Source: Rhizophagus irregularis (lineage: Eukaryota > Glomeromycota > Glomeromycetes > Glomerales > Glomeraceae). Taken from it: a stretch of DNA of 64,000 bases. A model generated the notes under the pieces. It saw only the letters and a list, made by a program, of their open reading frames with translations. It was not told the DNA's origin and made no database searches. The stretch is taken from contig NC_089445.1 of NCBI RefSeq assembly GCF_026210795.1, forward strand, positions 3,534,001 to 3,598,000. The letters run 5' to 3'. Below are positions 1-64,000 of the stretch, piece by piece; position 1 is the first letter of the stretch; the number at the start of each line of letters is the position of its first letter. The translations under genes were made by a program, and so were the position numbers.

Positions 1-2680
1 ATTTGAGATATTCGAATCTTTCCATATACGAATTTTGACGATTTCGACTAAACGTAAGCGAAGATAATTAAAAAGCGATTGGATCATTCTTTAACGAAAA
101 GTAGATCCATTAAAAAATTGATTTGTAAATAAATCGTTTGTGTTTTGTATCGGTAATCGTGGTAATCGTCTTATGCGATTCAATATATACATATTGTTAA
201 TTGTAATTCCATGTCTTAACCGTCGTTGATTTCGGCGTCTACGAATAGTAAGACTAGCGTAGGACGATAAATTGTTAGATGTTGTGTCTGAATAGTCGCA
301 AGGAGCACATTCCATTTGAGTTGCATTTATTGTTCGATTTGTTGGTTGTTGTTCATTATCCATTATAAAAATTATATATATTTTTAAAATTTCTTGAAGT
401 GTTCTCTCGAAATAGTTTATTAAATTCTTTTCTTTTATTTTTTTTTTCAAAGTGAAAAATAATTTTGCAGTCTCTTTTTTTTTATATATTTATATATAAA
501 TATATATCATATAAGAATTTTTTAAAAAAAAAAATTGGAAAGAAAAGTGCTTCTACTTGACGTTCAAAGAAAATAAAAAATATATAAAATAAAAAATTCG
601 TGAAAGCAGGAAAAAATAAAAGGAATTTTTTTTTTCGTTGTTAAAAAAAAAATATTTAGTTAGAAGGTTTACAGTATTTATAAAAAAAGATCTGGCTGAT
701 TTTTAATCATACTATAAAAAACCAAAATTATTTTTTTTCTTCGAATTTGTTATATAGATTAGATATTAAATTTTATAGTTATTCAATATGCATGGAATTT
801 ATTATTGATGAACTACTTATACGAGGCCTCCCGGATATAAAATTTATCCGATGGAAAAGAGTTTTCTTTAATTATGGGGGGTAAATGATTGGCTGAAAAT
901 AAGCCGCGAATAATATACGTTTTTTGTCCTATAATGGAAAGTTTTAGTCGTAGTGGCACCCAAATGACAGCTTATGCCGATTATAAATAATTCTTTTAGA
1001 AATGATCGACAAATGTGTCGCCAGTTTACAAAATGTGCGAAAAAGACACGGATGACCAAAAATTAGTCACGTGAATTTCGTGACATTTTTGTAGGGTACG
1101 CAGGGGAAGTCGTTTTTTACAAAATCTTTTTCTTTTCAAAAAAAAAAAACCTTAATAAACTGCTCTGCAATATTACTTAGAACGACAATCGAGGTTTTGG
1201 CTGAAAATTTTGACTTAAACGCGATTTTTTAAACAATAAATCGACTAATTGTAATGACAACACGTGATCCTAAATCCCATAAGGAAATCAATGTGCGGCA
1301 CATTTGCGCATATTCTTATATTGTTGAACATGATTTAAAATTTGAATTTCAAATACTGATGCACCCGGTACATTAGTTTCTCAATTAAAGAAATTGTGTT
1401 TGACTCTGACTAAAAACTGACCTAGAATTTCCAAATTCCAACAAATGATTCTTATTGATAGTATTTTTTTTTCTTTCATGATAAAGAAAAAATTTAATAA
1501 TATTAAAAAAAAAAATGTTTTCTTATAACATTAATTAATATAATAATTTATTTATTTATTTATTGACGAGCTTAAAAAAAGAAAAAAAAGAATTCTTTTT
1601 CTGGTTTATTAATTTTTTAATGTATACAGTTTTAATTTGAAATGTTACAAACAAAACCAATGTTAGATTGATAAATTTGGATAGTGCTTTTTTATAATAA
1701 TAATATTTGTTTTTTTAAAAGAAAATTATTTAAACCATAAATAGTTTAACATTATTGTTTATCATACTATTTAATTTCTAAACTCAATCGGCATTCGCAA
1801 CTCCAATTACTTACACATTACCAAATATAGTACAATGATTATTCTGTTTTTGTTTATTAGGACTATCATTACATAATGTAAACTTATTTATTTGTTAACT
1901 TTGTGTTCGGCCGATTTATTTGTTACTCGTTCCTTCTTAAATGACATTTTAATTCTATTTACAATTTTATTATTTTTTTTTTTGGTAACCTGAACAAAGA
2001 AAAATTATTTGGGGCGAACTAAATTTTATTTAAGCTTATTTTTTATTTTATTTTACGTAAAAAACTTTATTGTATAACAAAAATTTTTTTTATACAAAAA
2101 AAGCGAAGATCGGAGGGAAAAAAAAAATTTTTTTTATATAAATTAACCCTCTTTTGCGTTTAACCCAAATATTTTTTAACAATGAAAAAAAAGATTTTTC
2201 ATATAAAATATCCCTCTTTGCATTTAACCTAAATATTTTTTAACAACAAAAAAAAAATTTTTTAAAAAAAAATGTTTTTTTGTCTTGGTCATAATTATTT
2301 TTTTTTTTGAAAGTTTTGAAGTTTTTTAACTTCTCCTTTCAAATTTTTTTTAAAAACTCCCTTAACAAAAAATCTCATTAGTTCCTTTTTTTTATGTGAT
2401 ATATATTATATATATATCAAAAAAAAAGGAAGAAACCGATAGATTTTTGTTCTCATTTTGAAGAAAAAACAATATTCGAAAACTTCGTTTTTAATGAAGT
2501 GAGGGAACAACAAACGACAAAAACGAGATACACTTAGAAAGTGTTTTGATTTTAAAAAAAACAATTCGATTCGTTAAAAAAAATTTTCTAATTTTGTAAA
2601 TATTTTTAAATTATTTTTTATTTACGAACACTTAAAAAAACTTCTTGTACAAAAATCTAATTTTTTTTTAAAAAAAAGCA
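1..2680 (-). repeat. Dispersed repeat unit carrying small Arg-rich ORF, copy 1
   Basis: Aligned by eye, this stretch matches 13.9-15.8 kb in the same orientation, and 48.9-51.0 and 59.2-61.4 kb in the opposite one. Shared landmarks are the ORF at 91-363, the leader at 365-530, a block near 1600-1690 that matches 49020-49090 inverted, and the block 1905-2700 that matches 15290-15830. Indels in non-coding parts are frequent and of all sizes. About 840-1130 is less AT-rich and has no counterpart in the other copies I compared, so it may be an insertion. No transposase or terminal repeat was seen, so the spreading mechanism is unknown. Confidence 0.7.
91..363 (-). CDS. Small Arg-rich repeat-borne protein, MDNEQQ subfamily, copy 1
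   Basis: This encodes 90 aa of unknown function. The open frame extends 29 codons further upstream, but the Met of MDNEQQ is chosen because every copy of this subfamily starts there, just after a conserved AT-rich leader. In order it has an acidic/Asn-rich head, a Ser-rich stretch ending SSYASLTIRRRR, a strongly basic core (residues ~43-54) that could be a nuclear localisation or nucleic-acid-binding signal, and a conserved tail with QNTNDLFTNQFFNGS. No signal peptide or membrane segment is visible. It carries a three-codon in-frame duplication (RLPRLP) absent from other copies. I recognise no named family. Expression is not shown by the sequence. Confidence 0.55.
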   Translation of the reverse strand: MDNEQQPTNRTINATQMECAPCDYSDTTSNNLSSYASLTIRRRRNQRRLRHGITINNMYILNRIRRLPRLPIQNTNDLFTNQFFNGSTFR

Positions 2681-2683
2681 AAA

Positions 2684-3520
2684 ATGAAACAACCATCGGT
2701 TACTTATTCCGCCACTAAATGGACCGATACGTTGACAATATTTTCTTGATTAAAATCAACACAGACGAAACGTTAAGTGAACTAAACGATTAATAAAAAA
2801 AGAAAAAGATCGTGACTTTCGTTTTGGACCAAGCTACCTTAGATTACGGAAAGTAAATACCCTGATACATAGAAATGACTCAATGGAGGGAATTTCTCTT
2901 CGAGCGAAGACGAATTAATTGCAATGTATAAAACCGTAAAATATTGGACGAGCCCCGAAGGCATTCCTGAAGAAAACATTCACGTAATAGTTAAAGCCCC
3001 TAGTACGCTCCTCTAAATACTTATAAAAGTACTAACTTATCTATTTAATAGACAATTTCAGAATTTTTTTCGCCAGGTATTTCCAAACTAACGAAAGAGT
3101 GTGAAAAAATAATGGGGATGATACATACTGGTTCTTTCGTAGAGAGCATTTCCTATAGGAGCAGAGCTCGAATCATAAAACATCAGAAATTATTACGTAG
3201 TAGAAAAGTTGTCCAACTATGAGTTCGTGACTTAGGGGTCACAATTGGCTTATTTCATCACGTTCCGACAATGACTATAAATTCTGTAATCCGCAGTTGA
3301 TTTCTGATAAGGAAGGTCATCTAGCGTGCACAACTACGATCGAAAAAAGTATATTCATTCATACCTTAATTGCGAAGTGTCTCGTCCGGACACTTCTTTC
3401 AAACTGCGATAGGTTGGTTTCTTTTTAACGAGTCCATATTATATATAGCTGAAATAATTTTGATGCTCGGAGAAAATAGGACGATGGCTTAAAGTAAATC
3501 TTACATCACGTTACACAAAG
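2684..3520 (+). pseudogene. Decayed Crinkler (CRN)-like effector gene
   Basis: The stretch opens with an ATG and a QPSVTY...KWTDT segment that is also found at 15.8, 16.0 and 13.0 kb. From 2740 the frame shifts into a sequence resembling the ubiquitin-like N-terminal region of Crinkler proteins: VKIN/IKINTDET-like start, KKEKDRDF, and the closing YWTSPEGIPEENIHVIV (ends near 3000). A good intron follows: donor at 3002, TACTAAC branch site near 3032 and acceptor TTTAATAG just before 3052. A downstream open frame then runs to about 3222, with further decayed coding to about 3520 (GLFHHVPT, SIFIHTLIA). Stops and frameshifts interrupt it several times, so it is not functional. In this family, secreted or intracellular effectors act in host or fungal cells; that is family knowledge only. 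Confidence 0.6.
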
Positions 3521-3748
3521 TTACTGCGATTTATTTTTTCCGAAGTAGATCAATCGCACCAAGCCATATTAGTCAAATAAGTCAAATGAATGAAATGAGG
3601 TAATTTATCAGTACATGGGGAAAATGATTACATCATCACATCATCAAAGAGTCTATCTAAATAGGTATATATATAATTATTTATTTTTTTTTAAAAAAAA
3701 ATTAGAACCTTTATTTTACGTAAATTTCAATTTTATAAATATTACATA

Positions 3749-4236
3749 ATGTTTAGACTTGCAAATTTGTCGAAAACTGTCATCAGGAGATATTCCAATA
3801 ATAATAATGGTAAGAATAATAATAAAATATGTTTTAGTAAGTTTGTTAAGGACATAAATAACATAATTTTACTATATAAAAATTAGTTACATCTAAGGCT
3901 CATGAATTTTTAACTTCTGACGAACTTAAAACCTTTCGCAATGGCGCTGGTCTCGTTACATTTGGCGGAGCTGCTGTGCTCGGCAACTGGAAACTCGTTA
4001 ATAGTTCGATCGACAGATCGTTAGTCCCAATCAATTCGGTAGGTAAAAGAAGTTTTAATGATCATTATCTTAAGTGCAAAACCACTAAATTTAGTATTTT
4101 CATTCAAATCTAGAAACTAGATCATATTGGAAATCAAAACATTGAACTAATTAAAGAGGTCCATTTCATTAAAGACCGCCTTAATCTTACTGAGAAAGAC
4201 CGCCTTCCTGAGAAAGACTGTGATAAACAAGGTTGA
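3749..4236 (+). CDS. Small three-exon protein, probably mitochondrial
   Basis: Exons 3749-3809, 3887-4038 and 4114-4236 join in frame to 111 aa and a stop. Both introns are GT-AG (76 and 75 bp). The first exon gives an Arg/Ser/Asn-rich, acid-free start (MFRLANLSKTVIRRYSNNNN), a classic mitochondrial presequence pattern with a possible cleavage after RRYS. Residues ~40-53 (GAGLVTFGGAAVLG) form a short glycine-rich hydrophobic segment, perhaps a single membrane anchor. The C-terminal ~45 residues are charged (KDRLNLTEKDRLPEKD). Codons in exons 2-3 favour C-ending choices (CTC, GGC, AAC, GAC), unlike the surrounding DNA, which suggests a conserved, well-expressed gene. It sits 230 bp after the Crinkler remnant. 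I do not recognise the family. Confidence 0.75.
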
Positions 4237-5982
4237 TAAGTTGATAATGTACACACGCGTAAGTATAGGTAAAGCTTACTTTATTAAATAAAAAGGAACC
4301 ATTAAAAATAATTAAACTAATCTATACAATTTCTAATATAGTGCGAACATACTTCGAATTATTTTTTACAAATTTGGAAGAACTGAGATCTGATTTTCCC
4401 CCACATAATGCTTATATTACACATAAAAGTAAATGTAATTTGCAATTAAGCTTCGTTTTTATTTGAAAATATGTAATTACATATACTATATAGAATAAAG
4501 ATAATTACATTTAGCGAAAGAAGTATATAAACTTTGTTATAATTTATACAGAAAAACTTGCTGAATTGTTAGTTGATTTGCCAAAATACATATTTTGCAG
4601 TATAAGGGTTACACAGACTGGCTTTTTTACTTCTATCATATATTTTCGAATTACCGTATTTCTTTGCTCGCTAAAGCTATCTTGTTCCTACCACTGTTTC
4701 TAATTACGAGATTCTTACACTACCTTCTATAATCACAAAATTTCTGAAATAATCTATCCCAAACATATACTGTATATAATATTTCACATATATGTGTTAC
4801 TCCACGGATCAGTCGGATCATGTTATTCGCGAGTAACAACCTATAGAAAGTAACAATGAGTAAAAACAAGCATTCAGTATTTCCGATTATGGTCCCTTTT
4901 TCTTTTTCTGCAAGCGGCTTCGGTTCTATCAGAATTGTGAATTCTTTAAACGTTGTACTATGTCAGGCCAGAACTATATATCAACCAAAAAACCTATAAA
5001 TAAAGTTAATTATACAAATATGTAATCATTACAATATAATACATATTATATTTATCTAACATTTTTCTAATGATAACATTTTATCTTGTATTTTATGTTG
5101 TTTTAATAAGGAAAAAAATAAATATATATATAAATTTGAATGTAGTATGTTGTATAAAAGTGAGTAAAAAATCAAAATCTCATTATTTTTCTTCTTTCCA
5201 CATTCTATAATTGTCTTGATAACAAATAAAATTTATTTTTAAAAGCAGGGTAAAGTGATTAATCCATATTAATGAACTTTATTTATCAATATAAATCAGT
5301 GTAATATCATATATTAACGCTAATAAAATTCAATCCAATAAAAAAAAAGTAATTTAAAATTTCTTCAATGTTTTGTCTTTAAAATTATAATAGATAAGAA
5401 ATTACAAAAGAAAAAAGTTTTTTAAAAAAATAAGAAATAGGAATAGAAAAGGAAAATAAAATATAAAATATTGACTATATAAATATGACCTACTTTTAAT
5501 TAGATGAGTTGTAACTATGTTAGATGGATTGGATCATTGGAACGAGTTTAGTTTTTTTTTTGTCAAAGATAAAATTTTTTTTTAATCAACCCCTGATATG
5601 AGATTCTGTGCGGATCAATTTAGTATATTGACTTAACGATAATTTAATTGGTTAAAACTAAATGTTAAACTGAACTAAAATAATAAAATGATTAAAATGT
5701 ACATTAACTGCAGAATGAGAAAATGGATTATTATTTGAAACCATTAGATAATTCATAGTTTTAAACCTATTTTTTTTTATCTATTATTCATAAAATCATT
5801 AAACCTAATGATATAAACCTATGTTAATCATATTATTGTGAATGATAATATTGTCCATATATTAGCTTATTTAACGCATATTTCAACATGGCATAACTAA
5901 AATTATAATTTTTAAAATTAAGCAGTGGTGGAATTTATATTAAACCACTACTGTAAGTCATCGCATAAATCATCGCTCTGAT
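4237..5982. other. Intergenic, no supported gene
   Basis: AT-rich spacer. The minus strand at about 4720-4945 is open for ~75 codons without a good start and ends near a possible donor, so a stray exon cannot be excluded. The part from ~5870 to 5982 is shared, inverted, with ~57500-57600. Confidence 0.4.
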
Positions 5983-6183
5983 TTAAGGGAAAGAAGATCC
6001 GTTAAAAAATTGATTTACGGATTGATTGTTCGTATTTTGTATTGGTAATCTTAATCTCCCAACACGGGTCGTATCAATTCGTCTTTCTCGACGATCATTC
6101 CGCCTTCGAATAATAAGACTAGCGTAAAATGAAGGAGTACGTTCAATAGTTTCGGTAAAATTGGATATATGAGATTGATTCAT
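5983..6183 (-). CDS. Small Arg-rich repeat-borne protein, MNQSH subfamily
   Basis: A 66-aa ORF starting at the Met of MNQSHIS; the open frame runs 20 codons further upstream through poly-Phe/Lys low-complexity DNA that looks like leader. It shares with the MDNEQQ subfamily the YASLIIRRR core, a run of Arg, LPIQNTN and the ending NQFFNGSSFP, but has its own head (SNFTETIERTPS). It is therefore a diverged sister subfamily. Two broken copies lie at 46.9 and 57.3 kb, both truncated by the same TCGCTAG stop region. This is the only open copy of the subfamily in the window. Function unknown; the basic core suggests nucleic-acid binding or nuclear entry, as an inference only. Confidence 0.5.
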   Translation of the reverse strand: MNQSHISNFTETIERTPSFYASLIIRRRNDRRERRIDTTRVGRLRLPIQNTNNQSVNQFFNGSSFP

Positions 6184-8122
6184 TGTGAAAATTGTTTTTT
6201 TTTCAAAGACGAGAAAAAAAAATGGAATAAAAAAATTCGTCAAAGCAGGAAAAAAAAAGGAATTTTTTTTTCGTTAAAAAATATTTGGGTTAAAGAGGGG
6301 GTTATATGAAAATAAAAAACATTTTTTTCCCGTGTTTTCTTATTATTGTAACACTTTATAAACATAATTTTTATTGCTGATTGAATGAATATTTGGAATA
6401 TGGATTGTTTGGTATCTGAACTTATTGCTGACTGGATAAGAAAAGATAAGGTATATTGCAACATTCTGATTACTTAATAAAAATATATTTTATACAAATA
6501 GATCGCCGATCGAAAGACAAAATTTATGATTTTTGGGGTGAAATGGAAAACAAAACGTGGCTACGTTATTAAACAACGCATAATTATTTTACCGGTATAA
6601 ACCGTATTTTTTTTTATCGTAATATAAACAAACATCCTATTTAATCAGACAAAATGAACACAATAGATACAAATAGATACACGTACCGTATATATATATA
6701 TATTATAAAAAAATTTTGACAACAAAGTAATAAAAAAAGGTTGATTGAAACAATTAGGATGATCACATACAGCAATAAGGGAATCAAAAAGTAAATGTTC
6801 ATCGTAATTATTATAATTAATATTTGTATTTGTTTTAAGAAAGAAAAAAATAAAGAAAAAAAAGAATTATTATGATTATTTAAAATCCTTTTTCGAATTT
6901 ATAAAAAGCACTCCAAATTTTAGAATTCTCTATCTGTTGCATGCAACAGAAGTTTCTGTCTGATGAAATCGTTCATCAATTGATATAAAAAAAATTATAC
7001 AAATTTTTTTCAACTTGAAAACAAAACATATTAGTTAATAATATATATACAGTATATATAGTATACAAAAAAAATATATATATATTTTTTTTTCATTTAC
7101 ATTTACGTTACATTATACTGATTAAACTGTATATATTATAAAAAAAATTTTTATATATATTAAAAAATAAAAAAAATTTTTTATATATATTAAAAAAAAA
7201 ATAACAATGGTTATTGCTCAATCACGCAAGATCATCGTGGACAATTTCACATCATTTAACGCATATCATTTAACACATATAACACAAGGAGGACAAGGAG
7301 GTCAATATCAACATAAACCCGATTTTCACCGATCACTGTGTAATGTTCTTCGTGTAAATTTTATTACGAATTTAGCTTTATTGTTTAAAAACATAAGAAA
7401 AAGAATAAAAGTAGATCCTAATTACATTTTAAACCGTGATCTGTTTATTTTTTATTTTTTTTATTGTATTTTTTATATTTTATTATCCTTTTTATCCCTT
7501 TTATCCTTTTTATCCTTCTTTCCTTCCTTCTCCCCTTCCCGGCTTCCCCCCTCAATTTTTTAGTATATATGGTAATTATTATTATTAATTATTACTTATA
7601 ACTTTTTTATTATTATTTTTTATTTGGTTCGCTTGTTTATTATTATTTAAATATTATTTGGAAATTCCGGACTTTTGGGTGCATATGTATGTGCTATGTA
7701 CTGTATGTACTGTGTAAATATGTATGTATGTTGCTTAAACAAGATTAAATAGCTCAAGATAACCTTGTTACCTGATTCGAAAATTAAAAAATGTGAGGTA
7801 ATAATTGGTTTGAATAAATATAATTCGGAATTTTGAATGCAAATTTGATAAAAATAATCACATACAGTAGTATGATCACGAGGTCAAAAGGTCATTTATT
7901 TGAACAAACACAAAAGGTTTATCATTAGATTAAATAAAGTAAAAAAAAAGATCGTACGTTTAATTGAGTTTTGTCATCTTTATTACCTTGTAATTTATTA
8001 ATTACTTTATTATTATTAGTTAAAAATCATATAACTCTTAATTTTATTACAAATACTTTTGAAACTGGGAACCAAGTTCGGAACATCGATCGAATAATCT
8101 AGAAAAGATAAATATTATATTG

Positions 8123-8158
8123 TTACTATTATTACTATTATTATTATTATTATTATTC
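8123..8158. repeat. (ATT)n-type microsatellite
   Basis: Short imperfect run of ATT/ACT trinucleotides in the spacer. Confidence 0.85.
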
Positions 8159-9337
8159 CTGTTTTAATATTAAATACAGGTAAATGTAATGTTATGTGTG
8201 TAATCATATCTTATATATATCAAGTACTAAATATGTATTATATGTATTCTTCTAATTTCTTTTTTTTTTTGTAAATTTATCATTTGCATCAAAAAAACTC
8301 ACGAGGTAATTTTGTACAATATGTCACCAAGTGAAACCAACCACTCACCAAATATGTTCCTTCTCATTAAAACATTCCAAAAAGGATCTCCGATTTGATT
8401 ATAAGTTTACTCAATTACCGTAATAATTCCGTAATTTTGTCATTTTGTAATTTGATAAGATTGTAAACTATTTTGTAATCATGTCAAAATAATTTATTTT
8501 AATAAAAACTGTGAATTGTGGATCTTTTTCTCGGTTGTTATTTTTGGTACATGTCACAAAAAAAAAAATAAAAATAAAAAAGAGGAAAAACAATAAACAA
8601 TTAAACAAAACTCACATTTTTCTCTTTTAATCATAAAATAAAAATGTTTGTTACATGTTTGAATTGTATACCCAGTCGGCATGTCCCCCAGTCGATCTTT
8701 CTTATTAAAAAAATTTCTGAAACAATAAAATAAAAAAAAAGAAAATCTTATCCCAAAACTTTTTAAAGTTTTTTTTTTTATATATATATATTATTTATTT
8801 GCCCCAAAAAAAGCTTAGAATATGTCAAAAGCTTCAACATATTTCATCCGAAACATAACATAAACATACAATACATACATACATTACAATGATTACATAC
8901 ATTTATCAGGTTTAAACCGTCCAAACTATTAAGGGAAATCGAAACTTTTAAAAAAAAAACAATTTTTAATATTTTTTTTGAGTGACCTAACATCATTTTT
9001 TAACTCGGGCGCGGAAAATTTTTTTTACTCTTTTTGTGGGGTATTATTTTTTTTTTATGTAGTACTTATTTTTTCAAAAAAAGTTTATTATTTTTATTTA
9101 TTTATTTATTTAATTTTTTTTAATTATCTATACTTGGTTTTACAAAAGAGAATGAATGTTTCTTTTTTTTACTTTTTTTTCTTTATATATATATAAAGTT
9201 TCTAATTTAATTTATTTGGAATTTGAGTTCAATGTATGTAATGTAATAATGTATGTTAATGCTATGCATTGCATAATTAAAAAAAGGTTTTTTTTCTTTC
9301 TTTTCCATCCTTACTTTTTCTTTTATTATTGTGATTA

Positions 9338-9399
<62 letters not shown>

Positions 9400-9415
9400 T
9401 ATTATTATTATTATT
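9338..9415. repeat. (ATT)n microsatellite, ~26 units
   Basis: Nearly pure trinucleotide run, with a single A-to-C change near 9396. Likely length-variable between strains. Confidence 0.95.
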
Positions 9416-10498
9416 AAACATTCGCGGACAAATCAATCAACCAATTAGACCTTCTATTTGATAAATGAAATGATTTTGACTCTTTTTTTTTTTAATGGTT
9501 AAACTATGGTTAAACTCAAAATGAACAAAAAATCTAAAAAAAGAAAAAACATTTTGTCATAATCTTCCGTTATTGCCGTTAAATTTTTATTTCGCGCTCG
9601 AAAAAATTAATATACAGTAATCATTCATTGTTGATCCTTTAGAGAGAAAAAAAGTGAGAGTGAGAGCTAATTTGGCGTAACTTAAATATTAAAAGTCTTG
9701 GGAAAAAAATAATACATTTTACATTGGTTTAGTTATATATTGTATATTATTTGTTAAAAAAAAAGAAAGAAAGAAAGTCTTTTCCATTACTATAATAAAA
9801 AAAAGTTTATATATTATTGTCCTTTTTTTTGAGTGATGTTTACTCTTGGTATGTTTTTTTTTTTGTTTTGTGATCATTGTGTGATTTGTTGATTTTGTTA
9901 AACCATTCTATCATTCCATTTCATTCTATATTAACTAAAATATTTATTATTTATTATATTATTATATTACATTTTTTATATATATTTATAATTACATACA
10001 TGCAGTCATGCAGAGAAATATATATAATTTACCCCTGATCGACATCATTACGTGGCCTATTTTCAGTACATGTAATAACTATAGTTTATTTTGTGATGTT
10101 AATAGTAATGTTTTACATTTAGTAAATTAAGTTTACTATGGTTGAAAAGTAAATTTTTACGTTTTAAAGGAACTGTGTTTGGATTTCACAGATGATATAT
10201 CAATTTCTTCAACATTAGAAATTACTGCTTTCATTAAGTTTCTTTTGCATTGGATTTTTTCGTATTCAAATTTTCTGTTGTATTAAAATTTTCTGGCACA
10301 TCCTTGTAAATAGATTATATAAAATAATTAATAAAATTATTTCAATGGTTAATAATAATATAGTCATATACCTTAGAAACACCTGGGAGTGTTATTTTGC
10401 GATAGTTAGCTTTTGTTTTTCATTCTGTTTTCGATATCTAATAAGTAAGGCAAATTAATAATTTGGTAGCAACATAAAATTAATAAATTAATAGTTAC

Positions 10499-11640
10499 TT
10501 ATCCTGCTAAAGACTGATGTAATGTTACATTCATTATTGCTTGTGAATCCAATCCCTCGTCATTTAATTTCTGAGAAGTATATTTTCGTAATGAATGATT
10601 TACAATTCTTCTATTTGTATAATCAATTCCTGTAATATTGCAGATCTCTTTTAACATTCCAGTTAATTTGTCTTGACCCATATGAGAAGTAGTATACCAG
10701 TTTCCATTTTCAATTTCTAAACAATAAATATAATTTTTAATTAATGATTACTAGTTTTATTAAATGTGTTATTTAGGAAATAAATTAATACCTTCAGGAT
10801 CTTTATTTACGCGAAGAAAAAAATTTGCTTCAGCATTTCTTGGATGTAAATTTAAATATTTCTTGATATATATCACAGCATGCACCATGTACCCCTATTT
10901 CATCTGGTGGAATAATATGTATAGGATGTTGATTAGAATTTGTTTTATGATAATACCCGCCTTGATGAGTTATCTCATTCTTTAAAATAATCAGCTATAA
11001 TATTATGGTAGGATCCACCTCTCCATGCTATACAACATCCAACCCATAAAATACCCTTCTTAATAGTCCATCTGGCATATTATTTGACATATCAGAATGG
11101 TATCATTTCTTCATTAGTAAGAGGATCAGCTCCATTATAATCACCATTATTAATTTCTTCTAATTCAATCATTCTAGCATGTAAAGATCACGTACAGCTC
11201 TAAACTCATAATCTTCGTGTAAATTAAATAGTTCTTCAGTTTAGTTTTAAATATTTCCTAATAGAACCTATTTATAGCACATATCTCATTGTATAAAGAG
11301 TTTGCTTTGTATTTATTATTCTCCCTTGTTTTATAACTATTATAAATTCACATAAAAGTAGTGCAATAACCTTTTTATCATAAAGAGTAAGTAAATCTAT
11401 ATCAGGTTGTGTATTTTTTACAAATTCTTCAAATCTAGAAAACCATAAACGTGTATTTTGTTGAGTATTTTTAGGGTTTGCAAACTGTAGCATACTTTTG
11501 TAAAGTTTCTATACAAGGATGGTTATATGTTTCTTTAAAAGTGGATGATTTTGAAGGTTCTTTGTTTATTTCAGAAAATTGGGCATTTTCTATATGACTT
11601 AACTTTTTCTTTTAGTTCGTCTAAAATAACTATCTGGAGT
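10499..11640 (-). pseudogene. Decayed Crypton-like tyrosine recombinase
   Basis: Three blocks in the correct order on the minus strand resemble the Crypton-derived recombinases (DUF3504-like) common in Glomeromycotina. First, at 11493-11272, NTQQNTRLWFSRFEEF followed by a LLLCEFI segment matches the N-terminal helical domain. Second, near 11080-10790, are WVGCCIAWRGG, a frameshift, then YYHKTN...HIIPPDE; the Arg of RGG would be the first catalytic Arg. Third, at ~10700-10499, KEICNITGIDYTNRRIVNHSLRK gives the HxxR box, then LHQSLAG and a stop before the catalytic Tyr would be expected. Frameshifts and stops between and within blocks show it is dead. Coordinates are approximate; more of the 3' end may lie at 10150-10430. 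Confidence 0.7.
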
Positions 11641-11772
11641 TTGCATAATGCTGGCAAGAATTTGATTTTGGCCCGCATTATGATTCACTGATGACGGTAT
11701 ATGTAACGATAATTTGATATACCGATATATTTTTCCCCAAAACAACAGTATCGGTACATAGAGGTCCGACTG
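11633..11772. mobile_element. Truncated pogo-like MITE end
   Basis: The segment ends in a TIR with ACCTCTATGTACCGATAC-type sequence read inward, followed by TA. Its body (GTTTGCATAATGCTGGCAAG and onward) is shared with elements at 17.9-18.3 and 30.3-31.1 kb. Only one terminus remains; the element stops next to the N-terminal end of the Crypton-like remnant. Confidence 0.75.
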
Positions 11773-12557
11773 TAGTAGTAGTAGTTCAAATTATTCAAAA
11801 TTTAATAATTATAATCATTTTTTCACGGGTTAAGAATTCAAAAAAGAAGTAAATAACTTTAAAAGTAATTATAATTAATGATAAATTTTTATTAGTATTC
11901 TATTATTTTAAAAAATGAAAGTGAATATTAAATGTACATGAAATTTGATTAGAACCTATTATAATTGATGTGAAATAAATTTACAATATTACAGTATTAT
12001 GAGTGAGTAATTGGTTTCTTCTTCCTCCTGTTCTTCCTATTTTCTTTCTCCAATTCCTTCTTCCACTTCTTTTTCTAAATCTTCTTTCAGCTATACGAAA
12101 AATATTAAGAATAATAATTCAAATTATAAGGAACAAAATTAGTAAAATTTCGGATACAATTCATTGAATATAACTGAAAGCTCGAATTATAAATTATGGT
12201 TACCTTTCATTTTTAAACTACTCCTTAACGTGGAGAGGTATGACGAGCTAGGATAAAGTGCATTAAGTGCATTTATATCATAAGCACTTAATTTTATACA
12301 TTGGCCTGAATTGTGGAAAGATATTTTTTATTAGACGAAGCTGGCTGTATGAAACAAATCGAAAAGAGTCATATACAAACCCATAGCATTTGTTCTTTCC
12401 GTTCCTGGCTTCGCTTATATACATTGTCCTTGGGGATAACATCTCAGGAAATAAATCAAATAATACATGATTGATTCTAGATCATACAGACCAAAATACA
12501 CCACATCCATCTCACATACTTTTCCAAAATCTCTATTATTTTCTTTAACTATAACGG
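11773..12557. other. Intergenic, no supported gene
   Basis: AT-rich. A Glu/Lys-rich translation on the minus strand near 12000-12110 looks like a coiled-coil scrap. 12300-12557 may be decayed 3' sequence of the broken gene that follows on the minus strand. Confidence 0.35.
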
Positions 12558-13205
12558 TTAAATATTTATCACGGTCTGGATGACGGTGTTCATGGTAGAG
12601 CCCAAAACATGCATCAGTTCGTATACAATATTGCCCTCGGGATGTGGATAATTTTGCAAGTCCTTGGTTATCAACAATTCCTTTATAATTGTGAAGTGGA
12701 ATGAGAGATAACGAGTTTGAATTATAGACAAATATGGTAAGTACCTGGTCTTTTTCTTGCTTACCAACACAGGACCAATATCCACCCTTACACCCTTATC
12801 AACGATTTTTACATAATCTGATTGATCCGTTCTTTTCACGAATTTTACTGAACTAACGTCGGAGATCATATTCATTGCATTTGACACAATGTTTTGAATT
12901 CCCAAGGCCACATTATTGTCGAAACTATTCCGTTCGGCCACAGGTTTGTTCATTTTTTGATACAGACATCAGAACATGGTTTACGCATATTCTCTTTATA
13001 ACAAGAGATAACATCAGTATCAGTCCATTTGGCAGTATAAGCGACTGATGGTCGTTCCATTCTTTCACGTTGAGATTATTGTACTTGTTGGGCAGCTTTT
13101 TAAGATAGTTGTTTGGAATGTGAAGAACTTTTCTTCTTTTTGTTCGACTTCTTCACGTAATTTCTCTTGAACAATTTCAAATTGTTTGCGATTTAACCCA
13201 GGTTA
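12558..13205 (-). pseudogene. Broken gene: coil plus QPSVxYTxKWTDT motif plus unknown domain
   Basis: Reading the minus strand, 13205-13100 encodes a coiled-coil scrap (FEIVQEKLREEVEQKE). The motif PSVAYTAKWTDTDVIS begins at 13060 and its frame ends at TGA 12952-12950. That stop overlaps the ATG (12953) of a 131-codon frame running to 12558. The join lies in a run of six A, so a single lost base would explain the break. KWTDTDVIS resembles the start of a SAM domain; this is tentative. The downstream 131 residues (GIQNIVSNAMNMISDVSS, DKGVRVDIGPVLVSKKK) match nothing I recognise. An in-frame stop also lies between the coil and the motif. Related scraps occur at 15.8-16.1 and 2.7 kb. Confidence 0.5.
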
Positions 13206-13299
13206 TTTAACCCAGGGGCAAGTTAGCAAAACCCATAAAAAATATATATTGTATAAATTATTTGTATAAATTATTTATTTATTTATTTATTTTTTAAAG

Positions 13300-15813
13300 T
13301 TTTTTTTTTAAAGTTAGGCTTTCCCTATAGGCTATATATTACAATGTTATGTAACGTAAATGAAAAAAAAATTTTTTTTTATGAAATTTATAGAAAGCTT
13401 ATTTATGATGTTATTAATTAATGCATGATCAAAAACGTATTACGTGGCCCATTTTCATCCAATCATTCGGTCCTGTGACCGACATAGCTACTCCTCTATC
13501 CAATAACTATTTAATACAGCCACACCGCCACACAAAAATTACCACCGGTAATAATAGAAAATTTGAAATTCAATAATAATACGAAGTTTCTTTAAAATTA
13601 TTAGCTAAACCAAGAAAACCTAGTTGAAATCTTAAACTATTACAAATAAGAGTGAGTATTATAATACGTCATCTTTTGAACAAAAAAAAGAATAAAGAAA
13701 AACCATCCACAATGCAAAGGTGGCTTGCTAATTTATTATGTTTATTTATAGATTTTAGGATTTTTAACCATGCTTTTTTTTTATAGTCTCTATAAATAAA
13801 TGTAATACAAATGTTGATCATTATTAACGAATGAGTGAATCGTACATAATTTTTGCCGTTAACGTTATTATCGATAAAAATGAAATTAACTTCGAAAGTG
13901 AGTAGGTTTGCCAACGATATTTTAGATATTCGAATATACGAATTTTGACGATTTCGACTAAACGTAAGCGAAGATAATTAATAAGCGATTGGATCATTCT
14001 TTAACGAAAAGTAGATCCATTAAAAAATTGATTTGTAAATAAATAGTTTGTGTTTTGTATCGGTAATCGTCTTATGCGATTCAATCTATACATATTGTTA
14101 ATTGTAATTCTTAACCGTCGTTGATTTCGGCGTCTACGAATAGTAAGACTAGCGTAGGACGATGAATTGTTAGATGTTGTGTCTGAAAAGTCGCAAGGAG
14201 CATGTTCTATTTGAGTTGCATTTATTGTTCGATTTGTTGGTTGTTGTTCATTATCCATTATAAAAATTATATATATTTTTTAAATTTCTTGTTTATTAAA
14301 TTCTTTTCTTTTTTTTTTCTTCAAAGTGAAAACTGAATCAAAAATAATTTTGCAGTCTCTTTTTTTTATATATTTATACTAAATATATATCATAAAAAAA
14401 AAAAAAAAATGGAAAGAAAAGTGCTTCTACTTGACTTTCAAAGAAAATAAAAAATATATAAAATAAAAAATTCGTGAAAGCAAAAAAAAATATATTTGCG
14501 TTAGACACCAAAGATAGGGTTATTTATATAAAAAACAGCAATAAAAAACAAAGATTATTTTTTTCCTGATTCCTGATTTTCACGAAAAGTTCCAGAATAA
14601 AATAAACTGTTCCGAGCCACATTAAATAATTTGGCGTAACCTGTCACACATTTATGAAAAGCCACTATCCTATTGAAATTCCCAATAAGGAAATCGAAAA
14701 ATTAAAGCTCCGCACATGACCAAAAGCTTTTGTGTGCGTATTGCGCACATGATTTAAAATCTGAATTTCAAACACCCAATTAATAAAGAAATTGTATTGA
14801 ATTCCAAATTCCAACAAATGATTTATTTTTTTCTTTCATGATAAAGAAAAAAATTTAATAATAATAATATTAAAAAAAGAATAATTTAATTATTTATTTA
14901 TTGATGCACTAAAAAAAAAAGAATTATTTTTTCCGGTTTATTAATTTTTTAATGTATACAGCTTTAATTTGAAATGTTACAAAGAAAAACAATTTAAGAT
15001 TGATAATTACCATTGGTGAAATAGGTTGATAAACCAAAAAAAGTATCTTCTGTTCTTCGTGAGATTGCAATTATAAAGGGTTGGGACTGTGGGGAATAAG
15101 TGATGGTACTAAATTTGGTTAGTGCTTTTTATAATAATTTTTTTTTTTTAAAGAACAATTCAAACATTAAAAGTAAGTCATCAGTTTATTACGTACGGGA
15201 TGTACTAATTTAAGTGATTTGGCTTTCTTTTCTTTCTTTTGAAATGTTTATTAATCATTACATAAATGTAAACTTATCCAGGTGACCGACTTATTATTGT
15301 GTTCGGCCGATTAAATGATCATCCCTAAGAGTTTCTGGGTCACATTTTTAATATAACACAAGGAATTATTTTTTTTTGGTAGCCTGAACAAAGAAAAATT
15401 ATTTGAGGCGGACTACATTTATTTTAAGCCGTGATTTGCTTATTATGTTACTTGTAACATTCTTTGTATAAGTTATAGCCTATAGGGAAAGCCTAACTTT
15501 AAAAAAAAAACTAAAAAAAAAAAAATTATTTACACTCTTTCAAATTTTTTTAAAAAATTTCTTTAACAAAAAATTCTTTTTTATGTGATATATATATCAA
15601 AAAAAAGGAAGAACACGCTAGATTTTTGTTCTCACTCTGAAGAAAAAAAACAATATTAGATACACTAAGAAAGCGTTTTGATTTTACAAAAAAAACAATT
15701 TGATTCGCGAAAAAAAAAAATTTTCTAATTTTGTAAATATTTTTTTTATTTACGAACACTTAAAAAAACTTCTTGTACAAAAATCTAAATTTTTTTTTTA
15801 AAAAAAAAACAAA
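13300..15813 (-). repeat. Dispersed repeat unit carrying small Arg-rich ORF, copy 2
   Basis: This matches 1-2680 in the same direction and the 48.9-51.0 and 59.2-61.4 kb segments inverted. Shared parts are the ORF and its 3' flank (13860-13990), the leader (14260-14400), the 14820-15060 block, and the 15290-15810 block. A short inverted pair (GTTAGGCTTTCCCTATAGGC near 13315, its complement near 15478) brackets much of the unit and could mark its ends. 13600-13660 also matches 24340-24400 inverted. Confidence 0.65.
14001..14258 (-). CDS. Small Arg-rich repeat-borne protein, MDNEQQ subfamily, copy 2
   Basis: 85 aa, starting MDNEQQPTNRTINATQ like copy 1 and ending NQFFNGSTFR at the same stop. 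It differs from copy 1 by missing His-Gly after the Arg core and by lacking the RLP duplication; all length changes are whole codons. The DNA around it has many non-triplet indels compared with copy 1. The basic core (TIRRRRNQRRLR) is intact. Function unknown. Confidence 0.55.
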   Translation of the reverse strand: MDNEQQPTNRTINATQIEHAPCDFSDTTSNNSSSYASLTIRRRRNQRRLRITINNMYRLNRIRRLPIQNTNYLFTNQFFNGSTFR

Positions 15814-16105
15814 AATGGAACAACCATCGGTTACTTATTCTACCACTAAATGGACCGATACTGGTGTTATCTCTTCTTTTAAATAACAGCTTGATATTGT
15901 TCAAGAGAAATTACGTGAAGAAGTCGAACAAAAAGAAAATTAAGAAAAAGTTCTTCACATTCCAAACAACTATCTCAAAAAGCTGCCCAACAAGCATAAC
16001 AATCTCAACGCGGAAGAATGTTACAACCATCAGTCACTTATACTGCTAAATGGACCGATACTGAAGTTATCTCAAAAGATTCCAATTTTGGATAATTATT
16101 CTCTT
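15814..16105 (+). pseudogene. Remnant with two QPSVTY-KWTDT motifs
   Basis: The ATG at 15814 opens MEQPSVTYSTTKWTDTGVIS and stops after 23 codons. A coiled-coil scrap (IVQEKLREEVEQK) follows, then a second ATG at 16018 with LQPSVTYTAKWTDTEVIS. The two ATGs are 204 nt (68 codons) apart, so the ancestral protein probably had two homologous segments joined by a coil. The start context is the end of the dispersed repeat leader, shared with 2684. KWTDTEVIS may be the beginning of a SAM domain. Stops show it is dead here. Confidence 0.5.
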
Positions 16106-16700
16106 TAACGCGGTTTATTATCGTGATTATTATGGTCATTATTGAGGTTATAATTATTAAGGTTGTTATTAAAACCTTCAAACCTTCAAAACGCATTTTT
16201 TTTTCTTACAAAGAAACCATTGTTAAAAAAAAGTTGTTTTTGAAAACTAGATTTCATTAGAAATAGAGATCATTCATTGTTCAATTATTCATAGAATTTT
16301 TTTTCATTTTTTAATTAAAATAATGAATAAATAATTTTATCATCATTTTTTTTTAAAAAAAAAAAACCTTTTTTTTCTTTCCAAAGAATTTCTCAAAATC
16401 AATAATAATACTTGTCGGCGTTTGATAAACAAGAAATCCCAAAAATGTTCCTAATAAAAACTTTAAAAATAATGGACGAATTAAAAAATGAACGAAACCG
16501 AAACAAAATAAAAATATATATCCATTATATTCTTTTTTTTTACTCCTTTTGTTTACTAGTATATTTGAAAAAAAATCGGAATAACAAGAAAAATTCTTTT
16601 TTGTTTAGGGAAATATTTTTTTTATCAGTTTATATAATATATTTAAATTTGAGCGAACATGCATTTTTATCACGTGAATAATTTTCCGGTTTTTTTGTAA
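16080..16700 (+). repeat. Partial copy of the 33/45/56 kb repeat
   Basis: 16100-16700 matches 33400-33720, 45540-45930 and 56000-56400 in the same direction; the best block is AATCAATAATAATACTTG through the AACGAAACCGAAAC segment. The 89-codon frame at 16412-16681 lies here but is broken in the other copies and begins at TTG, so I do not call a gene. Confidence 0.75.
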
Positions 16701-17884
16701 CACACTGTATATTTATTATTTTTGTTTTCCTATGTTGAAAAAAGGTGAATATTATAAACTATATTTATATGTTTATTATTATTTTCTTTTAGTAATTTCT
16801 AATTTTTAAATGGGGAGTTATGAATAATAGGGTTTTTTTCCGAAGGGAAAAAAGTTCCCCTTCCCATGAAATAAATAATACTAGTATGATAAACAACAAT
16901 CGACTTTACTTCTTAAACTATTTATGGTTTAAATAATTTTCTTTGTAAAACTTACTTTTAATGTTTGTATTTGTTTAGAATTTGTTTTAAGAAAGAAAAA
17001 AAATAAAAAAAAATTTAAACCCAATTACAGGGATGTATTTTACCGAAAGAAATAGTATACATATAAATATAACAGATAATTTATAATATTAATTAACTTT
17101 TAACATAGAAACGTAAATGGAAAACATAAGTAAAAATAAAAATGAATTAAACATACGATTGAACGTGCTGTGCATGTAACAACAATTATTGTGTCAATCA
17201 CGCAAGATCATGTGTAAGAGTATTAAAAAGTAAAACTTATTAAGTGATTCTTTTAATTACAGATAGAACAATATTTTTACAAACTCCAGCCAGTATTATT
17301 ATTATATCATATAACCAACAAAATGAACACAAAAAATCTTTTTCTTGTTATTCCGATTTTTTTTTTTGATAATAAATGATAGAAATTTTGATGACTATAA
17401 ATATAAATACAATAAAATACATTGTTGGTTATTTATTTTCCAAAAATCATTTGAATAGTTAAATTTTTTGGATCTTTATCATAATAATATTTTTAAAAAA
17501 AAACTACATTGTCCACATTGTTCACATTTGTTAAAGGAATATATTTGTTATTATCGTGGTAGCGATATATATTGAACATATAAAATATAGCCATAAATGA
17601 TAATATTGATAAAAGTAAGGATGATTTAACTATTGCATATGTACAGTATTCTATGAAGCAATTTTATATAGTAATGGAATAAATTGGAATTGGTGCAATT
17701 TTGGTGCATTTTTTAGGAATCATTTTGTATAACACAATACCATCATCTTCGTTTTAGCTCTGAAAATATTGGTAAAGTACATGTATCAACAGAATCCGGT
17801 AGTGTAGAATCAAATCATGTTATAAATTATTTTAAAAAAAGTAATAATTTTAATAAAAATGGCAAACCCGTTTAATTACTACTA
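16701..17884. other. AT-rich spacer, no supported gene
   Basis: 16960-17010 and 17190-17210 share short segments with 6820-6860 and 7210-7240, suggesting remnants of another old duplication. No coding signal is visible. Confidence 0.4.
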
Positions 17885-18265
17885 CAGTCAGACCTCTATA
17901 CTGATATCCTATGTACTGATAATTGTCTGTTTCTATGTCCCATTTCACAATTAATAAAAAAACCTCATTGTACTGATATTATATATATTTTCACGATGTA
18001 ACAATTGTAACATGTACCGATACTTTTCTTTGCCCCTTTGTAATTAATATATAGTAAGTTGTACCGATACTTTAGGCACTGGTATTAATTCGGGCCAACA
18101 CTATAAATTTGACCGGAGTTAACATATCAAAATCACATGACATTTAATATATTAGCTATCAGGAGTTTGCATAATGCTGGCAAGAATTGGATTTTGGCCC
18201 ACATTATGATTCGCTGATGATGGTATATGTAATGATAATTTGATATACCGATATATTTTCTCCAA
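17885..18265 (+). mobile_element. Pogo-like non-autonomous element, one end truncated
   Basis: It starts at TA followed by CAGTCAGACCTCTATACTGA, the same terminal sequence as the complete element at 30324-31103. The ~380-bp body is the reverse of that element's left half. The distal end stops near CCAAAAC without a TIR, running into sequence shared with other repeats (18290-18340 resembles 32690 and 45110). Confidence 0.75.
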
Positions 18266-18364
18266 AACAATTATTAAGGATCTGCAAAATAAATTAGGAT
18301 CTGAAGAAAATGGGAATCCGTGGCGGCGTGGCGTCAAATAAAAATTTATTATAAAAAACAATTA

Positions 18365-18926
18365 CCCACCAAAAAATTTTCGGTAACGTGACTTGACGAG
18401 TTTTATTGGTCAGATTTATTTTATACAACATATCTTAGAAAAAATTTCGCAGCTTTTTTTCAAAAAAAAAATAAAGTGAGGGAACATTTATCTTAAAAAA
18501 TACTTGTAATTTTTATTAAAAAAAAAAAAATTATAAAGAAGCGTTTAATTTAAATATTTCTTATCAGTAATAGTCCTTTTCACTTTACAAAATTTATTGT
18601 TGGTTTTTTTATTAAAATAAGTGAATAAATTATTTATTATTTTAGAAATTTAACAATAAATCTTCGTGTTAACTTAATAGTTCACCTTTTATACTCCCAA
18701 GGTTGTAAATAAAATTTTATAAATTTTGTATTTAATATAAAAAACGCGTTTTTATTTTCACAACAAAATAATACAATAAGTTTAAGAAAATAGAATAGAC
18801 TATAATAAAAAAGAATAATATATATTTCAAGGTGAATTACTGGAAAAAACGCGCTGTGAAAAATATTACTTCTACTATTTTTAGATTAGTAGTACAAAGT
18901 CACGTTACCGAAAATTTTTTGGTGGG
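18365..18926. mobile_element. 562-bp element with perfect 30-bp terminal inverted repeats
   Basis: Both ends read CCCACCAAAAAATTTTCGGT and continue AACGTGACTT when read inward (18365-18394 and the complement of 18897-18926), with no mismatch that I can see. The interior is AT-rich and has no transposase, so it is a MITE. No convincing target duplication was seen; flanks are ...ATTA and GAGT.... Confidence 0.85.
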
Positions 18927-19480
18927 GAGTTTAATAATAAATGATTGTCAGGCTGATTGACGTAAGAATGATTAACCTTTTATAGCTTTAGGTTAAATAG
19001 GCTAATGATTGACATTGTTTAACGCTAAACGCCAACACTAGACCTGACTCAATTAAACAGACACCCAGCCCGGCTTGCCATACAAATGGGTGTAAAACTC
19101 GCACATATACACTTATCTTTAAATGTCCTGGTTTTTTTAACTGATTCATACGTTCAAACATAAATAAATAAATAAAGTTTCTGTGATTTTAACCTATTTT
19201 ATCCTGCACAATCAAAAGTTACAATAAAAAAAATTTTTTTTATCGTTCTCGCTGACGCTATATTTTGTACCAAACATTATGCATGATGAAATATTAATTT
19301 TCACCTTTTTTGTCCAAGTTAACTTTATCGTTAAAAAATTGGCGTGCATATTTATTATACTTAATTTAAATGGAAATTTTTAATGAAATCAAATTTTATA
19401 AAATTCGTTAAAGGCACGACAAAAAAAAAAAATATATTATTTTTCGTAAATTTTTATAAATAAAAATTCATTCACGTAAT
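18927..19480. other. Upstream region of the first channel gene
   Basis: The segment 18990-19110 is less AT-rich, with short GC patches. No clear TATA box or operator can be assigned; it presumably contains the promoter. Confidence 0.35.
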
Positions 19481-22400
19481 ATGGAAGAAGTTGAAACTCA
19501 AAATAATACTTTAACAATAGAAGTTACAAATGACATTCCATCAGAAACGAAGGATGAAGAAATTGAAAAACATAAGAAATCAATTTATCGAATTATTGTT
19601 TCTCAATATATCAATGAAGAATATGGTTCAGAAAATTATGTTGTTACTTATAGTCGTAAAGATAAATCAGTTCTTGGATGGTCAATTGACATTGAAAAGA
19701 ATAGTCCACAACAACCCGATGTTTATTTTAAGGTTGATCAAATAGACGATCTCTTTAATAGTTTATGCGATTATGCACAACTAAGTAAAAAAATCTTGTC
19801 AATATATTATTCTGGGAAGCATTGTAAGTATTTACTTTGACTCAAAATAATAGTAATTTAATTTTATGTTTAATTAATAATTTATATTGTAATTGTAGGG
19901 TTGATTGATTTAAATAATGATCGTACTAGTAGTGACCGATTTCTTGAACTAAAGAATCCCATTTCTTGTGGTGTGGGAGAATTTGGACATAATGCTATTG
20001 GATTCCTTCCTAATGGTGATTTAATTCATGTATCATCAAGTGATCACAAAATTTACAAGTACCGTTTAATAGATAAACCAAAAAATAAAGTTCCTTGGGA
20101 ATGTTCTCAAATTATTGATATAAAAATTCCCAAAGATTTAATAAATGGTCAAATTAATTTGAAATATTGTCCTATATATCGAACAAAGTTATTTCTAATT
20201 GTTAACTATAATAAAATGCTTCAATTTGATTTATTGACAATGAATTTAGAAAGACAATACCATGAATTTCCTTCGAATCCTTATCCAGTAATAATGGATA
20301 AAAATCAAACGTTATTGGCGATAGAATCAGCATGGAAAACTTACATGTATTCAATGGAAACCGGAATGTTGATTTATAAGTGTGAGTATTACTTTTACGA
20401 TGCATATAATTTTGATATTCATATATTCTAATTATAATTTATTCACAGATGATGGGGTACCAATCAAATTCATAACTATAAAAAATAATTCCGAAAGATT
20501 ATTCGTTAGGCGTGGTCATGAACGTAAACTTGTAGATCCTTATTACCAAGTTTATGATGAAATTAATATTTCCAGTGATTTTAATGATACAAGTGTGATG
20601 ACTAACTTAAATAGAAAAATTTTCATTGATAATGGTAATGTTTGTATCACAAATGGAATTGATGAAAATAAATTGCAACAATTATCAGACAAGACCACAT
20701 ATAGAAATAGTATTTATACTTTATCTACCTTTAAAATTATACAAAGTATGCTTAATGAAATTATTAACCAAGTGGACATTAAAAAGGTTGCACCATCATA
20801 TCCTGAAGAGATTGTGTTAAAAGATGAAGTTGAAATTGAAGATATCGGACTTTGTAAAATTGTTCTTTATAATGAAAACAATTATGATCATATGAGAATT
20901 GAAACAAATGGATACAATCTAGAAGTACCAATATGTATTTGTGGTATGCTCTCATTTAGACTATTAAATAACCAGGATTGGGTAATAATTGATATGAAAG
21001 GAATCAGTATTTATACATTCGGTAATGGGTTTACATATCGATACTTTTGGAATAATAATGAATGGAATGATATTTATGAAAACTTCAAAAAAGATTGTGG
21101 CAATCATTACGATATTAATTTTACTAACACACACTACAAGTCACTTATTGAAAGAATTCTAAGAAATGAATTTGATGATTCAAAACATTCAATACCTATC
21201 ACAAAATTTGTAGAGGACCATGAAAATGAAATAATTGAAGATATTATAAATGATAATTTTGTAACGCCGAAATTTGAAACTAAAATGTTAGAAAAAGCAA
21301 TTGAAGAAAATTGGAATGTTATTGTTTATAAAATTGTTGTAAATAATTTATCACCAAGATTTGGAAATGAAATATTAAAAATAGCAATCAAAAAAAGATG
21401 CGATCATATTGTTCAACAAATTATTGAACTAATTCAAGATTATTCCGAAAGTTACATGACTATCATTAGTTTAAACTTACCAGAATTTTGTGATCATTAT
21501 CCTGATTACATAATCAAATATATCTCACGCACTTCTTTTATATTATCTCCTTATTGTTATAACATTAAATATTCAAAAAATACTTCACTTTATTCATACA
21601 CAGATTTTATTTATATTAAAGAATCAAATATGAAAAATAACTATTTTAAGTCTATTTCAACAATATATGAATGGTTAATTCAGCATTTAAGGATAGAGGA
21701 AGAAATCCAAGTAATCAGTTTCATTGTTCCTTTTCCTAAAATTTGTGTATATCAAGATGACTCCAAAAATGATGATGAAACTGAAAATAACCACAATATT
21801 AAATCAAAAATAATAACAATATTAAAAAAAATGATCACAGGACTAAAAATAATCATGATGATACCAAAAAGTAATAGTATTTGGAATAAATTTTTAAATA
21901 AACCAAAATCTATTCTATTTTGCAATATAGATAGTAATAATTTTTATAATTGGTGGAATTTTGCTGCAATTATAGATTTTAAGTGGAAAACTTTTGGAAG
22001 AATTTACTATTATCTGAACTGGTTATTTTATACAGTTTTTATGTTTGTTATGCATTAGCTTCTACATTAGAACAAAAATCTATCCCTGATCTTTTTTTTA
22101 CACTACTTTTTATAATTTCCATTATATTTGGCTCAATATTTTTAATTTTTGAAATTCGATATCTTTTATGGGATTATAAAATTTATTTAAATGATATATG
22201 GAATTTATTTGGTAAGTAATTTTTATTTAATTGCTCTTACATTAAAACAAAATTAACTTGTATTTAATCATCAATAGATGTAGGGGCATATCTTTTACCT
22301 ATTATAACATCCATTTTTTGGCTTATTAATAAAAGCCAACCACCTTGGCTTATGGCAATATCTATTATATTATTGAGTTTTAAATTTTTATTATTTTTTA

Positions 22401-23681
22401 GAGTATTTAAATCGTTTGGAATTTATTTTGCAATAATAATTGGTGTTGCGAAAAAAGTTTTTCCATTTTTAGTGCTCTTATTTTTTATAATACTTGGATA
22501 TGCTCAAGCATTTTTCATTATTCTAAGATCAAATAGTATTAATGATGATAATAATCCACAGAATCTTGCAACTAAATATGATTTCGTTAATTCGGATGGA
22601 ACTATAAATAATACTACATCAATAATTCAAGAACCTGATTCAAATACAAATTTATTTAATTGGTTCCCCACTTCACTTTTAGCAGTATATAATCTTCTCA
22701 CTGGTAATAATTTATTTTTTTATTTATTTACCAGTTTTTTTTAAAAAATAAAATTAAATATTTTAATAACTTTTTGATATAATTATAGGTGATTCCGGAT
22801 CATTATCATCATTTACTTATCGTGAACATTCTATTATGACCATTCTATTGGCTACCTTTACATTTTTCACAGTAATCTACCTTATGAATTTATTTATTGG
22901 ATTACTCAACCTAGCAATTGATGATTATAACAAAGAAGAAGAGTTTTTACTTCAAAAAGCACAAGTAACCATTTTTTACATTGTTAATTATATCAAATTT
23001 TATTTTACTAAATAACTAACACTTCACTTTCTTTTAAAGATTATTATGGAGATTGAAATATTTTATATGTTACCATGGCAACGTAATAACAACAAATGGT
23101 TTCCAGATTGGATGTAAGTATTAATTATATCGTATATAATCTGTTAATATTAAAATTTTTTTTGTACATTTTATTATTAATAACATATTTTAATTCTTTT
23201 AAGTTATTATGATATACCTGTGACTGAGATTCGTAAATTAATTAATGCAATTGATAATGAACAGACTGTGTTTAATTATCCTCCAATTATCAGTGAGAAA
23301 TTGAGAAAGTTAGTGGTACTTACTAATGAAGAAGAACAAAATAATAAACTAGAGAAGCAAATAGAACAAACGAAAGATGAATTTACAAAACAAAATGTTG
23401 AGCTTAAACAACATATAAAAGAAGAGCTTACAAAACAAAATGTTGAACTTAAACAACAAATGGAACGTATTATGAAATATATTGGAATAGAACAAGATAA
23501 TGAGAATGAGGAAGAACAAGATAATAAAGAACAAGATAACAAGGAAGAACAAGACAATGAACTAGAGCAAATAGAACAAACGAAAGAAGAGCTTCCAAGA
23601 CAGAACGTTAGTCTTAAACAACAAATGGATAAACTTAGTCAACAAATGGAAAATATTATGGAATTATTAAAAAAAAACTAG
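19481..23681 (+). CDS. TRP-like ion channel with beta-propeller N-terminus (one-base frameshift)
   Basis: Seven exons: 19481-19823, 19899-20381, 20449-22211, 22278-22703, 22789-22964, 23040-23113, 23204-23681, all GT-AG. They join to about 1247 aa if one base is restored: exon 3 stops at TAG 22056-22058, but from the T5 run at 22036-22040 the other frame continues exactly as expected. The N-terminus looks like a WD40-type propeller (GEFGHNAIGFLPNGDLIHVS), followed by a helical region (~640-700). Six membrane helices follow: S1 ~790-812, S2 ~820-850, S3 ~863-880, S4 ~888-912, S5 ~915-945, S6 ~1017-1045. The pore loop has LLTGDSGSL near 1003-1011. The C-terminus is a Gln/Glu-rich coiled coil. 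The protein is expected in a membrane conducting cations. The frameshift may be real or an assembly error. Confidence 0.8.
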
Positions 23682-23774
23682 ACTTTGTCCCATGCAATTT
23701 TTTTTTTTTGTACATCAAGAAGGTTTAAAGGAACATTTTTTTTATAAGATTGATAATGTAAACAAACACTTTCT

Positions 23775-24224
23775 TTAAATAAAATTAATAAATATGAATT
23801 TCTCTTTATGCTGCAGTTCTATTAAAATGATCTGATAAAATTTTGATCGCCGAGTAATCAATGAGATAATTGTCTCACGTAATAGATAAAATGTTTCTAT
23901 TGGAAAAAAGACCCAAATAAATCCTATACGAACAATAATTGTACAGTTCATTGCAGTTACGAAGTAAAGTGAATATATTAATTGCCTGATGCGATGCATA
24001 ATCTTATAATACAAAACTATCTGTAAACCTATTCTATATGCTCTATGTAAATTATATATCTTGCGTTGGAATAAGAGTAACTGCATGACTTGTACATCTG
24101 ATGACAGATTCTTTGCAATAGAAAACAAATGGAAGATAATTATTCGATAAATAGAGTGTGTTCTATACTTATTTTTTCTAATGGGAATAATCCCTCTTAA
24201 TAGGACGTAATTGTACTTTTGCAA
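23775..24224 (-). other. Minus-strand 149-codon ORF, doubtful
   Basis: The longest frame is hydrophobic in places (FIWVFFPIETFYLL). A second frame on the same strand also reads like protein (SHAVTLIPTQ, IDYSAIKILSDHFNRTAA) but has stops. Two plausible frames suggest a decayed gene fragment rather than a live gene. It lies between the two channel genes, opposite in direction. No family recognised. Confidence 0.25.
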
Positions 24225-24931
24225 GCAAGGTATGCAATGAGTTTTTGTTATGGTAATACTGTAAATTAATAGATGATTCTCTCATAGGCACATGATTTGA
24301 CAAGGGTCCTAACCTTTTATGTTCAAAAGATGATGTATTATAATACTCACTCTTATTTGTAATAGTTTAAGAATTTAACTAGGTTTTCTTGGTTTAGCTA
24401 ATATTTAAAAAAACTTATTTTTTTATTATTATTGAATTTACAGGTTGAAATGGATCTTTATTATTCTTATACAATTAGAGAATTAGTTAAATTAATTATT
24501 ACAATAAATTCTTTTTAAATCCTAGTGTTGGCGGAACATTGGTAGTGCCGGCCGGCATTAAATCACGTGACTTAGAAGTATCCGTTATCCGGTTCGGATA
24601 AACGAGTTCACTAATTACTGTAAAATATTTGCCCGTCATTCATAATGAACAGTATCATGTACAACAAAATTAAAGCCGAAAAGGACCATAATAATTCCAA
24701 ATGTTTCATTATATCTCCGCATTTTTTTTTAAAAAAGGAAAAATCCGTGGTGATTTTTGATCTGCACTTTTTTTGAAACCGAAATCTTCATTTTAGATCG
24801 ACAAACTTTAATTCTCCTGTATATGAATGAATGAATAACATGTGTACTGAAGTTACCGAAATTGTATTTAAATAGATCATATACTGATGCATTAATTTTT
24901 TTTCTTAGGCATAATATTTTATAATTTAATT
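24225..24931. other. Upstream region of the second channel gene
   Basis: 24340-24400 is an inverted match to 13600-13660. A GC-richer patch with CCGGCCGGC and an E-box-like ATCACGTGACTT lies at 24548-24572, ~360 bp before the start codon, and could be regulatory; this is inference from motif only. Confidence 0.4.
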
Positions 24932-27900
24932 ATGTCTAAATATTATGTTGCTCTGAGTCAAGATGGACAAGAGGTTGCGATCTTCGACTCAAGTAAGAAT
25001 TTTTAATAATTTAATATCTAAAAAAAAGAAAGTTAAAAATTAATTTTTGTTTATGAATTACTTTTTAGCCAAATTGGAATTATCAACTTGCACAATCGAC
25101 AGATTAGATAAGCAAAGAAAATTAGCTTACGAACCTTTCCAAGTGCTTAATAGCAATTTATTTGATGGTATAACTTGGTCAATTTCAATTTCTAATAAAT
25201 CAGCGAATGGAGAAGTCTTAATTGCATTATCTTGCTTTAATAAATATCGTTATTTGATGTCAGAAGATCAAAATTCTGCGCAATATTTTGAATCCATAAA
25301 AAGACAATCTATATGCAATATAATAACAGATATAACAGATACAACAGATACAAGTGACACTAATGAGACTGTTGAAACTCTAACTGAAATGGAAAATGGG
25401 GAAATGGCAAGCTTTGATTCTACTTGGTTATTTTCCACTTTAAATAAAGAAAGAATTCGCACTACAATTGATCATCTTGGTGGTATAGTAAAGTTTCTTA
25501 GTCCGTCAGATCCCAAAAAGCAGACTCTTATTATCATTCATGATTATGGTATTACAAAAACTTTAATCCCTATAAATTATCGTCAATATAATAATAATTG
25601 GAACTCGTTAAGAAAAACATTTTTTAATAAATTAATTGCCAAGAATTCAAAAGGTACAATTGAATTTTATTTCCCAATGTCAATTTCAAAACAAATAAAA
25701 GCTTGCATTGAAGATAGACCACAATTAAATATATTCAATAAAAATATCAAGAATAATTATCTTTTCTTACAAGATTCTAAATCAGATAAATTAAATATGC
25801 TTGAATGTTACAATTTAGAGGGTGGTGGATTAATTAAATCGTTTCAAGTAGATTCTGATGAGAATATTAAAGAAACTTTAAATTCCAATTTTAATAAGGC
25901 CTTTAATTCTATTAAAAATTATATGATAATTGAAATTTCGAAAAATGAAAAATTATTGGCTTATAATAGTAAATATCACCAAAATCATATTACATTATTT
26001 TCAATGGAAAATACTTTGAAAATTTGTACAAAGGAATTTACAAATATAAATGATATAATTTATATTCAATTTATTTGCAACGATGAAAAATTATTGATTA
26101 TTGGAGAGCGAGAGGTTAGAGGAAGTCATGTAATTGAAAATTCAGACGAGATTGAAGTAGTTAAAATCAGAAAAAAAAAATCAATGAATACTACTGTACC
26201 TATACTTATAATTTGGGATTTATTTTCTTCAAATTCGGTAGAAGATTCTATCACGATCATTCATGATTCTTTAAATTCGTTAGATATCTTTCGACATTAT
26301 CATAATTATGTTAATTCTAATGGAAATACGATTTATATAGATAAAAAAGGAACTGTTAAATCTTTATTAGATCATCCGGATCTAATCGATGCTCTTAAAA
26401 AATCTATGAATTATTTTTTAAAACCCTTAGATATAATCGTTGCACAAGAAATAAGTGGAAGTATGAAAAAACATGCGATTTTTCACTTAGACAATATACT
26501 GGATAGTCATACGACAGAGAATGATGCTATTGTTATCTACAGCGAACCATGGATAAGCAATAAAAAATGTTCTCGAATATCAGTATTTCTTAATGAAGAT
26601 AAATCTATTCAATTAATCATTGGAGTTTTTTCTGTACAAGTTTGGAGAAGATTATCAGAAGGAGATAATCAAGTATCGCGTCTTGAATATATTTGGATAG
26701 GTAATAAACAAAAAATTGAAATTAAATCTTTATTAGTAGAAAGAAATGAATTTTTACTTGAATTTACATTACACGACGAAAAAGAGGATCTACCAGATAT
26801 TATAAACAAAAAAGACAAAATGCAAATACATTGGCCACATAATGTCTTAATTCTTAAAGATGCATGTGTTGCACTTGAATATTGTCATTATCTTATTGAC
26901 AATCCTGTAAGTCCAAGGAAAGGACTTTTATTCGAAGAATTTCGAATTCAAGTACAAAATATTGTTAAAAATTTTATTAAATATAATCCTCTCATTTTTC
27001 AATTAACTGATATTAGATATGACATAATGGGAAATCTTATACGAGGAAATTGTGTTTCTATTATCAAAAGAATTTTATTTATCAAAACGGAGAATTTTAA
27101 AAGTTCAGAAGGTTCAAAAGCAATGAAGGCAAAGATGAATAATCATTTACATTTCCCACGTTTATATTCTTGGGAGTCCAATTCTCCAAAAAAGAGTGAC
27201 TTAGAAGTGGCTATCGAATCTATTACTGGGGTACATAGAAAAGAATCAATAATTGTTGGATATTTGTTAGATTACTATTCTGATAATGCAATGAAAAATA
27301 CTGGATGGATGATTTCGGTCACACAGATTTTACCACTCTTATACGACCGTCACCTGGATTATTATGTTAAGGAGTTATTTTATAAACCATGTTTTGGAAC
27401 GAGACAGTCATATATTGATGATTCTTTAATATCTTCATATGAATTGCGGAAAGCCCAACAGAAAAATATACATTCGATAAATATTCGACAAGGACTATCA
27501 AGAAAGCCAAGTGCTATAATTCCAGGATTTAAAAAAAAATTTGAAGATATTAAAATGTATTTAAAACTAAAGTAAGTTAGATTCATTAATTACTATGGTT
27601 TTGATTATAAGGAGCCTTTTTTTAAAATTTAATATTTTATTTATTTTATCATTATTAAATATAGCTTAATTAGCCTTAATCGTAAACACGATCCATGTTT
27701 GACAAAGTTGAATGTCGTTCCACTTCCAGATTTTTTTACTTTTCCTCCTAGTACTTCAACAAATAAAGAAGAGAAATTTCTTGATCATTATTTAGCTTGG
27801 CGTATTTTGAAAAATGTTGTTTGGCCTCATATATATGTTGAATTAGTAGATTCGCAATATTCTCCTTTTCATCGCGCATTAATGCGTGATAATAGGATAA

Positions 27901-29648
27901 CGACATTCTCAAATCCTTCACTTGCTGCATTAATAGATTATAAATGGAGCAAGGCACAAATTTACTTTATTCGTTCTTATGCAACATATATTATTTTTGC
28001 ATTAATTTTTTGGACTACTAACAATGTAACTCGTATTGAAGTTGTTACACCTATCATCGCAAAAGGAATTTATTTCCCATTGCAAATAATGTTGTTTTAT
28101 ATAGGATATCTTCGACTTGCCTTTGAATACCTTCAATTAAAGAACAAAGGTTACAGAAAATATATCAACGTTTACAATTTTTTCGATATTATATCTATAA
28201 TTATGCCTTTAAGCTTGGTTATTTCTTTAAATTTTTTGGAATCGGGTGTGGATAAAACAAAGTTACGTTATTATACAGTTGCAGCTTCTTTAACTACATT
28301 TGTTTTATGGATTGAATTGGTAAGTACAAATTAAATTCTAAATTAAAATATTTTTTTTTTTATATAAAGAATAAGATTTTCAATTGTTTTTATTTCAATT
28401 AAATTATAGCTACTATTATTGCGATTTTTTTCAGGTTTGTAAAATTATTTGTAAGTATCATTATAAAATCAAAATTAAGATTTATTGTGATTATTTAGGA
28501 CCAGCCAATTACATTAATATAAGCTTGAATATCATAAGAAGAGTTTTCTACTTTTTCGTTTTTATGTTAATATTTATAATTGCGATTGCACATTCAATGT
28601 AAGGGAAATTTCATGAATTGCATCTATAATATATTGTAAAGTATCTAACCTTATTATGAATATATATATATATATAGGTATATTCTTCTACGATCACCTG
28701 AATCGATAGATCTTGTACCAGATGGTGGTCAAAATTTCGCTTTATTTAATGCTGTTACCGGAGATAACATTGCTCCAAATATTACGATAGACCAGACATT
28801 TGATGTTGATAGAGTTAGTGATAATTATTTTTCGGATTTTTTGCAATCCATTGAAGCTGTTTATTTTTGGACTAATGGACGATGGGATCAAGTTGATCAA
28901 TGGAATTTTTTGCCGGTTCAGGCATTATGTTTTTGTATGTAATTATGAAAATTTTTAAATATTATATACTTTGTGTTATATTGACACGTTCTTACTAATT
29001 CATATTTAATTATAGTTGCAAGTATATTACTTATTACCGTAATGCAGAACATGTTAATTGCTTATATGACGTAAGTTTAACTTTTAATTAATGAACAATT
29101 CGCTTTAATTCATAATATTAACTAAAATTTGCAACATAATTTAATTTAGTTCAGTATTTGATGAAGCATGTGCTTTAGGAAATCAAGCTGTATTGAAATT
29201 TCGTGCAGATTTAATCTGTGACTACGAAACTTTAATGAGATTTGTTGTCGATCTAATAGATGAAAGTGAAAACCCTAAGGATCTTTATTATGTCGCTAGA
29301 GTTGAAGAAGTTGAACGTTGGGAAAGCGAAATTAAAAAGTATTCTAAATCGCATAAATATATTTTAGTTGATAAATTTGATTCTTTGTCCGATGATGAAG
29401 AAAGTGACAATAGTGATGATGAAAAAGAAAATAAAAGTGAGATTAATGTAAAGGGTAAAGGAATAAGATATTCTGGAAGTACAAAATATTCTGGAAATAT
29501 ACGAAGTATACGACCTTCTGTAAATAGTATTGGTGAGAATCATATTGAGAAATTGGAAAATAAAATAAAAGAAATTCATGATGATATAAAAAGTAAGATG
29601 AAAGATTTGGAAGATAAGCTTAAGCAACTCTTAGAGTCAAAAAATTAG
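24932..29648 (+). CDS. TRP-like ion channel with long beta-propeller N-terminus
   Basis: Eight exons: 24932-24992, 25069-27571, 27665-28319, 28410-28434, 28499-28598, 28678-28934, 29016-29070, 29150-29648. They add to 4155 nt, an uninterrupted 1384 aa. An acceptor 9 bp downstream of 27665 would also fit. The first ~850 residues start with a propeller-like repeat (YYVALSQDGQEVAIFD). Six membrane helices follow: S1 ~952-975, S2 ~992-1015, S3 ~1026-1046, S4 ~1057-1080, S5 ~1096-1120, S6 ~1198-1220. The pore loop is NYFSDFLQSIEAVYFWTNG, unlike the upstream gene's TGDSGSL filter. The C-terminus ends in a charged coiled coil (~1345-1384). Exon 4 is only 25 nt and falls at the end of S4. Same direction as the upstream gene, 1.25 kb away. 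Likely a cation channel subunit; ligand unknown. Confidence 0.85.
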
Positions 29649-30323
29649 TATACATATACATATACTGTATATACAGTATACTGTATTAATGTAAGATTGT
29701 CAGTTTTCCTCCGTTTTTTATATAATAAGGTATTTCGTATGTAATAAGATATTGGTATGAATAAATACAGTATATACATATTAGTCACTAAGTATATCGG
29801 TCGCACATTGTCGTATGAAATCTTCTAAAAACCTTTGCATCTATAAACAATCATCTGAAAGTTTCGAATAAAGTTTACAGGTAAAGAATTACCAGGTAAA
29901 TAAAGAATCATCAATCTGATTTATGGACAAAAAAAAGATTTAAATATTAATATTAAGTTCAAACCGGTAAATTTAATAAACGTGATATACTAGATACATT
30001 ACTCTCACAATTACAAGTACAATTAAGAGTCGCTCTCGCAACAACCTCAGGTTCCATAATCATAACGTGACTCTACGTGATTCTACTAATGAAAGTGACC
30101 TTAGACCATAATAAATTGAAGATTCTAATGGTACAACTACTAGTGATGCAGTTGGAACTGTCCCAATGAATTGGCCGGCATACATCACTAAATTTTTAGG
30201 GTATTCAATATTGCACAAATACTTAAATTTCTCAAAATTTATGCAATATAGTTAACAATATTATATATGTAATTTTTTGTACAAATTTTTTACAATATAT
30301 CACATAGAAAATTACTCAATATA
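29649..30323. other. 3' flank of channel gene, no gene
   Basis: Begins with short inverted TATACAGTATA-type repeats that may belong to the 3' UTR. A stretch near 30000-30180 is less AT-rich and could be an old coding scrap (LQVQLRVALATTSGS), not identifiable. Confidence 0.35.
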
Positions 30324-31103
30324 CAGTCGGACCTCTATGTACCGATACTGCTGTTTTGGGGAAAATATATCGGTATATCAAATTATCGTTACATATACCG
30401 TCATCAGTGAATCATAATGCGGGCCAAAATCAAATTCTTGCCAGCATTATGCAAACTCCAATATATTAAAATGTCATGTGATTTGAGAGCCTTTATGTTA
30501 ACTCCGGCCAAATTTATAGTGTTGGCCCGAATTAATACCGGTGTAACCTAAAGTATCGGTACATCTTAGTCATCTTACTATGTATTAATTATAAAGGGCA
30601 AAGAAAAGTATCGGTACATGTTACAATTGTTATTACATCATGAAACTATGTATAATATCAGTACATGAGGTTTTTTACTACGATGTCTCCAAAGTTTAAG
30701 TGGCCGAAGAACCGAAGGATCTAAAGAAGAAAAACAAAATTAGTGAAAAAAACAAAAAAAAGTAACAAAAAAAAGAAATAAAAAAAGTTTACCTAACTAT
30801 TGTCTCCGAAGCCAGGTGGTCAAAGAACTGAAGGATCTAACGAAATTAGAGGATAATCCGTTAGTGATACAGATAATCTGGATGATCCGTTACGGATATC
30901 CTCCAATCCTCTCATCCGTATCCATTTATCATCCGTATCCGTTTAAAAAATCCTATCCAGATAACCGTAAATGGCGGATATCTGTCCACGGATACGGATT
31001 GCGGGTAAACGGGTTGAAACACTATTATGAAATGGGTCATAGAAAATTTATCGGTACAGGCAATTATCGGTATATAGGATATCGGTACATAGAGGTCTGA
31101 CTG
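30324..31103. mobile_element. Complete 780-bp pogo/Tigger-like non-autonomous element
   Basis: Ends are CAGTCGGACCTCTATGTACC... and its complement with one mismatch over 24 bp, flanked by TA on both sides (30322-30323 and 31104-31105). A CAGT-type terminus with TA duplication is characteristic of pogo/Tigger elements. The left half is shared with 11.6 and 17.9 kb. The right half has a GATCCGTTACGGATATCC-rich block, giving a spurious 94-codon frame. No transposase is encoded. Confidence 0.9.
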
Positions 31104-31105
31104 TA

Positions 31106-32659
31106 CATATTATATATATTAAATATGCATTTTCAGGGTGTGCAAATCAGTTTTTTCATGCACGAAATTTTGCATAGTATTTTCTACACATAAAAAATTT
31201 CCTGATGTTTGGCAAAACAGTGTGAAATCCAATGTACCATTAATATTATTAATGCCGTAACTTTTACTGTGGCCAATGATGCTGTAGAGTATAAAGTATA
31301 CATGGCTTAACAGTATAAATTTTTTAAATCTCCCGAATTTGTTATCAAAATTTAAAGTTTCCATTACCGATTTTAAATAACTTCTTTAATTATAAATTTC
31401 ATGGAACAATGATTTTAATAACAAAGTCATTGAAAATTTCTCAAATATTATCAAGACCATTTATGCAAAGAAATACATATTAAATTAGTTATAAAAAGTT
31501 TTAATCTAATACATGATCAGTTTCCAAACCAGTGAAAACTACTAATACATTTCGGGGAATCATTTTTGTTATCTAAATTTTTTTATAACTCATTTTTCAT
31601 TTTCGTCTTTAATTCGTCCGATTTATCCACCCGTTCGCTTTCTGGCTACCTATTCGTTCACAATTATTATCTGGCAAAATAATTATCCCTTAAATGGCTT
31701 TTGAGTTAATTTGCCCTGAATTTTTTTTTAAAATGTTATAGAATAATGTTCCGAAGTATATTGAATGATAAATTTGCGTCAGCATATATTAATTTCACAA
31801 GCTTGATCAAAATATACTTGTCATTTAAGGTTACGATGTTATACAAATTGGTGACATTGCCTAGAAAGTAGCTAGCCAAATTTGTAATGCCACCCCGGCT
31901 GAAAAATAGTGTAACCAATTGCTTAAAACTGGGGAATTAAGGTTCGCCAAAAATTTTTACATTGTATGATTAGTTAAAAATTTTTTTCTTTAGCAACGCT
32001 GGATTCCAGCCTTTAAAACGCTACATTATTCAATTACAAGAAGTGTACTGATCATAAAGTTAATATCTTTTATTATTAAAATATTATTTATTTGCTGGTA
32101 AATAATTGTTTTAAAAGGTATAAACAAAAAAAAAATAAAATTATTATTCCTAACTATTGTACCATCATGATATTTTGCTTATATTGAGCGGTATATCTAA
32201 TTTTGAATGGTGGATACTTTTGGAATGTCAGTTCCTTTTAAACTACCTTTACTAATTTCGTAAGCTCATATCACATTTCCTGCCTGCTATATCTATCGCT
32301 CTTATCTAAATTTCCTGTTAATTAATTTGAAAAAATAATTTCCTGAAATGCATTAGTAGGATTCACTGGTTTGGAGACGGATCACGAATTAAATTATAAA
32401 AATTACTACATTAATAAACACCATTTTAATTTACCATTGATAAATCTAAAGGTTTTCAGCTTTCGAATAAGCTATTTTACATATAATTTGGTGTGACCAT
32501 CATGGCGTTACGGACAATTTTTTAATTTATGGCTTACAAAGATTGGGATCAACAAACCATCCTGAGTCACATATGCAGTTTTTGCTGGAGATAATTATCA
32601 TATGAACTTGACATGTGTCAAAGATATCAACCGGTAAAGAACAGTTCATGTCAATGAAT
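31106..32659. other. Spacer, no supported gene
   Basis: Two short minus-strand frames (31119-31364 and 31736-31918) have no supporting features. 32570-32650 resembles 45040-45070 weakly. Nothing else recognised. Confidence 0.4.
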
Positions 32660-34180
32660 TATTTTTTGTATTGATTCATGATCCACGAGTCAATTGCGTC
32701 AAATAAAAATTTATTGTAAAAAACAATTAATTATTTTTCTTTCTAGAATATTTGATCGATTTTCCATACTTGGTTCACAAATTATGTAATAAATATTTTT
32801 TATATTGGTAACATAATAATGGTAACATAAATCATCAAATGAACATTCATCCATTGGTCCGGAACTTCTAATAATAAAATAATATTTAAATTGATAAACA
32901 AAAAAAAGATATACGGGTAATAATTAATAATGATAATAATGGGAAAGGTATCTACTTTTATTATTCTTCTTTGTTTCAGGCTTTTCAGCCAAACGATATG
33001 AAAGTAAGTCGCGTAAAAAAAATAAGGATTAATATAAAAATGTGACTCAGAAAACTCAGGGTTGACTCAGGTCTCAGGAACGATCATTTAAAAAGGAAAC
33101 GATCAAGCATATAAATCACCTGAACCGGCATTATACACATCACCTGATTAGACAAAGTTAACAAATAATCAGGCATATTAAAAAATACATTAAAAAAAAA
33201 GATAACAAACGAATAAAGAAATCTTAAGTTATATCCTATTTTGTAATAAATGTAAAATTTTATTCTTTAAAAATTGCACTTTTTTTTCCTAATTTGTAAA
33301 GTTCGGATCAATAAATATTTTAATGATAATTCTAGCCTTACAATCAACTACGCAGTACGCTGCTGTGCGTGTTGCGTGTTCCAATAAAAGATGATAAGAT
33401 AATAATAATAATTTATCGTAGTTATTATGGTCATTAAGGTTGTTGTTTCATTATTCGCGATAAAATCCACATTTTTACTTCAAAACCGACATGAAAGAAG
33501 CAGGGATTTCATCAAATTATTCATAGAAATTTTAATAATCAATAAATAATTTTGCCATCATCTTTTTTTTTTTTAAAAAAAACCCCCTTTTTCTTTCTTT
33601 CCAAAGAATCAATAATAATACTTGTCGGCGTTTGATAAACAAGAAATTCCTAAATATAACTCTAAAATAATGAACGAATTAAAAAATGAACGAAACCGAA
33701 ACAAAACAAATATATATATCCATTATATAAAATTTTTTTTTATTTAATATCAGTTATAGCGCCTCATTTAATTATAATAATATGATTAAAATAATTTATC
33801 CCAAAAAAGGAAGTAATTTTATTTAGACTATTGTAATTCACATGTCAAATAATAATTTTATCACATTAAATGATGAGCCAAAAAATTAAATTGTACATTA
33901 CAATTAATTATCGTAAAATGTAAGTCAAATAAAGAAAACAAATTTAACCTTTTCAGGTGAGGCAACCACCGGGCATCGATCGGGTATTGAAAATATGCGC
34001 AAAGATGCAAACAAAAAACCTAACTAACTCTTTTTACAGATAAAATAGAAAAAAGTTTTTTTTTTCGCACAATGACATAAGTAATTTATTTATTTATTTA
34101 TTTATTGCGCAAAGTCACAAATATTGGTTTATTACTTTGCATTTAAGAACATCAAATTATTTTTATTTATAACAAGCTGA
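32660..34180 (+). repeat. Shortened copy of the 45/55 kb segmental repeat
   Basis: From GATCCACGAGTCAATTG to about 33730 it matches 45090-45930 and 55500-56420. It then jumps to sequence matching 47120-47510 (AATGATGAGCCAAAAAATTA; the CAACCACCGGGC block), lacking about 1.2 kb that holds the broken MNQSH ORF in the long copies. This is a simple internal deletion relative to them. Confidence 0.8.
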
Positions 34181-35354
34181 ATATGCTGTAAAAAATTTAA
34201 GTTACATAGAACGATACCTAATTCGATTTTAACAAATATTTGATCTTTATATTTTTGATAATTAGTTTAAAATATAAAATCATGTGATTTATGTGGTCAC
34301 GTGATATATCGTATAAGAAGGCCTCTCAAATAAAAAGTGGATATCTTATGCTGTCACACACCGTACAATTAATTTTCTACATTTTATAACAAAAATAATT
34401 CGAATTTATATATAAACGTATATCAGACGCATAAAAAAACGTATCATTTCCATATACAGATGAATTTAAAAATGATATAGACGTGGTGATTTTCAATATG
34501 CTTTTATGCTGTATTTTAATAATGGGTTATCTGTTATACTATTTAATATATTTGCGATCTTTGCATTTATTAATAAATTAAATGAATTTCATTGTTGGAT
34601 AAATTGATATTAAAACAAGTAAATGTAATACAAATGATCCCGGTGAGTTACTCCATAATAAAAATTGGTTGGCTAAGATATCCGGGCATAATACAAATTC
34701 CAGGGGGTTAACCTTGTACTACCATGCATATTACTCATTTTTTTATAAATAAAATATTTTATAAATATTTACGTGCAATACTTAGGAAAAATTATAATAT
34801 TTAAATAATGAAAATCAGGAGAAAATGAGCCTTTTTTTTGGTTAAAAAAGGGGATACGATATATTGGGATACTTTAGTCAACTGTTTACGGTAGAAATGG
34901 ACGAACGAGAAAGAAAATTGACCCGATTAATAATAATAAGACTTTGGGAGAATAATAAAAAAAGAAAGGGCATATGGCAATCATGCGAAATAATTGATTT
35001 TCATGTAATATAATTACATCATTGGACATGATTTTCCATTCCCTAGTGTTTATGCAAATCAGATCTGAGTTTTTTTAGTATTGTTCTCTTCGGGGCATTT
35101 ACTATACTTGTCGTTGGGATTAAATACGGCATATGGAAGTAATGGAACTTATGTGAATATCGTAAAATAGGAAAAATCAGGTTACGGTGCATTTCACCGA
35201 AATCATTTCATCGAATCGTCCATTTCCCGAATTCCATTCCGCCGAATGGACAAAATGGTAGCGATTAACATTTTATGAAAAGTATTCATCGCGCAATGAA
35301 AATAAAGAAATAAATTATTTTAGAGATCTTTTTTTCCCAGGATATTATCACTTT
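34181..35354. other. Spacer, no supported gene
   Basis: AT-rich; 35180-35260 contains a short run rich in CCGAA/CGAAT and its complement, likely another dispersed repeat. No gene. Confidence 0.4.
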
Positions 35355-35663
35355 AAGGCCACACAAATTCGAATTTTCGGTTCACTTCACCCGGCCGAGT
35401 CACTTTTTCAAATTTCAATAAAAAAAAGTTTATATATAAAAAATTTATCATGTGATCAGGACGTAATTTTATTGGCGGGTAAGTTTATCACGCGGCTGAG
35501 AACTTCTAGAGCGAAAATAAATCTCCCTTTTAAAAGTCAACCAATCAAATGTCACGATTTTTATATATAAACTTTTTTTACTAATAAACAATAAACCCCG
35601 GGTCCCCGGGTTGATTTTAAATTTCAATGTTACGTGAACCGAAAAATTGAATTTGTGTGGCTT
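35355..35663. mobile_element. 309-bp MITE with ~30-bp inverted ends
   Basis: Left end AAGGCCACACAAATTCGAAT, right end its near-complement (ATTTGTGTGGCTT), extending inward through TTTCGGTTCAC with few mismatches. A second inner pair (AAGTTTATATATAAA near 35428 and TTTATATATAAACTT near 35560) makes a long potential hairpin. No coding. Confidence 0.8.
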
Positions 35664-36422
35664 GACATTCAAGTAACTGATATTAATTGCTAAGCAATAA
35701 ATAAATAACTTTAAGTAAAAAAAAAAAGATTAATGAACAACGAGATAAATTTAATAAAAATAATCTAGATAATTCAAATAAGGTATAAAATTATTTACTT
35801 TTAGTAGTATTACTTTGTTTTTGTAGCTTTAAACTTTGAAATGCTAAATATATTTAAATGAACTTTTTCCTAAAAATTTTTGAATAAATTCAATTAATGC
35901 ACTCCTTTCTAATTCAAATCAATAATTTCGTTTTGAATGATATTTTTTGAATCAAAATTATTATATTTTTACTATCAATAAAACTAATTAAAATTTAAAA
36001 ATTTGCGATTTATAATGTATTATAATCAAAGTCACATTTTACATAATTCGATTTGGGAAAAATGTGGGATACATTTCGCAAAAATTAATATTTATCATAA
36101 TAAAAAATTGCGGTGTAAAAAATATTCATGAATTCTTTTTTAAATTCTTTTAATTCTTCCAAGTAATATAATTTTTTATTTACATATTGATTATAAAGAA
36201 TGATTTGATTTTTACTATGAACTGAACATTTAATAATAACAATACGGACTTACAAAGATACTTATGAAAAATAGTTTAACTAATAGTAGAGACAAATACA
36301 GTAAGTATAATAAATAAGAATATGTAGAAATAATAGAAACTAGAGAAATAAATTTAATGATTCACGACTTCAATATACTGTAATACCGATGATGGGATAA
36401 TAACTTAATAACATAATAACAA
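35664..36422. other. 3' flank of secreted-protein gene
   Basis: AT-rich, with no gene; 35880-35990 resembles 38210-38290 (TTCGTTTTGAATGATATT), a short dispersed repeat. Confidence 0.4.
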
Positions 36423-36875
36423 TTAATATTGACAGTTAATTTGGTCAAAACTAAACGAAAAAACATTTCCAGATATTTCAAAACAGTTTTCGCCAGTGAA
36501 AGGACCTCGGACTTTCTGTTTCCTAGTACTAAGTTCAACTTTCGCAACTACATAGTACTCTTGAGCTGGAAAATCAATTTCTTCAAACTCGCCATCACTT
36601 CCATCACAAGCATGATAATCTCCTTTTTCGTCTCCAGCTATGCGGTTATGATTTGAATCTTCTATCCAAATTCTACAATTACTATAATCACTATAAGTCA
36701 TATCTAAATCTACGATGGCACTATATGCTATATATCAAACCAAAATGTCGAATTATTAGAAAAAGAAAATGGAGGAAATACCGAATGTAAGAACTTTACC
36801 TTCAATGACTGGAACAAATGTCATGTAGAAAAACATGAAAATAGCGGTAAGAAAGTAAAAGCTTTGAGGTCTCAT
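36423..36875 (-). CDS. Small secreted four-cysteine protein, two exons
   Basis: Exon 1 is 36875-36800 and exon 2 is 36727-36423, with a 72-bp GT-AG intron (TTCTAAT-like branch site). They join to 126 aa. Residues 1-26 (MRPQSFYFLTAIFMFFYMTF...) form a typical signal peptide: Arg near the start, a long hydrophobic core, then Pro and a small residue (VIEA) at the cleavage site. The mature part of ~100 residues is acidic, with four Cys at 43, 66, 107 and 124, enough for two disulfides, and a beta-rich look (EYYVVAKVELS). No GPI signal or further membrane segment. It could be a wall, interface or effector protein; I recognise no family. The ATG upstream exon is not visible as an ORF of useful length and depends on the intron. 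Confidence 0.75.
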
Positions 36876-37134
36876 AATGGTGTTAGATTTATAATATTAT
36901 GTTTTGTTATTTTATTCGACAATTCTGTAAAAAACAAAATTTTTGGTGGGCATGGTAAGGTTATATATATCTTTTTTTAATTATTATCAAACCATAACCG
37001 TAAAGGGAAGTTAATCAGAAGCATTTGCTGAATGTCAAGTTTTTTCTCATAATTTATTTGGTTCTAAACCTCCTCTTAGTAGATTTTCAAATAATAATTT
37101 TTCATTCATTCAAAAAATCTCTAATTGGGGATCG
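36876..37134. other. Upstream region of the secreted-protein gene
   Basis: About 260 bp between the start codon and the MITE; presumably holds the promoter. No motif assigned. Confidence 0.35.
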
Positions 37135-37487
37135 TCTAAAGCGGGGCAAATCACGCGATTAGATATAATATGAGTGTACTAAATTTTTTATAAATTAAGA
37201 TTAATATAAACTTGAAAATCATAAAATAAGCATATATTAGCCTGCTCTGCAAGTTTACTTAAGGAGCAAAAGAATTTTGCCGATCATATCCAAAAATGGA
37301 TAGACAAAATGAAAAGTCAAATAAATCGAAAACGGCATTCAAAACCTCATTTTGTGCTCTAAGTAAACTTGCAGAGCAGGCCAAAATACACTTAGCACAT
37401 ATATTTAAAAGGTTATGTATATATGGCGAAAAGTTTATTTAGAAAAAATTTTTTCGACGTCACGTGCGTGATTTGACCTGCTTTAGA
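37135..37487. mobile_element. 353-bp MITE with nested inverted repeats
   Basis: The outer ends TCTAAAGCGGGGCAAATCAC and the complement of GTGATTTGACCTGCTTTAGA match with two mismatches over ~22 bp. An inner pair (GCCTGCTCTGCAAGTTTACT at 37240-37259 and its complement at 37363-37382) is nearly perfect, giving a long cruciform-capable sequence. No coding. It lies ~260 bp upstream of the secreted-protein gene and may supply or disturb its promoter. Confidence 0.8.
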
Positions 37488-38997
37488 TAATGGGCAAAAA
37501 ATTTCGCACACATTATAAATCAATACCTTAATACTATTATGATGGCGAAGCATTATTCCGGGTCCTGTTATTATTGTTTACGGTTACTACAAACTAAAGA
37601 AAACGAAAAGTATATAACAAAAAAGTACTACAGTCTTCAACATTTTTTGCCAACTTTTTTCGATGACTCACATTCTTGATATACAGTAGAGTGTATCGGA
37701 TGAGAATAAAATTTTTAACGATTAAACTTATAGTCACTGGATATTTTGTTGCATCTTTTGTTATAACAAATTAACCATAAACGATAAATTTAGATGTGTG
37801 GATAAGGACCCCCGAACAATACCAGTTCCTGTGTAATGAAAATTTCCAAAGGTATTGAACAAAATTATGATTGTCCGGAGCGAATTGGAGGACGTTATAC
37901 TTTTACAAAATTGACTGTCGATCATCATCACGTTAATGACCAGACTCAATTTTTTTAAGTATTCCTTTAGGCATTTACCCTTTATAAAGGGAACAACATT
38001 ACTGTTCGATTGTATTACATTTCATCACATATTTTTCCTATGCAAAATCTGGGTTACAATCATTTTGGACATCTTTCTAATTAATTGGTGCCGCTCAAAT
38101 TCGAGTAAAAATGAAATTGGGAAAATGCAACTGTTTATTAATTATTTTCTTTTCGAATTTGTGTGTGAAAGAACACGCGACAAAGATTATAACTATTTTG
38201 AATAAGTTCATCAATGCACTCCTTCCTAATTCAAATTGTTCAATAATTTCGTTTTGAATAATATTTATTGAATCAAAATTATTAAAAAATCTGCTATTTG
38301 TTTAAACTATTTAAATAGTATAAAACTGCCTGTATGACAGTTATTGTGAAATTCCTGTTCCTGAAGAGTCAAAGAATTTGTATTTTGAAAATCAAGAAAC
38401 AAAGTTGATGCAAAATCTTTATCATTTGACCGAAAACTTTAAAATTTTTGTATTCTTTATTTTCATCACTTTTTATCATAGAAGAATCTAATTAATATAA
38501 TATAGCTGCACGCATATGCTTACATGTACCATCACGAAATGTTTTGTTTAATCCAAATAAAGTTCATCCGAATGTTCAAAAAGAAAATATTCTTTTTGCA
38601 GTATTCATTTCCTTCAAAATAAGCATATTAATTTGTTTATAATTAATCTGTACTGCAGAGTTATAATTTTTTTGGTACCAAAATGAGATTTTCTATTCTG
38701 AAGTTCTTCATTAAATTTTTAATTAGGTGTAATAAAAAATAAGAAAAATATATAATGTATCTACGGCTCTAATTTGTGATGTTTAATGTATGTATCTTTA
38801 AAATGGTTATTAAAACTTTTCGACATATATAATTCATATAAAGATTGTGGTGATTCTGCAGTATTCAAATAACAAAGAGAAGAAAAATATCAAACAACAT
38901 TGAAGATAAATGTTCTCAAAACTTTATATGTGAAGATTTCATCAATAGATCAACTTGTATTAAAGAAGTTAAATTACTTGATAACACTTTTTAACCA
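37488..38997. other. Spacer with possible stray exons
   Basis: The plus strand at 38340-38490 is open and reads like protein (EIPVPEESKNLYFENQ) but no start or neighbouring exon was found. Otherwise AT-rich. Confidence 0.3.
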
Positions 38998-39330
38998 ATG
39001 GAAATTGATTTGAAAAAAGTCCCTCAAACAACATTAATTACATGTTTAAATTATATTCAAGAATTAATCAAATCAAAAAAATTTAAAGAACATTTATATT
39101 TATTAAGCTGTTCTTTAATGGAATTTCCTGAAATAACAAAAGGTTTCTCCATTCACATTGAAACCTTTAACTCATATTACCATTCAAAATATCAAATTCG
39201 ATTATGGATTACCACTAATTATAAGAGCTCAAACCAAATCTATAAAAGCAGGGCGAATTTATTTATTAGGATTTTTTTCTGTTTTGCACAAGAAAAAAAA
39301 ATTAACAAAACCTACTTACCATCGCGATGA
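38998..39330 (+). CDS. Hypothetical 110-aa protein or exon
   Basis: Starts MEIDLKKVPQTTLITCLNY, is rich in helices in its first 60 residues (ELIKSKKFKEHLYLLSCSLM), then becomes low-complexity after ~residue 80. The 5' two thirds look coding by codon choice; the end may really be an intron. No domain, signal or membrane segment recognised. Confidence 0.3.
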   Translation: MEIDLKKVPQTTLITCLNYIQELIKSKKFKEHLYLLSCSLMEFPEITKGFSIHIETFNSYYHSKYQIRLWITTNYKSSNQIYKSRANLFIRIFFCFAQEKKINKTYLPSR

Positions 39331-39635
39331 ATGCTAAATAGGAACAATTATTTAAGAAATATGGTAGTGTATCATAATTCAAAAGGCTTAACTGTGTATA
39401 ATCCTGCCATTTATGAAATGTAATCCTGTAATGATTACATCCCTGAGAAATAATTGAGCAAATATATGCAGGCCTTGGTGAAAGTAATGGTGGTCAGTAT
39501 ATCTTGATATTGATTTTTTAGCATTAATTATAGTTTTATACAAATGAAAATACTTTCCTTTGTTATTTTATTAACTTTATTCTCTAAAGCGGAATCAAAT
39601 GCCAACTCATCATAAAAACTAACCGAGTTTATCAG
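39331..39635. other. Spacer, nothing recognised
   Basis: AT-rich, no gene. Confidence 0.4.
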
Positions 39636-39872
39636 TCATTGACAAAGTTTATCTAATGTTTTCTGTAAACGAGATGAACGTTTTTTCAAACTTTTATCGA
39701 AAAAATAAAAACTATTAAAGACTAGAATTGTAAAAATGGCTAATAAAGAGTTTATAACTATGGTAGTTAGAGGTTGATAATACTTTGATAATAATTGTGA
39801 CAACAAAAATCTTAAAGGAATTACAAATAATGCAAAATAGATCATAATAGTGCGTGTTTTCCTAAATTTCAA
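39636..39872 (-). CDS. Hypothetical 78-aa membrane protein or exon
   Basis: Two hydrophobic stretches (IMIYFALFVIPLRFLLSQLL at ~9-28 and VINSLLAIFTILVFNSFYFF at ~39-58) with a basic tail (KSLKKRSSRLQKTL). This could be a small two-helix membrane protein or the last exon of a larger one, since a possible acceptor lies just upstream near 39885. No family recognised. Confidence 0.35.
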   Translation of the reverse strand: MKFRKTRTIMIYFALFVIPLRFLLSQLLSKYYQPLTTIVINSLLAIFTILVFNSFYFFDKSLKKRSSRLQKTLDKLCQ

Positions 39873-40049
39873 AGAAATTGCTATAATAGGAATAAATTAC
39901 CGTAGGTAGTATATAATAACAAGAGGTCATTTCCATGGGGGAGTTTGACATACTTTTAAAAGATCTTTTAAGTGAAAGTTATTGTAAAAAAAATGACTTC
40001 AATTTATAAATATACAAATTGTTGATCTCTCCTTTAACAAAAAGGAGAA

Positions 40050-40385
40050 ATATGGCATGATGGTAGATGAAGAGAAGTGATGGGAGACGAAAAGGAGTGA
40101 TGAGAAGATGAAGAGGAGTGATGGGAGATGAAAAGGAGTGATGAGAAGATGAAGAGGAGTGATGGGAACGAAAAAGAGTGATGGGGGACGAAAAGGAATG
40201 ATGGGAGACGAAAAGAAGTGATGGGAGACGAAAATGGGAGACAAAAATGAGTGATGGGAGACGAAAAGGAGTGATGGGAGATGAAGAGGAGTGATGGGAG
40301 ACGAAAAGGAGTGATGAGAAGATGAAGGGGACGAAAAAGAATGATGGGGGATGAAAAGAAATGACGGAAGACGAAGCACAATCTC
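40050..40385 (+). repeat. Minisatellite of GATGGGAGACGAAAAGGAGT-type units
   Basis: Imperfect ~20-bp units alternate between GATGGGAGACGAAAAGGAGT and GATGAGAAGATGAAGAGGAGT forms. The strand is purine-rich (almost all G/A with spaced T/C), so both minus-strand reading frames are open as Ser/His/Pro/Leu repeats; those are artefacts. Confidence 0.9.
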
Positions 40386-40848
40386 TTAAAATTGCTCATG
40401 ATATAAATAATTAGATTAAATTTTCATAATAAGTATTGTTACGTTTTGTATATATAGTTGATAAATTCAGCTATCAGAGAAATTGTCATTCATGTTCCAA
40501 ATAAAATAGCTAGCTTATAGATAGTATTGTAAAAGTATTACTGTATTAATAAAAAAGTAATAGTAATGGAGATAATGAAATATGGTATACATTTGTTATT
40601 AGGACTGGAGGTTTTAGGAACTAAGTCCTAATGGTTGATGAGTGGCAAGACGCTCAGAGAGAAGGTCTATGCTTAGCATTACAATATACGAGTTGCCATA
40701 AACAATAATCTGGATGTTACACGATAAACTGGTCTTTGCAATGATCGCGAATAAAGTGATAAACAGATGGCAACTCACTCACATGGTTCGTGTCAAATAA
40801 ACAGGCACCGTAAATTTGGCCAGAATTACAAAATATTTTCAGCATTTT
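40386..40848. other. Spacer, no gene
   Basis: 40590-40800 is less AT-rich and unclassified; no tRNA or ORF fits. Confidence 0.35.
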
Positions 40849-41034
40849 AAACCGGTTAATTTAACCAGTTAATTTACAGCTGATTTCATAAGAATACTGC
40901 TCCACTGTGCTCGGTCCAGTGCTCCGAATCTAACCGAGTTTTGCCGAATGTACCGAGTTGTCTCTCGGTATGTCCCGTATATTATGAAATCAGCTGTAAC
41001 CGGTTAAAAATTGTTTTTTACGTAACCGGTTACA
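40849..41034. mobile_element. 186-bp inverted-repeat element (MITE)
   Basis: The left part has TAAACCGGTTAATTTAACCA and ACAGCTGATTTCATA; the right part carries TATGAAATCAGCTGT and TAACCGGTTA in mirror order. The AACCGGTT motif is itself palindromic and is repeated in each arm. The centre (CGGTCCAGTGCTCCGAATC) is GC-richer. Confidence 0.75.
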
Positions 41035-41614
41035 GTAATAAATGTCTTAACTGGTTCCAATTTCTATGCAAGTATGATGAATATGATGATTATTACGTTG
41101 AAACTAAATAAAGAACAATGATTAATTTCTAATTTTAGTTCAGAAATTGTTTTTTTTCTTTTTTTTGTAATAATATTTTTCCTTTTTTGAAAAATAAAAA
41201 AGATTTTCACTTTGAATTGATGGCCTTTTATAAAACATTTTATATCTAATTAAAGTTTCTAGAATAAATGCAATAAATTCCTTAAAAAAGTACAAAAATC
41301 AAACTTTAAACCATTATTAGGAATATGTTCTATTTGTTACACGAACTTTTTTGTTGTTTCTTTAGAATTTTCTCAAATTATTATTATGAATTCTTTTTAT
41401 TATAATCAGTCATTTAAAAAATTACGCAAAATGGTTGAATTTTTTTACAGATATCGCAACTATATAACGTAAAGAAAAAAATATTAGTGATCTACTACTG
41501 TTTTTTTAGTTAGTTTTAGTAACTTACTGCAGTTAGCAATAACTTTCTAGAAATCATTGTTTTTTTTCTAACTACGTGTTGTTCAATAATTTTAATAGAA
41601 TATATATATATGGG
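41035..41614. other. AT-rich spacer
   Basis: No gene or repeat recognised. Confidence 0.4.
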
Positions 41615-41930
41615 TGTGGAGATGATGTTATTGATAATTTTATAAAATGCAATTTAACTAGAAAAGAAGGGAGAATGGAATTTGTTCCTTATGAAAAATT
41701 TAAGGATGTAGAATATATTGCCAAAAGAGGATTTAGTAAAAATCTATAAAGCGACTTGGATCAATGATCCGATAACTAATTGGAATGATGTATAACAACG
41801 TAAAAGAGAAATAACAGTTTCTCTCAAGGAACTTTCTAATTCTAAAGATATAACTTCTAATCAAGATTATGTTTTGAGTCGTGAATATTGGAATTTTGGA
41901 TTTTATAACCAACACATATAATTCCTTAAT
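41615..41930 (+). pseudogene. Remnant of a protein kinase gene (ATP-binding lobe)
   Basis: The plus strand reads GDDVIDNFIK, then FVPYEKFKDVEYIAKRGFS; after a one-base shift in an A run it reads KIYKATWINDPITNW, then a stop, then KREITVSLKELSNSKDITS. This is the arrangement of the expanded Glomeromycotina kinase family: linker, glycine loop (GG-F-IYKA; here the first Gly is changed to Arg), an insert, and the catalytic Lys (V-LKEL). The rest of the kinase domain is absent or unrecognisable. Not functional. Confidence 0.75.
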
Positions 41931-42874
41931 CTCTTATAAATAATACTAATGAAACTTTATGAAGGAAAAAAATTGAACTAAGCATGAGTTTTGTATTGAG
42001 TTATCAACAGTGAAGATATTGAAAATAATTTAATTATGAAAATTGGTGTTATATAGTATCTCTTATATCAGAAGGTGGTGGTTTACATATGGGTTTACGT
42101 ATTAAATCAGAAAAAGGACACTCCTTTTGACATAGCATGTTTAATAATATTTCATATTTGTAATGTATAAGAACAAACTATTTAGCGAAAATCAAGTTAT
42201 ATATATTTACAAATAAAATACGTGATCTATTATAGCGAAAGTAATTCTTATTAGTTTATTATAATAAATAAATAATAAAGTTATTTTATGTACTTTTAAT
42301 TTTATAACATCTTTTTGCCAATAAAGAAATACATCATGATAAAATAAAATTACCAAAAATAATTTAACACGAAAATTTTTTTTAGTTAACAGATTAAAAA
42401 TTTTTCAGGTTTAATTATATTTGTTTATATATTTATACTTTCATGAAAAATAATCGTCCGGATCATGTGCACATATCATGTGTAACCTGGCAACAAATCC
42501 GGCTACCATAATGCTGGTTAATCCACGTTAGGTTTCAAGTTCCATGAGTTCCATGGTTTCCATGGTTCTATTATGGGTTGGGCTTCTGCGTCCGCGTCAC
42601 GTTTAAATGACGGTGCTGCATCTGTGAATTTAAATTATCATTAAAAGAACCCTTAATATTAATATGAATAAAAAAAAGAAAATTTTCTTTTAAAGTGATG
42701 GTTTATTTACTCGCTAAAACAATAGTAAAGGCGAAAATTAGCAATAAGCATTTGAATTTCATTATTGATTTTGTATTTGTTAATCTGTTTAAAGAAATTT
42801 TTCTCACCTCTTTCTCAAAGTGTTTATATAAGAAAATTTTTTTATAATAACACTATTTCAAATTATTTCATGAA
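41931..42874. other. Spacer, no gene
   Basis: 42430-42660 is notably GC-richer and contains CATGTGCACATATCATG-type palindromes and several CCATGG sites; it is not classified. Elsewhere AT-rich. Confidence 0.35.
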
Positions 42875-43275
42875 TCAACGAAGGCGAAGTGAAGGAGGTG
42901 TACAAGAGTATTTTTGACACGTTTTCTGCATTGTGGCATGTTAAAATTATTTTTAGTCGCGATCATTTGTAAAATTGCGTTATTAATGTGGGCGAAGTAA
43001 AAACGTACAAGGGTATTTTTGACACGTTTTCTGCATTGTGGCATGTTAAAATTATTTTAGCCGCGATCATTTGTAAAATTGCGTTATTAATGTGGGCGAA
43101 GTAAAAACGTACAAGAGTATTTGACACGTTTTCTGCATTGTGGCATGTTAAAATTATTTTTAGTCGCGATCATTTGTAAAATTACGTTATTAATGTGGGC
43201 GAAGTAAAAACGTACAAGGGTATTTTTGACACGTTTTCTGCATTCTGGCATGTTAAAATTTACAATTGAAGAGAA
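42875..43275 (+). repeat. ~105-bp tandem repeat, four copies
   Basis: The unit GTGGGCGAAGTAAAAACGTA...GACACGTTTTCTGCATTGTG...CGCGATCATTTGTAAAATTG repeats with spacing 105 and 103 bp. A more diverged fifth copy lies at about 43355-43430. No long open frame crosses the units. Confidence 0.9.
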
Positions 43276-43439
43276 GCCACTTTAAATTAATAATGAGAAA
43301 ATACGAGATTTTGATGTTAATAATTATTTTTAGCCCGCAATTATCTGTAAAATTATTGTTTTTTTTTATTAACGTATGAGAGTATCTTGCCACATTTTTT
43401 TACATTGTGCCACAATCTGAATGAACAGCGCCACTTTAA

Positions 43440-44942
43440 ATTAATAATTTGGAAATAGATGATTTCTATTTTAAAAAAAGAATAAATAAATAAAAATATA
43501 TTTTATATAAATCTATCAAATGAAATGTAGTCGAACTAATCTTATAATCTCAAATTTTTAATGATACCTAAACTTCAATTATTTTCATCAAAATTATATC
43601 ACGTGACAATCGTGACGTAACTAAATGCAAAACTTAATTGGTCGATAAACATGTAGACATTGCATCTGAATTCTGAAATGCTTAGAAGTAAACGGTCCTA
43701 CGCTACGCTTTAGACAATTAAAATAAAGAGATTTTTGTTACACATGACTTTTTCAATTCATAAAAAATTCTCCTAAACCTTTATTAAAATAATTTGAATC
43801 TGAATCTTTAAATAACCTTAATTTACAAAATTTTTTGGTTGAATATTTTGCTAGAGTCTCCAAAAAAAATCTTTTTCTGCTAATAATTCGTAACCACAGT
43901 ACCACACCAAATTCTAATAATCATCAATACAAAAATTATATTAAATTTCATAATTCTAAAACATTTTTTTATAAAATTCTAACAAAAATTTCAAATCATT
44001 AGTAAGACCAGCGGGAAGTTGACAGGGCATTTTTATATGTTTTTAAAAAATAAAAACTGTTAAAAATGTGGCGTTTGAAGTAAAAAAAAAGTTCTGATTT
44101 CTGATTTGCAATTGTGTTACTTTATTTAATCATGTGATTATTCATTACTAAGATTTTCTCACGATTTAATGCTGAAATCCTTAAAGGTGATTACGAATCT
44201 TCATACAATATTTTAAAATCTCAAATAACTATTATTATGATCATACTGTAATATAGGGAAGAACTCTCATTAAACTTTTAATCGAATAAAATTATATAGA
44301 TCTATAATTTTAACGTATTTTCATAACACCTGCTGTCCCGCTGCTCTTCCCATTAAAAATTATAAGAAAAAAAAATTCTCTTAAAAGTAGAGAAATTCCA
44401 AAAATTTCATATCCACTTTTTATGAGACACTTACACGGAAACCTTTAGTAAAAAGTGAAAAGTATATTCGATCTATAAGTGCCTCGTGGAAAATTATGGC
44501 TCAAATTAGAAGATAAAAAAAAAAATTTTTTATCGATCTGCAAATTCACCTGATGTGCTACATAAAAAAATTTGATAATTTAAACATAATAATATGCAAA
44601 TAAAAAAAATAAAAAAAATAAAAATTTAAAAAGGATAAAAATAAAACTTTTTGGCATGACTGCAATAATAAACATAATGGTAGGAATGAATCGCAAACTG
44701 AATTCATTTTTTTTACATTTACAACAATATAAACAAATAAATCTTTTTTTTATTCAATATAACTAAATTATAATAACCAATGGAATAAAAATGATAAATT
44801 GCAAAAATCTAGATTTTTTTTACGCCAAATTGGCCTTTTTTTTCCGAAATTTTAGGTTTAGTTTCCAAATTGGTTGATTAATTAATGTACAATAATAAAG
44901 AATGATCTTTTTATTGATTTTATTTGTGGCACAAGTGGGATA
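43440..44942. other. AT-rich spacer
   Basis: No gene or element recognised; many A/T runs. Confidence 0.4.
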
Positions 44943-45031
44943 TATATGTTGTGCGTCAGTTGTCGATTTGTGTCATTTGATGCACGTCATCTGTCAGCTG
45001 ACGCAAATCGGCAATTGGCGCACAACATATA
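44943..45031. repeat. Hairpin-forming inverted repeat
   Basis: Arms of ~28 bp (TATATGTTGTGCGTCAGTTG... and ...CAATTGGCGCACAACATATA) with four mismatches around a ~33-bp loop that has its own CTGTCAGCTGAC-type symmetry. Possibly a MITE fragment or a structured RNA if transcribed. Confidence 0.7.
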
Positions 45032-46893
45032 CGAGTCAAGTTGTAATATGCAGTTTGGCTGGAATAATTATCGTATGATGGATTCATGATCCACGAGTCA
45101 ATTGCAAGGGATCTGCAGAAAATGGCGTCAATTAAATGTAAAAAAAAAATATTTTTCTTTCTAGAATATTCAAATATTTATTATATTGGTAACATAAATC
45201 ATCAAATGAACATTCATCCATCGGTCCGGAATTTCTAATAATAAAATAATATTTAAATTGATAAACAAAACAAATAAGTAAGTTAATCAGGGTCTCAGGA
45301 ACGATCATTTAAAAAGGAAACGATTAAGCATATAAATCACCTGAACGGGCATTATACACATCACCTGATTGGCAAAGTTGAGGCACACTAAAAAAGAAAA
45401 AGGTGGCTTAATATTTCAAATTTTCTCACCTTTTTTTCCTATTTGTAAAGTTCGGATCAATAAATATTTTAATGATAATCCTACCCTTACAATCAACTAC
45501 GCAGTACGCAGCTGTGCGTGTCAACGACTGTTGTGTGTTTTGGTTGTTTCATTATTCTCGATAAAATTCACATCTTTACTTCAAAACCTTCAACCCTTCA
45601 AAACGCAATTTTTTTTATAAAGAAACCGACATGAAAAAAGCAGGATATCCATTGCTAAAAAAAATTTCGAAAACTAGATTTCATCAATTATTCATAGAAA
45701 TTTTTTTATTTTATCTTAATTAAAATAATAAATAAATAATTTTGTCATCTTTTTTTTTTAAAAAAAAACCCCTTTTCTTTTCTTTCCAAAGAATCAATAA
45801 TAATACTTGATAAACAAGAAATTCCAAAATGTTCCTAATTAAAAACTCTAAAAATAATGAACGAATTAAAAAATGAACGAAACCGAAACAAAATAAAAAA
45901 AATATATATCCATTATATTCTTATTATATTCTATTATATCCTATTTTTATTTTAATTTTATTCTATTTAATTTTTTTTTTTTTGATGGGTAAATTTTTTC
46001 TGTGGAATATTATTTTTTTTTTACTCTTTTTGTTTACTATATTTGGTAATGTTTTTGTCATACAAAATTATTATCGTTTATTATTAAAAAGAAAACTTTA
46101 AGAAAATTTTTCAATTGAAAAAATCGGAATATACAGTATATGTTGTATATATGATATACAGTAAAATTTGTACGTAAAAATTGTTCGAAATTGTTCTTTA
46201 TCGGAATCACTTAAATAGGATGATTTGTTTATATTTATTCACTGATATTGTAAATATATATATATAATAGTAGATAATAGATTATATTAAATAAGGTTTA
46301 GGGGTTAAATTTTGTGATTTTTGTCCATCTTTCCAAAACCAGAATATTTTTTTTTAATGGTTATTACATTATCCTGCGTAATTTACGTTATTGATTTCCA
46401 TTTACGTATTATTATATGTGAGGTGGAAATTACCGAAAGAAAATAAAAATGTTTAGAATGTTTAGAATGTTTAGAATGAAATTATAGTACGTAATACTAA
46501 TAAACAACAATCGATTTTATCTGTTTAACTATTTATTTTTCTTATAAAATCTACTTTATTTGATTTAAAATTATTTATTATTATTATTTTACTAGTATAT
46601 AATATATATAAAAAATCCTTTTTTATTGTATATACAAAAAAAAAAAAAATTTTTTTCTTCATTTAATGTTTGTTACATTATGCATAAGTTATAGGTAAAG
46701 TCTTTTTTTTATGCAACTTTTAAAAAAAAATTTTATATACTGTATATTAAAAAAAAAAAGTTATAATTAAAATTAGAATTTTATAAAATAAGAAAAAAAA
46801 ATAATTTTTTTATATTTTTTTTAACAAGAATCCTTTCTTTTCTGCTTTGAAGAATTTTTATTTTTTTTTCACCTAGAAAACCAATTTTCGCAA

Positions 46894-47035
46894 TATAATT
46901 ATGCTCATAAATCCAATTTTACCGAAACTATTGAACGTACTCCTTCAAACGTTCGCTAGTCTTATTATTCGAAAGACAGAATTAGAATTGGATACGAGGA
47001 TTACCAACACAAAATACAAACAAATCAATTTTTTC
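46894..47035 (+). pseudogene. Broken MNQSH-type small Arg-rich ORF, copy A
   Basis: Begins where the Met would be with ATA instead of ATG, then reads NYAHKSNFTETIERTPSN, VR and TAG; after that a shifted frame has remnants ending in NQFFPR. Compared with the open copy at 5983-6183, bases before CGCTAGTC are lost, bringing a stop into frame. Confidence 0.75.
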
Positions 47036-48540
47036 CTCGTCATTATGCATTAAATTATGGATGGAACAATATACTATCTGATACTATCTGCTATCTTTCA
47101 CAACAATATGATCAAAATAAGTAATTTTAGACTATTGTAATTCACATGTCACATAATTCAAATAGTAATATAAAAATTTTATTATATAAATTCCTGAAAT
47201 AATGTATCACATTAAATGATGAGCCAAAAAATTAAACTGTAAATTATTTTAGTTAGTTTATCTTGGACATTTTTAACCAATTAATTATCGTAAAATGTTT
47301 CGGGTGAGACAACCACCGGGCTTCGGGTATTGAAAAATATGCGCAAGAAGATGCAAACAAAAAACCTAACTAACTCTTTTACAGATAAAATAGAAATTTC
47401 TTTTTTTTTCGCACAATGACATACACAAGTAATTTATTTTATTTTAATTTTTTTTTTTTCGCGCCTAGTCACAAATTAATAACATCAAATTATTTTTATT
47501 TATAATTTATATCATTTTGTACACCAACAATATTGACGCTACAGGAGAAAAAAAAATATCATTTTAAAAAGGTAATAGTCGAAAACTTACTACTAAGAAA
47601 ATATTATGCGTAAAAAAAATAAAAAGAAAAAAAATATATCTTGTCACACAAGCTAATCTTTAAATGAATTGAGTGAGAGAAAAATGATAATTTTTGAAAA
47701 TTTGAAATGAGATCAAAAAAAATTTCACAAATTAGGAAATTTAAATAGAGAACATTCTATAAATATATTTTTTTTATGGAATGAATAAACAACATACATA
47801 TATACTAGTAAATATGATTGGCTGTCACGTGTCGATCTGAGGTGAACAATTGTTCGGATTGATCCGATCCGAACAGGGCTACTATTTTGGTTAATTGGCG
47901 TCATTAAGCCCTTGACATTTCTTAATGTTTCGATTTTTTGCTTCTTTATTTATCATTACCTGCACACAAATACCAATAAATAGGGAGGAAAAAAAAAAAA
48001 ATTATTCCATTTTAACGCCTAATTGTATGTCTTTCAATTCATTTGACCAATTAAATAAAATATAATTGCTTATTTTTCTTTTTGATAATGAAAAAAATTT
48101 AGAGATATTGTAAATAAACCGGAAAAAAAAATTATTTTAGGTGCATCAAAAAAAAAAAAAAACAATTAATTTTACAGATGAACTCGTAATCGGAAAGAAA
48201 TAATTTTTCTTTAATAAATGCGAAACAACAAACAATCAACTTTTTTTCGTTTTTTATATAGAAACAAGGAACAAGGAAAAGTGAGAATTCTACAGTTATA
48301 ATGCCGGTTACAAAACAAAAATGTAATTATACCAACGAAAACAGGTTTTAAAACAGGGCAATTTTTAAATGTCTATCTAATATTCTAATCCCCTAAAAAA
48401 AATTTCTAATAAATGTAAATTGGCGCGTATGCCTATGAGAATTTAAGAAATTCGTTACTAATTTAAAAATAATGCACCCGTACATATTGTTCCTAATTAA
48501 AAACTGATTAATAATAATTGTAAATTAAAAAGAAAGTTTA

Positions 48541-48577
<37 letters not shown>

Positions 48578-48660
48578 TTATTTATTTATACATATATATA
48601 TACAGTATATTTATTTATACATATACGTATATATTTATTTATTTATTAAACACAATAATA
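48541..48660. repeat. (TA)n and (TTTA)n microsatellite block
   Basis: Pure TA run of about 30 bp followed by TTTATTTA runs and TATACAGTATA segments. Shorter in the second duplication copy (59035-59060). Confidence 0.9.
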
Positions 48661-50404
48661 TTTAAACTAAATTCAAATTAACATTAGATTAGAAAATTGT
48701 TATAATAGATCTGCGGTGGTTGGAGATCCTGCAAATAATTACTAAAAGACTTGACGTAATATGTACCAAATTGTTATATGTACCAAATTGTTCTTTATGT
48801 GGAATAAAAGAATTACTTAAATATAATAAGGACATATCCGTTGACCTTTTTTTTAAAAAAAATAAATAAATAATATATAATAACTAGGGGTTATAATACC
48901 TGTAAAATAACCGTTATTATAAACTTTAATACTAAAAAAAGTTCGGAATTGTAGTCTCACGAACAGAAGATACTTTTTTTGGTTACCAACCAATATTATA
49001 ATTGGTAATTATCAATCTAGAATTGTTTTTCTTTGTAACATTCAAATTAAAGCTGTATACATTAAATAATTGATAAACCGGAAAAAAGAATTCTTTTTTT
49101 CTTTTTGAGCGTGTCAATAAATAAATAAATAAGAAAACATTTTTTTTTTTAATATTATTATTATTAAATTTTTTCTTTACGCGAAATATCAAAACAATCA
49201 TCATTTTCTTTGTTCCTATAATGGAAAGTTATTGAATACCGTAAACGATAGTCGATCCTAATTTCACCAAAAGGGAATAGTCAGAAATCGAAAAAGTTAA
49301 CTGTTATATTAATTATTAATTAAACTGCATGCAATCAAGTATTTTTTTTTTTCATGATGAAAAATTATATTTTAATATATATATGTATATATAATATGGT
49401 ATTATAAATAAAGTAATTTGATGTTCAAGTAATAAACCAATATTTGTGACTACTGGACTAGACGCGAAAAAAAAAAAAATTATTTTGGTTGTTTTTTTTG
49501 TTCTTGCGCATATTTTTCAATACCAGCCCAATACCGATGCCTGGATTAGTAGTCATCTGAAACGGTTAAATTTGATTTCTTTATTTTGATATTGACATTT
49601 TATGATAATTAATTGGTTAAAAATTTAAAATTTTACTAATAAACTAAAATAATTAAAATGATAAAATATTGAATAAAAACTTTATAGGAAAACAAGAGAA
49701 ATTCCCCCGAAAAGAAAGTATCATATCATAATTCGTCACTCCGATCTTCTCAATTATGCTATGTACATATTGTATGTCATTTTGGTACAAAAACAAAAAA
49801 AAAATAACAATCCGATAATCAAAACAAACATGAAAGTGGGGAAAAAATTTTTTATTGGTGAGTATACCTTTTTCGTACCACTGTAATAAATTCCACTAAA
49901 TTATAAATTATATAATATATATATTTAGAATACCATTGTATTTGTATATAAAAAATATAAAAAGATAAATTTAATTTAATAAAATGAATTATTATTGACA
50001 TAGTAATATAAATATTTTTTGCCTGTAAATATTTTTACATAAATAAAGTACTAGAATATTATCCGAAGGACCGAACCCTTTTTTTTTATATTATTTATAA
50101 TAAAAATTTTTTTTAATACCGACCAATGATCTAGTAAAAAGTGAGGAAACGCCGAGGATCAGAAAAAATAATTTAATTTTTTTATATAAATAACCCTCTT
50201 TGATGTCTAACGCAGATATTCAAAAATTCCTTTCCTTTTATTTTCCTGATTTCATGAATTTTTATTACCAAATTATTTTTTAATAGACTCGTTTTTATAT
50301 GATATATATTTATGTATAAATATATATAAAAAGAGTGCAAGATTATTTTTGATTCAGTTCTCACCTTGAAGAAAAAAAAAAAGAATTTAATAAACTATTT
50401 CGAG

Positions 50405-50555
50405 AGAACACTTCTAAATTTATTTCAAAAAACCAAATTTATTTCAAAAAATTTTATTAAAAACCAAATTTATTTCAAAAAATTTTATTAAAAACAAATT
50501 TATTTCAAAAAATTTTATTAAAAACAAAATTTATTTCAAAAAAATTTTAAAAAAT
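50405..50555 (+). repeat. Tandem ~31-bp leader repeat before the small ORF
   Basis: Four to five units of AAATTTATTTCAAAAAATTT(TATTAAAAACC) directly precede the ORF at 50570. Other copies have one or two diverged units, so it has expanded here. Confidence 0.85.
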
Positions 50556-50569
50556 ATATATTTTTTACA

Positions 50570-50836
50570 ATGGATAATGAACCAATAAATCCGGAACGTG
50601 CTCCTTCAGAAATTCCATGCGATAACTTAAACACTTCTTGCAACTTTTCAGATACAACTTCTAATAATTCATCGTCCTACGCTAGCTTTGCTATTCTTAG
50701 ACGCAGAAATCAAAGACGTTTAAGACATGAAATTACAATTAATGTGCATATATGGAATCGCATAAGACGATTACCTATGCAGAACACAAACGATTTATTT
50801 ACAAATCAATTTTTTAATGGATCCACTTTCCCCTAA
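50570..50836 (+). CDS. Small Arg-rich repeat-borne protein, MDNE subfamily, copy 3
   Basis: 88 aa, starting MDNEPINPERAPSE after an AT-rich leader ending TTTTTTACA. It has a six-codon expansion in the head (NLNTSCNFSDTTS) not found in the 61-kb copy, the core SSYASFAILRRRNQRRLR, then ITINVHIWNRIRRLP and the tail QNTNDLFTNQFFNGSTFP. Compared with its partner at 61004-61252 all length differences are whole codons. Upstream are the 31-bp tandem units. Function unknown. Confidence 0.6.
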   Translation: MDNEPINPERAPSEIPCDNLNTSCNFSDTTSNNSSSYASFAILRRRNQRRLRHEITINVHIWNRIRRLPMQNTNDLFTNQFFNGSTFP

Positions 50837-51480
50837 AGAATGATCAAATCGCTTATTAATTATCTTCATTTACGTTTGTCGAAATCGCAAAATCTGTATA
50901 TGGCAAGATTCGAATATCTCAAATATCGCTGGCAAATCTACCCACTTTCGAAGTATCGATCTAATAATATTAACGGCAAAATTTATGCAAAAAATACGTA
51001 AAACGGCAACTGAACCTGTACGATCATTCATTCGTTATTATTTCGCAACAAATATTATGTTATTTCTTTTTTCAATTATTTATTTACCCTTTATTCAAAC
51101 AAATAATTCAAAATTTTTACTACCGTATTTTTCTATTTTGCTTTTGGGCGAAAAAATTTTATACTACTATTATTAAGAATTGTTTGTATAAGTATATATG
51201 TTAAAAACTGAAATTATTTATTTTATTTTTTTCTCTTGATATATTTATAGTGAAATGTTTTACGGGATATCAGTTTATCACTACTCCCTTTAATGTTGAC
51301 ATTATTTTCACTAAATATGAAATTCCTTTTTTTTTTATAGCTTATCCAAGTATTAAATATTTATTTTTTATTTTACTTAGAATTATTTAAAATATGTTTT
51401 ATAATCTTCTCGTGTTATATCTAGTACGGCGTAAAGTGTGCTTTGCGTTTTTATTCATTTATTCATTTATTTACTATAAA

Positions 51481-52036
51481 AAAAAAAAAAATTTAATTTA
51501 TTTATTTATATAATATGAAAATTTTTTATTAAACTATTTATGATAAAAACTATTTACCATAGATTTTATTAAATTTGTTAATTGTTAAGAACTCCACTAT
51601 TCTCAAACATAATAGTGAAGTTCTTGTCTATTGTCAGAACTCGAGAGTATAGAACATTTATAATAAGAATTTAAGAATGTTGTAAAATAGACGAAGATAA
51701 AGATATGTATAATCACCTTGTTGATTGGGAATTTAAGGAAAAAATTGTTTTCTGATATTGATAATGTAATAGGAGATATCCAAGATGATGTTGTATAGTT
51801 GTTGGTAGTTTTAAGATTTTAATATTTTCCTGCAAAATAAATTTGATAAATTGAATTATTAATTCTAAAAATTCTGATTGGTCAATTTTTATGATCACAT
51901 GACCTCTTTTTTTAACACACAAAGTTGACAAAAATTATTGTTTAAAATTTTATATCAATGAATTCCTCCTGACTATCCATAAAATAAAATAAATAAATAA
52001 ATAAATAAATCGTTTAAAATTTTATCCTCTTACAAA
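51481..52036. other. Spacer between duplication and hAT remnant
   Basis: Includes a (AAAT)n run at ~51984-52010. A short inverted pair (GAACTCCACTATT / AATAGTGAAGTTC at 51589-51625) forms a hairpin. No gene. Confidence 0.4.
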
Positions 52037-54039
52037 TCACAATATAAAGTCAAGTCCCTTTACTATTGCTGTTTCAATTAATTGTGGGTTAAACTGCCCG
52101 TTAAAGATTTCAAGTAAAGTGGGAGGCTCTGAATTATTATTGGATTCAAAAACATTAATATCATCAATTATTCTCGCTGATATTTCACCTAAATCATTCA
52201 TAAGTTCATCCACATCCATATTATCTTCGTCTGATACATCATCATCATTAATATCATCATTTAATTCATTATAAATATTCAAAGAGACTTTGGTTTTTTT
52301 AGACTTATTGATAAAAGATTTTTCTTTCGTATACCATATTATTCGTGCCATTTTGCTGATGATAAGTGGTTACGATGTTCTGTATGTATATTACCCATAA
52401 GTGACCACACCCTTTCTGAAGTTGCTGAGTTTGGTGGGATTGAGAAAAGTCTACATGCCAATTCTGCCAAATTTGGTGCTTTGAAGTAGGACAGTTCGCC
52501 AATATCTCAGTGGAGTTTTTGTAAGCTTTGAATTATTTAAAGATTCTGCCTGAAAAGAACCTTCCCGATTCTGATAATCCAACCATTCATCTACAAATGC
52601 ATTATTATTTTTATCCAGATACAGTGTACAAAATAAGGAGTAAGCGATTTCTTGAATGTATAATAATTTATCGGACTTATTCCTTCTTCATGATGACATG
52701 GATGCAAAAACTAATAAGGAAAATTGGACTATAAATTTTTTTCTATCTATTATCAATTTCATTAGTCATTAAAGTTTTAAACTCACTTTTACTAGAAGGT
52801 AATTTTTCAATAATTCCTCTTAACCACACCCATGATGCTGCAACTTGCCCAAGAGTAGCTTCAGTTGTTCAGATTCTAAAATCATAATATATGATCATAG
52901 GGCCTTAAAATGCTTTAAGTTTTCCCAAAATGTGTAATACATGGATTCTGTGATAATTCTCACAATTTTGCCAAAGCTAGATTTGAATTTTGAAAATGGT
53001 TGATGACAATTAAAAGCATTTTGATAATAAGTAGGTTTTTTTTGGCAAGTAGATTTGTTTGATGAGCAGTAAAAACTTTTCCACCTATTTCTAAATCCTT
53101 TTTATTAAAGTATATGATTAATATTTAATTAAATTTAAATACAGTTAAATATAAAAATCAACATAAGACATTGTGCTTTAGCCATATCTCGATATCTGGT
53201 CCATTATCAGATACAAATCCTATCCATTTATCTGTCCCGAATTCCATCCCAACCTCTTTGTAAGCCTTAAACATGATATTTACAGTATGATGAACATTTG
53301 TCGTTTTTCATTAGTAATAATAAAATTAACCTGCTCTGTTTAGATATATTTGTCCATCCATCACCTGATAAAGTCAGCTTTGGCAAATGTTTGTATTTCA
53401 CGATCTACTTCTTTATGAACTTGATCTAATATTTCGGTGCTGATCCATTTTCTTGATGGGAGATTGTATGAAGGTCATATCATTTTAAACAACTTGATAA
53501 CTTTAGAGTGTCTACAAACGAAAAGGAACATTTGCTGAAAGCAGTGCACGTAATATTTGTTGATGTATTGCTGTCATTTCGTTGGAAGGGATACTCTTAT
53601 CCACAAAAGATTCTGTTTATTATGATGAGTTACGTTTTCATCTGATTAAAATAGTAAAAATGTAAATTTATTGTTTTTTTTCATATTTAATTAGAAACAT
53701 TATTAATTAATTACCATTATCATCGTCACTTAATTTAGCTTCAACACGGGAACGTTTATTTTTTTTTTGTCTTATTATTATATTATCTGAGTCATAAAGA
53801 ATATTACGAAGTTCTTCACTAATATTAGAGCACTCTTCTTTGAGATGTTTTAACATATTAGAAAGTACATCCCCCATTTTTCCCATGATTTTTCCGAAAC
53901 AATATCTACACTGTGCTTCATGTTTACAGCTATTAAGCAATTGACCTTCAATAAAGTGAAGCCAAACTGGATTTTTTTTCTGCCTTGTCTCTTTTTTGGT
54001 GGCATTTCGGTTAGTTGAATAAAGTATAAAGTAAAACAC
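52037..54039 (-). pseudogene. Decayed hAT-family transposase
   Basis: Minus-strand blocks in order: a BED-type zinc finger at 53990-53800 (CRYCFGKI ... MLKHLKEEC), a mid-section at 53560-53380 (LPSRKWISTEILDQVHKEV, then SGDGWTNIS in a shifted frame), a block near 53300-53170 (GTDKWIGFVSDNGPDI), TTEATLGQVAASWVWLRGII near 52850, and the hAT C-terminal dimerisation domain near 52500-52380 (LFSIPPNSATSERVWSLMG). An acidic tail to 52037 follows. At least five frameshifts or stops are needed between blocks, so it is dead. The N-terminal frameshift sits in an A run after MPPKKRQG. No terminal inverted repeats were identified. Confidence 0.85.
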
Positions 54040-55499
54040 GAACGCGAATACGCGATTAATGTAATTCGGAAACTTGTTTATCGGTTCATGTGATCTTCAG
54101 CCAATCATCATTTTTAACAATTATTAATGATTTATTAACTACTTTATAATAATTACTTATTAATATTAAGAATCAAAGAAAGCCTCGGTTAATTTCTATT
54201 TAGGAATGGGTTATTTTTAGCAAATAAATCACATGCGCCTGATACCTTTTCAGCACATCTCAAATTACTTTTGACTTGTTGAGTTGCTGTATCCTCAATC
54301 CTGTTTTGCTAATTCAAAATTTAGGATCATGGTGTCTGCCATATTATATATTAATGCTAATAAAATAAATAATAGTAGAATAATAAAATAAAGTAATAAA
54401 AAAGTAATCTTAAGTTTTACCTTTAAAATTATCTTTATAGGTAAAAAAACTACAAAAGGAAAAAGTTTTTAAAAAAATAAAAGTATTATTCATATTTCAT
54501 ACGTCTCATAATATAACCTACTTTATTTAAATGGGTTGTAATTTTGGATAAAAAATCTGCAAATTCACCTGATATGAAATCCCGTGCATGCTGATTTAAT
54601 TTAGTGCTACTGTAAAGAAAAAAAAATTTAATAAGGAAATTCGTGTTACATATAACAAACTTCTCGGCGAAGCAAAAATATCGTTCTTGCTAGATATGCA
54701 GGAGAATTTTGATATGCATAATATATTTTATAGTAAAGTCTATCAAGAATAATACTTCATGTCTATCAAGAATGACACTTTTGCCTCGGCGAACTTTCTA
54801 AATTAACTAATGGAATAAAAATGGTAAATAGCCAAATTGTCTCACAATATTAATCCAATATGATGATATAGGTTTATCTTTTTTATTGGTAGCACTCACA
54901 TTATAGATTTCTTATTTGTACTACAAAAAAAAAAATGCCATATATATGTAAATTAATATATACGTTATAAAGAAGCAATTATGAGTCATAATGAAATATG
55001 AAAACTATATTGTAATTATCGTACGATAGGAAAAGATGAAAGGAATAACTGATAAAATTTTGTAATCTATTTTTGGTGAACACCGGTTTTAGATATTGAC
55101 ATTTTAAATAAATAGAATTTCCTCTTTATGTTATTATATGTATGTGTTAAAAAAAGATTGTGAAAAATATATGATTAATACGGTCATCACTTAAAGGTGG
55201 TTCAATGTTTCAAATTTTCTTACTTTTTTTTAAGTTCGGATCAAGAATTCAATATATTCCGTGCATTTAAAATTAATCGACTTTAACCTGTTATACTATT
55301 TATGGTAATTTTCTTGTAAAATCTACTTTGTTTTATTATATCTTTTTATTGTATACAAAAAAAAAAATTTTATATATATTAAAAAAAAGTTATATTAAAA
55401 TTAGAAACTTTGTAAAATAAATAACTTCAAAAAAAAATTTCTACTGTATAACGTGGTCGTTAGTATACTATCTAATGTAGAAATTGAAATCATCAACAC
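54040..55499. other. Spacer, no supported gene
   Basis: 54350-54550 resembles 5310-5510 (CTAATAAAAT...GTAATTTAAAATTT and following), another dispersed repeat. Otherwise AT-rich. Confidence 0.4.
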
Positions 55500-57324
55500 A
55501 TGTGATCTGGTAACATAAATCATCAAATGAACATTCATCCAATTGGTCCGGAATTTCTAATAATAAAATGATTAAATTGATAAACAAAACAATAAGATAT
55601 AAGTTAATAATGATAATATGGGGTAAAAAAAATAATAAAATAATAAAGTAGAATAAAAATACGCAGATCACGGCTTAAATTTAGTCCCAGATAATTAGGT
55701 CTCAGGGAACGATCATTTAAAAAGGAAACGATTAAGGCATATAAATCACCTGAACCGACATTATACACATCACCTGATTAGGCAAAGTTAACAAATAATA
55801 AGGCATATTAAAAAAGAAAAAGTGGCTCAATGTTTGAAATTTTCTCACCTTTTTTTTCCTAATTTATAAAGTTCGGATCAATAAATATTTTAATGATAAT
55901 CCTAGCTTTGCAATCAACTACGCAGTATGCAGCTGTGCATGTTGCGACTGTTGCGTGTTATGATGAGATAGCAATAATAATAATTTATCGTAGTTATTAT
56001 GGTCATTATATTATTAAGGTTGTTTCATTATTCGCGATAAAATTCACATCTTTACTTCAAAACCTTCAAAACCTTCAAAACGTAATTTTTTTTATAAAGA
56101 AATCGACATGAAAAAAGCAGGGACATCCATTGCTAAAAAAAAATTTTGAAAACTAGATTTCATCAATTATTCATAGAAATTTTTTTATTTTATTTTAATT
56201 AAAATAATAAATCAATAATTTTGTCATCTTTTTTTTTTAAAAAAAAAACCCTTTTTCTTTTCTTTCCAAAGAATCAATAATAATACTTGATAAACAAGAA
56301 ATTCTAAAATGTTCCTAATTAAAAACTCTAAAAATAATGAACGAATTAAAAAATGAACGAAACCGAAACAAAATAAAAAAAATATATATCCATTATATTC
56401 TTATTATATTCTATTATATCCTATTTTTATTTTAATTTTATTCCATTTAATTTTTTTTTTTTTGATGGGTAAATTTTTTCTGTGGAATATTATTTTTTTT
56501 ACTCTTTTTGTTTACTATATTTGGTAATGTTTTTGTCATACAAAATTATTATCGTTTATTATTAAAAAGAAAACTTTAAGAAAATTTTTCAATTGAAAAA
56601 ATCGGAATATACAGTAAAATTTGTACATAAAAATTGTTCGAAATTGTTCTTTATCGGAATCACTTAAATAGGATGATTTGTTTATATTTATTCACTGATA
56701 TTGTAAATATATATATAAAATAGTAGATAATAGATTATATTAAATAAGGTTTAGGGGTTAAATTTTGTGATTTTTGTCCATCTTTCCAAAACCAGAATAT
56801 TTTTTTTTTAATGGTTATTACATTATCCTGCGTAATTTACGTTATTGATTTCCATTTACGTATTATTATATGTGAGGTGGAAATTACCGAAAGAAAACAA
56901 TAATGTTTAGAATGTTTAGAATGTTTAGAATGTTTAGAATGTTTAGAACAATCGATTTTATCTGTTTAACTATTTATTTTTCTTATAAAATCTACTTTAT
57001 TTGTTTTGATTATTTATTATTATTATTTTACTATATATAATATATATAAAAAAAATCCTTTTTATTGTATATACAAAAAAAAAAAAAAAAAAAATTCTTC
57101 ACGTTACATTATGCATAAGTTACAGGGAAAGTCTTAATTTTTTTATGCAACTTTTAAAAAAAAATTTTATATACTGTATATTAAAAAAAAAAGTTATAAT
57201 TAAAATTAGAACTTTATAAAATAAGAAAAAAAAAATAATTTTTTTATATTTTTTTTTAACAAGAATCCTTTTTTTTCTGCTTTGACGAATTTTTATTTTT
57301 TTTTTCAGCTAGAAAACCAATTTT

Positions 57325-57490
57325 CGCAATGGAATCAATACAATTATGCTCATAAATCCAATTTTACCGAAACTATTGAACGTACTCCTTCAAACGTTCG
57401 CTAGTAGTCTTATTATTCGAAAAACAGAATTAGAATTGGATACGAGAGATTACCAACACAGAATACAAACAAATCCATTTTTTTCCTCTA
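57325..57490 (+). pseudogene. Broken MNQSH-type small Arg-rich ORF, copy B
   Basis: Same decay as at 46.9 kb: the SNFTETIERTPSN stretch is followed by VR and TAG TAG. An ATG (57330) exists but is in the wrong frame and stops after eight codons. Because both copies share the break, it predates the segmental duplication. Confidence 0.75.
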
Positions 57491-59411
57491 AATAGTAGTG
57501 GCGGAAAATAATTGGAATTTATATTGCTTAATTAAATTACAATTTTTCTCTTTTAGTTATGGCATATTGATTCATATTAAGTAAGTCATTATTTTGCATT
57601 AAATTATGGATGGAACAATACTATCTTTAAAATAAGTAATTTTAATTCACATGTCACAATTCAAAAAGCAATATTTTATTACATAATTTCTATTACATAA
57701 TTTCTAATAATGTATTACATTAAATGATGAGCCAACTGTAAATTATTTTAGTTAGTTTATCTTGGACATTTTTGACCAGTTAATTATCGTAAAATGTTTC
57801 GGATGAGACAACCACCGGGCGTCGGGTATTGAAAAATATGCACAAGAAGATGCAAACAAAAAACCTAACTAAATCTTTTGCGCATAAAATAGAAATTTCT
57901 TTTTTTTTCGCGCAATGACATACATAAGTAATTTAATTTAATTTAATTTATTTTTTTTCGCGCCTAGACGCAAATTACTAACATCAAATTATTTTTATTT
58001 ATAATTTATATCATTTTGTACACCAACAATATTGACACTACAGGAGAAAAAAAAATCATTTTAAAAAGGTAATAGTCGAAAACCTACTACTAAGAAAATA
58101 TTATGCGTAAAGAAAAAAAAAAATTCGAATTCTGTGCTTTTGTGAAGTTTTTTTGAAATTGATAAATATTTACTTGTCACCCAAGCTAATCTTTAAATGA
58201 ATTGAGTGAGAGAAAAATGAAAATTTTTGAAAATTTGAAATGAGGTTAGATCAAAAAAAAAAATTTCACAAATTAGGAAATTTCTATAAATATATTTTTT
58301 TTTGGACCGATGAAAATATGATTTGCTTTCACGTGTCGATCTGAGGTGAACATCGATCCGGGTCCAGGGCTCCAGGCTACTATTTTGGTTAAGTGGCGTC
58401 ATTAAACCCTTAATATTTCAATTTTTTGCTTCTTTATTTATCATTAAATACCAATAAATAGAGAGAGAAAAAAAAAAAAAATATTATTCCATTTTAAGTT
58501 CATAATCAATTAAATAAATATAATTGTTTATTTTTCTTTTTGATAATGACAAAAATTTAGAGATATCAGAGATATTGTACATAAGCCGGAAAAAAAAAAT
58601 TTTTTTAGGTGCGTCAAAAAAAAAAAATTAATTTTACGACTCGTACATTATCTTAATCTAGATTTCGATGAACTGTAATCAGAAAGAAATAATTTTTCTT
58701 TAATATACGCGAAGCATCAAACAATCAAACTTTTTTTCCGGTTACAAAACAAAATTGTGATCATACCAACGAAAAAGGTTTTAAAACAAGGCAATTTTTA
58801 AATGTCGATCTAATTATTCTAATCTCCTAAAAAGATTTTCCAATAAAAGTAAATTGGCGCGTATGCCAATGAATCTATATCAGATATGTATTCTAGTAGA
58901 ATTTAAGAAATGCGTTACTAATTTTTTTTTTTTTAAAAAAAAAATTTATGCACCCGTACGTAGTGTTCCCAATTAAAACTGATTAATAATTGTAAATTAA
59001 ATTAAAAAAAAAGTTTTTAAAAAAAATTTATAATAAATATATATATTTATTTATTTATTAAACATTAGATTAGAAAATTTGTTCGAAAAAAGTAAATTGT
59101 TCTTTATCTGGAATAAAAGAATTACTTAAATAATAAGGACATATCCGTTGAACTTTTTTTTTTTAAAAAAAATAAATAATATTTAATAGGGTAAATACAG
59201 TACAAGTTATTTATAAACTTTAATACAAAAAAAAGTTCAGAATTGAACAGAAGATACTTTTTTTGGTTCACCAATATTATAATTGGTAATTATCAATCTA
59301 AAATTTTTTTCTTTGTAACATTTCAAATTAAAGCTGTATACATTAAATAATTGATAAACCGGAAAATAAAATTCTTTTTTTTCTTTTTGAGCGCGTTCAA
59401 TAAATAAATAA

Positions 59412-59569
59412 AATATATGAGACATCCAATATTGAAATCAGTATTAGTAGCATTAATTCCTATTGGTCACCATAGTATTCCTAATGACCGCAGTTATTGG
59501 ATAGCAGATAGGGGATATCGGTCGGAGACTGATATCTCTATTCCCCATCCAATAACTATTTATTATAAC
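59412..59569. mobile_element. ~157-bp insertion with internal hairpin, absent from copy 1
   Basis: The corresponding point in copy 1 (about 49127) lacks it. Within it, AGTTATTGGATAGCAGATAG (59493 on) pairs with the complement of CTATTCCCCATCCAATAACT (59540-59559). Its sequence is also recalled by 13480-13510 (CTATCCAATAACTATTTA). It is therefore a small MITE-like insert that arrived after the duplication or was lost from copy 1. Confidence 0.7.
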
Positions 59570-61003
59570 AAACATTTTTTTTTTTAATAATATTATTAGT
59601 AAATTATTTCTTTACGCGAAATATCAAACCAATCAACATTTTCTTTGTTCCTATAATGGAAAGTTAATTCTGTGTGCAGTTTAATTAATAATTAATATAA
59701 GTTTCGATTTCTGACCATTCCCTTTTTGGTATCACTGTAGGATTATAGCTGCAATCTTATTAAATCAATTGACTCAGAACTTATCTAGAATAAATTATTC
59801 CAATAAATGATCTTAATAGTATTCTTTTTTTCTTTCATGATGAAAAATTATATTTTAATATATATATATATATATACATATGGTAATAATGGTATTATTA
59901 ATAATGTTCAAGTTAATAAACCAATATCTGTGGCTTAGAGGCGAAAAAAAAAAATTTTTTTATTTATATTATTGTAAAAAGGGGTAAGTTTTTTTTTACA
60001 TCTTCTTGCGCATATTTTTCAATACCAGCCCAATGCCGATGCCTGGTGGTTGCCTGATTAGTGATCACCTGAAACGGTTAAATTTGATTAAATTGACATT
60101 TTACGATAATTAATTACTAGAATGACAAAAATATCCAAGATACTGTAAACTAAAATAATGAAAATGATTTATTATATAATTAGAAACATTTTAAAACTTT
60201 TACCATTTTCTCCTCTGCTCTCTCATGTGAAAAGATAAAATGTTAAATAAAAACTATAGGAAAACAAGAAAAACTCCCCGAAAGGAAAGTATCATCATAA
60301 ATCATTTTCTCTCAAATATTGAACACAAAAAAAATAATAATAATACGATAATTTTTTTATTGGTTAATTGTAAATCTTATGTAATAAAAGATTTCTAGAC
60401 AGTTGCGATTTTGTGTAAATTTTTTGTACCACTCACTAAATAAGAGATGTGTTGAATTCCACTAAATTAAATACCATGATTGTATATAAAAAGATAAATT
60501 TAATTTAATAAAATGAATTATTATTGACATTGTGATATAAATATTTTTTGCCCGAATATTTACATTATATATTTAGAAACTTTAGTAAATAAAAATTTTT
60601 TTTTTATATACCTCCCAATGATCTAGTAAAAAATGAGAAAACGCAGAGGATCAGAAAAAAATAATTTAATTTTTCTATATAAAATAACCCTCTTTGGTGT
60701 CTACCGCAAATATTCAAAAATTCCTTTTATTTTCATGATTTCATGAATTTTTATTTCATATATTTTTTATTTTCTTTGAAAGTTATGTAGAAATAATTTT
60801 TAAAAGACTCTTTTTTATATGATATATATTTATGTATAAATATATATATAAAATAAGAATGCAAGATTATTTTTGATTCAATTCTCACCTTGAAGGAAAA
60901 AAAAAAAATTTAATAAAACTATTTCGATCTAAATTTATTTCAAAAGATTATTAAAAACCAAATTAAAAAACCAAATTATTTAAAAATATATATAATTTTT
61001 ACA

Positions 61004-61252
61004 ATGGATAATGAACAACAACCAACAAATCAGGAACGTGCTCCTTCAGAAAATCCACGCGATTCAGATACAACTTCTAACAATCCATCATCCTACGCTA
61101 GTTTTGCTATTCGTAGACGCCGTAATCAACGACGTTTAAGACATGAAATTACAATTAATATGTATACATGGAATCGCATAAGACGATTACCTATGCAAAA
61201 CACAACCGATTTATTTACAAATCAATTATTTAATAGATCATCTTTCCCCTAA
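61004..61252 (+). CDS. Small Arg-rich repeat-borne protein, MDNEQQ subfamily, copy 4
   Basis: 82 aa starting MDNEQQPTNQERAPSENP, core SSYASFAIRRRRNQRRLR, then ITINMYTWNRIRRLPMQNT and the tail FTNQLFNRSSFP. The leader TATATATAATTTTTACA before the ATG is almost identical to that of copies 1 and 2 when inverted. It is the duplicate of 50570-50836; differences are substitutions and whole-codon indels. No domain recognised; basic core suggests nuclear or nucleic-acid-related role. Confidence 0.6.
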   Translation: MDNEQQPTNQERAPSENPRDSDTTSNNPSSYASFAIRRRRNQRRLRHEITINMYTWNRIRRLPMQNTTDLFTNQLFNRSSFP

Positions 61253-61481
61253 AGAATCCAACCGCTTATTAATTATATCGCAAAATCTGTATATGGCAAA
61301 ATTCGAATAATTATCTCAAATATCGTTGGCAAATCTACCCAATTTCGAAGTTAATTTCATTTTATCGATCTAATAATATTTGATCATTCGTTCGTTATTA
61401 TTTCGTAACAAATATTATGTCATTTCTTTTTCTCAATTATTTACCCTTTCCCATTCATAATTCAAATTTTTACTACCGTAT

Positions 61482-63245
61482 TCCTCCAAAAATAAGCAAC
61501 CCCCGAAAATAAGCTACAACCTTGAATATTAACTAGTTTCGTGTTAAAATGTAATAAACAGATTTTTAAATAATAAATATAAGTTCAAATAGCCTCAGAA
61601 AACGTATTTTTATTAATGAATTATGTCAAACAATGCCTGTCACTATCATAACATACACATTACGGTAAATGTAAAAATATTAACCATTAACCAAATTAAA
61701 CAGTTAATTGTCTCATTCTATCACTAACATCTTCGCTATCATCACTATCATGGATACTATTATGAGTATTATCATCACTACCATTATCACTCGCATCATC
61801 ACTACCTTCATCATTATCATCAACGTTATTTCCATTGTCATCATCACTAATTTCCAATTCAGCATTTAAATCTGTTGAATCTTACAAGTCTTGAAAGTTT
61901 CTATGATTGTTTCATCATAAATTCCACAAGCATACATCACTCAATCTAGCGCGACGAAGATTTCCCGTGGCAGTTTCCCCAGCAGCCACTTGCCATCCAG
62001 GTATGCCATTCTTTGCGAAGGTTGTCTTTAAATGGTTTTTTATTTATTGAGACATCAAGAGGCTGGCAAATGCTGGTTAAACCACCAAGAAAAAAATTAC
62101 TGCCAGATCGAACACACTCATAAAATTTTTTTTTTTACAGATCCTTCCAGATGACCTTTGAATAAATCATACACTAACATTTCTGGATTCCTTCGAGTGC
62201 CATTTTTTGCCCTTATATCATTGAAGTAATCAATGTACTTTAACATTAAACTTGAGTCCATCCAACCGTTTTTTTGGAACCAAACTACAACACCAGGAGA
62301 AACTTGTTCGTTGCGCGGCATTCGTTTTCCTTTGAAGATGTAGATTTGAGGTAGTTTAGTCCCATCTATGATATTGCAATTTAATAAATTTGATTTAAAG
62401 TAGCAAATCGTTATACCAAAATGAAAGATGGTTTTAAAATAAAAGGAATATCTGCGGTACATGTCAAAACAACGGTGAACGGATTTTTTTCATTGCCCAT
62501 TACGCGAATATGAACTGTTTTTTCACCCTTTGGATTTATGGTAAAGTTACCAGCCATATCAAACCAAACGGGCGTTTCGTCCATATTAAAAATATTTTCT
62601 AATTCATAGAATTTTTTGATCCTAAGGTTAGTTACAAATTGATTGAATTTTTCCAACTGTTCTTGAGTTTTACTTGGGAGCTTTTAGGAGATTCTAGTGC
62701 GTCGTCTCAACGCTAATTTGTATCTTTTCAAAAATCCTTTTTACCAACGATAAGAAGTCTTGAAATTTTCAGTAAGTTCTCCATAAAGTTCTAGAATTTC
62801 CGCTTCTCTTAAAATTTCTAACATTTTACTTCGTAAAATTTATGATTATATGATACAGCTAGACCTTGCTTCCTTTGCTCAATTATCCAAACATACAGCC
62901 TTTTTCGGCTTCGGGAAAAAACGCTTTTCGGCCAAACCAACTCGCTTACTTTTTCCATTAGTTTCAACATTCCAGGTAAAACTTGCTTTTATCCAACGTC
63001 CTACCATACTACGATGAATATCAAAGTGTTCTGCCGCTATATTATTCCCATATTCTTCCGCGTATTTAACAACCTCTATCTTGGAATATGAGGATCTTAC
63101 GTTTAACAACTAACGATGAGAAACTTTTCTTAGCATTTTTTATTTGTTGCACTTGGCGTAGCAACTGGCGTAGTAAAACAGGTGTGTAAACTAGTTCGCG
63201 ACTTTTACGTAACGCACGTTAAAATGATTAGCAATCACGGGAGTC
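61482..63245 (-). mobile_element. Decayed autonomous pogo/Tigger-like element
   Basis: Boundaries come from comparison with the uninterrupted duplicate at 51120-51185. The left edge begins CCTCCAAAAATAAGCAACCC, followed by CCGAAAATAAGC, a likely terminal repeat; I do not see its partner at the right edge, so that end may have been lost. The element carries the transposase remnant described separately. Confidence 0.7.
61696..63109 (-). pseudogene. Decayed pogo/CENP-B-like transposase (DDE_1 superfamily)
   Basis: Minus-strand blocks in order: Psq/CENP-B-type HTH near 63109-62960 (YGNNIAAEHFDIHRSMVGRW), a degraded linker, then the catalytic domain with IFNMDETPVWFDMAG (62600), GNEKNPFTVVLTC, DGTKLPQIYIFKGKRMP (62370), VVVWFQKNGWMD, MLVYDLFKGH, GGLTSICQPLDV (62060) and KEWHTWMA, and an acidic Asp/Ser/Asn tail ending VSDRMRQLTV at the stop (61696). 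The first Asp (NMDE) and second (VYD) of the triad are visible. Several frameshifts (near 62840, 62460, 62110, 61960) make it inactive. Related non-autonomous elements at 30.3 kb have a different TIR. Confidence 0.85.
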
Positions 63246-63780
63246 TTAAATAAATTGTATAAGTATATAGTAATAATAGTATCAGGTATGTTAAAAACTT
63301 TTTTTTTGAAATTATTTTTTTCTCCCAATATATTTATAGTGTATGGGATATCAGTTTATCACTATCACCTAGTTACTCACTTTAATGTTGACATTATTTT
63401 TTACTAAATATTGTTTTATACTACATTTCTTTAATACAATCGAAAGTATAACTTCCCCATGAATCCCCATATAGTTCTCTTGATATACGATTCCTCGAAT
63501 TATATAATATGTTGCAAGAGGTCTTGCTGTGGATTATTAATTAATCTTTAATGAAATGGGTATACTAAAAAAAAAAAATTTATGACATTTTATATATACC
63601 TTCATATTCGCTTATTCTTTTCCGTTTGGAAGATCTGCTCGCACAACGTAGAATTCGATACCTGTGTGAAATTCCTTTTTTTTATAGCTTATCCAAGATT
63701 CCAAGTATTAAATATTTATATTCTCTTTATTTTTTATTTTACTTAGAATTATTTAAATATTTTTATATTCCATGATCTTC

Positions 63781-64000
63781 CCGTGTAGCGGTGTAGGGAT
63801 TGGAATCGATTCTGCGATAGTCGAATTAATCGAAAATCGATTCTGAATCGATTAATCAAAAATCGCATTAAAAAATAGAATCTGACGCCTAAACAATTTT
63901 TTCATTCTTATGACCTTTTATGATCCTAGTCAATCGTTTCCATTGATATTAATATAAAAAATTTAAGTTCTTTCGCATATAAGTCGGACATCTTTCTAAT
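63781..64000. other. Window end with AATCGATT palindromes
   Basis: 63795-63870 holds several overlapping GAATCGATTC-type palindromes (GGAATCGATTCTG, AAATCGATTCTGAATCGATT). No gene. Confidence 0.5.

What the first reader, a model, noticed from the sequence alone, without database searches (positions are those of the whole stretch)
91..61252. Repeat-borne family of small Arg-rich proteins with frame-preserving variation
Five open ORFs (91-363 -, 5983-6183 -, 14001-14258 -, 50570-50836 +, 61004-61252 +) share SSYAS-[LF]-x-I-RRR, an Arg-rich core, LP-[IM]-QNT and NQ-[FL]-FN-x-S-[ST]-F at a fixed stop. The four MDNE-type copies differ inside the ORF by several insertions or deletions, all whole codons, while the flanking DNA has many indels of other sizes. 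That contrast suggests selection on the protein. The family rides on dispersed repeats and I know of no description of it.
Basis: partly seen in the sequence, partly recalled or inferred. Interest (0 to 1): 0.85.

Follow-up and report, generated by a model that had tools for sequence, protein, structure and literature searches.

The report
Huge family of Arg-rich tail proteins
The five small genes are real: they belong to a large, apparently undescribed family in a mycorrhizal fungus whose members keep an arginine-rich stretch and a shared end piece, and that end piece also sits on other proteins, which hints that one common partner recognises it.

Summary
All five ORFs are present. The genome, Rhizophagus irregularis by its protein matches, holds about 173 listed loci with the same C-terminal tail, roughly LPxQxTNDPFxNQFFNGSxF, usually behind an Arg-rich stretch. 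Of these, 166 entered the list without a stop in the match and 154 lie within 100 kb of another. Relatives occur in R. clarus, R. diaphanus, Glomus cerebriforme and, weakly, Funneliformis. No Pfam family or paper found matches.

Selection on the protein is supported. Inside the ORF 23 of 23 distinct indels are whole codons, against 37 of 114 in flanks. A frame-blind DNA search finds 9 of 9 complete MDNE-type copies open. Omega is 0.54, 0.38 and 0.32 in three sets, but codon positions vary about equally within subfamilies. Decayed copies exist, two in this window.

'Riding on dispersed repeats' is not supported: different subfamilies mostly share only coding sequence.

New: the tail also ends proteins with other N-parts (MEQ-type exon, F-box-like, one C31 gene). 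Best reading: small, basic, intracellular, probably nuclear nucleic-acid binders that dock a common partner by the tail. Partner and expression are untested.

The parts
91..363 (-). intact family ORF, MDNE type, 90 aa
   Evidence: translation; and 87 genome matches; frame kept
5983..6183 (-). intact family ORF, MNQS type, 66 aa
   Evidence: frame kept
14001..14258 (-). intact family ORF, MDNE type, 85 aa
50570..50836 (+). intact family ORF, MDNE type, 88 aa
   Evidence: AlphaFold2 model
50669..50767 (+). Arg-rich stretch of that ORF, predicted as one long helix (residues 34-66; mean pLDDT of the 10-residue blocks 64 to 85)
   Evidence: Arg columns conserved in 78 members
50771..50833 (+). conserved C-terminal tail of that ORF (LPMQNTNDLFTNQFFNGSTFP), loop plus short helix (residues 76-83)
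   Evidence: omega 0.25 for the last 24 codons of the MDNE group
61004..61252 (+). intact family ORF, MDNE type, 82 aa
46814..47078 (+). decayed MNQS-type copy: frame disrupted, end of the tail lost
57258..57488 (+). decayed MNQS-type copy: in-frame stops and shifted frame, end of the tail lost
15827..15991 (+). relic resembling the MEQ-type N-terminal exon of longer family members, two stops inside (E 0.003)

Best explanation
The five ORFs are working members of a large, tandemly duplicating gene family of Rhizophagus that makes small, strongly basic, intracellular proteins. SHOWN: an N-terminal part of variable length, an Arg-rich stretch, and a conserved C-terminal tail (I-x-x-L-P-x-Q-x-T-N-D/N-P-F-x-N-Q-x-F-N-G-S-x-F) with reading frame kept by selection; about 173 loci, mostly in clusters; the same tail behind several different N-parts. 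INFERRED: the Arg-rich helix takes the protein to the nucleus and binds nucleic acid, and the tail is a docking peptide for one common partner, so that paralogues and tail-bearing proteins with other N-parts (F-box-like and others) compete for or recruit that partner. Turnover is by birth and death: tandem copies arise, most stay open, some decay.
For: Copy number. Selection: whole-codon indels 23/23 against 37/114 and 14/14 against 29/139; omega 0.54 and 0.376 for two subfamilies (2 delta lnL 6.4 and 11.4), 0.25 in the MDNE tail (11.6), 0.32 for 78 members (349); conserved Arg columns use both CGN and AGR codons; 9 of 9 complete MDNE copies open in a frame-blind search. Relatives in other species: R. 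clarus, R. diaphanus, Glomus cerebriforme, and Funneliformis geosporum at E 0.049. Intracellular and basic: in the 61 of 78 members to which a start Met could be assigned, median pI is 11.5, and 1 of 61 has a hydrophobic N-terminal stretch by a simple cut-off. Two-part shape. Tail behind other N-parts: 14 MEQ-type exons followed by a tail exon, 8 pieces of an F-box-like family on C22 followed by one, and the C31 gene behind P0126, whose end is 84% identical over 68 bases to the window copy, running past the stop, while two weakly similar neighbouring ORFs lack the tail.
Against: No transcript or protein evidence was available. Within subfamilies variable sites are spread evenly over codon positions (16/14/17 and 16/14/13), and omega of the MDNE N-terminal part is 0.85, not different from 1; in the MNQS group the N-terminal part is instead the constrained one (0.24), and the tail run there did not move from its starting values. 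The 78-member set is saturated (tree length about 64), so its omega is rough. AlphaFold confidence is modest (mean pLDDT 66, pTM 0.26). Nuclear location, nucleic-acid binding and a partner are inferences from composition and motif only. The F-box-like label is below Pfam's cut-off in every match, and P0126's link to its neighbours is weak (E 0.005-0.008).
Confidence: 0.5

Rival explanations
1. Secreted or translocated nuclear effectors that act in the plant, analogous to the SP7-like family but leaving the fungus without a classical signal peptide.
For: Small, basic, lineage-specific, clustered, fast-evolving: a profile common among effectors (general knowledge). SP7-like effectors of the same fungus act in plant nuclei (PMC11333574, passages seen).
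Against: 1 of 61 members with an assigned start has a hydrophobic N-terminal stretch (true starts of two-exon members lie in an upstream exon and were not tested). The tail is shared with proteins that have an F-box-like N-part. No internal exact repeat longer than 5 residues in 78 members.
Confidence: 0.15
2. Selfish or mobile element: the ORF is a passenger or product of a dispersed repeat, with no host role.
For: High copy number, decayed copies, duplicated flanks of up to 1.9 kb between subfamily mates. Mutator-like elements lie near highly expanded gene families in this species (PMC8647823, abstract and passages).
Against: Different subfamilies mostly share only coding sequence. Clusters rather than dispersal (154 of 173 within 100 kb against about 36 expected). 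Around one copy (window 49570-51836) the listed inverted repeats are AT-rich and imperfect; other copies were not searched for element ends.
Confidence: 0.08
3. Cationic antimicrobial or DNA-condensing (protamine-like) peptides, in which net charge matters and the tail only stabilises the protein.
For: Median pI 11.5 and about 14% Arg in 61 members; four Arg columns are highly conserved; long basic helix predicted.
Against: The longest run of conserved columns is the uncharged tail. P0121 keeps the tail with a glutamine-rich stretch in place of the Arg tract.
Confidence: 0.1
4. Chance ORFs kept open by composition or by recent duplication only.
For: Flat codon-position spectrum within subfamilies.
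Against: Whole-codon indels 23/23; omega below 1 in both subfamilies and in the 78-member set; tail found in other species; decayed copies with shifted frames or lost tails exist for comparison.
Confidence: 0.02

Closest known systems
High-copy orphan genes of R. irregularis (class B, high copy number, in PMC8647823; abstract and passages seen)
   Same: Expanded, without a known domain, often tandem; this family would fall in that class.
   Different: That class is a bin, not a defined family; the passages seen name no family with this tail.
SP7-like effector family of R. irregularis (PMC11333574, passages seen)
   Same: Small AM-fungal lineage-specific family linked to the nucleus.
   Different: SP7-like proteins have a signal peptide and 6-11 hydrophilic repeats; neither was found in the members examined.
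F-box-like proteins (PF12937)
   Same: Two tail-bearing proteins (P0133, P0135) and 2 of 3 tail-less relatives have a weak F-box-like N-terminus.
   Different: The five window proteins have no such part, and every match is below Pfam's cut-off.
MATA-HMG / HMG-box expansion of AM fungi (Riley et al. 2014, seen only as a reference-list entry)
   Same: Large expanded family in the same genome; 150 PF00505 matches listed. P0126 looked HMG-like by eye.
   Different: P0126 and its neighbours gave no HMG match in Pfam; profile comparison probability 20%. No general link with the tail was found.

Membership tests
SP7-like effectors | N-terminal signal peptide | tested here: not met
   Simple hydropathy over the first 35 residues: 1 of 61 members at or above 1.8. 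SignalP was not available; upstream-exon starts of two-exon members not tested
SP7-like effectors | series of imperfect hydrophilic repeats | tested here: not met
   Longest exact internal repeat in the last 90 residues of 78 frames: 5 residues in one, 4 in five, 3 or fewer in 72; imperfect repeats judged by eye only
F-box proteins | F-box motif at the N-terminus | tested here: inconclusive
   PF12937 E 0.0014 (P0135) and 0.0039 (P0133), below cut-off, of 8 proteins scanned; 2 of 3 tail-less relatives E 0.012 and 0.051. Window proteins: none
MATA-HMG / HMG-box | HMG-box domain | tested here: inconclusive
   No HMG match in P0126, two neighbours or L084; hhalign E 0.0011 but probability 20%
Any Pfam family | match above curated cut-off | tested here: not met
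   Five window proteins: best E 0.077. 22 members: nine families, each in one member, best E 0.0015; cut-offs are not printed in that table
Dispersed transposable element | shared element ends or flanks in dispersed copies | tested here: inconclusive
   Flanks not shared between most subfamilies; element ends searched around one copy only, AT-rich imperfect repeats

The most novel reading that the evidence does not exclude
A lineage-specific modular docking system: some 170 proteins of one fungus carry the same short tail for a single conserved receptor. The small Arg-rich members act as a diversifying set of competitors or adaptors, while tail-bearing F-box-like and other proteins couple the same receptor to other outputs, such as protein turnover. 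New tail proteins are made by exon capture.
Probability: 0.2. Interest if true: 0.82.

Novelty: new variant of a known kind. Interest (0 to 1): 0.58.

Why it matters
R. irregularis is known for expanded orphan genes that account for part of its unclassified repeats (PMC8647823, passages). Here one such set is resolved into a defined family with measurable constraint, a clear two-part layout and a tail that also occurs on other proteins. That gives a concrete handle (one motif, one presumed partner) on what part of the accessory gene set does, and a warning that masking such loci as repeats can hide genes.

Tried and rejected
HMG-box origin: P0126 and the C11 ORF (L084) looked HMG-like by eye, but Pfam gave no HMG match, profile comparison was weak, and P0126's neighbours form a small tail-less group. 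Left as inconclusive; the C11 case rests on eye alone.

DNA-level constraint instead of protein: in the tail, synonymous identity is at or below the expectation from codon use in about half of the conserved columns and above it in the rest. Related copies are expected to exceed it, and the codon-use baseline included some upstream non-coding translation, so this test is weak. Ile, Asn and Arg columns 69, 74 and 85 are clearly more uniform than expected and remain unexplained.

C-terminal degron needing a free end: in C11:403920 and C22:2492667 the frame runs on past the tail before the stop, and four more fetched stretches (C11:2394602, C14:1539250, C22:2513745, C16:338086) end before any stop, so a free end is not required everywhere.

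Structure of P0133 (F-box-like plus tail): AlphaFold2 gave mean pLDDT 36, so nothing was concluded. No fold search was made with either model.

Tree of cores: no support values shown, used only as illustration; R. clarus members fall among several subfamilies.

Rows left out of the 173: six rows with E above 0.1 that were not seen elsewhere, C15:1839459 (tail disrupted), C23:2473300 (match stops short of the tail) and DNA-only matches. The list was merged by hand from tables and may hold a slip.

Viral relatives: one search failed and was not repeated, so that question is untested. Prokaryote and metagenome contigs were not scanned.
Full report
WHAT WAS CHECKED. The five ORFs read open exactly where stated, with lengths 90, 66, 85, 88 and 82 aa. 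The two C-terminal motifs hold in all five; the N-terminal motif has two small exceptions (SFYAS at 5983-6183, AILRRR at 50570-50836). A tail pattern finds these five places in the window and none in 100 Markov sequences of equal length. The window is G000:C17:3534001-3598000 of a 146.7-Mb genome in 32 contigs. Protein matches with OCT59 locus tags and 'Rhizophagus irregularis' names point to the species; the genome itself is unnamed.

COPY NUMBER. Searching that genome with the 82-aa ORF gives 38 matches, none with an internal stop. Searches with four more distant members give many more, and P0126, P0133 and P0078 add others. Merging by hand the matches that reach the C-terminus gives 173 distinct loci, 7 of them with a stop in the match by which they were entered. 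Matches are often partial, each locus has E at or below 0.1 in at least one search, and two or three loci show a stop in one search but not in another. Some weak entries may be false; the tool scores only the best candidates, so others may be missing. 154 of 173 lie within 100 kb of another, against about 36 expected at random. Main clusters: C22 2.02-3.39 Mb, C6 3.34-3.65 Mb, C17 3.38-3.90 Mb, with more on C15, C11 and C20.

SELECTION. For nine MDNE-type and seven MNQS-type copies on C17, distinct gaps inside the ORF are multiples of 3 in 23 of 23 cases, against 37 of 114 within 200 bp on either side (Fisher p 3e-10). Seven close pairs aligned separately give 14 of 14 against 29 of 139. Because the copies were first found as open frames, I repeated the search with DNA that includes flanks. 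The MDNE query finds nine complete copies, all open, one truncated relic and short pieces. The MNQS query, with the sequences read, gives eight open copies, four decayed ones and short pieces. So decayed copies exist, but of the complete ones few are broken. Codon models give omega 0.54 for the MDNE group (2 delta lnL 6.4), with 0.25 in its last 24 codons (11.6) and 0.85, not different from 1, in the rest. For the MNQS group they give 0.376 (11.4), with 0.238 in the N-terminal part; the tail run did not move from its starting values and is not used. A 78-member core gives 0.319 (349), tail 0.29, rest 0.39, but that set is saturated (tree length about 64). Against selection on residues, variable sites within the two subfamilies are spread almost evenly over codon positions (16/14/17 and 16/14/13). 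Constraint is clear on the frame, supported on the residues, and uneven along the protein; the AT-rich third positions of this genome may explain part of the flat spectrum (inference).

ANATOMY. In 78 aligned members, 38 and 40 fetched later, conserved positions lie in the Arg-rich stretch (R 71 of 77, 59 of 77, 71 of 77, 64 of 69) and in the tail: L 73 of 77, P 69 of 78, Q 77, T 64, N 66, F 62, Q 64, F 76, N 67, G 77 and F 72, each of 78. A start Met could be assigned in 61 of 78; for these, median length is 72 aa, pI 11.5 and Arg 14%; 46 of 61 have no Cys, and 60 of 61 have no hydrophobic N-terminal stretch by the cut-off used. For two-exon members that Met is not the true start. An AlphaFold2 model of the 50570 ORF with a 93-sequence alignment has a disordered N-terminus, a helix at residues 34-66 and a short helix at 76-83 in the tail; mean pLDDT is 66, pTM 0.26.

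THE TAIL OCCURS BEHIND OTHER N-PARTS. (a) Annotated proteins P0013, P0023, P0049, P0020 and P0024 join a MEQ/MEP-type N-terminal part to the Arg-rich and tail part. Fourteen exon pairs of this kind can be read from the tables: eight on C6, two on C16, two on C15, one each on C8 and C2; in one of the C15 pairs the tail itself is disrupted. Several such N-terminal exons have no tail match nearby. (b) On C22, eight pieces of an F-box-like family are followed at about 80-280 bp on the same strand by a tail exon (tables); five of the eight pieces include the stretch with the F-box-like motif. Database proteins of 183-324 aa join such parts (P0133, P0135, P0129, P0132, P0137, P0138). The family's roughly 600-aa members on C19 and C17 show no tail match. 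The F-box-like label is weak: PF12937 E 0.0014 and 0.0039 in 2 of 8 proteins, 0.012 and 0.051 in 2 of 3 tail-less relatives, all below cut-off. (c) P0126, one C31 gene, has another N-part; two ORFs 20-30 kb away are weakly similar to it (E 0.005-0.008, 27-28% identity) and lack the tail. Its end is 84% identical over 68 bases to the window copy, running past the stop, which looks like a capture at the DNA level. (d) P0121, from an unnamed source, has a glutamine-rich stretch in place of the Arg tract, with the same tail.

DISTRIBUTION. In three database searches (77, 73 and 18 matches) the names shown are only R. irregularis, R. clarus, R. diaphanus, Glomus cerebriforme and, at E 0.049, Funneliformis geosporum, whose partial protein P0145 shows the Arg tract and tail on reading. 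Other matches are unnamed metagenome or archive sequences. The five window proteins have no Pfam match better than E 0.077; 22 members have none shared by more than one member.

HOW IT MOST LIKELY WORKS. Shown: a protein family whose frame is kept, tandem birth and death, and a shared tail on several kinds of N-part. Inferred from composition: an intracellular, probably nuclear, nucleic-acid-binding helix. Inferred from conservation and spread: the tail docks a common partner, through which the many paralogues compete or cooperate. I put about even odds on this model as a whole. That these are real protein genes I hold at about 0.95.

LITERATURE. Ten searches of the held library showed no paper on this family in their listings; twelve locus tags of members or of gene models that overlap members gave no paper. 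PMC8647823 (abstract and passages) describes high-copy orphan genes as a class. PMC11333574 (passages) defines SP7-like effectors by features not met here. PMC7490403 (passages) concerns HMG-box genes. Riley et al. 2014 was seen only in a reference list. Supplementary files were not searchable.

Noticed in passing
window 19901-29648 (+): Run of long ORFs (176, 558, 153, 842, 211 and 151 aa) that probably form one or two intron-bearing genes, membrane-like in part by eye; no Pfam match at E 0.01 except a weak AAA_15 (E 0.0065).
   Followed up: partly
G000:C19 305-487 kb, C17 1.38-1.50 Mb, C22:2063594: An expanded family of roughly 600-aa open frames with a weak F-box-like N-terminus; on C22 shorter relatives are followed by the tail exon.
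   Followed up: partly
G000, 150 places listed: At least 150 HMG-box (PF00505) matches in this genome; 275 candidates, of which the tool scored 150.
   Followed up: no
G000:C17 copies at 3380105, 3400058, 3419663, 3435209: Each of these four MNQS-type copies has a fragment of the MEQ-type N-terminal exon 0.7-2.5 kb downstream on the same strand, as if an ancestral pair of genes had been duplicated together.
   Followed up: no
conserved columns of the core alignment (columns 69, 74, 85): A few conserved Ile, Asn and Arg codons are more uniform than codon use predicts, while neighbouring Arg codons vary freely.
   Followed up: no
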